A stretch of DNA of 42,067 bases from contig CAMOIJ010000020.1 in NCBI GenBank assembly GCA_946615865.1, positions 1 to 42,067 on the forward strand, in the 5' to 3' direction. Shown piece by piece: positions 1 through 42,067 of the stretch. Numbering within the stretch: the first letter of the stretch is position 1; every line of letters starts with the position of its first letter. The notes under the pieces were generated by a model, which searched no databases, was not told the DNA's origin, and was given only the letters and a program-made list of their open reading frames with translations. A program made the translations under genes and the position numbers. The stretch comes from an uncultured Lachnospiraceae bacterium. Its GTDB lineage: Bacteria; Bacillota; Clostridia; Lachnospirales; Lachnospiraceae.

Positions 1-113
1 TGCAGTTCCACCACCACTCTCCAGCGGTGACCATGCAGATTGCTGCACTTTCCGGCATATCCCTTCAAAAAATGCGCCGAGTCAAAACTGCTCTCAGATC
101 TGATGTAGTACAT
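1..113 (-). CDS. queD: 6-carboxytetrahydropterin synthase QueD, 5' part
   Basis: Only the first 37 codons lie in the window; the gene runs off the left edge. The protein begins MYYIRSESSFDSAHFL and carries the start of the 6-pyruvoyl-tetrahydropterin synthase fold: a first zinc histidine at H14, the catalytic-type cysteine C23 in GKCSNLHGH, and zinc histidines H27 and H29. QueD makes 6-carboxy-5,6,7,8-tetrahydropterin from dihydroneopterin triphosphate in the cytoplasm, an early step toward preQ0 and queuosine. The ATG at 113 is preceded by GGGAGGAAAGCG, a strong ribosome site. A terminator hairpin lies directly upstream of that site, which suggests regulated readthrough. Family assignment is secure. 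QueD rather than a folate-pathway PTPS paralogue is inferred. Confidence 0.85.
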   Translation of the reverse strand, partial: MYYIRSESSFDSAHFLKGYAGKCSNLHGHRWRVVVEL

Positions 114-134
114 CGCTTTCCTCCCAAACAGAGC

Positions 135-165
135 AAAAAAGCTCCGCGGCCTGCACCGCGGAGCT
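135..165 (-). terminator. attenuator-type terminator in the queD leader
   Basis: Read on the minus strand, a 10-bp perfect stem AGCTCCGCGG/CCGCGGAGCT (156-165 with 140-149, 6-nt loop) is followed by a T run (135-140). It ends about 20 nt before the queD start codon, between the queD promoter and the ribosome site. A terminator placed there would cut queD transcription unless an upstream structure prevents it. Confidence 0.75.
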
Positions 166-285
166 GAAGTTCATCTTAAATCTAAATGAAAACACCGATA
201 TATGCATACAGCATATATCGCAGCTGTCCTGGTTTTGTTTAACGACAGGATGGCACAAACGAACTGTCGGCGCAAACGCGCTAAA
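166..285 (-). promoter_or_regulatory. structured 5' leader of queD, candidate riboswitch
   Basis: About 120 nt lie between the likely transcription start (near 281) and the terminator stem. On the minus strand they contain a 10-bp hairpin with arms at 196-205 and 211-220, a smaller GACAG/CTGTC pairing between about 240 and 270, and a GCGC-TTTGCGC element near 270-280. With the terminator this has the layout of a transcription-attenuating riboswitch. The gene downstream suggests preQ1 as ligand. I do not see the preQ1-I consensus, so the class is unassigned. Confidence 0.45.
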
Positions 286-287
286 TC

Positions 288-315
288 AGTATAACACGAC
301 GGCCAAAATAGTCAA
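288..315 (-). promoter_or_regulatory. sigma-A type promoter of queD
   Basis: On the minus strand a TTGACT -35 box (310-315) and a TATACT -10 box (288-293) are separated by 16 bp. The promoter points toward queD and gives a leader of about 165 nt. Confidence 0.7.
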
Positions 316-327
316 GCGCCGCAATTA

Positions 328-1764
328 TCACAGAGCCTTGTGGTTATCAACGATCAGGTTCTTATAGAAATCCACCGCGCCCGGCAGACAGTTATAGCGC
401 AGCGCTTCGTTGACGCCGTGGATCCCCTTCTTCTCCTCCTGCCCGTACACGATCGGGGCAAAGCGGATACAGTTATCGCAGATCTCATCGTAAAAAGTGG
501 CGTCAGTCGCCGCTGTCAGAATATAGGGACTGCTGATGCAGCCGGGGAATGTTTTGGCGGCGGTGTCTGCTACATAGCGGTACACTTCGCCCTTGTGATC
601 GATCATTCTTGTGCAGGCCGTTCCGTGGACTACTTCCATCTCCAGGTCATATTTGGCGGCGATCCTTCTAATAACTTCAAGGCTCTCTTCCATATCCTGA
701 TGGTGGACGAAGCGAAGATTCGCGCCGAGAGTCGCTTCCCGCGGCATTACATTGTAAGCATTGGAGCCGGAAGCCATCGTAAAGGTGATCGTCGTCCTGA
801 GCATAGCCGCGGCCTGCCCGCTAATACGAGGCGTAAACCACTCGATCGGATAGCGGAAGAGCCACAGATTCTCAAGGATCAGCCGGATCGGAAAGGAAGC
901 CGCGGGTGCCAGCGCCTCCAGCATGGCCCTCGTCTCCGGTTCCATTTCGCTGCGGAAGGGACAGTGACGCTCCACATCGCACACAAAGGCCGACAGCCTT
1001 GCGATCGGTGAGTTTTTCTGCGGAGTGCTGGCGTGGCCGCCCTTGCCCCGGGCAATAAACTTCACGTTGGCCCTGCCCTTCTCCGATATGCCGATCATGG
1101 CAAAATTCCCTTTGATCCCCATCATCGGGTCCGTGTAAAGACCGCCGCCCTCGTCGCAGACCAGCCAGGGCTTTACACCGCGCCCCCGCAGTTCTTCCAC
1201 CAGAGCGGGACATCCCGGACCTCCCCACTCCTCTGTACAGGAAGTAGAGAGCCAGACGTCCTGTTCGGGCTCATACCCCTCCGCAAGCAGTTCCTCCACC
1301 GCCTGGAAAAAAGCCATACATGAGCACTTCGTATCTACGGATCCGCGCCCCCAGACCTTTCCTTCGGAGATTTCTCCTGAAAAAGGAGGTTTGGTCCACT
1401 CCCCGGAGACCGGTACTACGTCCTGATGTCCCATGAGCACCACCGGATAATCATCCGATCGCCCCTTCCAGTGATAGAGCAAACTTCCGCCGATCTCTGT
1501 TTTGTCCAAACGGGCGTGTACCAGAGGAAACAGTTCCGCAAGGATCTTGTGATATCCCAGGAATGTCTCACGCTGGTCTGTGTTCGGATAGGAAGTTGTG
1601 TCGTATTTCACCATCCGCGACAGTTTTTCCGCATAGGGAAGGGCGCGCGCATCGTCTTTTGACGGAACATAGTCCGACTTCCGCGCCGGGATCATCAGCG
1701 TATGCGCGAGCGCCGCGGCTCCCAAAGCCAACAGCAGCAACAGAATTCCGATCAGAATTTTCAT
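328..1764 (-). CDS. M20 family zinc peptidase, membrane-anchored
   Basis: This 478-residue protein begins with a hydrophobic stretch (about residues 3-24) that looks like a signal anchor, then the M20/ArgE/DapE/CPS1 peptidase fold. Metal and catalytic motifs are visible: H113 and D115 in GHQDVVP, D144 in GRGSVDTK, the E178-E179 pair in SCTEEWGGPG, and a late zinc histidine in KKGIHGVNE near the C-terminus. Length and motifs match the carboxypeptidase S / PM20D1-like branch. The likely role is hydrolysis of peptides or N-acyl amino acids at the outer membrane face. The ATG at 1764 follows GAGAGGATAT. It is divergent from the CAT-like gene. Substrate is unknown. Confidence 0.85.
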   Translation of the reverse strand: MKILIGILLLLLALGAAALAHTLMIPARKSDYVPSKDDARALPYAEKLSRMVKYDTTSYPNTDQRETFLGYHKILAELFPLVHARLDKTEIGGSLLYHWKGRSDDYPVVLMGHQDVVPVSGEWTKPPFSGEISEGKVWGRGSVDTKCSCMAFFQAVEELLAEGYEPEQDVWLSTSCTEEWGGPGCPALVEELRGRGVKPWLVCDEGGGLYTDPMMGIKGNFAMIGISEKGRANVKFIARGKGGHASTPQKNSPIARLSAFVCDVERHCPFRSEMEPETRAMLEALAPAASFPIRLILENLWLFRYPIEWFTPRISGQAAAMLRTTITFTMASGSNAYNVMPREATLGANLRFVHHQDMEESLEVIRRIAAKYDLEMEVVHGTACTRMIDHKGEVYRYVADTAAKTFPGCISSPYILTAATDATFYDEICDNCIRFAPIVYGQEEKKGIHGVNEALRYNCLPGAVDFYKNLIVDNHKAL

Positions 1765-1871
1765 ATATCCTCTCCCGCTTTACTCTTCATTAGTCCACGA
1801 CTTTTTGTGTATAATGAACTTGCCCAAACAACACACTGACAACTGAACACCACAAGGAGATCAACTGCACT

Positions 1872-2555
1872 ATGTCACGCAAATATATCGATATGACCAA
1901 GTACCCCAGACTCGACCACTTCAGGCATTTCCTGACTATGCAGCAGCCTTGCGTATCCATTACCGTTCAGGTCGACATCACCGACTGGCTCTCCAGGCTC
2001 AAGGCGTCCGGCTGTCCCTTCTTCCTGAGCTTCCAGTACGCCGTCGTGCGGGCTGCCAACCGGATCCCGGAATTTCGCCAGCGCATTGTCGATGATAAAA
2101 TCGTGGAGTATGATTACTGCAACCCGTCATACATCGTATCTCTTCCTGACGACACCTACCGCTACTGCAATGTGAACGTCAACCAGCCCTTCGCTCAATA
2201 CCTCGAAGAGAGCCGCGTCAAACAGGACGCCTCGCTTCACTCTGAGCACCTGGAAGAGGAAGAAGGCGATGTTCTGGGTCTTCTCTTTATATCCTGCGTC
2301 CCCTGGTTCAACTATACGGAAGCCATGATGCCCTACCCGGGCGGAAGTTTTTCCAATCCCAGTTTCTGCTGGGGAGGATACAGGACGGAGAAATATCTGG
2401 CCCTTGAGGATGGCCGGGTAACGGAAAAGGTCAAAACATCGATCCCCGTCACTCTCTTCTTCAACCACGCCCTCATCGACGGGATCCACGCAGGCCGGTT
2501 CTTCGACAATCTTGGTGATGAACTGAATAATTTTAATTTTTCGACAAAGGAGTGA
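1872..2555 (+). CDS. chloramphenicol acetyltransferase-like acyltransferase
   Basis: The 227-residue protein matches the type A CAT family over its whole length, with the usual N-terminal strand region and C-terminal active site. The catalytic histidine is H199 in FFNHALIDGIHAGRF, with structural D203. Canonical CATs have HHAxxDG here, and the first His is Asn in this protein. CATs transfer acetyl from acetyl-CoA to a hydroxyl acceptor as cytoplasmic trimers. Many chromosomal CAT-like proteins have other or unknown acceptors, so resistance should not be assumed. An AAGGAG site precedes the ATG and a TATAAT box lies at 1810-1815. It converges on the gene at 2562 across a shared terminator. Confidence 0.8.
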   Translation: MSRKYIDMTKYPRLDHFRHFLTMQQPCVSITVQVDITDWLSRLKASGCPFFLSFQYAVVRAANRIPEFRQRIVDDKIVEYDYCNPSYIVSLPDDTYRYCNVNVNQPFAQYLEESRVKQDASLHSEHLEEEEGDVLGLLFISCVPWFNYTEAMMPYPGGSFSNPSFCWGGYRTEKYLALEDGRVTEKVKTSIPVTLFFNHALIDGIHAGRFFDNLGDELNNFNFSTKE

Positions 2556-2571
2556 CACTCGTCACTCCTTT
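2546..2571. terminator. bidirectional terminator between convergent genes
   Basis: A perfect 11-bp stem, AAAGGAGTGAC (2546-2556) with GTCACTCCTTT (2561-2571), has a 4-nt loop. It overlaps the stop codons of both convergent genes and has A/T tails suited to termination on both strands. Confidence 0.8.
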
Positions 2572-4994
2572 ACCATTGTGATCGTATAGTTGCCGGTCCC
2601 GCTCAGCTGTGTGAGCCGGATCTGGTAATTCTGCCCTTCTTTCAGGATAACAGACAGGCTGCCTCCGCTGCTCATCTCATCAGCTCCCTCAAGTCTGTCT
2701 CCCAGTTGGCTGTAGACATACATTTTCACGCCGCATCCGTCCTGCATATTACTGATCGTGATCCGATACTTTCCGGAGTCTGCGGCAGTAAAAGTATATG
2801 TCTTCTTCTGGTCCCTGTAAGTGACTATGCCGGGGATGATGCATTTCCCGCTGATATCCGAGGCTGCCTCCTGTTTGCCGATCGTCAGCGTGTATTCTCC
2901 GACCTTTCCGGCCTGCGCCGCGTCGATCCTGTAAGTCTCACCAGCGTTCAGTTCCAGTGTAACGCCGCTTCCGGCCGCCAGAATATCCCCGAATACTTTT
3001 CCGCCTCTCGCGTCATATATGTCCGTCTTCAGCGCAAGTTCCTTATCGGCTCCGCTGACATCAAAGCGGTAAGTACCGCTGTTCTCCGGCACAAAGGAGT
3101 AACTGTTGCACTGCCCCTTAAACTCCATGCTGTCACGGACAAGTTCATAGGCTGAGACATCCGCCTGTGCTTTATTCTGCCCGAAGCGCAGGACATATTT
3201 GCCCTCTCCTTCCACTGCTTCCACGGAAACAGTATAAGTCTTGTCCTTTTCGAGGACGCAGTTCACTTCGCTTCCGTTCACAAGGCCGGTCTGTTTCACG
3301 ATCTCCGCGCCTTCCGGTCCTTTGACCAGAATCTGCGCCTTTAGCGTGCCCTCCACTCCGGTGAGGAAGAAACTGCATGTTCCTCCCGCCGCTTTCACTG
3401 TGTAATCCTGCTTCTTTACGGTGCCCTTAAGTTCCCCGGGATACTCTGCAAAGGCGACTTTTACCGCCGTATACTCGTTTATCTCCGGTTTAAGACCGCT
3501 CTCGGCCTCTTCAATCTGCCCGTTAAGCGCATCCAGAGCATCGCAGGAGTAGAGCTCTGAGGCTTCCTCCACGATCCTGTACGCCTCGTCAAAATCCCCG
3601 GCGTCAACAGATCCTGCGGCTTCCCTGGTCACATAAGCCACAAACGCGGCCCTGAGATTTTCCGCTTTCTGTGTGAGCTGCTCGTCCTCGGGCAGTATCT
3701 CCAGAGCCTTGTCGATCCTGGCAAAAGCTTCCTCGAAATCACCGTCCGCCGCCATCTGGTCGGCCTCCCTGAAAGCATTGCTGCGCACAAGGGTGTGATA
3801 TTTTGACAAACAGGACTCCCTGCTCTGTTTCAAATCCGTATTATCAGGCAGAAGCGCTATTGCCGCATCGATCTGCTCTATGGCCGCAAGATACTCTGCC
3901 TCCGTCTCCAGACTTTCCGCGGTCTTCAGCAGCTGATCCACACAGGCTTTCACATTCTTCTGCGCGTCTCCATAGACAGTCGACGACTCCTCTATCTTAA
4001 GAAAAGCCTTGATCGCCGCGACATACTCGCGGTTCTCCATGAAGGTCACGCCTTCCTTAAAGCTTGCCGAAGAGACCTCGTAGAGTTCCACCTCCGCCAG
4101 AGCGCCTTCCGCCATTTCCGAGAGTTCGTCTTTCTCAAACCCCGTCAAAATATTCAGATACGCGCAGGTATCCTGATACCCGCACAGTTCATCCATATAT
4201 CTGTCTCTGACAGTATTCACGGCCTCCCGGGCTTTGGGATCCGCTTTCTGCTCCTTCGCCTCATGCCCCAGGATCTCGCTGTTGTAGATCGTCACCGCGT
4301 TTGCGTAATGGGCGTTGTCAATGCTCTGCCCAAACCTCTTCACGGAAGTGTCCCGCATATACCATACAGCCGCGGCTGCCGCTGTCAGCATCAGCGCCAG
4401 GACGATCGCTTTGACCGGCGATTTCTTCCTGCGCCGGAAAGTGGGATCCTCTTCCTGCACCTTTGAACCGCCCCGCGCGCTCTTAGCCGCTCCGGAATTT
4501 CCCCGCGCACCGCTGCCTCCTGCCGCTTGACGTCTCTGCGCGCTCTCACCCGCCGCACTGCGCGCTCCGGTCTTACCGGCCTTGCCCTGCGTCGGTCCGC
4601 CGGGCGTCTTGCGATACTTAAGGGGTCTTATAAATTCCGTCTGCGATTCTCCCGGAGCCGGAAGCGCATATCCCTCAATCCGGATACGGATGTCCAGCCC
4701 CTCATCGTCCTCCAGATAGATCTTCTCGTCCCAGAGTTGTCCGGACAGCACTTTCAGCGGATCCACAGTAAACAACCGTCTGCCGTACTCGTCATAACAC
4801 TCCGCCGTGATCGCGACCGTCTCGCCGTTTTTGATCTCCCAGAACAGTTCCTCAGGCACGAAATACCTCAGAGTCTCCGGCTGTCTGGTGCACAGAATGC
4901 GAATGTTGTTGAGCAGATTCTGGTCAGACTCACAAACATAAGTATGCGCTATATTCGGTTCGTCAAGTCTTGAGATCAGAAATTCCCGCTTCAT
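2562..4994 (-). CDS. single-pass membrane protein with TPR-like helices and repeated beta-sandwich domains
   Basis: I do not recognise a named family for this 810-residue protein. Residues 1-125 form a cytoplasmic acidic domain. Residues 130-180 are a Gly/Ala/Ser/Arg-rich linker. One membrane helix spans about 195-213 after a basic RRRKK patch, so the rest is predicted outside the cell. Residues about 220-490 are helical with TPR-like pairs (EYLAAIEQIDAAIALLP, DFEEAFARIDKALEILP). Residues about 515-810 hold three or four beta-rich units resembling PPC domains, with recurring Y-x-F/I-T-x-x-x-S/G-x-Y motifs. An AAAGGATATAA site precedes the ATG, 10 bp after the upstream hydrolase gene, so the two probably form an operon. 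A scaffold or sensor role at the cell envelope is a guess. Confidence 0.7.
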   Translation of the reverse strand: MKREFLISRLDEPNIAHTYVCESDQNLLNNIRILCTRQPETLRYFVPEELFWEIKNGETVAITAECYDEYGRRLFTVDPLKVLSGQLWDEKIYLEDDEGLDIRIRIEGYALPAPGESQTEFIRPLKYRKTPGGPTQGKAGKTGARSAAGESAQRRQAAGGSGARGNSGAAKSARGGSKVQEEDPTFRRRKKSPVKAIVLALMLTAAAAAVWYMRDTSVKRFGQSIDNAHYANAVTIYNSEILGHEAKEQKADPKAREAVNTVRDRYMDELCGYQDTCAYLNILTGFEKDELSEMAEGALAEVELYEVSSASFKEGVTFMENREYVAAIKAFLKIEESSTVYGDAQKNVKACVDQLLKTAESLETEAEYLAAIEQIDAAIALLPDNTDLKQSRESCLSKYHTLVRSNAFREADQMAADGDFEEAFARIDKALEILPEDEQLTQKAENLRAAFVAYVTREAAGSVDAGDFDEAYRIVEEASELYSCDALDALNGQIEEAESGLKPEINEYTAVKVAFAEYPGELKGTVKKQDYTVKAAGGTCSFFLTGVEGTLKAQILVKGPEGAEIVKQTGLVNGSEVNCVLEKDKTYTVSVEAVEGEGKYVLRFGQNKAQADVSAYELVRDSMEFKGQCNSYSFVPENSGTYRFDVSGADKELALKTDIYDARGGKVFGDILAAGSGVTLELNAGETYRIDAAQAGKVGEYTLTIGKQEAASDISGKCIIPGIVTYRDQKKTYTFTAADSGKYRITISNMQDGCGVKMYVYSQLGDRLEGADEMSSGGSLSVILKEGQNYQIRLTQLSGTGNYTITMVKE

Positions 4995-5004
4995 TTATAT
5001 CCTT

Positions 5005-5745
5005 TCAATTGCCGCTCTCGCCGATTTGCTGCGATCTGACGGCTTCCATTACCAGCCTGACCGTCTCTTCCTGCTGCTCTGTGTCTGTGATCCGGGCTTC
5101 GCCGTCGCCTTTCTGCCTGCCATAGCTGCCAAACTGAGCATGATTTCCGCCCTCGATCACACTCTCCAGGTAGTGTCCCTCAGGACCGGGGGCGAACTGC
5201 CGGCCTTCCTCTGTCTTGTCTTTGTTCAGGACTCCGTCCTCCGATCCGTAGAGCACGATCTCCACAAGATCATCGTCCAGTTTCTTCGTCGCATAAGCTG
5301 CCAGCAGAACTATGCCTTGCAGCTTGTCCCCGTGATCCGCAGCCCAGACAGCGCTCATCGCGCCGCCTAACGAGTGTCCGCCGATATACCAGTTCTCATA
5401 ATCATGCCGCACCATTACATCGGTGGCCTTGTTGATTCCCAAAACAGCCAGGCGGAAAGGCATTTTCACCAGGCAGACATCCATGCCCTCCTCTGCGAAC
5501 CTGTGCAGGAGCGGGATATACGCTTTTTCGTCTACTTTCCCCCCGGGGTAAAAGACCATCGCGTTCTCTTCTGAAGGCCCGTCCAGAAACCAGCCGTAAT
5601 CCGTCTCTTCCACCCGCACCTTCTCATCTGAGACCAGAAAAGCCTTCACTGATTCATCCGCGCGGTAATAGTCACTCACGTAAACGCCAAAAGATACAGC
5701 CAGCACTGCGAACACAACAGCAGCTGCAATAATGGCCTTCTTCAC
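5005..5745 (-). CDS. membrane-anchored alpha/beta hydrolase
   Basis: After an N-terminal membrane helix (about residues 4-22) comes a compact alpha/beta hydrolase. The nucleophile elbow is GGHSLGGAMS (Ser about 125), the acid is probably in YGSEDGVL and the histidine in EGGNHAQFGSYG. The pattern fits the Abhydrolase_5-like family of extracellular esterases. I chose the GTG at 5745 because ATAAAGGATATATA sits just before it. An alternative TTG at 5772 would add nine residues and has only a distant GAGGT. The gene is 10 bp upstream of the TPR/beta-sandwich gene and likely co-transcribed. Substrate is unknown. Confidence 0.75.
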   Translation of the reverse strand: MKKAIIAAAVVFAVLAVSFGVYVSDYYRADESVKAFLVSDEKVRVEETDYGWFLDGPSEENAMVFYPGGKVDEKAYIPLLHRFAEEGMDVCLVKMPFRLAVLGINKATDVMVRHDYENWYIGGHSLGGAMSAVWAADHGDKLQGIVLLAAYATKKLDDDLVEIVLYGSEDGVLNKDKTEEGRQFAPGPEGHYLESVIEGGNHAQFGSYGRQKGDGEARITDTEQQEETVRLVMEAVRSQQIGESGN

Positions 5746-5810
5746 TATATATCCTTTATGGTTCTTCTGCAATTCGGTTTATACCTCGCGCTTTTATTTA
5801 TCTGCCGGCA

Positions 5811-5841
5811 AAAAAATGCGCTCTGGGCGAGCGCATTTTCT
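5811..5841 (-). terminator. terminator after the FKBP-type foldase gene
   Basis: The stem AAAATGCGCT (5813-5822) pairs with AGCGCATTTT (5830-5839) around a 7-nt loop. On the minus strand it ends in a T run. It separates the foldase gene from the hydrolase gene downstream. Confidence 0.8.
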
Positions 5842-5862
5842 TACTACATTCAGGTTACAGGC

Positions 5863-7068
5863 TTATTCTACGGCTGCATGTTCCGCGATATACGCTTCCA
5901 CCTTTTCCGGCAGGACGTACTGCTGGATCAGATAGGGCCTGCCGTACATCGTCTCGATATCTTCGGTAACGCCGTTCTCTGTCTTGAAGGCTTCATAGTC
6001 CTCATCTGTGATCGCGATCCCTGCCTTGGCTGCCAGATCCTGGTAAGCCATGTTGTTGAGGCAGAACTTCTTGGCGTCTTCCTCAAGGACCTTTTCGTAC
6101 TCCTCGGTATTGGCCGCGCCCTTGTACTCCATGACACTGCCGTAAGAGAAGTTCATGCCATACTGCGCGTACATCTGGGCCATGTAGTTGAATTCTTCCT
6201 CGTTGAGCGTCATCTGAAGAGCCTTAAGCTGCTTGAGATAAGCATCCGGATATTTGTCAGCGGAAATATTGTCGCTGATGTACTTGCTCACTGCGCTATT
6301 GAGATTGTTCTTATAATTGGTATCTTTCAGATACTGTTTGTATTCCTCAACAGTCTGTGCGTAGTCAGCGAGATTGGTCTTAACAAATTCATCGTTAAAC
6401 TCGGGCAGTTCCTTGATCCCGTTAACTGTAACAGCAAAAGCAGCTGCCTTTCCGGCCAGATCAGGGTTATTCGCATACTCTTCCGGGAAAGTCACATTGA
6501 CAGTAACCTGATCGCCGGGATGTGTCCCGATGAGCTGCTGTTCAAAGTTGTCGATGAAAGAGCCGGAACCGATCGTCAGGTCATATCCCTGCGCGCTTCC
6601 GCCGTCAAATTCCACGCCGTCGATCGTTCCGACATAATCGATATTGACTACATCGCCGTCCTTTACAGCGAGTGCCGCGTCCGCGTTCAGAACCCTGTGG
6701 TTCTCCAGCTGCGCGTTGATATCTTCCTGCATCTTTTCGTCCGTGTATTCCACGTCCGCTTTAGCGATCTTGACAGCGTTTACATCAAAAGTCTTGACGT
6801 AATCAGCCACATTGACGTCTTTAATGGTTCCGTCATCGTTCAGCATAGCGCTGTAATCAGTGGAAGCCACGGTCTTGTTCTTCTCGATATACCAGTTCCT
6901 GCCATAAGCGGCGCCGATCAGCGCAACGATCACAACGATGATCCCGATTCCGATCGCTTTATTTCTTGTCGCCGCGCGCTTTGCCTGCTCGCGCTCATCC
7001 TTCGCGCGCTCGCGCTTAGCTTTGCTGGCGCTCATTCCATCATACTTCGTGTTTTTGTTCCCGGCCAT
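5863..7068 (-). CDS. membrane-anchored FKBP-type / trigger-factor-like peptidyl-prolyl isomerase
   Basis: The 401-residue protein has a lysine/arginine-rich N-terminus, a membrane helix (about residues 38-56), then a trigger-factor-type PPIase domain with GDVVNIDYVGTIDGVEFDGG and the strand TIGSGSFIDNFEQQLIG. A helical tail resembling the trigger factor C-terminal chaperone arm follows. The ribosome-binding domain of true trigger factor is absent. It should act outside the membrane as a foldase for secreted proteins, in a niche like that of PrsA. The ATG at 7068 is preceded by GAGGAGAATAACCGTT. Open frame continues upstream but without a ribosome site. Confidence 0.85.
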   Translation of the reverse strand: MAGNKNTKYDGMSASKAKRERAKDEREQAKRAATRNKAIGIGIIVVIVALIGAAYGRNWYIEKNKTVASTDYSAMLNDDGTIKDVNVADYVKTFDVNAVKIAKADVEYTDEKMQEDINAQLENHRVLNADAALAVKDGDVVNIDYVGTIDGVEFDGGSAQGYDLTIGSGSFIDNFEQQLIGTHPGDQVTVNVTFPEEYANNPDLAGKAAAFAVTVNGIKELPEFNDEFVKTNLADYAQTVEEYKQYLKDTNYKNNLNSAVSKYISDNISADKYPDAYLKQLKALQMTLNEEEFNYMAQMYAQYGMNFSYGSVMEYKGAANTEEYEKVLEEDAKKFCLNNMAYQDLAAKAGIAITDEDYEAFKTENGVTEDIETMYGRPYLIQQYVLPEKVEAYIAEHAAVE

Positions 7069-7170
7069 AACGGTTATTCTCCTCTCAGTTTCATCTTCAC
7101 GGTCCGTGCTCCGGCGGAACCGGGCCGTTCTTTGTGGATTACGGGCACTCTGATCCCGCAAAACATTGCT

Positions 7171-7198
7171 ATTATAACAGATTTTCGCCGTTCGTCAG
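7171..7198 (-). promoter_or_regulatory. promoter of the FKBP-type foldase gene
   Basis: On the minus strand a TATAAT -10 box (7171-7176) is preceded by TGT, giving an extended -10 element. A weak -35 (CTGACG, 7193-7198) lies 16 bp upstream. Transcription would start near 7164, leaving a leader of about 95 nt. Confidence 0.6.
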
Positions 7199-7229
7199 TG
7201 TTTATTATGTGAAATTTTGAAAAAACCGC

Positions 7230-8687
7230 TTAGTCTTCGCAATCTGCGTATCTTAAATACAGACCGGCCATAAAACTGAAAACAGCTGCTGTGATCGGAT
7301 AAACCGTGCAAAACAGTGATTGTCCCCAATATGCCGCCAAAGGGAAAAAGAATACAGCCGTGTTGCTCTTCCATAGTTTCTTTCTGAAAAACAGCGCCGT
7401 CAGATACCCCCAGAAGGCGAAGTACAGGGCAAGACCGACAATTCCCTGTGTAAGAAGCACCTGCATAATATCACTGTGGGCAGTCACTACATTGCTTCCA
7501 GTCTCGGCGAGATGCGCGATGAAAGCCTGAAAGACCATCTCAGGTCCGATTCCCGTTATCTTATATCGAAGAGGCAGCTTGCAGAAGTACTCCCAGCTGA
7601 TCCTCCAGATCTCTCCTCTGCCATTTCCCCATCCGTCATTAAAATTCATGACCAGGCTCACGGCAAAACCGCAGATTGTCACTATGATCAGCGCTTCCAG
7701 CGCGATCAGCAGGTACCGCTCTTTTTTACTTTGTATCAGTCTCCCGGCCAGCAGATAAAGAAGGATACCGCATGATATCAATATCTCCGGAACGGGACTG
7801 CACAGCATTTTCCATGAAAGACCTGCGAATTCCGCTCTTTTGGCTTCAAACATCGGGAAATACCTCACAAATAAAAGGCATCCTCCATATAAGACCAGCA
7901 GAACCGATGACCGCTTCAGGTATTGTTCCGCGTGATCATCTGAGCCAAACACGAAAAGCAGCATGAACAGCAGACAGATCCCGATCCCGGCATAGCTGCT
8001 GTCGCTTTCCGCCATAATGAGTCCCATAAATCCAACTGCAGCAAACAGGCCGTACAGTAATTCCGTCGCCCGCTCTTTACACGACAAAAAGGCTCCCCAG
8101 AACAAGGGAAGCAGCAGGCACAGATAGCCTGAATAACTGTTGGAGTTCCCGATAGTCGTCATATAGACATAATACTGCTCTTTGATCAGTCCGTTCTGCA
8201 GTCCGAACACATTGATCCCGGCCGATTGGATCACTGCCAGAGCGTTGATAAAGATATTAACTGCCATGATCGGAAGCAGCATATAGGAATGAAACTGAAG
8301 ATTTCCGGAAACAATGATCGTAGTCAGGATCAGAACCACTGTCATGATCGATCCGACTTTCCATCCTCTGCTTCCGGTCAGCGACAGTTCCGGACTTATT
8401 GACATGAATGAAGAAAACAGCGACCACAGACCTATGATCAATAGTAATATCGCGGATTTCCTGACGCTGTTTTTGCGTCTGTCGCCATCAAAAAAGATCC
8501 CTGCAGCCGCAAGAACCGCTGCCAGAAGGACCGCGGGAACCGCGGCGTATAAAAAAGCCCTGGCTTTCAGTTCGATCAGTCCGAAATAACTTCCTTTAAT
8601 GCATAACGGTACAAGTATCAGGGACACTATGCCGAGATAAACAGCGATCCGGTTTTTCATTTTTCTCAGGCTTTGTGTCTGATTCAT
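7230..8687 (-). CDS. O-antigen ligase / polymerase-like membrane protein
   Basis: This 485-residue protein is almost entirely hydrophobic, with about 10-12 predicted membrane helices. Before the last helices it carries the Wzy_C-type signature, including ITGIGPEMVFQAF and TAHSDIMQVLLTQGIVGL, where the histidine sits in the large loop typical of glycan ligases and polymerases. Such enzymes join lipid-linked glycans at the outer membrane face; in Gram-positives they handle capsule, teichoic or exopolysaccharide chains. No other glycan gene is adjacent, so the substrate is unknown. The ATG at 8687 follows AAAGAG. Confidence 0.75.
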   Translation of the reverse strand: MNQTQSLRKMKNRIAVYLGIVSLILVPLCIKGSYFGLIELKARAFLYAAVPAVLLAAVLAAAGIFFDGDRRKNSVRKSAILLLIIGLWSLFSSFMSISPELSLTGSRGWKVGSIMTVVLILTTIIVSGNLQFHSYMLLPIMAVNIFINALAVIQSAGINVFGLQNGLIKEQYYVYMTTIGNSNSYSGYLCLLLPLFWGAFLSCKERATELLYGLFAAVGFMGLIMAESDSSYAGIGICLLFMLLFVFGSDDHAEQYLKRSSVLLVLYGGCLLFVRYFPMFEAKRAEFAGLSWKMLCSPVPEILISCGILLYLLAGRLIQSKKERYLLIALEALIIVTICGFAVSLVMNFNDGWGNGRGEIWRISWEYFCKLPLRYKITGIGPEMVFQAFIAHLAETGSNVVTAHSDIMQVLLTQGIVGLALYFAFWGYLTALFFRKKLWKSNTAVFFFPLAAYWGQSLFCTVYPITAAVFSFMAGLYLRYADCED

Positions 8688-8736
8688 AATAAATCTCTTT
8701 CTGATGTTAAACCTTCGTTGTAATTACTGTCTTTCA

Positions 8737-10266
8737 TCACCCAAAGATCATGCCCAGCATCTCCCACGCATAGGCGTCTTTTCTCTGTTCCTTAGGGGCG
8801 AGTTCCGCATAGGGCAGCATCAGCGGATGCAGCCTCTTTATATTGTCACGCTTTTCATTCCAGCGCCAGTTGTGCATCAGGTAGAAGTGCATCCAGCGCC
8901 GGTGCTCCATCTCCTGATATTCTTCTCCTCTCATCTCCCTTGTGCTGCGGTAGACCTCATATGCCCGCCTGCAGTTCTCGGGAGTTACGGCGGTGATCGT
9001 CTCATCCCCGAGCAGGTACCGTATTTTGACAAGCAGGTGGTCCGCCGCGGCAATATTGGACTGCTTGAGGAAATAACTCAGGTCCTCCCACTTTGTCGGG
9101 CTGGAGGATCCGCGGTTGTAGATATCGTTCATCATCACAGCCTGCCTGTTCAGGGCGTCTTTCATGACATACTCCCTTGTCAGGATCTGCTCTCCTCTGC
9201 CAAAAGACTGCACGCCCGGCATTTCCTCCGACAGCCGGACATGTACATTCTTTCTGATGCCGAACCAGGTGCTGAGTTTCTCCAGCACGTCAAGATTAAG
9301 CGAGTCGTCGTCCCTGCAGATGATGATGCGGTCGGCCTTTCTCAAAAGGTCCATCTTCTCATGCCACTTTTCTTTGTGGAATACAAGCCTGTCCTCCTGC
9401 GAATCTCCGGAATTCAGCGCGCGGACAAGTTCGCCGTGCATGTCAGCAAATCCCGCTTCGTCTTCGAACACATGGTATTCCACGGTTCGATCGGGCGTGT
9501 ACACATTGGTGAGCAGCGCTCTCTCCAGCAGCGCGCTCCCGTATTTTCCGCATCCGATCAGAACTACTGTCTTTTCCCTCAGAAGAAGAGGATGATACTG
9601 CCAGTACCATCGTCCCAGGCACTCCGCTTTCCCAAACAAATGCATATTGTCGGGCACTGAATCGATCATCATGTCTGACATGCAGTAGCACTCAATGGAC
9701 TTTTCTGCCGCCGCCAGTCCCGCGCAGTAATTCTCCCAAGGGTCCTCACCCATGAAAATGGCCGTCATTCTGCCGTCCCCTTCTCTGAGGTCCTTAAGAG
9801 CGGCAATATCAGCGTCCGTGCAGAGTATATTGCCCGAGCCCGCATCTCCGGTATTCTCACCTTGAAAGATGAGCACACAGTTTTCTTCCCTGCCCAGTTC
9901 CTGCGCCAGAGTCAGGGAATCCCTGTTTGCGGATCCAAAGACATACCACTGCTTATCCCTGTTTCTGTACAGTTTCGCTATCGGCAGAAACTGCTCTCCG
10001 ATTATGCGGATGGAGACACTGATCACGGCGGATAAAACACCCAGACTGCACAGTGCCAGAATGATCCCCAGAACTCTGCCGGCACCGGTTACAGGAGACA
10101 GATCCCCGTAACCCACGGTAGTCAGGGTGATCAGTGAATACCATATGGCATCCCAGATCGTTCTGATCGAAGCTCCGTCCGCGCCCGACTCCACTACTGT
10201 CAGAAGGACTACTATGACTGCATAGGCGCCGATCGCCCCTGCCACCAGTTTCAGATTGCGTTTCAT
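8737..10266 (-). CDS. two-helix K+ channel with Rossmann (RCK-like) region and C-terminal RyR domain
   Basis: Residues 7-27 and about 64-88 are membrane helices flanking a pore loop with the potassium selectivity filter TVGYGD (50-55). The cytoplasmic part begins with an RCK-like region. A second nucleotide-binding loop, VVLIGCGKYGSALL, lies at 234-247. The last 60 residues contain EMEHRRWMHFYLMHNWRW and HPLMLPYAEL, matching the EHxRW...HPxLxPYxxL pattern of the RyR domain of ryanodine receptors and bacterial homologues. The protein is probably a ligand-gated K+ channel, with a nucleotide as a plausible ligand. Its start is 1 bp after the stop of the upstream gene, which implies translational coupling to that filterless partner. 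Confidence 0.8.
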   Translation of the reverse strand: MKRNLKLVAGAIGAYAVIVVLLTVVESGADGASIRTIWDAIWYSLITLTTVGYGDLSPVTGAGRVLGIILALCSLGVLSAVISVSIRIIGEQFLPIAKLYRNRDKQWYVFGSANRDSLTLAQELGREENCVLIFQGENTGDAGSGNILCTDADIAALKDLREGDGRMTAIFMGEDPWENYCAGLAAAEKSIECYCMSDMMIDSVPDNMHLFGKAECLGRWYWQYHPLLLREKTVVLIGCGKYGSALLERALLTNVYTPDRTVEYHVFEDEAGFADMHGELVRALNSGDSQEDRLVFHKEKWHEKMDLLRKADRIIICRDDDSLNLDVLEKLSTWFGIRKNVHVRLSEEMPGVQSFGRGEQILTREYVMKDALNRQAVMMNDIYNRGSSSPTKWEDLSYFLKQSNIAAADHLLVKIRYLLGDETITAVTPENCRRAYEVYRSTREMRGEEYQEMEHRRWMHFYLMHNWRWNEKRDNIKRLHPLMLPYAELAPKEQRKDAYAWEMLGMIFG

Positions 10267-10267
10267 C

Positions 10268-12142
10268 TTAACCCTCCGCCTGTTCCTGTCTCAGAATCCT
10301 GGGAATGATCAGGACATTGTTGATATCGGACTGCTTATAGTTAACATTTCTTCCCGTAACCTTCTTTTCTTTCTCAGACAGCTTGTCCAGCTGATCGTAG
10401 GGGATCAGGCAGGCGTGGCTCCTCTCGTCGGTATCCTTGCCGATCCTGGGATTCGCGGGCTTTCCCTCTCGCAGATTCTCTATGTATTCCTCAGCCCTTT
10501 TATCAAACTCCTCTTCGGTCATCGCTCTGTATCCGTTGCAGAAGTGGAAAGCGCACCAGCGCATGTGCTCCATTTCTCCCAGCACGTTGATTTTCTCTTC
10601 ACCAAGCAGTTTTTCCCAATTGTCGTTCATTGCCTCCTCCCTGGTGCTTCCGGAAGCCCTGACGATAGCAGGCAGAAATTCCGCGGACGCCCTGGAGGAC
10701 ATTTTGCTGAAGGAGTCGCAGGTCACCCACTTGTCCCAATCGGATCTGTCAGAATTATCATAAACACTGTTGATCAGGATCGCGTTTCTGTCCTCATTTA
10801 CAGCAGAAAGCATATCATAGGAATACACATTTTTGGTCAAAATCCCGCTCCCGATCGCCTGCTGGTAACTGACATGATCCTTGACGCACTTGAGAACGCA
10901 GATATTTTCGGCGTTCATCCTCTTGAGGTATAGCATGAGATGGTCAGCTATTTCTGTATTCATCTCGTCATTTCCGGTGCACACGGCAATGTATTTCACT
11001 GTGCCCAGGCGGCTTCCAAGGTAGTCGTAGAACTCTTTGCTCCTGCCGTCGTCATTGTGCAGTTCGATCTCATACTGATTTACAAGATCCTTGCACTCCG
11101 CAAAGAGATAGCCGGCCTCCTGCCCGCTCATAGGAGAAAACACCGCGGCGTGGAAACGACTGCCGACAAACTGGCCGTTCATGATAAGGTGACGCAGGAC
11201 CGCCTGTCCGCACTCTCCCAATCCCACAACTATACAGTCAAAATCCTGCACAGCCCGTCCGCTCTCATCAAAACTCACACACTCCCAGGGCGGACACAGC
11301 CTGATCATTGCCCTCGCCATAAGTTCCGAAGCCTCGAACACATTTACATACCCGAAGCCGTACTCGTCTTTCGAGACCTGAAGCATGGAGGCGATGATCT
11401 CCTCAGTTCCGGCCAGAGTCAGGCTCGTCTTTGCAGGGGAGACCTTCATCTCTTCAAACGCGTCTTTAAGTTTTAAGGCATAGAAAAGATTCTTCTGTGG
11501 ATTCTGGTCGAGCGCAAAGATCTCTATTTTGTTCCTGCTGCTGATCTTTAGTTTCCGAAGTTCCCGCTCAGAAGACTGGGCGATCCCTTTGCCGGTAATG
11601 ACCGCCATCCCCATATTGATGATTTCCTGCGCCCTGGGCTCCGCGTCGTTTTCGCTGATCATGACCACTGCGCAGTTCTCATTGGCAAGGCACTCGCGGC
11701 CCACTTTTATACTGTTGTCATTGACGCCGTAAATGATCGTCAGATCCCCGTTCAGCGCCAGAAACAGCCTCAGTTTCCTGAGTCCGGCAGATCCCACCGT
11801 GACCATGGCGGCGCTCGCAATGGAATAAAACGCCATCAGATGGAAGAGCCAGAAGCAGAATACCCCAAGCCCCGTCTGCATCCAAACCGACCCGCTGATC
11901 GCGGACATATCGTTTTTGCCCAGGAACATGCCGATCACGGAAAACGGCGTCCTCACAAGCGAAAGGAATGCGTTCCCGGTGACGTCTGTATAGCCTTTTC
12001 CGTATATGATGCTTCCGCCCAGGACGGCGATCACCATCAGATACGCCGTCAGTTTCGCGGAGTAAGCCGGCTTGAAGGCCATATTGATCACCAGCGCCGT
12101 GAATACGATAATTGACAGAACAATAACCCAAATTGCAGTCAT
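10268..12142 (-). CDS. membrane protein with two Rossmann domains and C-terminal RyR domain, partner of the K+ channel gene
   Basis: The 624-residue protein has three or four N-terminal membrane helices (about residues 2-22, 32-48 and 88-118) but no TVGYGD filter. Two Rossmann/TrkA-N-like regions follow; the second has the loop VVGLGECGQAVL (about 305-316). The C-terminus has EMEHMRWCAFHFCNGYRAM and a late HACLIPYDQL, the RyR-type pattern also present in the next gene. The two are likely paralogues that assemble together. The ATG at 12142 is preceded by AAGGAAGGAATCAT; an upstream TTG at 12160 is less likely. It lies 14 bp downstream of the alpha/beta hydrolase stop. Confidence 0.75.
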   Translation of the reverse strand: MTAIWVIVLSIIVFTALVINMAFKPAYSAKLTAYLMVIAVLGGSIIYGKGYTDVTGNAFLSLVRTPFSVIGMFLGKNDMSAISGSVWMQTGLGVFCFWLFHLMAFYSIASAAMVTVGSAGLRKLRLFLALNGDLTIIYGVNDNSIKVGRECLANENCAVVMISENDAEPRAQEIINMGMAVITGKGIAQSSERELRKLKISSRNKIEIFALDQNPQKNLFYALKLKDAFEEMKVSPAKTSLTLAGTEEIIASMLQVSKDEYGFGYVNVFEASELMARAMIRLCPPWECVSFDESGRAVQDFDCIVVGLGECGQAVLRHLIMNGQFVGSRFHAAVFSPMSGQEAGYLFAECKDLVNQYEIELHNDDGRSKEFYDYLGSRLGTVKYIAVCTGNDEMNTEIADHLMLYLKRMNAENICVLKCVKDHVSYQQAIGSGILTKNVYSYDMLSAVNEDRNAILINSVYDNSDRSDWDKWVTCDSFSKMSSRASAEFLPAIVRASGSTREEAMNDNWEKLLGEEKINVLGEMEHMRWCAFHFCNGYRAMTEEEFDKRAEEYIENLREGKPANPRIGKDTDERSHACLIPYDQLDKLSEKEKKVTGRNVNYKQSDINNVLIIPRILRQEQAEG

Positions 12143-12156
12143 TATGATTCCTTCCT

Positions 12157-13077
12157 TCAATTACTGTGGATAAAAGCCGCGATGTCCCCGATCACATCTT
12201 CTCCGATGTGCTGCTCCACACTGTACTCTTTCGACGCCTTGAGAATGTCATTATAGATTCCTTTCACAAAGACGTGGTTCAGTTCAGGATACAGTTTGTA
12301 TTGTGTGTTCTCCCTGTCGGCAAGAAGTTTCTTAAATTTCCGGTAATCGCGCTTAGCAAGTACCTGGAAGTCCTTGCCGCCCTGAAGGATCAGGACCGGC
12401 TTATTGCTGGCCAAAAGATAGTCTGCTGCAGTCTTTTGCCCCATCTCCTTGAAGTAGTAAAGCGACAGGTTTCCCGCAAATTTCTTTTTCTTTGCTTCCT
12501 CGTCGCTCATCTGATAAAGACCGCGGAATCTCTTTTTGTAGAACCTGTACTCCAGTCCGATGATCTTCTTAAGGATCGAGCTGCCGCGTCCGGCCTGTCT
12601 TAGCTGCCTCAGCACAATTTCTTCGAGGCGGTAAGGAGTTCCCGCCATCATTATAAGCCCCTTCACGTCCGCGCCTTCCGCATCGATCCTCGGAGCGAGC
12701 ATGGCTCCCATGCTGTGGCCCAGAATATAGATGCGGTCGTGATCGATCCGCGGATCTCTCTTCAGCATCTGTACTGCGAGCAGCGCGTCTTCGATCGTCT
12801 CTTCCTTCACAGTGAGGTGCCTATTCCTGATCATCCTGCGGGCGTGCACAAAAGTGCGCTTGTCATAGCGCAGGGAGGCAACGCCATGCCTTGCGAGGCC
12901 TTCCGCGAGGTCCTTAAAAGGAGTCAGTTTCAAAACCTTCTCGTCCATATTGCTGGCGCCGGAGCCGTGCACCATCACAACGGCGGGCACCGGCTTCGAG
13001 AGGTCAGACGGAAGCGTCATAAGTCCATTCAGCGGATACTCTGATCCCGCTCCAACGACGATTTTTTCACTGTACAT
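12157..13077 (-). CDS. alpha/beta hydrolase (esterase/dienelactone hydrolase-like)
   Basis: The 306-residue cytoplasmic protein has the oxyanion motif MVHGSGASNMDE, the nucleophile elbow ILGHSMGAML, the acid in LQGGKDFQV and the histidine in PELNHVFVKG, so the catalytic triad is complete. A cap of about 70 residues, rich in Lys and Arg, lies between the nucleophile and the acid. It resembles serine esterases of the EstD/BAAT-like group. AGGAGGTGCTGAC precedes the ATG. It is the first gene of a three-gene unit with the two RyR-domain membrane proteins. A possible -10 (TATGAT) lies at 13116-13121. Substrate is unknown. Confidence 0.8.
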   Translation of the reverse strand: MYSEKIVVGAGSEYPLNGLMTLPSDLSKPVPAVVMVHGSGASNMDEKVLKLTPFKDLAEGLARHGVASLRYDKRTFVHARRMIRNRHLTVKEETIEDALLAVQMLKRDPRIDHDRIYILGHSMGAMLAPRIDAEGADVKGLIMMAGTPYRLEEIVLRQLRQAGRGSSILKKIIGLEYRFYKKRFRGLYQMSDEEAKKKKFAGNLSLYYFKEMGQKTAADYLLASNKPVLILQGGKDFQVLAKRDYRKFKKLLADRENTQYKLYPELNHVFVKGIYNDILKASKEYSVEQHIGEDVIGDIAAFIHSN

Positions 13078-13206
13078 GTCAGCACCTCCTGATCCTGCCT
13101 GTCAGATACGCCTTTATCATACCGCATTTTCTGCCACTCGTAAAATTAACGGCGAAAAAACGTTAAAGCAGATTTGCGCTTTCTATGTTTTGGCAAAACA
13201 GGCAAA

Positions 13207-13245
13207 AAAAGGTACCTGCAGTCTCTGTGACTGTAAGTACCCTTT
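13207..13245 (-). terminator. terminator after yccF
   Basis: On the minus strand GGTAC-TTA-CAGTC pairs with GACTG-CAG-GTACC around a short loop and is followed by a run of seven T. It closes the yccF transcript before the hydrolase operon. Confidence 0.75.
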
Positions 13246-13255
13246 GAACTTCCAT

Positions 13256-13633
13256 TTAAAGGATGTGCTCGCGCTCAACCCTTGCTCCGAAAGGCATGAG
13301 TGAAAGCTTCGCGATCTTGAAATACTGTTTTCCCCACGGGATTCCGATAACGGTTATGCACAGTATAATTCCGATGAGCGCGTTGCCGATTGCCATCTCG
13401 ATCCCGCCGAAGATGATCCACAGGATGTTGAGCAGGAAAGAAACTGCGTTTTCATCATCATAGACGATCTCTTTGCCAAACGGATCAAGAGAGATGCTTG
13501 CCAGTTTAAAACACTGCAGGCCGACCGGAATGCCGACTACGGTGATGCACCAGAGGCAGCCGGTAAGTACCCATCCAAGGGCGCTGAAGAGCCCGCCAAA
13601 AAGCAGCCAAAATATATTCAATATAAGTCTCAT
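13256..13633 (-). CDS. YccF family inner membrane protein
   Basis: The 125-residue protein consists of two copies of the YccF domain. Each has an N-terminal hydrophobic helix (LNIFWLLFGG / LNILWIIFGG), then CITVVGIPVGLQCFKLA / CITVIGIPWGKQYFKIA and a closing DPFG / MPFG. Length and internal duplication match the family. Function is unknown beyond being a small membrane protein. The gene is monocistronic, with its own terminator, and divergent from the CPBP protease gene. Confidence 0.85.
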   Translation of the reverse strand: MRLILNIFWLLFGGLFSALGWVLTGCLWCITVVGIPVGLQCFKLASISLDPFGKEIVYDDENAVSFLLNILWIIFGGIEMAIGNALIGIILCITVIGIPWGKQYFKIAKLSLMPFGARVEREHIL

Positions 13634-13804
13634 GATCTTATCCTCCGTTGTTTTTATTTTTTATCGTTTTCGTGCTTCCATTTAATATACGGAAACGAGA
13701 CAAAAGATCAACATATTTTTCCATGTATGTTAATATTTTTTTGCGTATACTAATCTGTAAAGTACGAAAAGCGGAAATAAAATATGAACGATAAGGAGTA
13801 GATC

Positions 13805-14776
13805 ATGGAGAACAACAATCATATTTCTGAACAGTTTTCTCAAAAGAATAATACTGAACAGAGTTTTTCACAACAGCACAGTGCCTTCAAAACCGGGAAA
13901 ACAATCCCGCAGATCATCTTCGGCTCCGCGATCTGGACATGCATACTGGCTTATATTCTGATCCTGGCGGGCCAGATCCTGGGTGAGCTTGCGGTGCTGG
14001 CATCCGGTGCATTAAAAAGTGACCTTGGAACCACTGCCGGCTTATACTTTTCATTCGCAGGCATCTGGCTCGTCCTCTTTTTAAACGCGCTCATAAGGAA
14101 AAACCGCCCCCTGTTTAAAGCATATGGAACCGGATGCAAGGGCAACAACGCCGTCAACCTTCTGATCGGTCTTTTGATCGGCATCGGTATGAACGGCGCA
14201 GCCATACTGATGGCGTGGATGCACGGCGATATCAGGATGTATTTTGACAAGTTCGAGCCCGTTCCTTTCATTATTCTATTTATAGCTGTCTTCGTGCAGT
14301 CGGCGGCGGAAGAAATGGTCTGCCGCGGCTTCATTTATCAGCGTGTCCTGCGCACTTACAGGAACAGGTTCTGGCTGGCGGTGATCATAAATTCCGTATT
14401 CTTCGGAATGATCCACCTGGGAAATAACGGCATATCAGCTATGGCTGTCGTGGATCTTGTCGTGACGGGCCTGCTTTTCAGTGCGATGGTTTACTATTTT
14501 GACAGTTTATGGATGGCGATGGCAGCGCATGCCGGCTGGAACTTCACGCAGAGCATTCTCGCGGGACTGCCCAACAGCGGTATTGTCGTCCCCTACTCGG
14601 TATTTCGTCTTGACGCGGCGTCAGCGCGCGACAGCTTCTTCTACAACGTCGCCTTCGGCGTCGAGGGAACGGTCCCGGCGATCACGATCCAGGTCGTTGT
14701 TCTTGCCGCGCTCGTTGCTGTCGGCATCAAACTGGGCGGAAAGCCCACAGATATCTGGGCAGGCGAAGAGACTTGA
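13805..14776 (+). CDS. CPBP family intramembrane metalloprotease
   Basis: The 323-residue protein has a polar Gln/Asn-rich N-terminus of about 30 residues, then about eight membrane helices. The CPBP (Abi/Rce1-like) motifs are complete: E169-E170 and R174 in AAEEMVCRGF, H204 in FFGMIHLGN, and H242/N246 in AAHAGWNFTQ. Such proteases cleave membrane or prenylated substrates; many bacterial members have roles in bacteriocin immunity or signalling. GATAAGGAGTAGATC precedes the ATG, and a TATACT box lies at 13746-13751. The first copies of the 12-bp repeat begin 11 bp after its stop codon. Confidence 0.85.
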   Translation: MENNNHISEQFSQKNNTEQSFSQQHSAFKTGKTIPQIIFGSAIWTCILAYILILAGQILGELAVLASGALKSDLGTTAGLYFSFAGIWLVLFLNALIRKNRPLFKAYGTGCKGNNAVNLLIGLLIGIGMNGAAILMAWMHGDIRMYFDKFEPVPFIILFIAVFVQSAAEEMVCRGFIYQRVLRTYRNRFWLAVIINSVFFGMIHLGNNGISAMAVVDLVVTGLLFSAMVYYFDSLWMAMAAHAGWNFTQSILAGLPNSGIVVPYSVFRLDAASARDSFFYNVAFGVEGTVPAITIQVVVLAALVAVGIKLGGKPTDIWAGEET

Positions 14777-14781
14777 TCCGC

Positions 14782-14815
14782 TATGGGACCTCTGGGGTTA
14801 TGGGACCTCTGGGGT
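14782..14815 (+). repeat. GACCTCTGGGGT repeat, two copies in a 17-bp tandem
   Basis: A 17-bp unit, TATGGGACCTCTGGGGT, occurs twice head to tail with no spacer. Exact 12-mers are at 14787-14798 and 14804-14815. These are the first copies in the window; none was found in the preceding 14.7 kb. They lie directly behind the CPBP gene. Confidence 0.9.
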
Positions 14816-14831
14816 AGCTTTTCACACATAA

Positions 14832-14859
14832 AAAAAGGACCCCCGGGGGTCCTTTTTTT
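14832..14859. terminator. bidirectional terminator between the CPBP gene and the flavin oxidoreductase gene
   Basis: A near-perfect palindrome of A run, GGACCCCC, GGGGGTCC and T run serves both convergent genes. Its GGACCCC/GGGGTCC stem resembles the stem of the 12-bp repeat elements on either side. Confidence 0.85.
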
Positions 14860-14864
14860 GCATT

Positions 14865-14887
14865 AGGGGACCTCTGGGGTCCCTTTT
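14865..14887 (+). repeat. GACCTCTGGGGT repeat forming a terminator-shaped hairpin
   Basis: The copy at 14869-14880 sits in GGGGACC-TCTGG-GGTCCC followed by TTTTTT. The flanking GG/CC bases extend the core stem, and with the T run the element looks like an intrinsic terminator read on the plus strand. Confidence 0.8.
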
Positions 14888-14888
14888 T

Positions 14889-16826
14889 TCAATATACAAA
14901 AGCCTTGTCGTGTCCGCTGTGCAGCGCGTCATAGATCTGGCCGGGCCTGCAGGAATCTCCCACCAGGATGAGCTTGTCTCCGTATGCTTCGCGCAGCGCT
15001 TCATAGTCGGGTCTGTCGGGACGGACGCCCATTGCCAGAACGACCAGATCAGCAGGCAGGCTTGTCTCATCGCCGGTCTTTGCGTCAGCGATGGTCACCG
15101 CGCCGTCTTCAACAGCTGTCAGCTTCCTGCCTTTCAAAATAGCGCCGCCGTTCTTCATGATCTCCTGAGCTAGGTGCATGACCACGCTGGGATACAGGTT
15201 TCCGCCTACTTTGTCGAGCATCTCGACAACTGTGACCTTGTTCTTCTCAGAGAGGTATTCCGCTGTCTCAAGTCCTGTGACGCCGCCTCCGATGATGACA
15301 ATATTTTGATCCGCAGGGGGCGTCTCTCTTCCAAGGATATCCTCCGCAGTGACCGCTCCTTCAATGCCGGGGATGGCCGGCAGGACCGGTCTTCCGCCTG
15401 CTGCCATGAAGACTGCCTCCGCGCCGGTTGCTTTAATCGCTGCCAAATCCGCTTTCACGCCCAGCCGCACTTCTACGCCCGCTTCCTCAAGCTGTGCCTT
15501 CATAGTTTCCACAAATTCCGTGATCATTCCCTTGTTCGGAGGAATCGCAGCCAGATTGGCAGTTCCGCCGAGCTTATCCTGAGCTTCGAGCAAAACAGTG
15601 TTAAATCCACGCTTTGCCAGCGTCAGGGCAGCTTCCATGCCCGCGGGTCCTCCGCCTATGACCGCCACTTTGCGGCCGACGCCGTTCTTAACAAGTTTCT
15701 CGTCGCCGTACTCAAATTCACGGCCCAGAACAGGGTTAAGAGTACACCCCAGAGGTAGTCCGTCGTTAAGGATTCTGAAGCACTCCATGCATCCCAAGCA
15801 TTTGCGGATCAGGATGTCCTTGCCTGCCTTCGCTTTTTTGCCCCAGTCAGGATCTGCCAGGTGACCGCGCGCGATTCCTACAAAGTCCACGGCGCCGTCT
15901 TCAAGCATCTTCTCCGCGAAAGCAGGGTGCTTGACGTTGCAGACAGCTATCACAGGGATCTTAACAGCCTTGCGGATGTTGGAGGCCAGATTGATCTTCC
16001 AACCCTCTGCAAAATAGCTGGGCTCAATGATCGTCGCGCCGGAATCGTATGTGCCGCAGCTGACGTTGATGCAGCTGATGCCGAGGGCTTCGAGATATTT
16101 TGCCTGAGCGATGCCGTCCTCCTCAGTGATGCCGTCGGGCAGATAGTCGCTGCCGTTCATGCGGACAGAGATTGGGAACTTAGGGCCGCAATAAGCCTTG
16201 ATGCCCATGATGATCTCCGTGATAAAGCGCATCCGGCCCTCAAAACTGCCGCCGTATTTGTCGGTGCGCTTGTTGGTGTAGGGCGAGAGGAACTGGCTGA
16301 CCAAATAGCCGTGTGCGGCGTGGATCTCGACGCCGTCGATGCCGGACTTCTGAGCGATCACTGCGCCGGTGACGAATTTGCGGACCATTGCCTCAACTTC
16401 CTCAGTGGTCAGCGCGCGGGGCTGTTCGCCGATGACTTTGCAGGTGACGTCCGACGCCGAAACTGGCTGCTTGCCGCCGATCAGCCGGCTGGGGGTCTGG
16501 TTGCCCGGATGGTGAAGCTGAACGAAGATCTTCGTGTCATAGGCGTGAACAGCTTCCGCCAGGCGCGAGAGTTGCGCGACCATGTGAGTATTGGTGACGC
16601 TCAGCTGGTTGGGTGTGCCGACGCCGGTCTCGTCGTCGACGCGGGTGATCTCGGTGATGATCAGGCCTGCTCCGCCCCTTGCTCGATCAGCGTAGTACTT
16701 GATCATGCGGGCTCCGGCTTCGCCGGTGGACTCTGCCAGGGAACATCCCATGGCAGGCATCACGATGCGGTTCTTGAGTTCAAGATTTCCGATCATGCCG
16801 GGTTTGAATAGTTTTTCGTATGACAT
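14889..16826 (-). CDS. NADH:flavin oxidoreductase of the FadH/BaiCD type (FMN, 4Fe-4S, FAD)
   Basis: The 645-residue protein has the multidomain architecture of 2,4-dienoyl-CoA and bile-acid enoate reductases. Residues 1-340 form an Old Yellow Enzyme TIM barrel with HAAHGYLVSQFLSP (169-182) at the active site. A [4Fe-4S] cluster is held by C343, C346, C349 and C361. An FAD/NAD(P)H-binding half follows, with GGGPAGMEAA (391-400) and a second dinucleotide loop, VIIGGGVTGLETAEYL. It reduces activated C=C bonds with NAD(P)H. The ATG at 16826 follows AAAGGAGTGCAGCCTT; a longer open frame upstream has no ribosome site. Substrate is unknown; no bai or beta-oxidation genes are adjacent. Confidence 0.85.
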   Translation of the reverse strand: MSYEKLFKPGMIGNLELKNRIVMPAMGCSLAESTGEAGARMIKYYADRARGGAGLIITEITRVDDETGVGTPNQLSVTNTHMVAQLSRLAEAVHAYDTKIFVQLHHPGNQTPSRLIGGKQPVSASDVTCKVIGEQPRALTTEEVEAMVRKFVTGAVIAQKSGIDGVEIHAAHGYLVSQFLSPYTNKRTDKYGGSFEGRMRFITEIIMGIKAYCGPKFPISVRMNGSDYLPDGITEEDGIAQAKYLEALGISCINVSCGTYDSGATIIEPSYFAEGWKINLASNIRKAVKIPVIAVCNVKHPAFAEKMLEDGAVDFVGIARGHLADPDWGKKAKAGKDILIRKCLGCMECFRILNDGLPLGCTLNPVLGREFEYGDEKLVKNGVGRKVAVIGGGPAGMEAALTLAKRGFNTVLLEAQDKLGGTANLAAIPPNKGMITEFVETMKAQLEEAGVEVRLGVKADLAAIKATGAEAVFMAAGGRPVLPAIPGIEGAVTAEDILGRETPPADQNIVIIGGGVTGLETAEYLSEKNKVTVVEMLDKVGGNLYPSVVMHLAQEIMKNGGAILKGRKLTAVEDGAVTIADAKTGDETSLPADLVVLAMGVRPDRPDYEALREAYGDKLILVGDSCRPGQIYDALHSGHDKAFVY

Positions 16827-16971
16827 AAGGCTGCACTCCTTTCTTTTATTATTACTTCTTTGCAGCGTATGAGCTTTGCGTTGCGGTTGCTGGTCCCGAT
16901 CTGCGTGTTTCATTATGTCATTTCTTTTTTCTCAAGGACCTTCCTGCCTTCTGTATTTTGCTTAAAAGAAT

Positions 16972-17003
16972 GGCTGTGAAGGGACTCGCATCCCTTCACA
17001 GCC
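16972..17003 (-). terminator. terminator after fba
   Basis: A 13-bp perfect stem, GGCTGTGAAGGGA (16972-16984) with its complement (16991-17003) and a 6-nt loop, is followed on the minus strand by ATTCTTTT. Confidence 0.85.
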
Positions 17004-17028
17004 TGTATTTACATAGTTATGAATGATC

Positions 17029-17997
17029 TCAAGCTTTGCCAGCGCTGCCGAGAACGTTAACGATCTTGTGAGCGACCATATCCTTAACCGCCTGTCTTGC
17101 GGGTTTGAGATACTGTCTGGGATCGAAGTGATCCGGATGCTCAGCAAAGTATTTCCTGATGTTGCCGGTCATGGCAAGACGGATATCGGAGTCGATATTG
17201 ATCTTGCAGACAGAAAGTTCTGCAGCGTGACGGAGCTCATACTCCGGAATGCCGATAGCATCGGGCATATTGCCGCCATATGTGTTGACCATCTTTACGA
17301 ATTCCTGAGGAACGGAGGAAGATCCGTGCAGAACGATCGGGAATCCGGGCAGTCTCTTGGAGACTTCCTCGAGAACGTCGAAACGAAGCGGCGGAGGAAC
17401 AAGGATGCCGTCCGCATTGCGTGTGCACTGCTCGGGTTTGAACTTATAAGCGCCGTGGGAAGTGCCGATCGCGATCGCGAGGGAATCGCAGCCGGTTCTG
17501 GTAACGAATTCCTCAACTTCTTCGGGACGTGTGTAGCTGGCTTTGCCTGCCTCGACAACAACTTCATCCTCTACGCCTTCGAGAGTTCCGAGCTCTGCCT
17601 CGACAACAACACCGTGTGCGTGTGCATATTCAACTACCTGCTTGGTCAGAGCAATATTGTCTTCAAAAGACTTCGAAGAAGCATCGATCATGACAGAAGT
17701 AAATCCACCGTCGATGCAGTTCTTGCACAGCTCGAAGGAATCGCCGTGATCAAGATGAAGTGCGATCGGAATCTGAGGATTCTCAATTACAGCTGCTTCT
17801 ACAAGTTTCACCAGGTAGGTGTGGTTCGCATATGCGCGCGCGCCCTTGGAAACCTGAAGGATTACAGGGCTGTTCAGCTCGCCTGCAGCTTCGGTAATAC
17901 CCTGAACGATTTCCATGTTGTTCACATTGAAAGCGCCGATGGCATAACCGCCGTCATAAGCCTTTTTAAACATTTCAGTCGTAGTAACTAATGCCAT
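17029..17997 (-). CDS. fba: class II fructose-1,6-bisphosphate aldolase
   Basis: The 322-residue enzyme has the class II aldolase zinc motif HLDHGD (H81, D83, H84), the second metal region EAELGTLEGVED, and phosphate-binding segments GTSHGAYK and VLHGSSSVP. It cleaves fructose 1,6-bisphosphate to DHAP and glyceraldehyde 3-phosphate in glycolysis and runs in reverse in gluconeogenesis. AAGGAGACAACGAA precedes the ATG. It is monocistronic, with its own promoter (18048-18076) and a strong terminator. A perfect palindrome of the 12-bp repeat sits just upstream of the promoter. Codon choice is restricted, as expected of a highly expressed gene. Confidence 0.95.
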   Translation of the reverse strand: MALVTTTEMFKKAYDGGYAIGAFNVNNMEIVQGITEAAGELNSPVILQVSKGARAYANHTYLVKLVEAAVIENPQIPIALHLDHGDSFELCKNCIDGGFTSVMIDASSKSFEDNIALTKQVVEYAHAHGVVVEAELGTLEGVEDEVVVEAGKASYTRPEEVEEFVTRTGCDSLAIAIGTSHGAYKFKPEQCTRNADGILVPPPLRFDVLEEVSKRLPGFPIVLHGSSSVPQEFVKMVNTYGGNMPDAIGIPEYELRHAAELSVCKINIDSDIRLAMTGNIRKYFAEHPDHFDPRQYLKPARQAVKDMVAHKIVNVLGSAGKA

Positions 17998-18047
17998 TTC
18001 GTTGTCTCCTTATTTAGTATGTGGGTTAATTGGATGTTACTAATACT

Positions 18048-18076
18048 ATTATAATGCTTTCGTACCGAGAATCCAA
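18048..18076 (-). promoter_or_regulatory. promoter of fba
   Basis: On the minus strand TTGGAT (18071-18076) and TATAAT (18048-18053) are spaced by 17 bp. The palindromic repeat pair begins 27 bp upstream of the -35 box. Confidence 0.75.
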
Positions 18077-18102
18077 TCGCGAATAATCGACCTCCAATAA
18101 TC

Positions 18103-18152
18103 GACCTCTGGGGTAGTTTGTGGACAGATGTCCACAAACTACCCCAGAGGTC
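18103..18152. repeat. inverted pair of GACCTCTGGGGT repeats, 24-bp perfect palindrome
   Basis: Two extended copies face each other. The arm at 18103-18126 starts GACCTCTGGGGTAG and continues TTTGTGGACA; its exact complement is at 18129-18152, with only GA between. This 24-bp-arm cruciform lies between the divergent promoters of fba and degV. The layout resembles two inverted REPs forming a REPIN. A partial motif start, CGACCTCC, precedes it at about 18088. Confidence 0.9.
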
Positions 18153-18175
18153 AAATGATAATGATAAGGCAAAAT

Positions 18176-18197
18176 ACTTGTTGACATTTCAACAAGT
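18176..18197. promoter_or_regulatory. palindromic operator 1 of the degV-marR operon
   Basis: A perfect 9+4+9 palindrome, ACTTGTTGA-CATT-TCAACAAGT, overlaps the degV -35 box. It shares the GTTGA-N4-TCAAC core with operator 2, 37 bp centre to centre. The MarR-family regulator encoded downstream is the obvious candidate to bind it. Confidence 0.65.
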
Positions 18198-18209
18198 CGG
18201 TGCTATTCT
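18181..18209 (+). promoter_or_regulatory. promoter of degV-marR
   Basis: A consensus TTGACA (18181-18186) and TATTCT (18204-18209) are separated by 17 bp. Transcription would start near 18216, inside the second palindrome. Confidence 0.7.
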
Positions 18210-18213
18210 TCTG

Positions 18214-18233
18214 AACGTTGACAAATCAACGTT
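18214..18233. promoter_or_regulatory. palindromic operator 2 of the degV-marR operon
   Basis: The perfect 8+4+8 palindrome AACGTTGA-CAAA-TCAACGTT covers the expected transcription start. With operator 1 on the -35 box, a bound repressor would cover the whole promoter. Confidence 0.65.
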
Positions 18234-18270
18234 TAACAATGTTTTGAAATAGAGAAGGAGAAACGCACAA

Positions 18271-19119
18271 ATGGCAGTAAGAATTATTACCGATTCCACA
18301 GTTGATATAGCAGATAAATACCGCAATCTTTTTACCGTCGTCCCGCTCACTGTATCGTTCGGAGAAAAGGACTATATTGACGGCGTCACATTGAATAAGC
18401 AGGAGTTTTACCAAAAGCTCGTCTCCAGCCAGGAGCTCCCCAAAACCAGTCAGGCAACGCCCGCAGCGTTTGCAGAAGTATTCCGGAAACTTCAGGAACA
18501 AGGAGACGAGGCCGTCGTGATCACAGTCTCCTCCCGACTTTCCGGCACTTATCAGAGCGCCTGTATCGCCGCAGAAGATTTCAACAATGTCCGCGTTGTG
18601 GACAGCATGAACGTCTCCATCGCATCCGGAATTCTTGCAGAGTACGCTTTACGCTGTGCCTCAGAGGGGATGGGACTCGATGAACTGGCGCGTCACCTGT
18701 CAAAAAAGCGAGACGAGATCGGTCTGGTCGCTATGGTCGATACTCTTGAATATCTGAAAAAGGGCGGCAGGATCTCCGGTGCAGCTGCATTTGCCGGCGG
18801 CGTCCTGGGCATCAAGCCGGTCGTCACTTGCCGAAATGGTGAACTGGCAGTTCTCGGCAAAGCCCGCGGATCCAAAAAAGCCAATAACCTTCTTGTCGAA
18901 CAGATCAGCAAAGATGGCGTTGATTTCTCTAAGCCTCTTCTGCTCGGATACACCGGTCTCTCAGACGATATGCTCCACCAGTATATTCAGGACAGTCAGT
19001 CTCTATGGAAAGGACATGTCACCGATTTAGACTGCGTACAACTCAGCAGTGTGATCGGTACACATGCCGGTCCCGGTGCCGTTGCAGTTGCTTATTTCAA
19101 ATCCAGTGCGGTACAATAA
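18271..19119 (+). CDS. DegV family fatty-acid-binding protein
   Basis: The 282-residue protein has the DegV hallmarks: the N-terminal ITDSTVDI, the TSQATPAAF segment, ITVSSRLSGTYQSA, and the lipid-site region EYLKKGGRISGAAAF. DegV proteins bind a single fatty acid; those called FakB present it to the kinase FakA for phosphorylation. No FakA is nearby. AGAAGGAGAAACGCACAA precedes the ATG. It leads a two-gene operon with a MarR-type regulator, which suggests lipid-responsive control. Whether it is a FakB or another DegV cannot be told from the sequence alone. Confidence 0.9.
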   Translation: MAVRIITDSTVDIADKYRNLFTVVPLTVSFGEKDYIDGVTLNKQEFYQKLVSSQELPKTSQATPAAFAEVFRKLQEQGDEAVVITVSSRLSGTYQSACIAAEDFNNVRVVDSMNVSIASGILAEYALRCASEGMGLDELARHLSKKRDEIGLVAMVDTLEYLKKGGRISGAAAFAGGVLGIKPVVTCRNGELAVLGKARGSKKANNLLVEQISKDGVDFSKPLLLGYTGLSDDMLHQYIQDSQSLWKGHVTDLDCVQLSSVIGTHAGPGAVAVAYFKSSAVQ

Positions 19120-19175
19120 GGCTATTCAATGATCACTACGCGAGCCCCTGCGCCGCGTTTGGAAAGGATGGCATA

Positions 19176-19625
19176 ATGGAAAACCGTTTTGAGCATTTCA
19201 GTCTGGATATTTTTAACATTTCCAGGTACTGGAACAAGATCGCAACGGATGAAATGAAAAAATATAGTTTGAGGGGCACACACGCTCTCTATCTTTTGAT
19301 GCTTGACGGCTATGAGGGAGAAATCACTGCTGCCCGGCTCGCCGATCTCTGCCAGCGTGATAAAGCAGATGTCTCCCGTGCTCTTGCTGACTTTCAGAAA
19401 AAAGGAATCCTGGAACCTTACAGCGGTCCCAGGTACAGGGCAACCCCGAAACTCACCCCCCTGGGGCGGTCGATTGCCTCGCAGATCAGGGCGCGCGCCA
19501 CAGTCGCCCTCGACCTGGCCGGGCAGGGCATTACAGCAGAAATGCGCGAGAATATGTACCACTGCCTCGATCTCATTGCCGCCAACATGCGCGGTATTTG
19601 TGAAGAGGGATTGATGAATCAGTGA
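19176..19625 (+). CDS. MarR family transcriptional regulator
   Basis: The 149-residue protein has a winged-helix core: the recognition region ITAARLADLCQRDKADVSRALADFQKKGILEP, a wing SGPRYRATPKLTPLGRSIA, and dimerisation helices at both ends. AAAGGATGGCATA precedes the ATG. An open frame continues upstream through the end of degV but has no support. It lies 56 bp behind degV and probably represses its own operon through the two TTGA-N4-TCAA palindromes. By analogy with lipid-sensing MarR proteins such as FabT, it may respond to fatty acids; this is inference. Confidence 0.85.
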   Translation: MENRFEHFSLDIFNISRYWNKIATDEMKKYSLRGTHALYLLMLDGYEGEITAARLADLCQRDKADVSRALADFQKKGILEPYSGPRYRATPKLTPLGRSIASQIRARATVALDLAGQGITAEMRENMYHCLDLIAANMRGICEEGLMNQ

Positions 19626-19638
19626 ACTGACTTTATTC

Positions 19639-19694
19639 GACCTCTGGGGTAGTTTATTTGGTGGTTTTTTTATGTCAAACTCGACCTCTGGGGT
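19639..19694 (+). repeat. GACCTCTGGGGT repeat, two direct copies
   Basis: Exact copies at 19639-19650 and 19683-19694 are both preceded by TC and followed by AG, with a 44-bp period. The first begins 14 bp after the marR stop codon. The downstream AGTTT of the first copy is shared with the palindromic pair at 18103 and the copy near 27052. Confidence 0.9.
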
Positions 19695-19723
19695 AGCATA
19701 TTATGAGGTAGCATATTAAGAAT

Positions 19724-19755
19724 AAAAGCCAGAGGAACTCTCCCCTCTGGCTTTT
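19724..19755. terminator. bidirectional terminator between marR and the cyclase-family gene
   Basis: The 12-bp stem AAAAGCCAGAGG (19724-19735) pairs with CCTCTGGCTTTT (19744-19755) around an 8-nt loop. The stem contains CCAGAGG, a partial match to the repeat word. Confidence 0.8.
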
Positions 19756-19796
19756 TACTTTCAGTGAAAAATCTGTATTTTGTCCGGTCCGGCATT

Positions 19797-20549
19797 TTAC
19801 TCCGTGATCGCCCAGACTCTTGCGGGAAGGCCGGTTGCGCCTTCGATCCTGGGCCATGCAGCAAAGAGGACGGCACCAGCGGGTGCCACCTTGTCCAGAT
19901 TGCGCAGGACCTCGATCTGCAGCTTTCCTTTGGCAAGTACGTAACGCTCGCAGGCAAGGTCTTCTGCTTTAGCAGCTTCCGCGGAGGCATCAGTGTCCAG
20001 CGTCTCATGGCCGTTCGCGGCGGCGTTCCTCTCCTCATAGATGTACTTGAGCGCTTCCATGGACCAGCCGGGGAAGTTCTCGCTTCCATCATCTGCTATA
20101 CCGGAAAGCGCGTCCATATCCGGCCAGTTCTTGTACCAATCTGTCCGCAATGCCACAAAAGCGCCATCCGGGATCGGTCCATATTTTGCCTCATAGTCCT
20201 TGATATCCTGCGCAGTCACGGCATAATGAACGTCCTGCGCAACTTTGTCCGTGATATCGATCACGCACAGAGGGAACACGCCCTGCTTGACGTCATAGGC
20301 TTCCGAAAGATCTCCATCCTTAACAAAATGTCCCGGGAAATCAATGTGCGTTCCGAACTGTCCGGGGAATTTGAAGGTGTGGATCCGGCAGTCCAGCATC
20401 GGATTTCCCCAGTCAAAAACAACTTTGCAGAGTTCCACGCTTCCTTCCGGAATTCCGCTCCAGTAAGGGCTGTCATTGTTAAGACTGTGCGACAGCTCTA
20501 CCCATTTCAGTTTCTTCGCTTCTTCCAGTGTCTCCCAAAGTTTGTACAT
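19797..20549 (-). CDS. cyclase family metal-dependent hydrolase (kynurenine formamidase-like)
   Basis: The 250-residue protein matches the cyclase family. The metal motif usually written HxGTHxDxPxHF appears as QFGTHIDFPGHF (64-75), so the first histidine is Gln64 while H68, D70 and H74 are kept. An N-terminal ELSHSLNNDSPYW and a later GPIPDGAFVALRTDW are also typical. Family members hydrolyse formamides, cyclic amides or lactones. The substrate here is unknown, and the Gln substitution may mark a subfamily with changed metal binding. AAAGGGGGTAAC precedes the ATG. Confidence 0.8.
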   Translation of the reverse strand: MYKLWETLEEAKKLKWVELSHSLNNDSPYWSGIPEGSVELCKVVFDWGNPMLDCRIHTFKFPGQFGTHIDFPGHFVKDGDLSEAYDVKQGVFPLCVIDITDKVAQDVHYAVTAQDIKDYEAKYGPIPDGAFVALRTDWYKNWPDMDALSGIADDGSENFPGWSMEALKYIYEERNAAANGHETLDTDASAEAAKAEDLACERYVLAKGKLQIEVLRNLDKVAPAGAVLFAAWPRIEGATGLPARVWAITE

Positions 20550-20616
20550 GTTACCCCCTTTCTCTCAGAAACCATGCAAAATATCGCATAAATAAACTGA
20601 TAACTGCGTTTATTAA

Positions 20617-20645
20617 ATCATAAAATTTCCGCTCATCAGTGTCAA
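20617..20645 (-). promoter_or_regulatory. promoter of the cyclase-family gene
   Basis: On the minus strand a consensus TTGACA (20640-20645) and TATGAT (20617-20622) are separated by exactly 17 bp. The leader would be about 60 nt. Confidence 0.75.
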
Positions 20646-20698
20646 TCATTACAGGAAAATGATAAGGGAGTTGATCCACGGTCAGTTGATTCCCCGCC

Positions 20699-21502
20699 TC
20701 AGCCGCCGCGCCCCGGCGCTGTCGCGAGTTCCATCAGCCTGTAGATCTTTCCGTACAGGCGCCCGGTAAACAACACTTTGAAAAAAGTTCTGTCCACAGG
20801 CTTCAATTCGTTTACTAGCGCCGGTGGAGTAAAAGAGTGCTCTCTCACTGCGCGCAGTCCCAGCCCGCCGATCACTTCTTCCATGCTGTCAATGCCATAG
20901 AGTTTCGTGACGCCGACATCGTTTACCGGATTTCTATATTTTGACGCCTTAGCGCCAAACTCCGTATAGATATCCATCAAAATACAGAGCACTCTGTACT
21001 TCTTCTGCAGCGCTTCGAGAAATCCGCGAAGCTGCTCTTTGGACAAATACATGCTGATCCCCTCGAGGATCACGATCGCAGTGTCACTCTCGGGAAGCTG
21101 CGCGACCTGCGCGGGGACCGAGGCGTCCAGGGCCTGCATGCGGTAATTCACGCTCTCGTCAAAATATTCCTTCCGTATCGCGATCACATCCGGAAGGTCG
21201 CAGTCGATCCATAACCTGTATGGCTCCTTCACCCTCCTGAACCTGCTGTCGAGCCCGCACCCGATGTGCAGCACAAGGGCATCCTTATACTTTCTGAGCA
21301 TGCTGTCCGTCCAGTCATCAAACACACGTGCCCGCATTGCCATGTTGTAGGCAAGCCATTTCGACTTCGACTTGCCGCGGATCGAAAAGCTTTCTGCTTG
21401 CCAGATTCTCTCTGCATCCGGATCACTTAGAATGATATGCTGTTTGCTAACAGTCGATTTACCGTATAGGGGAATGAAAAGGGTTTTGTTTACTTCATTC
21501 AT
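20699..21502 (-). CDS. leucine carboxyl methyltransferase-type SAM-dependent O-methyltransferase
   Basis: The 267-residue protein fits the LCMT/TcmP-like family. RARVFDDWTDSMLRKY leads into the SAM-binding segment ALVLHIGCGLDSRF, then WIDCDLPDVIAIRKEYF and the post-motif AIVILEGISMYLSKEQ. Bacterial members methylate small-molecule or peptide carboxyl and hydroxyl groups. No biosynthetic cluster is adjacent. The only Shine-Dalgarno-like sequence before the ATG (21500-21502) is GAGGT inside the 12-bp repeat at 21509-21520, 7 nt away, so the repeat appears to supply the ribosome binding site. Confidence 0.8.
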   Translation of the reverse strand: MNEVNKTLFIPLYGKSTVSKQHIILSDPDAERIWQAESFSIRGKSKSKWLAYNMAMRARVFDDWTDSMLRKYKDALVLHIGCGLDSRFRRVKEPYRLWIDCDLPDVIAIRKEYFDESVNYRMQALDASVPAQVAQLPESDTAIVILEGISMYLSKEQLRGFLEALQKKYRVLCILMDIYTEFGAKASKYRNPVNDVGVTKLYGIDSMEEVIGGLGLRAVREHSFTPPALVNELKPVDRTFFKVLFTGRLYGKIYRLMELATAPGRGG

Positions 21503-21555
21503 GACTTAGACCTCTGGGGTGGCTTGTTTGTGACTTAGACCTCTGGGGTGGCTTG
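21502..21555 (+). repeat. GACCTCTGGGGT repeat in a 29-bp tandem duplication
   Basis: A unit starting TGACTTAGACCTCTGGGGT and ending GGCTTG is duplicated with a 29-bp period (21502 and 21531); exact 12-mers are at 21509-21520 and 21538-21549. The left copy provides GAGGT upstream of the methyltransferase ATG. The right copy forms the last four codons (TPEV) of the XRE-AbrB gene. Confidence 0.9.
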
Positions 21556-21972
21556 CTGCAATTTTTTGACCTCTTCCGCGATCGAGAGAAAGCTCTCCGC
21601 TTTAATGACCGCCAGCCCCTGAGCTTCATCGCCAAGCACGACCAGCTGGTCGCCAGGGGCTATATCAAATGTTTTCCTTGCCTTCGCCGGAATCACGATC
21701 TGCCCCTTATCTCCTACTGTCACTACCCCGAATATGTGCTTGCCTTTGGGCGGGACACTAAGTCCCATGTTTTCCTTTGGTTCGAAATTTGCCAAATCAT
21801 CGAGGGAAACTCCGAACACTTCCGCAAGGCATCTGCATTTTTCCAGATCCGGAATAGTTTCGCCCGCCTCCCATTTCGCCACTGCCTGCCTTGTCACGCC
21901 GACCTTTTCCGCGATATCCTCCTGGGTCATCTGTTTCATCTTCCGCATTTGAACAAGATTATCCTTGAACAT
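21535..21972 (-). CDS. XRE-type HTH / AbrB-type two-domain regulator
   Basis: The 145-residue protein starts MFKDNLVQMRKM and has a Cro/C1 helix-turn-helix (MTQEDIAEKVGVTRQAVAKW, about 15-34) followed by a SpoVT/AbrB swapped-hairpin domain (VTVGDKGQIVIPAKARKTF...GDQLVVLGDE, about 80-115). This fusion is a common autoregulatory type in Clostridia. The ATG at 21972 follows AAAGAGGAGAAAA and overlaps the end of the acyltransferase gene by 14 bp, so the two are co-transcribed. The last residues, TPEV and the stop, are encoded by a copy of the 12-bp repeat, meaning the original C-terminus was replaced or extended. Confidence 0.85.
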   Translation of the reverse strand: MFKDNLVQMRKMKQMTQEDIAEKVGVTRQAVAKWEAGETIPDLEKCRCLAEVFGVSLDDLANFEPKENMGLSVPPKGKHIFGVVTVGDKGQIVIPAKARKTFDIAPGDQLVVLGDEAQGLAVIKAESFLSIAEEVKKLQQATPEV

Positions 21973-23047
21973 TTTTCTTCTCCTCTTTGATGCCAAGCAC
22001 CGCCCACCTGTAGCCCGGGATTCTTGATATAATTCCATTCAAAAGATAGGCGCCAGCAAATCCTGCAATCAAACTCAGGAGATACACCGCCGGTGCCGGA
22101 AGGATCCCGCGCCTGGCCACAAACAAAGCAACCGAAGAGATCCCCAAATAGTGAAACACATACAGTCCGAAGCTCCTCTTGCTCATCCAGCGGGTAAATC
22201 TGTTGCTGAAGTCGCAATATTTTGCCATACCGCCGAAAATCGCCAGACAGGCAAAGTATCCGTACGTGACGAACAGAACGGAGCGATATACCGGGTTATC
22301 CGCATAAACTTCGCCAAAATAGCGAGCGCAGAATGCCGTACCCAGCACCCCAGAGGTCGCCGCCAACATCGGAAACCATCTCTTCAGGACCTCAATCACC
22401 TCATCGTGGGACAGCACAAAATAGCCCAGCAGAAAAACAAAGAAATACAGCCCGAACCGGTAGACGCAGATGATCGGCGTATTGAGGATTTGCGCTGCCC
22501 CATAGGTCGGAATACCGAGCACGACAAGCACTGGAAGGCCAGCTTTTCCGCAGGCGTTCCAAAGCCTGTCTTTGTCGATTCTCCGCACAAGCACTAGCAA
22601 CATAGAAAACAGCCACAGCAAATGAATGTACCAAAGGACTCCGCTTCCGCTTGCGATACAGATCAGTACCTTCGCAATCAGAGGTATACCAGGATCTTTG
22701 AGCACAGCGTCTCCAAGAGCAACATTTACATATCCCTGCAGAAACTGGAATGCAACCAGTCCGATCGTCGAAGGCACTAGAAGCTTCGTCGTCCTGCTGC
22801 TGATGAATTCTCTGTGGGAATGATTATCCAGATAGAGCCGCGAGCTGATCCCGGAGACCATGAAAAGCAGCATCATGAACCAGGGGTACACGATGTACTG
22901 AAACACGTCAAAATACTGAACTTCAAGATCTGTGATCTTACCGCAAACCCCCGGAATCCCTTCTGCGTTATACATATAGATCACATGGTATAAAACTACG
23001 ATCACAACAGTGATCCATCTGATGTTATCTAAGTAATATTTTCTCAT
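21959..23047 (-). CDS. acyltransferase 3 family membrane protein
   Basis: The 362-residue protein has about ten membrane helices. It begins with the family signature MRKYYLDNIRWITVVIVVLYH, with the R/H motif in the first helix, and has FMVSGISSRLYLD after helix 2. Members transfer acetyl or other acyl groups to cell-surface glycans or small molecules. The ATG at 23047 is preceded by GGAGGTGGGATTATT; the longer open frame to 23254 reads through repeat copies and is rejected. Codons at 22347-22358 are an exact in-frame repeat copy, encoding TSGV in a loop between helices. It is followed by the overlapping XRE-AbrB gene. Confidence 0.85.
   Translation of the reverse strand: MRKYYLDNIRWITVVIVVLYHVIYMYNAEGIPGVCGKITDLEVQYFDVFQYIVYPWFMMLLFMVSGISSRLYLDNHSHREFISSRTTKLLVPSTIGLVAFQFLQGYVNVALGDAVLKDPGIPLIAKVLICIASGSGVLWYIHLLWLFSMLLVLVRRIDKDRLWNACGKAGLPVLVVLGIPTYGAAQILNTPIICVYRFGLYFFVFLLGYFVLSHDEVIEVLKRWFPMLAATSGVLGTAFCARYFGEVYADNPVYRSVLFVTYGYFACLAIFGGMAKYCDFSNRFTRWMSKRSFGLYVFHYLGISSVALFVARRGILPAPAVYLLSLIAGFAGAYLLNGIISRIPGYRWAVLGIKEEKKNVQG
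22347..22358 (-). repeat. intragenic GACCTCTGGGGT repeat in the acyltransferase gene
   Basis: An exact 12-mer lies inside the acyltransferase frame. It reads A-TSGV-L in a polar loop between predicted helices and adds no stop or frameshift. Confidence 0.85.
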
Positions 23048-23150
23048 AATAATCCCACCTCCGCAATTATTCTTAACAAAATCATATTGCCTTGGAAGGA
23101 TTACGTCCACCAACCAAACCGAACATTTGCGCAGAGCTGATGTTATGTTT

Positions 23151-23216
23151 GGTTGACAAGGTACCCCAGAGGTCGGGCAGGTCGGTTGACAAGGTACCCC
23201 AGAGGTCGGGCAGGTC
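23151..23216 (-). repeat. GACCTCTGGGGT repeat in a 33-bp tandem duplication
   Basis: A 33-bp unit beginning GGTTGACAAGGTACCCCAG is repeated exactly at 23151 and 23184; the 12-mers (minus orientation) are at 23163-23174 and 23196-23207. Further GGGCAGGTCGG-like fragments continue to about 23245. The cluster lies upstream of the acyltransferase gene. Confidence 0.9.
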
Positions 23217-23251
23217 GGTCGGGGCAGGTGAGGTCGGGGCAGGTCAAAAAA

Positions 23252-23309
23252 CAACCCCAGAGGTTGGGTTACTCTGGGGTGGATTATACCCTCAGCATAC
23301 CTCTGGGGT
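23252..23309. repeat. variant repeats, one with compensated stem
   Basis: CAACC-CCAGA-GGTTG (23252-23266) differs from the consensus in a stem base but keeps pairing because the partner also changed. A partial ACTCTGGGGT follows at 23271-23280, and ACCTCTGGGGTAG lies at 23299-23311, only a few bases from the AIM24 stop codon. Confidence 0.75.
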
Positions 23310-23315
23310 AGTTTA

Positions 23316-24104
23316 TCATTTTGAAGTAGCTGCGCTCCAGCTGTCAGTTCTTGCGACCGGGCTGATCATCACACGGCCAGTACCGCGGTAGACATTGACC
23401 AGACCTTCACCGCTGACAGCGGAGCCGACGATTGATCTGGTGGACATTTCCACGGTGAACTGCAGGCTGGAGGACCAGCAGACTGCCATGTCACCATCAA
23501 TTCTGATCTCATCATTGTTAAGCTCAATAGTTATCAGTTCATCTTCCGGCACGTTGCTCTCAAGTGCTGCAATTCCGTGTCCCGAAAGGCTGAGATTGAA
23601 CAGGCCTTCATTGCCAAGCGCCGCTGATGAAAGGCTGCGGCGGGAAACAAGGCTCTGTCGGACCGTCCCGTCACACGCATAAAACATTCCGTCCTCAATC
23701 GTAATTCCGGATCCCCACTGTTCCACGTCTACAAGAAGGATATGTTTGTACGTAGGCTCGAGAACAAGAATACCGCTGCCCTTATACTCAGGCTTGACTG
23801 CGGACTCTTTGGTAACTGCGCCGCGCAATGCTTTGCCCAGAAAATCGCCCACCCCCTTGACACCGCTCGTAGCAACAACATTGCCAGCCATCCACTGCAT
23901 TGCTCCTGCCTGAACAACTGCAGTGTTAGATCCGTTCATGTCAATGACAAGCTGCCTCCGATGGACTCCCATCTTGGAGCTGAAATACTCGGACTCCGCA
24001 TTTAAGAAATTGACGCTCAAATCTTTGTCATACTCCAAAACGCTGAAGTTTCCCATTCTTTTAGTAAAATGCCGGTTCGTGTTTTCCAGATTATTAACTC
24101 TCAT
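23316..24104 (-). CDS. AIM24 family protein
   Basis: The 262-residue protein matches the AIM24/TIGR00266-like double-psi beta-barrel family of Firmicutes. AGAMQWMAGNV, KGVGDFLGKALRGAVT, the long beta-strand series, YKHILLVDVEQWG and the closing GEGLVNVYRGTGRVMISP are all typical. Function is unknown; the family was named after a mitochondrial inner-membrane organisation factor. The ATG at 24104 follows GGAGGACATA. It ends a few bases from a repeat copy. Its VATSGVKG segment resembles repeat-encoded peptides, but its DNA does not match the 12-mer. Confidence 0.8.
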   Translation of the reverse strand: MRVNNLENTNRHFTKRMGNFSVLEYDKDLSVNFLNAESEYFSSKMGVHRRQLVIDMNGSNTAVVQAGAMQWMAGNVVATSGVKGVGDFLGKALRGAVTKESAVKPEYKGSGILVLEPTYKHILLVDVEQWGSGITIEDGMFYACDGTVRQSLVSRRSLSSAALGNEGLFNLSLSGHGIAALESNVPEDELITIELNNDEIRIDGDMAVCWSSSLQFTVEMSTRSIVGSAVSGEGLVNVYRGTGRVMISPVARTDSWSAATSK

Positions 24105-24290
24105 TATGTCCTCCTTTAGGTCAAAACATACCAAAGCCTGCCGTTCTCCGGTAGCCCATGGTGAGTTCACAGAGCGGATTCTTGTCCTTTATAGTTTACG
24201 TGATTGCTATGCGTTTATTACAATATCACAGTTGCAGTATAATTGATTTATGGCATTCTATAAGTGAAAACACTTTAAGGAGATATAAAT

Positions 24291-24773
24291 ATGCAGGAGT
24301 TTTACTACAGACGCGTTGAGGACGGCACTTTTTGCCTTACGGGTTATGAGGGAGATGAAGCGGAAGTCATCATTCCGGATGACAAGGTTTTTACGATCCT
24401 GAGTGATAAGGTATTTCGCGGACATGACGAGATTACTTCTGTTCAGATTCCGGATTCAGTGACAGATATGGGTGAATTTCTGTTTGACGGATGCATAAAT
24501 CTCCGGCAGCTGAAGCTGCCGGAGCAATTGAAAACACTGTGGGGCTACACCTTCGTCAGATGCGGGATTGAGGAAATTGTACTGCCCGATCAGTTAAGGA
24601 TCATCCCGCCATTTGCATTTAAGGACTGCCGGAATTTGCGCAAAGTTGTCTGCGGCGCTGGACTTGAGAAGATTTATGCGTGGGCCTTCGGCGGCTGCGA
24701 TCTTCTCACGGAGGATGGGCTGATTCATGGGCCGAAGGTAGAGATCAGCCCGCAGGCCTTTGAGCGCCATTAA
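24291..24773 (+). CDS. leucine-rich repeat (BspA/LRR_5-type) protein
   Basis: The 160-residue protein has four to five LRR_5 units (ISDKVFRGHDEITSVQIPDSV, EFLFDGCINLRQLKLPEQL, YTFVRCGIEEIVLPDQL, FAFKDCRNLRKVVCGAGLE, WAFGGCDLL). There is no signal peptide, so it is probably cytoplasmic or a trimmed relative of BspA surface proteins. Such repeats usually mediate protein binding. CTTTAAGGAGATATAAAT precedes the ATG, and a TATAAT box lies at 24238-24243. The repeat cluster starts within a few bases of the stop codon. Confidence 0.8.
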   Translation: MQEFYYRRVEDGTFCLTGYEGDEAEVIIPDDKVFTILSDKVFRGHDEITSVQIPDSVTDMGEFLFDGCINLRQLKLPEQLKTLWGYTFVRCGIEEIVLPDQLRIIPPFAFKDCRNLRKVVCGAGLEKIYAWAFGGCDLLTEDGLIHGPKVEISPQAFERH

Positions 24774-24857
24774 ATAATGGACCTCTGGGGTCGCGGTTCA
24801 ATAATGGACCTCTGGGGTCGCGGTTCACAGGGGGTCACTCAAACCGACCTCTGGGGT
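24774..24857 (+). repeat. GACCTCTGGGGT repeat, tandem pair plus a third copy
   Basis: A 27-bp unit starting ATAATGGACCTCTGGGGTCG is repeated at 24774 and 24801 (12-mers 24780-24791 and 24807-24818). A third exact copy is at 24846-24857. The cluster fills the space between the convergent LRR and GNAT-esterase genes and probably carries their transcription stop. Confidence 0.9.
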
Positions 24858-24863
24858 GGCTTT

Positions 24864-26081
24864 TCAGCGGTTCATGAGCCATGCAAACGCTTTTGCAGTG
24901 CGAAGATCCGGATCCTTGAAATGATTTCCTTTATTCCATTCCAATTCGCAGTCAACCCCAGAGGTCGCAAGCAGATTATTTGCCTCACGGATCGCTGCTC
25001 CGACCTTAGACATAACCGGATTTCTCGTTCGTTCCTCGCGGTCGCCCAGGCTGAGGTATACCGCTTCCGTATGGATCTCGTTTTCTTGCATAAAATCTGT
25101 AAATTGCGGGAACCAGACCGACGGTGACGCCGACGCAATTCCGTCGAAGGCATTTGTCTGATAGCCTGCCCAGAGCGCAAACAGCGCTGCAAGCGAGTAT
25201 CCGCCGATAAAGACTCTCTTTATTCCCCGCGATTTGATTTCATCCGGGGTCGGCACTATTTTGCCCAAGACAAATTCCAGTGTTTCCTTTGCACCGCCTC
25301 CAAACTCCTCGTTTCCAAAAACTGCCGGAGCCTGCCACGGAGACAGATCATCATTCCAGTTGTTCACTCTGATTGCTTTAAGGTCAAAACATTGCCCGCC
25401 GGACAGCTTCTCAATGTAAGAAACTTCGTTCTCGATCACCTCAAGATCATGGTCGTCAACCATCTGAATCAGCAGCGTGTCTGCTTCCGGATTTCCAAAG
25501 GAAAGTACTTGGAAGGCAGATACTTGAGCCTTGCGCGTTTTCCTCTCCTCCGTTTTCCACACCCCAGAGGTCAAACAGTTCACATGTCCGATCCGTTTTT
25601 CATGCATCAGAGGGACATCCACATCTTGCGTCGTCCATTGATAGCGAAATCCACATTTTTCCTGAACACGTTTTGACTTTGTATTGCCGTCGTAATAGCC
25701 GCACCAGACCTTTGTCATTCCCAAATCCTCAAAAGCATGCCGAAGCATCTCGTGCACAGCTTCCGGAATGATGCCCTGCCCCCAGAATGGCTTCCCCAGC
25801 CAGAAGCCAAGTTCGCACTCATCATCGCGGTCCGTCATGTCAGTGTAACCGTTCAACTTCAGTTCGATTGCGCCGATTGCCTTACCGTCTGTTTTCAGGC
25901 ATACAGCATATGCCTCTCTTCCGGTAAAAACGTTTTTGATTACTTCCCTGCTCTCCTCAATACTTTGATGAGGCGGCCAGCCGGCAATCGGTCCGACATC
26001 CGGATCTTTGGCGTATTCATATAAGTCACTTGCATCGCCGTCTTCCCAACGGCGCAGAACAAGTCTTTCTGTTTCCAGCAT
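24864..26081 (-). CDS. GNAT acetyltransferase fused to an esterase-like alpha/beta hydrolase
   Basis: Residues 1-170 are a RimJ/RimL-type GNAT domain: METERLVLRRW-like start, ELGFWLGKPFWGQGIIPEAV acetyl-CoA region, TKSKRVQEKCGF. Residues about 180-405 are an alpha/beta hydrolase of the putative-esterase type with nucleophile elbow IGGYSLAALFALW, SPSVWFPQF, SLGDREERTRNPVMS and terminal GNHFKDPDLR. Each half looks complete, and such domains usually occur as separate proteins. The junction HVNCLTSGVWKTEE is written by a repeat copy (25561-25572) at the place where a GNAT protein would normally end. A second copy (24955-24966) writes TSGV in the hydrolase. GAGGGACTATC precedes the ATG. Substrates are unknown. 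Confidence 0.8.
   Translation of the reverse strand: MLETERLVLRRWEDGDASDLYEYAKDPDVGPIAGWPPHQSIEESREVIKNVFTGREAYAVCLKTDGKAIGAIELKLNGYTDMTDRDDECELGFWLGKPFWGQGIIPEAVHEMLRHAFEDLGMTKVWCGYYDGNTKSKRVQEKCGFRYQWTTQDVDVPLMHEKRIGHVNCLTSGVWKTEERKTRKAQVSAFQVLSFGNPEADTLLIQMVDDHDLEVIENEVSYIEKLSGGQCFDLKAIRVNNWNDDLSPWQAPAVFGNEEFGGGAKETLEFVLGKIVPTPDEIKSRGIKRVFIGGYSLAALFALWAGYQTNAFDGIASASPSVWFPQFTDFMQENEIHTEAVYLSLGDREERTRNPVMSKVGAAIREANNLLATSGVDCELEWNKGNHFKDPDLRTAKAFAWLMNR
24955..24966 (-). repeat. intragenic GACCTCTGGGGT repeat in the esterase half
   Basis: An exact copy reads A-TSGV-D between a surface helix and the strand DCELEWN of the hydrolase fold. The frame is kept. Confidence 0.85.
25561..25572 (-). 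repeat. intragenic GACCTCTGGGGT repeat at the GNAT-esterase junction
   Basis: An exact copy reads L-TSGV-W at the end of the GNAT domain, just before the linker to the esterase. It coincides with the fusion point. Confidence 0.85.
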
Positions 26082-26095
26082 GATAGTCCCTCGTC

Positions 26096-26158
26096 TGATA
26101 TGACCTCTGGGGTCATATGCTTGTCTGATACTGATATGACCTCTGGGGTCATATGCTT
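26096..26158 (+). repeat. GACCTCTGGGGT repeat, two hairpins with extended stems
   Basis: A 27-bp unit (26096 and 26132, 36-bp period) contains ATATGACC-TCTGG-GGTCATAT, an 8-bp perfect stem around the repeat core (26098-26118 and 26134-26154). Here the flanks pair through ATAT/ATAT rather than the GG/CC or GA/TC pairs of other copies. The pair lies between the GNAT-esterase start and the tyrosine phosphatase stop. Confidence 0.9.
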
Positions 26159-26164
26159 TATGCT

Positions 26165-26953
26165 TTACTCCAAATACATGTCTCTGAATTTTTTTAGAAT
26201 CTCCCTGTCAAAACCATACTCTTTTTCCATGTAGTTCTCAAAAGTCCCATAGCGCTCCAAAATCTCTGAAAGCAGCATATCCGCCGATTGAGGCAGTACA
26301 CCCCCGACCATTGTGAAAAACGATCTTGCATTTCCAAGTCTTCCGGTGAGCAGTTTAAATCTCTCCATGAGCTCATCAATCTCAAGCTGTCTGCTTATAT
26401 TGCTCTGCATGTAATCCTCTTTTACGATCTCCTCCGGTATTCCCAAAGCTAAAAGAATCAACATAGCAGCCACCCCTGTCCTGTCCTTGCCATTGGAACA
26501 ATGAAACAGCATCGGGGCTTCACCGGCCAGAAGACAGTCGAACATGAATTTATATGATTCATTAGAGAAAGCAAGCGATGCTGTGTAGCTGGAAACCAGT
26601 ACATCGATAGCATTTCCCGCCTGATCTTCGTCAAAAATCAGACTTGCCAGTTCCCCAGGAGAGTTCAGATCATCCAGAAAGTTTTGAAAAGCAGCGCATT
26701 TATTATAATATACCGCTCCCTCCAACTGAGGATCCGGATCTTTCTGAATCCCCTTTAACGCCCGAAAGTCCAAGATGGTTCTGATTCCCAGATTCCGCAC
26801 CGGCTCCAATTCTTCTTCGTCAAAAAAGGCCAAAGCCGAACTTCTGAATAGAAGCCCGCTTTTGACATGCCTGCCGTCCTTAGCCGCAAGCCCTCCCAGG
26901 TCCCTGATATTCAATTCTACAGGTAATTGATCAATTGTTTTGTAATCAGGCAT
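26165..26953 (-). CDS. tyrosine-protein phosphatase (Y_phosphatase3 type)
   Basis: The 262-residue protein has the P-loop HCSNGKDRTG with nucleophile C152 and R158, and the family's N-terminal NIRDLGG and LLFRSSAL segments. It belongs with LipA/PtpB-like phosphatases, which remove phosphate from phosphotyrosine and sometimes phosphoinositides. No signal peptide is seen, so it is cytoplasmic. The ATG at 26953 follows CGGAGATTGCTT. A longer frame to 27031 reads through repeats and is rejected. It lies downstream of the three-copy repeat cluster. Confidence 0.85.
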   Translation of the reverse strand: MPDYKTIDQLPVELNIRDLGGLAAKDGRHVKSGLLFRSSALAFFDEEELEPVRNLGIRTILDFRALKGIQKDPDPQLEGAVYYNKCAAFQNFLDDLNSPGELASLIFDEDQAGNAIDVLVSSYTASLAFSNESYKFMFDCLLAGEAPMLFHCSNGKDRTGVAAMLILLALGIPEEIVKEDYMQSNISRQLEIDELMERFKLLTGRLGNARSFFTMVGGVLPQSADMLLSEILERYGTFENYMEKEYGFDREILKKFRDMYLE

Positions 26954-26970
26954 AAGCAATCTCCGTTTAA

Positions 26971-27063
26971 CAAACCACCCCAGAGGTCTCTTGGCACCCC
27001 ATAACAAACCACCCCAGAGGTCTCTTGGCAAACTACCCCAGATGGCAAACTACCCCAGAGGTC
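26971..27063 (-). repeat. GACCTCTGGGGT repeat cluster, three exact copies and one variant
   Basis: Exact copies in minus orientation lie at 26977-26988, 27011-27022 and 27052-27063, with a truncated ACCCCAGATGG at 27035. The first two share a 34-bp unit starting CAAACCACCCCAGAGGTC. On the minus strand each is followed by GGTTTG or AGTTTG, the same trailer as at 18103. The copy at 27052 supplies the last codons and stop of the membrane-protein gene. Confidence 0.9.
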
Positions 27064-27832
27064 TCTTGGCAAGCGCCTCCAGCGAGGTCGTATCGAGCAC
27101 CAAAATATTGGCAGAAAAAACAATCTTCACCAGCCATACCAGGAAAAAAAACACAAGCAGCGGGATCACACACGATGTCACGATCATCACGGCGAGCGAC
27201 TCAAGAAGATTGTCCATAAATGATGACACGTTTTCTATTGTTTCCGTTGTAATAGTGCTGAACTCGTTGAAAAGCCCGCTTTCTGCATCGCCCTCGATCT
27301 CAAGGTTGTTGTAGTCATCTATTGCGTCGTTGACCTTTGATGCCTGCGTCTGATACACCATATCCGAAAGTTTAACACTTGCGGGAACTATTCCAAAGAT
27401 GATTACGCCGATCAACGCTATTTTGACAGCTGTTCGGGTAAGGTTCTGTTTACCGGCCACTACAGCGATGCAGACAAAAAGGCAGGCCAGAGGTATTAAA
27501 ATCATAAACGAAATATAACCGGACAAACTGATGAGGAATTTTTCCAGATATAATGCACTAAGTATCAGGAGAAAATATTTAGCCAATTCAGCCAGTTGTT
27601 CCGCTAAAGGTGTGCACATATCGCCCGGCAGAAGGGAAAGCGTCGCCGATGTGGCGGCGGCTCCGCCTGAGAGCGTCATGACTGATGCAATCTTCTCTTC
27701 AGTTTGTTCTATTGAATGCTTGTGGTTAGCCGGGTCCGCGGCGGCAGGCGCTATTTTGGTAATGGATATTACAGCCAAAAGAGTCAACAGCGCAACGATC
27801 ATAATCTTCTTATAGTTCAAAGCAAATTTCAT
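27050..27832 (-). CDS. membrane protein of unknown function paired with DUF4230
   Basis: I do not recognise a named family. The protein of about 260 residues has an N-terminal hydrophobic segment resembling a signal anchor, a polar stretch (ADPANHKHSIEQTEEKI), then three or four membrane helices and a final large hydrophobic hairpin. GAGGGGTGAAC precedes the ATG at 27832; a GTG nine bases earlier is an alternative. It follows the DUF4230 gene by 12 bp, so they are one operon. Its C-terminal KRPLG and TAG stop are written by a repeat copy in a third reading frame, so the original end has been overwritten or trimmed. Confidence 0.7.
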   Translation of the reverse strand: MKFALNYKKIMIVALLTLLAVISITKIAPAAADPANHKHSIEQTEEKIASVMTLSGGAAATSATLSLLPGDMCTPLAEQLAELAKYFLLILSALYLEKFLISLSGYISFMILIPLACLFVCIAVVAGKQNLTRTAVKIALIGVIIFGIVPASVKLSDMVYQTQASKVNDAIDDYNNLEIEGDAESGLFNEFSTITTETIENVSSFMDNLLESLAVMIVTSCVIPLLVFFFLVWLVKIVFSANILVLDTTSLEALAKRPLG

Positions 27833-27844
27833 GATGTTCACCCC

Positions 27845-28510
27845 TCAATCTGCAAATGAGATAGTGTACTCTCCGGTGTTGGGAAGACTGGAAATAAACT
27901 CGCGCACGAGATTGCGAGCCTGCTCATCCGAACGTCCAAGAATGCCGCTGGCGATTGCCTTTTCCTTGGCCGCGTCTTCAAACTCAACAAGCGAAATATT
28001 ATAATCCTCCAATTTGAGCGGGTTCCACAAAGAATCCTTTTCGGAATAGATTTTGAAAGTATCTTTGTCGATCGTTACGGCTTGAATCTCGGAGTCCGGC
28101 ATATCAACTGTAATGATCTTGCGGTCTTCATCAGTCTTGATCTCGATCTTTTCAAAATCTATGCCCGCCATAACCGCTCCATCGTAGCTGTACATGAACT
28201 CTGAGGATGAAGTAATAAACTTCAGGAAAGTCTTCTCCTTGGTGTATTTCTCAACCTGTGTAAAGTAGTACTCCTGCGTGATCAGGACGCCCATATTGGC
28301 AAGGCCGTCCTGGATAGTGTCAGTGCTGACAGAGATCACTACTTTGTCTTTTTTCTCTTTTTCTTTAATAGTCGTTGCAGTCATGGCGGCTTCGTTCCGC
28401 TCTGCGTCCCTGCGGATTTTAAAGTCCAGACAAAGAACAAGGACAAGAATAGAGGCTATTATGGTCACGCCTATGTAGATCTGATTGCGATGCTGTTTGA
28501 TAAAATCCAT
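27845..28510 (-). CDS. DUF4230 domain protein
   Basis: The 221-residue protein has one N-terminal membrane helix (about 13-30), a basic/charged linker and an extracytoplasmic domain fitting DUF4230: KVVISVSTDTIQDGLANMGVLITQEYYFTQVEKY, a central strand-rich segment with ITVDMPDSEIQAVTID, and the end EFISSLPNTGEYTISF. Function is unknown. TAAGGAGTGAAC precedes the ATG at 28510; a GTG two codons earlier is possible. It leads the operon with the following membrane protein. Confidence 0.75.
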   Translation of the reverse strand: MDFIKQHRNQIYIGVTIIASILVLVLCLDFKIRRDAERNEAAMTATTIKEKEKKDKVVISVSTDTIQDGLANMGVLITQEYYFTQVEKYTKEKTFLKFITSSSEFMYSYDGAVMAGIDFEKIEIKTDEDRKIITVDMPDSEIQAVTIDKDTFKIYSEKDSLWNPLKLEDYNISLVEFEDAAKEKAIASGILGRSDEQARNLVREFISSLPNTGEYTISFAD

Positions 28511-28528
28511 GTTCACTCCTTATGCGGG

Positions 28529-28602
28529 AGACCTCTGAGGTCTCATTGTGCAAGAGACCTCAGAGGTCTCATGACCTGTTATGTTAGAGACCTCTGAGGC
28601 CT
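28529..28602. repeat. variant repeat hairpins of the form GAGACCTCTGAGGTCTC
   Basis: Three elements, GAGACCTCTGAGGTCTC (from 28528), GAGACCTCAGAGGTCTC (from 28554) and GAGACCTCTGAGGCCTC (from 28587), replace GGGG by GAGG or CAGA and become near-perfect palindromes. They keep the GACC...GGTC stem and are spaced by 26-33 bp. They separate the DUF4230 gene from the gene at 28633. Confidence 0.8.
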
Positions 28603-28632
28603 CATCATTTTTCTCTCTATATCACGGCAGAT

Positions 28633-29079
28633 TTACTCTCCGCTTACAGGCCTCCACACATACAATCCTTCTGCAACTGCAAGTCTGCTCATCAAATCAA
28701 GGACATGTTCTACAGGATTATAGACCGTTAAATAAGTGTCATCTTTATTCGATACAACCATCGTATTCTCATTCTTGATAATTATGCTCACACTATTTTT
28801 TGCAGATTCTCCCACAAAACAGCCAACGAGTTTGTCCGGATCAGGATTAAGTTCGCCACATTCGTAATCCTGTGCAAAATCATCCAACAGTACAATGTCA
28901 TAATAACAGTTCAACTTTAAAACCAGATTTGCATACTTTGTCCTCAATTCCGAGTTCTTAGGTTCGCTCAGATAGTATTGTTCAATGGCAAAATATTGAC
29001 CAGCTGGTTTTTTTGCGACCTGCTCAGGAAGAATATCTACAATCCAATAAGGTTTTTCTAATAATTCATCGACTTCCAT
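28633..29079 (-). CDS. hypothetical protein, 148 residues
   Basis: No family is recognised. The protein is soluble and acidic, with no signal peptide or membrane helix. It begins MEVDELLEKPYWIVDILPEQV, has the central segment YDIVLLDDFAQDY and ends YVWRPVSGE. TGGAGATAAGATAAAA precedes the ATG, and length and composition look like a real gene. It lies between repeat clusters, immediately left of the transposase and divergent from it. It has no visible motif tying it to the transposase. Confidence 0.65.
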   Translation of the reverse strand: MEVDELLEKPYWIVDILPEQVAKKPAGQYFAIEQYYLSEPKNSELRTKYANLVLKLNCYYDIVLLDDFAQDYECGELNPDPDKLVGCFVGESAKNSVSIIIKNENTMVVSNKDDTYLTVYNPVEHVLDLMSRLAVAEGLYVWRPVSGE

Positions 29080-29100
29080 TTTTATCTTATCTCCAGTTCA

Positions 29101-29160
29101 GTTCATACCCCAGAGGTCGTGTTCACACACACTACCCCAGAGGTCGTGTTCACAGAGGTC
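29101..29160 (-). repeat. GACCTCTGGGGT repeats upstream of the transposase
   Basis: Exact minus-orientation copies lie at 29107-29118 and 29134-29145, then a truncated CAGAGGTCGTGTTCAC at 29153. Each is followed by GTGTTCAC, giving a 27-bp and then a shorter direct repeat. This cluster is the left border of the transposase locus. Confidence 0.9.
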
Positions 29161-29360
29161 GTGTTCACAGTGTTCAGGGGACCTTGCACACACATATTAC
29201 CTGTGCTACCATTTACTCAATTGATCGAGTGTCTCTCTTTTGACGCTTCTCAAGTTCCCATCCAGTCGGTGTCACCAAAGGGTAAGCAGCCGCTTTCTGC
29301 GGTACAGATATCTGCATAGGTGGCGCTATCTTTCAATCACATCCAGGAGGTCATTTCTTT

Positions 29361-30116
29361 ATGTCGACACGCCCTCGTCTTTCCAGCAGTTTAGGTATTT
29401 ATCACGTAGTTTATCGCGGGATCAATAAGCAGCGAATCTTCGAAGATGATGAAGATTATGAAAAGTTTTTATCAATCCTTCGAAAATACCAGCCTATTTG
29501 CGGCTACAAGCTCATTGCCTATTGTCTGATGTCCAACCACATTCATCTGCTCATTAAACCGGGAGAAGTACCATTACCACGGATTTTTCAGCGCATAATT
29601 CCCAGTTTTGTATACTGGTATAACAAAAAATACCAACGCGTCGGCAGTCTTTTTCAGGCTCGTTTCAAAAGCAGGCCTGTCAACAATCGTTCGCAGTTCC
29701 TCATCGTAACAAGATATATTCATCAGAACCCGGTTAAAGCCGCAGTCTGCAATCATCCAAGAAAGTACAAATACAGCAGCTTCCGGGGATATTTTGACAA
29801 TGACCTGATCGATAGTGAGTTAGTGTTATCAGAAGTCAGCAAAAAAGACTTTATCGACTTCAATTGCGAAAAGAACTGTGATCTGTGTCTTGATATTGAG
29901 GAGGAAATCCCGCGGCTTAGCGATGAAATCGCGACCAGCATCATGCAGAGGCTGTCCGGATGCCGCAATGTGACGGAATTTCAATCACTTGATATCGATC
30001 GCCGGGACAATGTGTTATGCAGTATGCGCAAAGCACATATCTCTATGAAGCAGGCCAGCAGGATAACCGGAATCTCGTATGGTGTGATCAAAAAAGCATT
30101 GGCGCTGGCAGTCTAA
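29361..30116 (+). CDS. Y1 tyrosine transposase, REP-associated (RAYT) type
   Basis: The 251-residue protein has the Y1_Tnp (IS200/RAYT) fold. It opens with GIYHVVYRGINKQRIF, has the metal-binding HUH motif SNHIHLLIKP (H60, H62), the VGSLFQARFKS segment, and the catalytic tyrosine Y119 in RYIHQNPVKA. A C-terminal extension ends in a helix-turn-helix-like MKQASRITGISYGVIKKAL. Single-domain IS200 TnpA is about 150 residues; this longer form is typical of RAYTs, which nick and move hairpin-forming REP sequences. AGGAGGTCATTTCTTT precedes the ATG. No IS ends were identified. Repeat clusters flank it on both sides (29107-29160 and 30169-30180), which makes it the prime candidate for mobilising the 12-bp repeat. 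Confidence 0.85.
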   Translation: MSTRPRLSSSLGIYHVVYRGINKQRIFEDDEDYEKFLSILRKYQPICGYKLIAYCLMSNHIHLLIKPGEVPLPRIFQRIIPSFVYWYNKKYQRVGSLFQARFKSRPVNNRSQFLIVTRYIHQNPVKAAVCNHPRKYKYSSFRGYFDNDLIDSELVLSEVSKKDFIDFNCEKNCDLCLDIEEEIPRLSDEIATSIMQRLSGCRNVTEFQSLDIDRRDNVLCSMRKAHISMKQASRITGISYGVIKKALALAV

Positions 30117-30168
30117 GCCATTTGAACTGAACTGTGTGCTGACCACGCCACTGCGTAAACAGCATACC

Positions 30169-30180
30169 ACCCCAGAGGTC
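30169..30180 (-). repeat. GACCTCTGGGGT repeat downstream of the transposase
   Basis: An exact copy in the same orientation as the upstream cluster forms the right border of the transposase locus. It is also one edge of the phosphoesterase remnant. Confidence 0.85.
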
Positions 30181-30416
30181 TCCTACTTGCCCGTGCCCGG
30201 GCATTTCAGGCATGCGGTTTCCCTGCCAGTATCTGTCGTCAATCATCATGACCGGAACATGCCCAATAATATGGTATCTGTTGTCAGTTCTATATTTTGC
30301 GGGATCTGTATGTTCAAAAGATCGCCACGGAGAATACCATACCACATGCGTCACGTCGTGTGCGGTCAACGGCTTATCACGCCATCTGATAGTGCCATGA
30401 TCGGGAAGGTATCTAT
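30181..30416 (-). pseudogene. metallophosphoesterase remnant bounded by repeats
   Basis: About 78 codons on the minus strand read HGTIRWRDKPLTAHDV, VVWYSPWRSFEHTDP and RYHIIGHVPVMM, then a DDRYWQGN segment. This resembles the C-terminal half of calcineurin-like phosphatases, where GHTPV-type motifs hold a metal-binding histidine. There is no N-terminal half with GDxHG/GDxVDRG motifs and no start site. The similarity stops where a repeat begins on each side (30169-30180 and 30417-30428), so it is a fragment trapped between repeats. Assignment is from motif memory and moderate. Confidence 0.5.
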
Positions 30417-30500
30417 GGCCTCTGGGGTCATCCTCTCTACTCTCTATGGCCTCTGGGGTCATCCTCTACCCCTGACATCCAATTCTAAGGCCTCTGAGAC
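30417..30500 (+). repeat. variant repeats GGCCTCTGGGGT in a 31-bp tandem
   Basis: Two one-mismatch copies (30417-30428 and 30448-30459) sit in a duplicated CTATGGCCTCTGGGGTCATC unit. A more decayed GGCCTCTGAGACC follows near 30490. The space from here to 30540 holds nothing else recognisable. Confidence 0.8.
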
Positions 30501-30551
30501 CGCAGTCCCTATAGTAAAGGGTTCCTAAAGTGTGCAAAACGATCAAAATCT

Positions 30552-30637
30552 GACCTCTGGAGTCGAAAATCTGTGGGGTCGAAAATCTGAAAATCTGACC
30601 TCGACCTCTGGGGTCGAGAAAATCTGACCTCTGGGGT
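30552..30637 (+). repeat. GACCTCTGGGGT repeat cluster downstream of hflC
   Basis: One variant (GACCTCTGGAGT, 30552-30563), a fragment (CTGTGGGGTCGAAAATCTG, from 30571) and two exact copies (30603-30614 and 30626-30637) are linked by repeated AAAATCTGACC. The copy at 30603 has a CTCGACC/GGTCGAG extended stem. The cluster ends 15 bp from the hflC stop codon and is the only visible candidate for the operon terminator. Confidence 0.85.
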
Positions 30638-30651
30638 CGTGAGTAAGAGGT

Positions 30652-31728
30652 CTACTGCTCGAAAATGCTCGCAAGCGGTGAATCACTGTCAAGGAAAAGC
30701 GTAGTGTTCCCGTTTTCCAGGCTCTTCTTAGCTGCGTCCAGTTGGCGTACGAAGAGGTAATACTCTGCTTTGTCGGGGTCATTATAAGCATCGGAAAGGA
30801 TACGCATGTATTCGGCCTCACCTTCCGCTTCAAGTCTGTCAGCCGTAGCTTCCGCTTCAGACAGCATGACTGCTGTCTCCCTGTCGGTAGTGTTTCGTAT
30901 TTTCTGCGCTTCGGATTCGCCTTGAGCTTTGTAGGCTGCGGCGATGTTTTTACGCTCAGTAATCATGCGGTTGTAGACAGCATCCTTGTTTTCATCCGGA
31001 AGATCAAGTTTCTTGATTTTGACCATTTGAATCTCAATGCCATATTGTTCCGGATCATAATCCTTATTCAACTGCTCAAGAATCTTGTTCGAAAGAGAAA
31101 TGACTCTGGTGTTCTCATCGATGACTGTCATGCCGTCTTCCGTCTCTTTTGATTGCTCTTTCGATTCCGTCCCTGTCGTCTCTGTACCGGCCGCTCCGGT
31201 TGAACCGGCCCCAGAGCTCGCTTCGGTATCCTCTTTCAGGTCCTCAGAGGTAATGTCCTGGACCTCCACGTCCAACGCGTCATCCTCTTCCGCTTTATCC
31301 AAAGCTGCGTCCCTCGAAGCGATCAGTTCCTCCTGCGAAGTGCTGGAAACGGTAGCCTTTAGTGAACCATAAACCATTGCGCTGATCTTGCTCTCTGCGC
31401 TCGCCGTGGATGAGTTCAATGTCTGTGTGAACTTAACAGGATCTGTTACCCGCCAAATGATATAGGCATCAACTTCCATCTTTTTCTTATCTGAAGTATA
31501 GATTTCAGTAGGTGCAATATCATAGAGCTGCCTTGCCTTGGAAATCGTAGTCTCGCTTTGCAGCAGTGGAATTCTGAAAGAAAATCCGGGCTCTGTGGTG
31601 ACTCTCGATATTTTGCCCATTGTCTTAATGACCTTGTACTGGTTGGGATAAGTGATGACCGCTGCCATGTTAACAAGGAGATAAACAACAACCAGGGCAG
31701 CCAGAATTTTTCCTATATGCTTCTTCAT
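30652..31728 (-). CDS. hflC: HflC-like SPFH (band 7) membrane protein
   Basis: The 358-residue protein has an N-terminal membrane helix (about 7-26), then the SPFH domain from VITYPNQYKVIKTMGKISRV to QMVKIKKLDLPDENKDAVYNRM, and the coiled tail ERKNIAAAYKAQGESEAQKIRNTTDRETAVMLSEAEA. HflK and HflC form a large membrane complex around FtsH and modulate its proteolysis. An insertion of about 60 acidic, Ser/Thr/Gly-rich residues (about 148-205) interrupts the SPFH domain and is unusual for the family. The ATG shares one base with the hflK stop codon (TAATG), so translation is coupled. Confidence 0.88.
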   Translation of the reverse strand: MKKHIGKILAALVVVYLLVNMAAVITYPNQYKVIKTMGKISRVTTEPGFSFRIPLLQSETTISKARQLYDIAPTEIYTSDKKKMEVDAYIIWRVTDPVKFTQTLNSSTASAESKISAMVYGSLKATVSSTSQEELIASRDAALDKAEEDDALDVEVQDITSEDLKEDTEASSGAGSTGAAGTETTGTESKEQSKETEDGMTVIDENTRVISLSNKILEQLNKDYDPEQYGIEIQMVKIKKLDLPDENKDAVYNRMITERKNIAAAYKAQGESEAQKIRNTTDRETAVMLSEAEATADRLEAEGEAEYMRILSDAYNDPDKAEYYLFVRQLDAAKKSLENGNTTLFLDSDSPLASIFEQ

Positions 31729-32825
31729 TACTGCTCACCTCCCAACTGCGCTGATGAATCAGAAGCCGCGGCCCCAGAGGTCGCTGAATCCGAGGTCGCT
31801 GAATCCGTAAAAGATCCATCCAGATCACCCAAATACATTCTCTGGGTTGTCCCCGCCTCATCATTGTTGATAATGATCTTAACGCCGGGCAGAATCTCCT
31901 CCATCGCCTCATAAAACATACGCTGCTTGGTGATCAGCGGGTATTTGATGTACTCGCTGTACTCGCTGTTAAAGCGTGCAGCCTGACCGTTCGCCTCGTT
32001 GATGCGTGCAGTTTTCTGTGCCTCCGCCTTTTGGATGATCTTATCGGCTTTAGCTTCAGCCGCGGGAAGCTGCTCGTTTCGATATTGGTTAGCCTCGTTC
32101 AGAGCGGATTCCTTGTTCTGCCTTGCATTCTCAACCTCAGAGAACGCCTCCTTGATCTGATCCGTGGGAGGTTCGACATCCTGAATCGAAATGTCGATTA
32201 ACGACAGTCCAATATTCTGCTCTTCCAATTCGTCCATCACAATGTTTTTGATGTTCTGCTGGATCTCCGACTTACCTGTAGTCAGCGCAGAATCCACGGT
32301 ATAGGCGCTGACGGTTCCACGGATAGTACTCTGAATCAGATTCTTGAGGATCAACTCCGGTACCTCTGAGGCATACATGTACTGCAGCGGATCGGTGACC
32401 TGATAAGTCACATAGAAGTCGATATCCACAAAGTTCATATCTGAAGTGATCATGGTGGACTCACTCTCCACGTTCCGGTAGCTACCGTCACTGCTCTCCT
32501 CGTAGCCGACCTCAAAACTGCGGACCGTGGTGTTGATCTTGGTCACTTCCTGAATGAAAGGAATCTTGAACTGCAAGCCTTTGTTGTTATTGACTGTAGC
32601 TTGTCCCAACGTCGTTACGACAGCGCTTTCCGTCTCAGAAAGGGTATAAAAGGACCCTGCCAATACTCTGATAAGGACAAGTACCACAACTACCGGAATC
32701 AAAATAGCACTCAGTCTGCTCGCTATTTTCTCTCCGTCAGGTTTTTGACCGCCTCCAGCGGAGCCATTGCCAGGTGTGTTTCTGTTAATGATCGGATTAT
32801 TCTTCCAAAAGTCTTTCAAAGCCAT
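31728..32825 (-). CDS. hflK: HflK-like SPFH (band 7) membrane protein
   Basis: The 365-residue protein has a glycine-rich N-terminus with a DFWKNNPIINRN segment, a membrane helix (about 42-60), the SPFH domain (SAVVTTLGQATVNNNKGLQFKIPF to SLIDISIQDVEPPTDQIKEAF) and a long coiled segment ending in EILPGVKIIINNDEAG. It is the HflC partner in the FtsH-associated complex. The ATG at 32825 follows TTGAGGAGGCTGGAT. The Ser/Ala-rich C-terminus DSATSDSATSGAAASDSS includes a one-mismatch copy of the 12-bp repeat and a short duplicated GAGGTCGCTGAATCC, so the tail has been remodelled by repeats. Confidence 0.88.
   Translation of the reverse strand: MALKDFWKNNPIINRNTPGNGSAGGGQKPDGEKIASRLSAILIPVVVVLVLIRVLAGSFYTLSETESAVVTTLGQATVNNNKGLQFKIPFIQEVTKINTTVRSFEVGYEESSDGSYRNVESESTMITSDMNFVDIDFYVTYQVTDPLQYMYASEVPELILKNLIQSTIRGTVSAYTVDSALTTGKSEIQQNIKNIVMDELEEQNIGLSLIDISIQDVEPPTDQIKEAFSEVENARQNKESALNEANQYRNEQLPAAEAKADKIIQKAEAQKTARINEANGQAARFNSEYSEYIKYPLITKQRMFYEAMEEILPGVKIIINNDEAGTTQRMYLGDLDGSFTDSATSDSATSGAAASDSSAQLGGEQ
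31771..31806 (-). repeat. variant repeat and short duplication in the hflK tail
   Basis: GCCCCAGAGGTC (31771-31782, one mismatch) is followed by a second GAGGTCGCTGAATCC, giving an in-frame duplicated Ser-Asp-Ser-Ala-Thr peptide. Confidence 0.7.
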
Positions 32826-32855
32826 ATCCAGCCTCCTCAAAAATCCCGAAATCCC

Positions 32856-32976
32856 GACCTCTGGGGTACTTCATTTTGCGAGAAATCCCGACCTCTGGGG
32901 TGCGGCACCCTACCCCAGAGGTCTCAATACCATTCCCGCGGCACCCTACCCCAGAGGTCTCAATACCCCAGAGGTC
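32856..32976. repeat. mixed direct and inverted cluster of five GACCTCTGGGGT copies
   Basis: Two plus-orientation copies (32856-32867, 32890-32901; shared GAAATCCCGACCTCTGGGGT) face three minus copies (32912-32923, 32948-32959, 32965-32976). The last two form a 17-bp tandem, ACCCCAGAGGTCTCAAT. The inner copies at 32890 and 32912 can pair as a REPIN-like inverted repeat that includes GGGGTGCGGCACC. The cluster fills the space between the zinc-ribbon gene and hflK and ends in degenerate GCCCAGGGGTCATCC near 33011. Confidence 0.9.
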
Positions 32977-33031
32977 TCAATACTCTCTGAAAACCCCCGG
33001 GTGCCGCAGCGCCCAGGGGTCATCCTCTCAC

Positions 33032-33481
33032 TCACATATTCGACACGATCATGCTTACAAGATTTAACACGGCCAGAACCGTACCGACTATAAGGATCTT
33101 CTTCGCTGTATCCATTGTCTTCAACTGCTCTTCAACCGTCGCCGCCCGATTGATCCGCAGCACATAGACGAGCGCCGCGATACCCGGGATCGTGCAGAAC
33201 AGGATCACAAAAATACTCCAGGCTATATATCCGCCGATCGGTATCGGCGTTACTGTCCTATTATTCGCTCCGGAATCAAAGCTGTTATGGACGGGGACCT
33301 CGCTCTCCTGCGCCGGCACAGTGTTCTCCTGCGTCTGATAATCGATCGGCTCGAATTCCGGCACACTTTCTACCCCGGTATTCTCCGCCTTCGCCGCGTC
33401 ATTTTCAAACGGCGCCCCGCAGAAATTGCAGAACTTATTGTCGTTCTCGTTTTCATTGTGGCAGTAAGGACAAATTTTCAT
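33032..33481 (-). CDS. zinc-ribbon membrane protein with CD225-like domain
   Basis: The 149-residue protein starts with a zinc ribbon, CPYCHNENENDNKFCNFCG (four cysteines), followed by a Glu/Pro-rich linker of about 50 residues. The C-terminal half has two membrane helices with PIGGYIAWSIFVILFCTIPGIAALVYVLRINRA and TAKKILIVGTVLAVLN, matching the CD225/dispanin pattern. Many Firmicutes carry such proteins; function is unknown. TAGTAACAGCC-side sequence gives the rc GGGAGGCTGTTACT before the ATG, a good ribosome site. It is followed by the five-copy repeat cluster and then hflK. Confidence 0.8.
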   Translation of the reverse strand: MKICPYCHNENENDNKFCNFCGAPFENDAAKAENTGVESVPEFEPIDYQTQENTVPAQESEVPVHNSFDSGANNRTVTPIPIGGYIAWSIFVILFCTIPGIAALVYVLRINRAATVEEQLKTMDTAKKILIVGTVLAVLNLVSMIVSNM

Positions 33482-33522
33482 AGTAACAGCCTCCCTCTTA
33501 TCAATTTCGCCTCATCTCGGCA

Positions 33523-33918
33523 TTACGGTGCCAAAACATTGAACGCAGGTACATTCCTCAGAATCCAGTATACAACAATGACGGCTGTCAGTATAACTGC
33601 CGTTCTCTGCGATATACTGACCGGTCTGAGTTTCATCTTTGGGAACACGATCCGCAAGTATTCGTGCGCCAGTACGAACAGACACGGGATCCCGAGGATC
33701 GGAAGCAAAATATTGTAAGACACTGCTTCCGCAAAGCTGCCGTGGAACAGAGCATTGACAGCCCTGCCCGATCCGCAGCCCGGGCAGTACAGCCCCGTAT
33801 ATCGGTAGAACATGCACTCCATCCCGTTTCCGCCCTGATATTCATAAATACACAGCAGAACAAGCATGGCAGGTACACTAACTCCGATCATGATCCGCTT
33901 CCAAAGATTTCTCTCCAC
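33523..33918 (-). CDS. DUF2752 family membrane protein
   Basis: The 131-residue protein has three membrane helices and the DUF2752 signature YCPGCGSGRAVNALFHGSFAEA between the first two. The paired cysteines suggest metal or redox binding, but the function is unknown. AAGGAGAGAGGCGG lies before the ATG. It is 41 bp upstream of the zinc-ribbon/CD225 gene. In related genomes these two families often neighbour each other, and they are likely co-transcribed here. Confidence 0.8.
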   Translation of the reverse strand: MERNLWKRIMIGVSVPAMLVLLCIYEYQGGNGMECMFYRYTGLYCPGCGSGRAVNALFHGSFAEAVSYNILLPILGIPCLFVLAHEYLRIVFPKMKLRPVSISQRTAVILTAVIVVYWILRNVPAFNVLAP

Positions 33919-33942
33919 CGCCTCTCTCCTTCCTTAAAGTGC

Positions 33943-33987
33943 AAAAGCGCCGGATCACTGAATTCCCTTCATAAAAGCGCCGGATCA
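33943..33987. repeat. 15-bp direct repeat upstream of the DUF2752 gene
   Basis: AAAAGCGCCGGATCA occurs at 33943-33957 and 33973-33987 with a 30-bp period. It is unrelated to the 12-bp word and may be a regulatory site or a slippage product. An ATTATA (TATAAT on the minus strand) lies at 34032-34037. Confidence 0.6.
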
Positions 33988-34129
33988 AAAAAGTCCCTGC
34001 ATACTATTAAACACGTAATTCCCTACCCACTATTATACATAAAACTCGACAAAAATTTTCTCCATTTATCTATCAGAGTGGTAAACTGTTGTTAATTGAT
34101 ATTTTGACCAATAAAAACTTAGGGGGACT

Positions 34130-35023
34130 ATGATCATGAAATCTTCAACCAGCAAAAGCAGTGTAATCTCACAGATTCTTCTCGCCGCTGTCGCTATAGC
34201 GCTTGGCTATCTGCTCCTGTTCGGCAAATCAGTGGCGCTCATCACGCTCTGCCAGATCCTGTGCGGCGGCATAGTAGCCATCGGTGTCGCGTCTATCGCT
34301 TCCTTCTTTCTGGCGGGCGACTACAGGCGAATCGACCGCTATGGATTTGCGCTCGGAACGCTGCTGATCCTGATGGGTCTGATCGGCCTGATCCGCATAA
34401 ATGAAGTAACTGCTAATTTCGAGATCTATACAGGGCTCGTATCTCTGATTCTCGGAGTCCTGGTCCTTCAGGGAACCGTTCAGATGAAAGTCCTCGACTA
34501 TCCCGTCTGGATTCTCAACCTTGTTATTTCCCTCGCAAGCATTGCCGGTGCTTTCTGCGTTCTGTCCGATATCACTGTCATCACAGGAAAAATAGCGGGT
34601 TTCTCCAACTGGATCCTTCTTATCTGCGGATGCGCCTGCCTCTTCAGCATGCTGGTAACATGGATCTGCATCCTGCTCGCCGCGCGGCGTGAGAAAAAGA
34701 TGGAAGCCGAGAAAGCTGCTGCCGCTGAGAGAGCAGAACAGGCACGCATAGAGGCCGAGGAGAAGGCAAAACAGGAAGAGCAGGCCCGCAAGGCTGCGGA
34801 AGCCGCACAGGCCCAGGCTATTGAGCAAGCTCGCAGAGAGGCCGCGGCACTGGCTAAGGCTGAGGCTGAGGCACAAGCACAGGTTCAGCGTGACGAAATG
34901 GCCGCCAAAGCAGCAGAAGCTAAGGCACAGGCGGCAGAAGAAGCGAATAACGAATTTCCCCCTGTAGAGGGCCCGGAACTCGTCTTTGGCAGCGATCAGG
35001 GCGATGACAACAGTATTCAGTAA
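34130..35023 (+). CDS. HdeD/DUF308-like membrane protein with alanine-rich coiled-coil tail
   Basis: The 297-residue protein has six predicted membrane helices (about 12-180) in the DUF308 style of repeated helix pairs, then a highly charged Ala/Glu/Lys coiled coil (about 185-275) and an acidic end. The tail is predicted in the cytoplasm. Function is unknown; the coiled coil suggests a scaffold or oligomerising role. AGGGGGACT precedes the first ATG; a second ATG two codons on is possible. It is monocistronic with a strong terminator. Confidence 0.7.
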   Translation: MIMKSSTSKSSVISQILLAAVAIALGYLLLFGKSVALITLCQILCGGIVAIGVASIASFFLAGDYRRIDRYGFALGTLLILMGLIGLIRINEVTANFEIYTGLVSLILGVLVLQGTVQMKVLDYPVWILNLVISLASIAGAFCVLSDITVITGKIAGFSNWILLICGCACLFSMLVTWICILLAARREKKMEAEKAAAAERAEQARIEAEEKAKQEEQARKAAEAAQAQAIEQARREAAALAKAEAEAQAQVQRDEMAAKAAEAKAQAAEEANNEFPPVEGPELVFGSDQGDDNSIQ

Positions 35024-35066
35024 CCCAAGGCACACATCATACATCAATGAAGTTATCCAAGTAATA

Positions 35067-35099
35067 AAAGCCCTGCCGGCTTAGTCCCGGCAGGGCTTT
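35067..35099. terminator. bidirectional terminator
   Basis: The 13-bp stem AAAGCCCTGCCGG (35067-35079) pairs with CCGGCAGGGCTTT (35087-35099). It serves the convergent DUF308-like and SpoIIE-type genes. Confidence 0.85.
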
Positions 35100-35122
35100 C
35101 TGTAATTACGGTATCAAAAAGT

Positions 35123-37231
35123 TCACCCGACGTCCGTTCCGCCACCCACGTAGGTAAAGCCAAGCATCGTGATGTCGTCGAACTGCTCCGCCTCGCCCAC
35201 AAATTTCACAATGTCATGGTGTGTTTTCTCGAGAGTCTCTTTTTGCGGCTCCTCTCTGAGTTCGTTCAGTTTGACCACGAGACGCTCTGTTCCATATGCT
35301 TTCTCGTCCCTGTCTATCGCCTCCGGCACGCCGTCCGTGTAGACGAATAGTCTGTCACCCGGGTTCATCTGCAGCGTGTACTCTTTCATGGGCACATTTT
35401 CCATAGCGCCGAGAACCAGTCCGTGAACGTCTTTTATAAGCTCATATTCGCCGCCCGCATGACAGAACACAGGGAATTCATGGCCCGCGTTAGCGCAATT
35501 CATAAGTCCTGATTCAAGATCTATGATGCCCACCCACGCTGTAACAAACATCTCTGCTTCGTTGCCTTCGCAGAGAGAATTGTTAACTTCATAAAGTGTC
35601 TCAGAGGGAGACTTGCCCATACGGGCAGCGTTTGAGATCGCCGTCTTGGCGCGCATCATGAACAGCGCGGCCGGAATTCCTTTCCCCGAAACATCGGCAA
35701 TGACCAGCGCCAGTTTATTGGTATCCGTAAAGAAGAAATCATAGAAATCACCGCCGACATACCTGGCCGGTTTCATGAGAGCGTAAATCTCAAAATCCTT
35801 TCTGGAGGATGTGAATACATGCGGCAGCGCTGATTCCTGAATGAAGGTCGCAAGTTTCAGTTCCTCCTCCATTCGTCTCTCGGCTTCATTGATATACCCC
35901 TTAAGCGTCGTCACCGTTTGGTTAATGTCATCCGAAAGAAGGGAAAACTCCACGGATTCGCGCACCGTGACCACCTCATCCAAATTGCCTCTGATTATCT
36001 TTTGCAAAGAGTTATTTACGGATTTCAGATTCCGGCACACCAGGGTTTCCACCAGTACTACGATCAGCATAAAAAGCGCCGAAAACAGCAGTACATCTGA
36101 CAGGAAGATCTCATAAATCTTATTGCTTTGGGACTGCATCATCGCTTCATACGACATTGCGAGCACCATATACAGGTTCTTCGGTTTGTCCAGCACAAAT
36201 GACACGCATGCCATGTCGTCTTCATCCTCAAACGGAGACTTCCATATGAAGACGCCCTCGCCCAGGTTATCCTTTATTGTCTGCAGGCCATCGCCATCGA
36301 TATCCAGCGGGCCGTCTTCATCATCGTACATTCCCCCCACTTCATCCCCTTCTTCATTGAAAATGAGGTACATAATGGTATCAGAGCTGCCAATGCTGAT
36401 ATAAGGCAGATATTCCGCTGTTTTCTCCATATCTCTGCCTTGTTCATCGTAAAATCTCTTGAATTCATCTCCCATGTACTGAAGGTAGGCCTCTGCATCC
36501 TGAAGTGCGTTTCTCTCCTGGAAATTATAGTCCATTACATGGTTGATAACGAAAATCGCAAAAGTGACTGCAAGGAGTCTTCGCGCAAATCGTCTGGCGA
36601 TCGGCGTCCTTTCCCGATCAAAAATGGACACTCTCTTCCTGTCCTCCCCGGACACCAGACAAATGACAGTCGAACAGGCCATAAGCCCCAAGCCCCCGAA
36701 AAGGATCATCGGAACAGCGCAGTTCCTGACCACTTCATAGGCCCTGTTCATATTATCCCTGTGTGTCAGAAGGACCGCGTACATGTGAAAGTCTTCCGTT
36801 ACGGCGCCTATAAAGAAGGACTGTCCTGCCGGCGCCCTTTTCCCTCTGTAAAAAAAGACTCTCATAAGCGCGCCAAAGATTCCTGCAAGCATTGTTGTCA
36901 GGCTGCAGGCAACAGTCGAAAAACTTGCCATTCCCAGAAACATACCTGCGTAAAATCGCTCAGCACCGCCGAGCACTCCCGCTATGATTCCTGCAAAGGG
37001 GTCAAAAAAGAGACCCGCCGCAAGTGGACCGATGTCACGGACATTCAATATCATGTATTTTTCATTGATGCCGAGATGTGTCGCGGCAATGGCGGCGGCC
37101 CCGTAAATGAGTCCGATTCCGATCCGCGATCCCCATGTCTGTGCATGCCGGGACTGGTATTTCCATACGGCTGCAGTAATGATCAAATAAAGGATAACCA
37201 CTGCTGTCATCTTCAGTATCATAGTTGCCAT
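35123..37231 (-). CDS. 5TM-sensor / HAMP / SpoIIE-type PP2C phosphatase
   Basis: The 702-residue protein has an N-terminal multi-helix region of the 5TM-5TMR LytS type (about 1-200, with NVRDIGPLAAGLFFDPFAGIIAG), an extracytoplasmic sensor segment (about 235-370), another membrane helix, a HAMP-like linker and a C-terminal SpoIIE/RsbU PP2C domain. Metal-site motifs are YVGGDFYDFF, VIADVSGKGIPAALFM, CANAGHEFPV, FVYTDGVPEA and the last QFDDITML. It should dephosphorylate an anti-sigma-factor antagonist in response to an external signal. No STAS or RsbW-type gene is adjacent, so its target lies elsewhere. Confidence 0.88.
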   Translation of the reverse strand: MATMILKMTAVVILYLIITAAVWKYQSRHAQTWGSRIGIGLIYGAAAIAATHLGINEKYMILNVRDIGPLAAGLFFDPFAGIIAGVLGGAERFYAGMFLGMASFSTVACSLTTMLAGIFGALMRVFFYRGKRAPAGQSFFIGAVTEDFHMYAVLLTHRDNMNRAYEVVRNCAVPMILFGGLGLMACSTVICLVSGEDRKRVSIFDRERTPIARRFARRLLAVTFAIFVINHVMDYNFQERNALQDAEAYLQYMGDEFKRFYDEQGRDMEKTAEYLPYISIGSSDTIMYLIFNEEGDEVGGMYDDEDGPLDIDGDGLQTIKDNLGEGVFIWKSPFEDEDDMACVSFVLDKPKNLYMVLAMSYEAMMQSQSNKIYEIFLSDVLLFSALFMLIVVLVETLVCRNLKSVNNSLQKIIRGNLDEVVTVRESVEFSLLSDDINQTVTTLKGYINEAERRMEEELKLATFIQESALPHVFTSSRKDFEIYALMKPARYVGGDFYDFFFTDTNKLALVIADVSGKGIPAALFMMRAKTAISNAARMGKSPSETLYEVNNSLCEGNEAEMFVTAWVGIIDLESGLMNCANAGHEFPVFCHAGGEYELIKDVHGLVLGAMENVPMKEYTLQMNPGDRLFVYTDGVPEAIDRDEKAYGTERLVVKLNELREEPQKETLEKTHHDIVKFVGEAEQFDDITMLGFTYVGGGTDVG

Positions 37232-37394
37232 TTTGTCCGCGCTTTCTTCTTGCTGTCATAACTGATATAATTAAATGCATATAAATGCACTATTTCACAT
37301 AATCAATTATCATTATACAGAAATCACATTGCTTCTGCCACAATGGGGAGGCCTTTCTCCGATACTCCTTCCCTAAGAAAATGGAGAATGAACT

Positions 37395-38855
37395 ATGTCA
37401 GGAAACTCTACTTCCCGAACCAATACATTCCATTCTGCCATCCCGCAGCCTGCCCGTATCCGCATCCAGCCGCCCGGTCAGCGCATCTTGCGCTCTGTCA
37501 TCTCCGTCTGGCTCTGTATGGTCGTCTACGTCCTTCGCGGTATGCGCGGCGAGCCCTTCTACTCGATCATTGCCGCCTTGCAGTGCGTACAGCCTTACTC
37601 CTCAAACATGCTCAGAGAGGGCAAAGACCGCATCATTGGTACTCTGGTAGGCGCATTCTGGGGCTCCGCGATCCTCTTTCTGGAGCTCCTTCCTGTTGGA
37701 GGCGACTTCCGCACCACAGTGGTCTTCTATATCCTGCTCGGGGTCTTCACCGGACTCGTGATCTACTCCACTGTCCTTTTGAACATCTCACAATACGCTC
37801 TCTTCGCCGCCGTTGTCTTTTTGGGCATCGCTGTGTACCATATCGAGGACGCGAATCCCTTCATTCATGTCTTCTATCGTACCCTCGAGACGATCATCGG
37901 CGTCGGCGTGGCGATCATCGTCAACTCTCTTCACTTTCCCAGGGTCCGGGACCGCGAAACACTTTTTGTGTCAGGCATCGACCATGTCCTCTTCAGAGAG
38001 GACCGGGAACTCAGCCGCTTCACAAAGGTTGAACTCAACCGTTTTCTCCATGACGGCATGCGCTTCTCAGTCTCGACCAAGCAGACTCCCGCTACCGTTC
38101 GTGAGATCCTGTCCGGGGTCGACCTGCGTCTTCCCATTATTGCAATGGACGGCGCCGTTCTCTATGACCTCCATACGATGAAATACGTCCGCACTGTCAA
38201 AATAGAGCCCGCCCTGGTCAGCCACATCACGGATTTTCTGCACGCTGAGGGGATTCCCTTTTTTGTCAACACTGTACAGGACAACCTTCTTGTCATCTAC
38301 TTCAAGGACTACAAAGACCTGATCCTGGAGGAAGTCCGCGACACTCACCATCACACCCATCACACCCCTACCCCAGAGGTCGAGGACGAGCCGGTTCCTG
38401 ATCTGGCCCTCTCGAAGAGCGCCTACATATCCATGGCGAAGCTTTATCACAAAAAGCGGACCTCTCCCTATCGCAACTATGTAAGGACGAACGCGACGAT
38501 CAATAAAGATGTCCTGTACATTCTGATCATTGACCGCGAAGAGAACATCGACCGTCTCCACGAAAAGCTAAAGGAGCAGCTCTGGATCGACAGATGCCGC
38601 ATAAATTTTGACTATTTTGACTGTGAGGAAGGGGAAAAGATCCTCCGCATCTATGCGGCGGAAGCTAACCGACCCGCAATGCTCGGATACCTGCAGCGCT
38701 ATGTGGGCGCCCCCAAAGTCATCACTTTCGGCACTGAAACCGACGAATGCGATGTCCATATCAAAGATGCGGGCCGCGATCAGACGGTCAAAGAACTCAA
38801 GAAGCGATTTGAACCTGTCAGCCTGAAAGGCTGGAAAAATATACTGCATATGTAA
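37395..38855 (+). CDS. aromatic-acid-exporter-like membrane domain fused to a degenerate Cof-type HAD domain
   Basis: Residues about 25-180 hold six helices of the ArAE/FUSC-like type (GEPFYSIIAALQCVQPYSSNM, then RIIGTLVGAFWG). Residues about 188-486 follow a Cof-type HAD fold. Motif I, normally DxDGT, reads FVSGIDHVL, so the nucleophile Asp is Gly194. Motif II is kept as SVSTKQTP, and the late acidic motif, usually GDxxND, reads FGTETDE. The HAD part is therefore probably catalytically dead, perhaps a ligand-sensing module. An exact repeat copy encodes TPEV (326-329) in a His/Pro-rich loop. GGAGAATGAACT precedes the ATG. Confidence 0.75.
   Translation: MSGNSTSRTNTFHSAIPQPARIRIQPPGQRILRSVISVWLCMVVYVLRGMRGEPFYSIIAALQCVQPYSSNMLREGKDRIIGTLVGAFWGSAILFLELLPVGGDFRTTVVFYILLGVFTGLVIYSTVLLNISQYALFAAVVFLGIAVYHIEDANPFIHVFYRTLETIIGVGVAIIVNSLHFPRVRDRETLFVSGIDHVLFREDRELSRFTKVELNRFLHDGMRFSVSTKQTPATVREILSGVDLRLPIIAMDGAVLYDLHTMKYVRTVKIEPALVSHITDFLHAEGIPFFVNTVQDNLLVIYFKDYKDLILEEVRDTHHHTHHTPTPEVEDEPVPDLALSKSAYISMAKLYHKKRTSPYRNYVRTNATINKDVLYILIIDREENIDRLHEKLKEQLWIDRCRINFDYFDCEEGEKILRIYAAEANRPAMLGYLQRYVGAPKVITFGTETDECDVHIKDAGRDQTVKELKKRFEPVSLKGWKNILHM
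38370..38381 (-). repeat. intragenic GACCTCTGGGGT repeat in the HAD loop
   Basis: The exact copy reads TPEV in frame, inside a low-complexity HHTHHTP...EDEPVPD loop. It is the only copy between 33.0 and 40.1 kb. Confidence 0.85.
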
Positions 38856-38859
38856 AAAA

Positions 38860-38894
38860 AGAGCCGCAGCTTCCGTTTAAGGAGCTGCGGCTCT
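38860..38894. terminator. terminator between the exporter-HAD gene and mgtC
   Basis: A 12-bp stem, AGAGCCGCAGCT (38860-38871) with AGCTGCGGCTCT (38883-38894), has an A run on its left, giving a T tail for the minus-strand mgtC transcript. It probably works in both directions. Confidence 0.8.
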
Positions 38895-38900
38895 CTCGAT

Positions 38901-39644
38901 TCAGATTAAATGTATGACATTCAGCGGACTGTAACTGAAGGAAACAACTTCCGGGATTTTGCTTGCGAATTCCTTAATGTCCTTGTATTCAATCGCATTG
39001 GCTCCTCGCACGACAAATTCAAACTCTGTCACCCCATCCCGCTGCCAAGTGATGTTGCTGCTTGTCAGTTGAACTCCCCAGCTTGTGAACTGTTCTCTCA
39101 ACAGCTCCTCAAACTTTTCGCTGTCTTTCACTATGAACTTCAGCTGATAGCCGTCGTAGGATTCCGCGCCGATCGGCATTCTGTAGAACACGTACTGCAG
39201 AAGCCACAACAGCACAGCCGTAAAAGCAACCACCACATACATGCCCGCTCCGACCGCGAGGCCGATGCCGGCAGTCATCCAGATCCCGGCAGCTGTAGTC
39301 AGTCCCTTGATGCTGCTGCCCACCTTGAAGATCACGCCCGCGCACAGAAAAGATATACCGCTGACAGCCTGCGCGGCGACTCTGGCGGGATCCGCGCCTT
39401 TACTTCCCAAAACTTCCATTCCTGTAGTCTGATTCAAATCCGCAAAACCGTATTTGGAGACCAGCATAATCAGTGCCGCAGTGACACATACTATGATGTG
39501 CGTGCGAATGCCGGCTTCCTTGAAACGTTTGCTCCGCTCAAGTCCGACCATACCGCCGACCAAAAATGCCACCACAAGGCGAATACAGAAGTCCGCGTAC
39601 TGTGCTGTTGTAAACTGATTAAAATAGTAACTCGCCAGTGTCAT
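38901..39644 (-). CDS. MgtC/SapB family membrane protein
   Basis: The 247-residue protein has the MgtC N-terminal domain with FCIRLVVAFLVGGMVGLERSKRFKEAGIRTHIIVCVTAALIMLVS and AAQAVSGISFLCAGVIFK, about five helices in all, then a cytoplasmic ACT-like tail (about 165-247). MgtC proteins modulate P-type ATPases and growth at low magnesium or low pH. AGGAGAAATGAGC precedes the ATG at 39644; an ATG two codons earlier sits only 2 nt from the ribosome site and is less likely. Confidence 0.88.
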   Translation of the reverse strand: MTLASYYFNQFTTAQYADFCIRLVVAFLVGGMVGLERSKRFKEAGIRTHIIVCVTAALIMLVSKYGFADLNQTTGMEVLGSKGADPARVAAQAVSGISFLCAGVIFKVGSSIKGLTTAAGIWMTAGIGLAVGAGMYVVVAFTAVLLWLLQYVFYRMPIGAESYDGYQLKFIVKDSEKFEELLREQFTSWGVQLTSSNITWQRDGVTEFEFVVRGANAIEYKDIKEFASKIPEVVSFSYSPLNVIHLI

Positions 39645-39697
39645 GCTCATTTCTCCTAGATGAAATCAATATGAGTCTATTGCACACAGAAAACTTC

Positions 39698-40108
39698 TCA
39701 GATATTTGAGAAGACAAAACTGTATGTTGACAGCAGGTTTCCCAGATCGTCTTCCACCTCAGCATTGATAAAACATAGCTTCCTGCCCCGTTTGATCACT
39801 TTCGCGCGGCTTCGAAGTTCCATAGCCTCCGGGGCTGCTCCACGCAGGTAGTTCACATTCCCGCTCACGGTGACGCCGTTCCCGCCGGTGCTCAGATAAG
39901 CCATGCCCGCAGTATTGTCTGCCAGATTGAACAGAACAGCTCCGTAGGGCACATTGTAGAAATTTCTATCTTTTGACATAAGCGGGGCTGACGCCTCCGC
40001 TTCTCCGTCCTCAACTCTCGAAAATCTGATTCCGAATTTGCTTTCGATATCCTCCAGCCCCATTCGGATCGCTTCTTCACTGTTCTTAGGGGTCATTCTC
40101 GTCACCAC
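39698..40108 (-). CDS. PaaI-type hotdog thioesterase
   Basis: The 136-residue protein has the hotdog fold. A glycine-containing NVPYGAVLFNLADNTAGMAYL central helix has Asp in the usual acid position, followed by the strand series TVSGNVNYLRGAAPEAMELRSRAKVIKRGRKLCFINAEV. This is close to the PaaI/DUF4442 group, which hydrolyses acyl-CoA thioesters in the cytoplasm. The start is GTG at 40108 with AAAGGAATGC before it. Substrate is unknown. Repeat hairpins lie upstream. Confidence 0.8.
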   Translation of the reverse strand: MVTRMTPKNSEEAIRMGLEDIESKFGIRFSRVEDGEAEASAPLMSKDRNFYNVPYGAVLFNLADNTAGMAYLSTGGNGVTVSGNVNYLRGAAPEAMELRSRAKVIKRGRKLCFINAEVEDDLGNLLSTYSFVFSNI

Positions 40109-40164
40109 GCATTCCTTTTAGTTGTACTCTTATAATAATGTTCTGCAGTTTAGAATGCAAAGGG

Positions 40165-40241
40165 AAAAGGGACCTCTGGGGTCCCTTTTTCCCTTGGGAC
40201 CTCTGGGGTCCCTTTTTCTCTTGAGACCTCTGGGGTCTCAA
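40165..40241 (+). repeat. three GACCTCTGGGGT hairpins in a 27-bp array, terminator-like
   Basis: Exact copies are at 40171-40182, 40198-40209 and 40225-40236. The first has a 10-bp stem, AAAAGGGACC/GGTCCCTTTT, then another T; the second has GGGACC/GGTCCC plus TTTTT; the third has TTGAGACC/GGTCTCAA. The array starts 1 bp from the stop codon of the Cthe_2159-like gene and very probably terminates it. It shows stem covariation clearly: GGG/CCC in two copies and GAG/CTC in the third. Confidence 0.9.
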
Positions 40242-40242
40242 T

Positions 40243-41541
40243 TTACCATCTTCCGCCGCGCATGCCGCCCATTCCGCCTCCCATCATCTGATTGGATACG
40301 GTGTCAGTCTCAGTCCCATTGACGATCAGCGTGCATCCTGTCTTCTGGCAGGTTCCGTCATAGTCGAAAGCACTCTGGGCAGTAATATCAAGCGTTCCTC
40401 CTGTGAGGATCAGATTAGCGTTGGAGTCGACTGCGTCTGTATCGCCTGATCCCATCACGATCGTGACATAGCCTCCGGTAATTTCAAAGGCAGGTGTGAT
40501 CTTAGCCGATTTGTAAGCCGCGTTAATACCATCGTCGCTGGCCTCGATATTAATCGTACCGCCGTTTACCTGAATCCAGGTCGCTTCAAGACCTTCATGA
40601 GCCTTAAGGTTCAGTTCGCCGTCATCGATCTGAATGATCGTCGTAGCATGAACAGCGTCATCATCGGACTCGACATTGAGCGTACCGCCGCAGATATAGA
40701 CAAATCCTACAGTGTCATCTTCATCGTTCTCCGCGTGAAGAGCGTCTTTCTTTGTAGCGATGTTAATGGTGCCGTCCGCAATACGAATTGAGTCATTGGC
40801 TTCCAGTGCATCCGAAGTGCAGGTGATGTTGATCGTGCCTCCGGTGATCTTGAGATCATCCTTGCTGGTCACTCCGTTGTCCGTGGACTTGATCGTAAGA
40901 GTTCCTGTTCCGTTCAAAACCAGATCATCCTTGCTGAAGATCACTGCGTCTGTGTTGGTATCGCCGTCAGCTGTGAAGGTTCCGGTTACTGTAAGGGCGT
41001 TCTCCGTGCTCGTAGTGGTTACAAATACCTTGTCCGCACTCTTTACATAGATGCAGGGAGTGCTGTCATTTGTTATGGATACGCCGTCGAGAACAATCTG
41101 AACCTTGTCCTCATCGCCTGCTTCTACCACGATAGACGCGTTTGCTGCAGTTCCGGTGATCACATAGACACCCTCTGAGGTGATCTTAATGGTCTGTCCA
41201 TCCGTGATCGTGTATTTCTGCGCTTCGCTCAGGTCCGCCGTCTGCTCAAGGTCTCTGCTGGTGAACATATCCGTCGTATCGAGCGCGCCTCCGCTAACCA
41301 TGTTCAGGGAAGCGGTCGCCGCCGCATCTTCCGCAACATCCTCAGAGACCGTTACCGTCCCTGCGCTGTCTAATGTGTAACCCGAGACCTCTGGGGTAGC
41401 TTCAGCGGTGTATCCAGAGACCTCTGGGGTGGTGGTCTCAGTTCCGAATGCACCGGCCATTACTGTAAAGCCTGCTGCCACCGAGATCATAAATGCTGCT
41501 GTTCCTGCTGCCGCTATTTTAAGATAGTTGTTATTTTTCAT
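40243..41541 (-). CDS. secreted Cthe_2159-type (carbohydrate-binding domain) beta-helix protein
   Basis: The 432-residue protein has a signal peptide (about 1-32, ending VMAGAFG). A Thr/Ser/Ala-rich linker follows, then the repetitive beta-helix typical of the Cthe_2159 family: EGVYVITGTAANASIVVEAG, LVLNGTGTLTIKSTDNGVTSKDDLKITGGTINITCTSDALEANDSIRI, with Asp-rich turns that bind calcium, and an unusual Met/Gly-rich end MMGGGMGGMRGGRW. The family is linked to polygalacturonate or cellulose binding. Two exact repeat copies encode TPEVSGYT twice, 11 codons apart, in the linker just after the signal peptide. AAAGGAGTTAATC precedes the ATG. Confidence 0.82.
   Translation of the reverse strand: MKNNNYLKIAAAGTAAFMISVAAGFTVMAGAFGTETTTPEVSGYTAEATPEVSGYTLDSAGTVTVSEDVAEDAAATASLNMVSGGALDTTDMFTSRDLEQTADLSEAQKYTITDGQTIKITSEGVYVITGTAANASIVVEAGDEDKVQIVLDGVSITNDSTPCIYVKSADKVFVTTTSTENALTVTGTFTADGDTNTDAVIFSKDDLVLNGTGTLTIKSTDNGVTSKDDLKITGGTINITCTSDALEANDSIRIADGTINIATKKDALHAENDEDDTVGFVYICGGTLNVESDDDAVHATTIIQIDDGELNLKAHEGLEATWIQVNGGTINIEASDDGINAAYKSAKITPAFEITGGYVTIVMGSGDTDAVDSNANLILTGGTLDITAQSAFDYDGTCQKTGCTLIVNGTETDTVSNQMMGGGMGGMRGGRW
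41386..41430 (+). repeat. two intragenic GACCTCTGGGGT copies, 33-bp in-frame period
   Basis: Copies at 41386-41397 and 41419-41430 lie in the secreted protein's linker. On the coding strand both read TPEVSGYT. The period is a multiple of three, so the tandem kept the frame. Confidence 0.9.
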
Positions 41542-41659
41542 GATTAACTCCTTTCTTGTTCTCTGTTGATGATGCCATTATTCAATACGAACCTTATTTG
41601 AAACTTAGTTTTCCGCTCATTTTCATTTTTTTGCCAAAATAATGAAACAAATAAATAAA

Positions 41660-41686
41660 GAGACATGCCGCATAACAGCATGTCTC
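41660..41686 (-). terminator. terminator after ybjQ
   Basis: GAGACATGC pairs with GCATGTCTC around a 9-nt loop. On the minus strand it is followed by TTTATTTATTTG. It separates ybjQ from the Cthe_2159-like gene. Confidence 0.75.
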
Positions 41687-41729
41687 CTTATATTTTCCGT
41701 GATGCCCCGGCAGCCCTTGCCGCCGCTGC

Positions 41730-42044
41730 TTAGTCTATAAAACGGATCGCCGTCCCATAGGCTACGACCTCCGCCGCGCTCTGCATGACAGAGGAAGAAC
41801 CGTAACGGACACCGATAACAGCATCCGCATCAAGCGCCTCAGCTTCATCGACCATGCGCTTGGTGGCGATCGCTCTCGCCTCCGCGATCATCTCTGTGTA
41901 GCCGACGATCTCGCCGCCCACCAGAGTCTTCATTCCTGCCATGAAGTCCTTGCCCAGGTTCTTGCTCTGAACAACGGTTCCTTTTACAAGTCCCAGAATC
42001 TCATAGTTCTTTCCGGGCCAGTTTTCAATAGTTGCGAGCTTCAT
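41730..42044 (-). CDS. YbjQ / DUF74 family protein
   Basis: The 104-residue protein is a full-length YbjQ family member: it begins MKLATIENWPGKNYEILGLVKGTVV and has KNLGKDFMAGMKTLVGGEIVGYTEMIAEAR, then ALDADAVIGVRY and a final EVVAYGTAIRF. These form homopentamers described as heavy-metal-binding, though the physiological role is open. AGGAGGAGAATTAG lies before the ATG. It is the last complete gene of the window. Confidence 0.9.
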   Translation of the reverse strand: MKLATIENWPGKNYEILGLVKGTVVQSKNLGKDFMAGMKTLVGGEIVGYTEMIAEARAIATKRMVDEAEALDADAVIGVRYGSSSVMQSAAEVVAYGTAIRFID

Positions 42045-42067
42045 CTAATTCTCCTCCTTTAATTTCT

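Follow-up and report, generated by a model that had tools for sequence, protein, structure and literature searches.

A 12-bp repeat that tracks, flanks and changes with a RAYT-like transposase in Lachnospiraceae

We describe a 12-bp word, GACCTCTGGGGT, that is repeated many times in the genome of an uncultured Lachnospiraceae bacterium and is very probably the recognition word of a REP/RAYT-like mobile-repeat system, run, including the copy steps proposed below, by a Y1 (HUH) transposase encoded at 29361-30116 and its paralogs. Across the genus the word follows the enzyme; it flanks the enzyme gene and changes when the enzyme does. Its copies form REPIN-like palindromes or tandem units of flank plus 12-mer. 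The host genus is probably one of uncultured Lachnospiraceae, and we infer that it comes largely from ruminants.

The window, by which we mean the whole stretch of 42,067 nucleotides analyzed, is contig C20 of an assembly of 2.68 Mb in 106 contigs, 88% complete. An earlier note on this DNA had counted 38 exact copies of the word, 22 on the plus strand and 16 on the minus strand, and our recount gave the same figures (14787-41430). It had put the chance expectation well below one copy; indeed, 100 dinucleotide shuffles of the window produced none. The note had mentioned ten or so variants; we found nine near-copies with one mismatch and seven with two, all beyond the first 14.78 kb. The uneven distribution that it reported also holds: no exact copy precedes 14782, and a single one, at 38370, lies between 33.0 and 40.1 kb. 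Because only 13 of the 38 copies fall wholly within a predicted ORF, in a span that is 90% coding, extragenic sites are preferred, but they are not exclusive. At gathering scores Rfam gave no match in the window, and viral contigs contained no exact match to GACCTCTGGGGTAGTTTGT. The features of the window are collected in Table 1.

Table 1. Transposase gene and 12-mer sites in the window
Position	Strand	Feature	Basis
29361..30116	+	RAYT-like Y1 (HUH) transposase gene, 251 aa	Pfam, NCBIfam, fold
14787..41430	.	Span holding the 38 exact 12-mer copies	Exact count
29107..29145	-	Tandem pair of copies, upstream of the RAYT gene	
30169..30180	-	Copy just downstream of the RAYT gene	
30603..30637	+	Two copies farther downstream of the RAYT gene; first with 4-pair stem extension	
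18103..18152	.	REPIN-like palindrome: two inverted copies, 38 bp between starts; -28.3 kcal/mol as DNA	
14787..14880	+	Three copies; a 17-bp tandem duplication (5-nt flank with 12-mer) makes up the first two	
19639..19694	+	Two direct copies	
21509..21549	+	Two direct copies, 29 bp apart	
22347..22358	-	Single copy within acyltransferase ORF	
23163..23207	-	33-bp tandem duplication bearing the 12-mer	
24780..24857	+	Three direct copies; first two are a 27-bp tandem duplication	
24955..24966	-	Copy within GNAT gene; G207 differs by substitutions, gapless	Comparison with G207
25561..25572	-	Second copy in the same GNAT gene; G248 has substitutions inside the word	
26102..26149	+	Two direct copies, each with 5-pair stem extension (hairpin)	
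26977..27063	-	Three direct copies with a flank in common; copy number unlike G245	
32856..32976	.	Five-copy cluster in both orientations; rearranged in G250 and G245	
38370..38381	-	Single copy within ORF; G245 and G250 have 6-bp expansions	
40171..40236	+	Three direct copies, stem extensions of 7, 3 and 5 pairs; T runs after two	
41386..41430	+	Two direct copies within ORF	

The word is far from rare in the genome as a whole, which holds 185 exact copies (95 + 90), whereas a reversed control word does not occur. We studied 121 of the 185 in their context, in four contig regions (59 copies on C3, 38 on C20, 14 on C14 and 10 on C1). They are gathered in islands: on C3, 75 sites with at most two mismatches lie at 9.0-42.2 kb, compared with one in the remaining 26.8 kb of the first 60 kb. 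The RAYT gene stands roughly at the center of the window cluster. Proximity to such a gene is not the whole story, however, since C3 has 59 exact copies at 9-42 kb, yet the RAYT matches of this genome are found only on C20 and C21.

Outside this lineage the word is almost absent. In a set of 200 Lachnospiraceae genomes, one per genus, only the genome of the window had many copies; among the other 199, 11 genomes had one copy each and none had more, and the reversed control occurred once in 17. Within the genus, 18 of 62 genomes contain the word, in counts from 1 to 235, and 44 have no copy. A relative of the transposase protein was detected in 27 of these 62 (E <= 0.001), 12 of them close (E <= 1e-90), and it is the close relatives that the word follows: at least 10 copies were present in all 12 genomes with a close RAYT and in 2 of the 50 without one (Fisher 4e-11, a value that is too small because the genomes are related to one another). 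Of the 15 genomes with a distant RAYT only, 11 had no copy. The association has exceptions, with copies but no close RAYT in G235 (19 copies), G249 (17; 93% complete), G242 (7) and G209 (5). Copies also tend to lie near the enzyme gene. Within 20 kb of a full or partial RAYT we found 33 of 52 copies in G206, 26 of 49 in G252 and, among the copies listed for G215, 70 of 100, where 3-5% was expected in each case. Clustering around RAYTs is not general, since a GGGTWACCC family in G252 is scattered across 12 contigs.

The protein encoded at 29361-30116 matches Pfam Y1_Tnp (4e-14), and scores 66 bits against NCBIfam REP_Tyr_transpos, below the cutoff of 80. It is a Y1 HUH transposase of the RAYT kind, and its catalytic residues are intact. 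The predicted fold is nearest to 4er8, the E. coli TnpA-REP, at 15% identity over 162 residues; the structure matches cover mainly residues 1-168, so that the C-terminal part, where the predicted structure has helices, is barely tested by the fold. Together with the abundance of the word and its tracking of the RAYT, this likeness to TnpA-REP bears out the REP/RAYT-like reading offered in the earlier note, which also withstands the two refuting outcomes that the note had named, low genome-wide abundance and equal density in relatives lacking the enzyme. Weak matches to HTH_23 and HTH_28 (E <= 1) occur in 11 and 5 of 64 relatives, respectively, and neither in the window protein. Compared by printed signatures, the FQ motif fits subclass 2.1, while NHIH and YIHQNP are closer to the signature of subclass 2.6 (Bacteroidetes, 179 aa). 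The enzyme is most likely of the TIRYT/group 1 type, with its subclass unsettled; this type, rather than the GTAG-REP type, is suggested by what flanks the related loci and by the greater length of the C-terminal part. The genome of the window has one full-length RAYT and one partial relative. A second RAYT type, 68-71% identical, is present in G245, G248, G250 and G252, and our guess is that it is missing from the assembly of the window's genome. Phage records gave one weak match to the RAYT (25.5% identity over 57%).

Many related RAYTs have words of their own, repeated on both sides of the gene. Among 79 RAYT loci, 71 were evaluable, 8 having been dropped for short flanks; in 33 a both-sided 10-mer scored above all 40 simulations, and in 38 it did not. 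The flanks of close relatives carry GACCTCTGGGGT or near variants, including TACCTCTGGGGT forms at L101 and CACCTCTGGGGTG at L104. Other loci have different motifs: GACCTTTAAGGTC at L034, GACCGGAGGGTTACCCTTCGGTC at L103, a GGTCAAATGACC form at L036 and L137, and GACCTCTAGGGT and similar words at L135. More distant RAYTs are accompanied by GGGGACRG words, at least two of them within 1 kb in 52 of 96 loci. We placed 96 RAYTs from the genus and the genome contigs on a tree (a quick search, with no bootstrap) and labeled 13 rows ACCTCTGGGGT, 52 GGGGACRG and 31 other. All 13 ACCTCTGGGGT rows fall inside one clade of 17 (SH-aLRT 99). This label requires three changes on the tree, compared with a mean of 12.4 when labels are shuffled (none of 500 shuffles needed so few). 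With the 31 "other" rows left out, a single change is enough.

A motif taken from a single locus proved to predict the repeats of its own genome when searched across all 62 genomes of the genus. Thus, GGGTWACCCTYCGGTC occurs 43 times in G252, 11 of them on the source contig, and once in the other 61 genomes. GACCTTWAAGGTC has seven places in G241, two on the source contig, and at most two in any other genome. GACCTCTAGGGT occurs 21 times in G215, its source, and 20 times in G206, with at most two in any other genome of the genus. The separation extends to paralogs within one genome. G206 has two full RAYT paralogs and one partial; around the RAYT on its contig C12 (27-63.5 kb) there are 32 copies of GACCTCTGGGGT and 1 of GACCTCTAGGGT, compared with 2 and 11 at the RAYT on C24 (Fisher 7e-8). 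Likewise, in G215 the counts of GACCTCTGGGGT and GACCTCTAGGGT are 64 and 0 on C42 but 5 and 8 on C61 (6e-8, with 100 of the 105 GACCTCTGGGGT copies listed). The repeat type is therefore specific to the RAYT. The pairing is weaker for a second family, GGGGACGGTTCT, which reaches 201 copies dispersed on many contigs: of the 12 genomes with a RAYT placed by E-value in the assigned clade, 8 have at least 20 copies, as do 8 of the 50 without (p 0.001), so that 8 of the 16 genomes with at least 20 copies lack a RAYT of the assigned clade.

The structure of the copies is variable. The earlier note had described a hairpin with a GACC/GGTC stem and a frequent continuation into GTRG. The 4-bp stem requires a C directly 3' of the 12-mer, and this is present in 10 of the 38 window copies; a stem extended by at least three pairs beyond ACC/GGT is found in 7, where permutation gives a mean of 1.07 and none of 2000 permutations reaches 7. 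The hairpin is thus real for a minority, but most window copies are not strong hairpins, 31 of 38 having a weak stem. GTAG follows 11 window copies and GTGG 7, so that "many" means 18 of 38, and one or the other follows 50 of the 59 copies on C3; the continuation is nevertheless not general, since GTRG was not found in the cognate motifs of L034 and L103, which belong to the same clade. Copies paired in inverted orientation, at 38 or 56 bp from start to start, make up 36 of 59 on C3, 8 of 14 on C14 and 4 of 10 on C1, but only 4 of 38 in the window, where copies are for the most part single or tandem. The C3 palindromes are REPIN-like and mostly have AGTTTGT arms (42 of 59 copies).

The tandem copies duplicate locally together with a short 5' flank. 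We examined 184 adjacent same-strand pairs within 110 bp, a set to which orthologous loci of close relatives contribute. Perfect tandem duplications account for 25 of them, and in 41 the two copies have 7-10 nt of 5' flank in common, compared with 11 of 5000 random pairs. Alignment of the window with G250 and G245, in which aligned bases are 97-99% identical, revealed small duplications and deletions at many copies. The two copies in one coding gene (GNAT) behave differently: there, relatives differ by substitutions within the word, not by insertion. We looked in the contigs of four relatives for sites that lack a whole C3 palindrome, and saw no clean insertion accompanied by a target duplication. 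One candidate, C3 25659-25755 against G245, was rejected, as a GAGGTC remnant is kept there and a deletion fits better. We also set aside a hint that duplications begin after a T (14 of 16), because they are not independent observations: spacers of 5 nt occur in 10 of the 16, and for at least 6 of those 10 the T is the last base of an upstream copy or near-copy.

Could the repeats have arisen without the enzyme? They might be passengers of a horizontally acquired, plastic region, multiplied by slippage and homologous recombination, with the transposase merely linked. This would fit the restriction of copies to islands, the tandem arrays, which resemble slippage products, and the presence of an island on C3, which has no RAYT match. 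It would also fit the 26 gene-sized differences between C3 and its relatives, 39 of whose 52 edges have a motif within 30 bp in one genome or the other, where 11.8% of C3 positions qualify; this result is only suggestive, because intergenic DNA is favored by repeats and gene edges alike, and repeats are where alignments tend to stop. Nevertheless, we consider this explanation unlikely. Slippage leaves unexplained why the word changes with the RAYT, why motifs read next to one RAYT abound in its genome and hardly occur in others, and why two one-base variants within one genome each surround their own RAYT. The change of motif with the RAYT whose gene it flanks is also awkward for the idea, which we rate as highly unlikely, that the copies are relics of an IS or MITE family moved by another, unseen transposase. 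The inverted pairs of defined spacing on C3 do resemble small inverted-repeat elements, and some genomes do have copies without a close RAYT, but we detected no constant element beyond the palindrome length and no target duplication.

Nor is a role for the host a satisfactory account. That the copies are functional sites, such as terminators or binding sites of a host regulator or nucleoid protein, is suggested by those that form a hairpin followed by a T run, as at 40171-40236, and by the 25 of 38 window copies that are not wholly within an ORF; we regard it as very unlikely, given that the extended stem is confined to 7 of 38, that most genomes of the same genus do without the word, and that genes of like functions occur without it. 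The earlier note's main alternative, an uptake signal of the Neisseria DUS type by which a cell marks its own DNA, would account for a word that is short, strongly conserved, oriented and able to form terminators. Such a signal should not be confined to islands, as on C3 and beyond the first 14.78 kb of the window, or so patchy that 44 of 62 genomes lack it; the alternative is therefore not supported, and we find it hardly credible.

These considerations favor the REP/RAYT-like system, and we propose the following model for how it works. The RAYT would bind single-stranded DNA bearing the word and cut nearby. Judging from the edges of the duplications, one cut might fall 5-10 nt upstream and another close to where GGGGT ends; that the word leads to a cut at all is conjectural. 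The cut would leave a 3'-OH, which could be extended over a short stretch before the ends are rejoined. HUH cleavage is described as leaving a 3'-OH that may prime replication or act in strand transfer, both of which might disseminate REPs, in the portion of PMC8266576 used here. Nick, short extension and rejoining would give local tandem units of flank plus word, such as those observed, and fold-back could give inverted pairs. Spread would be mostly near the enzyme's own gene, with occasional transfer elsewhere. The element is most likely selfish or domesticated; where some copies act as terminators or boundaries, this would be incidental. A broader proposal, which we put forward tentatively and consider less likely than not, is that TIRYT/group 1-type RAYTs drive large repeat populations by such local copying (a nick near the word, extension by a few nucleotides, rejoining), with cis arrays around the enzyme gene, looser gene order between them and one-base target shifts when the enzyme is duplicated.

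Published work on the spread of repeats by RAYTs is, as far as our sources extend, mostly proteobacterial. The genus described here offers many RAYT/word pairs that have diverged to different degrees, among them a pair of paralogs sharing a genome with a one-base difference between their words, and close relatives that let changes at copies be read directly; both recognition specificity and the copy mechanism are therefore testable. In the open-access papers searched we found no report of this 12-mer or of REP/RAYT repeats in Lachnospiraceae, and the terms Firmicutes and Clostridi are absent from PMC2817692.

Among known systems, TIRYTs and their TIRtrons are the closest in several respects. 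In the sections of PMC3733652 consulted, TIRYTs are flanked by inverted repeats GGGGWSAS, and some families are moderately abundant, with many dimers or clusters; PMC6006769, in its corresponding parts, equates subclass 2.1 with RAYT group 1 and matches it to TIRYT. This type has a length near 238 aa, a C-terminal HTH-like domain, and the published signatures NHVH, FQ and YIELNP or Y[IV]HLNP. As far as those sections show, the present system resembles TIRYTs in its RAYT-like protein, which is about 250 aa long and extended at the C terminus (with weak HTH matches in some relatives), and in its flanking repeats with a GGGG core, in dimers and clusters. The GGGGACRG of 52 of 96 related loci is close to the published GGGGWSAS, whereas the window motif GACCTCTGGGGT does not fit it. 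For subclass 2.1, the same parts of PMC6006769 report no REP-like sequences, whereas counts here reach 235 and motifs diverge with the enzyme within one genus. If the subclass assignment holds, these are repeats for a RAYT type described as having none.

In the excerpted account of P. fluorescens SBW25 (PMC3116915), there are REPINs, tandem units with flank and repeat clusters beside RAYTs. The present system has likewise hairpin-forming inverted doublets (36 of 59 on C3), tandem units that include a 5' flank, and a repeat cluster by the RAYT. SBW25 doublets are, however, described there as random in extragenic space, whereas here 53-70% of the copies listed lie within 20 kb of a RAYT in three genomes, and there is no canonical GTAG-hairpin unit. 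The E. coli TnpA-REP/REPtron, according to the same portion of PMC8266576, needs a GTAG motif plus an interrupted palindrome, and the protein in 4er8 has 165 residues, compared with 251 here. The window protein is also longer than those of IS200/IS605 elements (IS608, ISDra2) and, unlike a multi-copy IS, is represented by one full-length and one partial copy. The window copies are not canonical GTAG REPs of groups 2/3, in which a stable hairpin has GT[AG]G at its base, but a 185-copy repeat that also flanks its transposase gene, at the upstream site and both downstream sites of Table 1, is very probably REP/RAYT in the broad sense. Overall, the system seems to work like TIRYT and REPIN/RAYT systems; it differs from them in its word, in its host group, in the divergence of enzyme and word within a single genus and in the gathering of copies around some RAYTs.

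The word GGGGACGGTTCT is present in 33 to 138 copies in each of six genomes of the genus (G217, G224, G228, G233, G243 and G244) in which a search with the window's Y1 transposase (RAYT) protein found no RAYT. The window's 12-mer forms regular tandem arrays in a congener, G215, where at most six exact units follow one another consecutively; similar units recur among the tandem duplications analysed.

Features in the window and in G215
Feature	Location	Description
ORF	window 30136-30528	downstream of RAYT
Small ORF	window 33032-33481	matches: zinc-ribbon, CD225
17-bp tandem arrays, regular	G215:C42:10502-10760 and 35846-35942	unit: 12-mer plus 5-nt spacer

On contig C3 of the window's own genome, the intergenic site at 36084-36233 holds a GACCTC palindrome (two inverted 12-mer copies); the orthologous site in G207:C18 and G250:C5 is instead occupied by a palindrome of a different family (GGGGACGGTTCTTCTGACA...). 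The ORF downstream of the RAYT gene had no match in Pfam or NCBIfam searches, and it is probably not a real gene, because the close relatives G250 and G245 carry several hundred extra bases there; judged by these longer versions, the window's copy looks eroded. The stretch around the small ORF measures about 620 bp in the window versus about 66 bp in G250, and this ORF-bearing stretch, missing in G250, adjoins the repeat cluster at 32856-32976.

Finally, in the tree of 96 RAYTs, those from Prevotella and Coriobacteriia MAGs (loci L184, L190 and L197; L140 and L147) fall among the clostridial ones, a placement that suggests either transfer between phyla or misbinned contigs.
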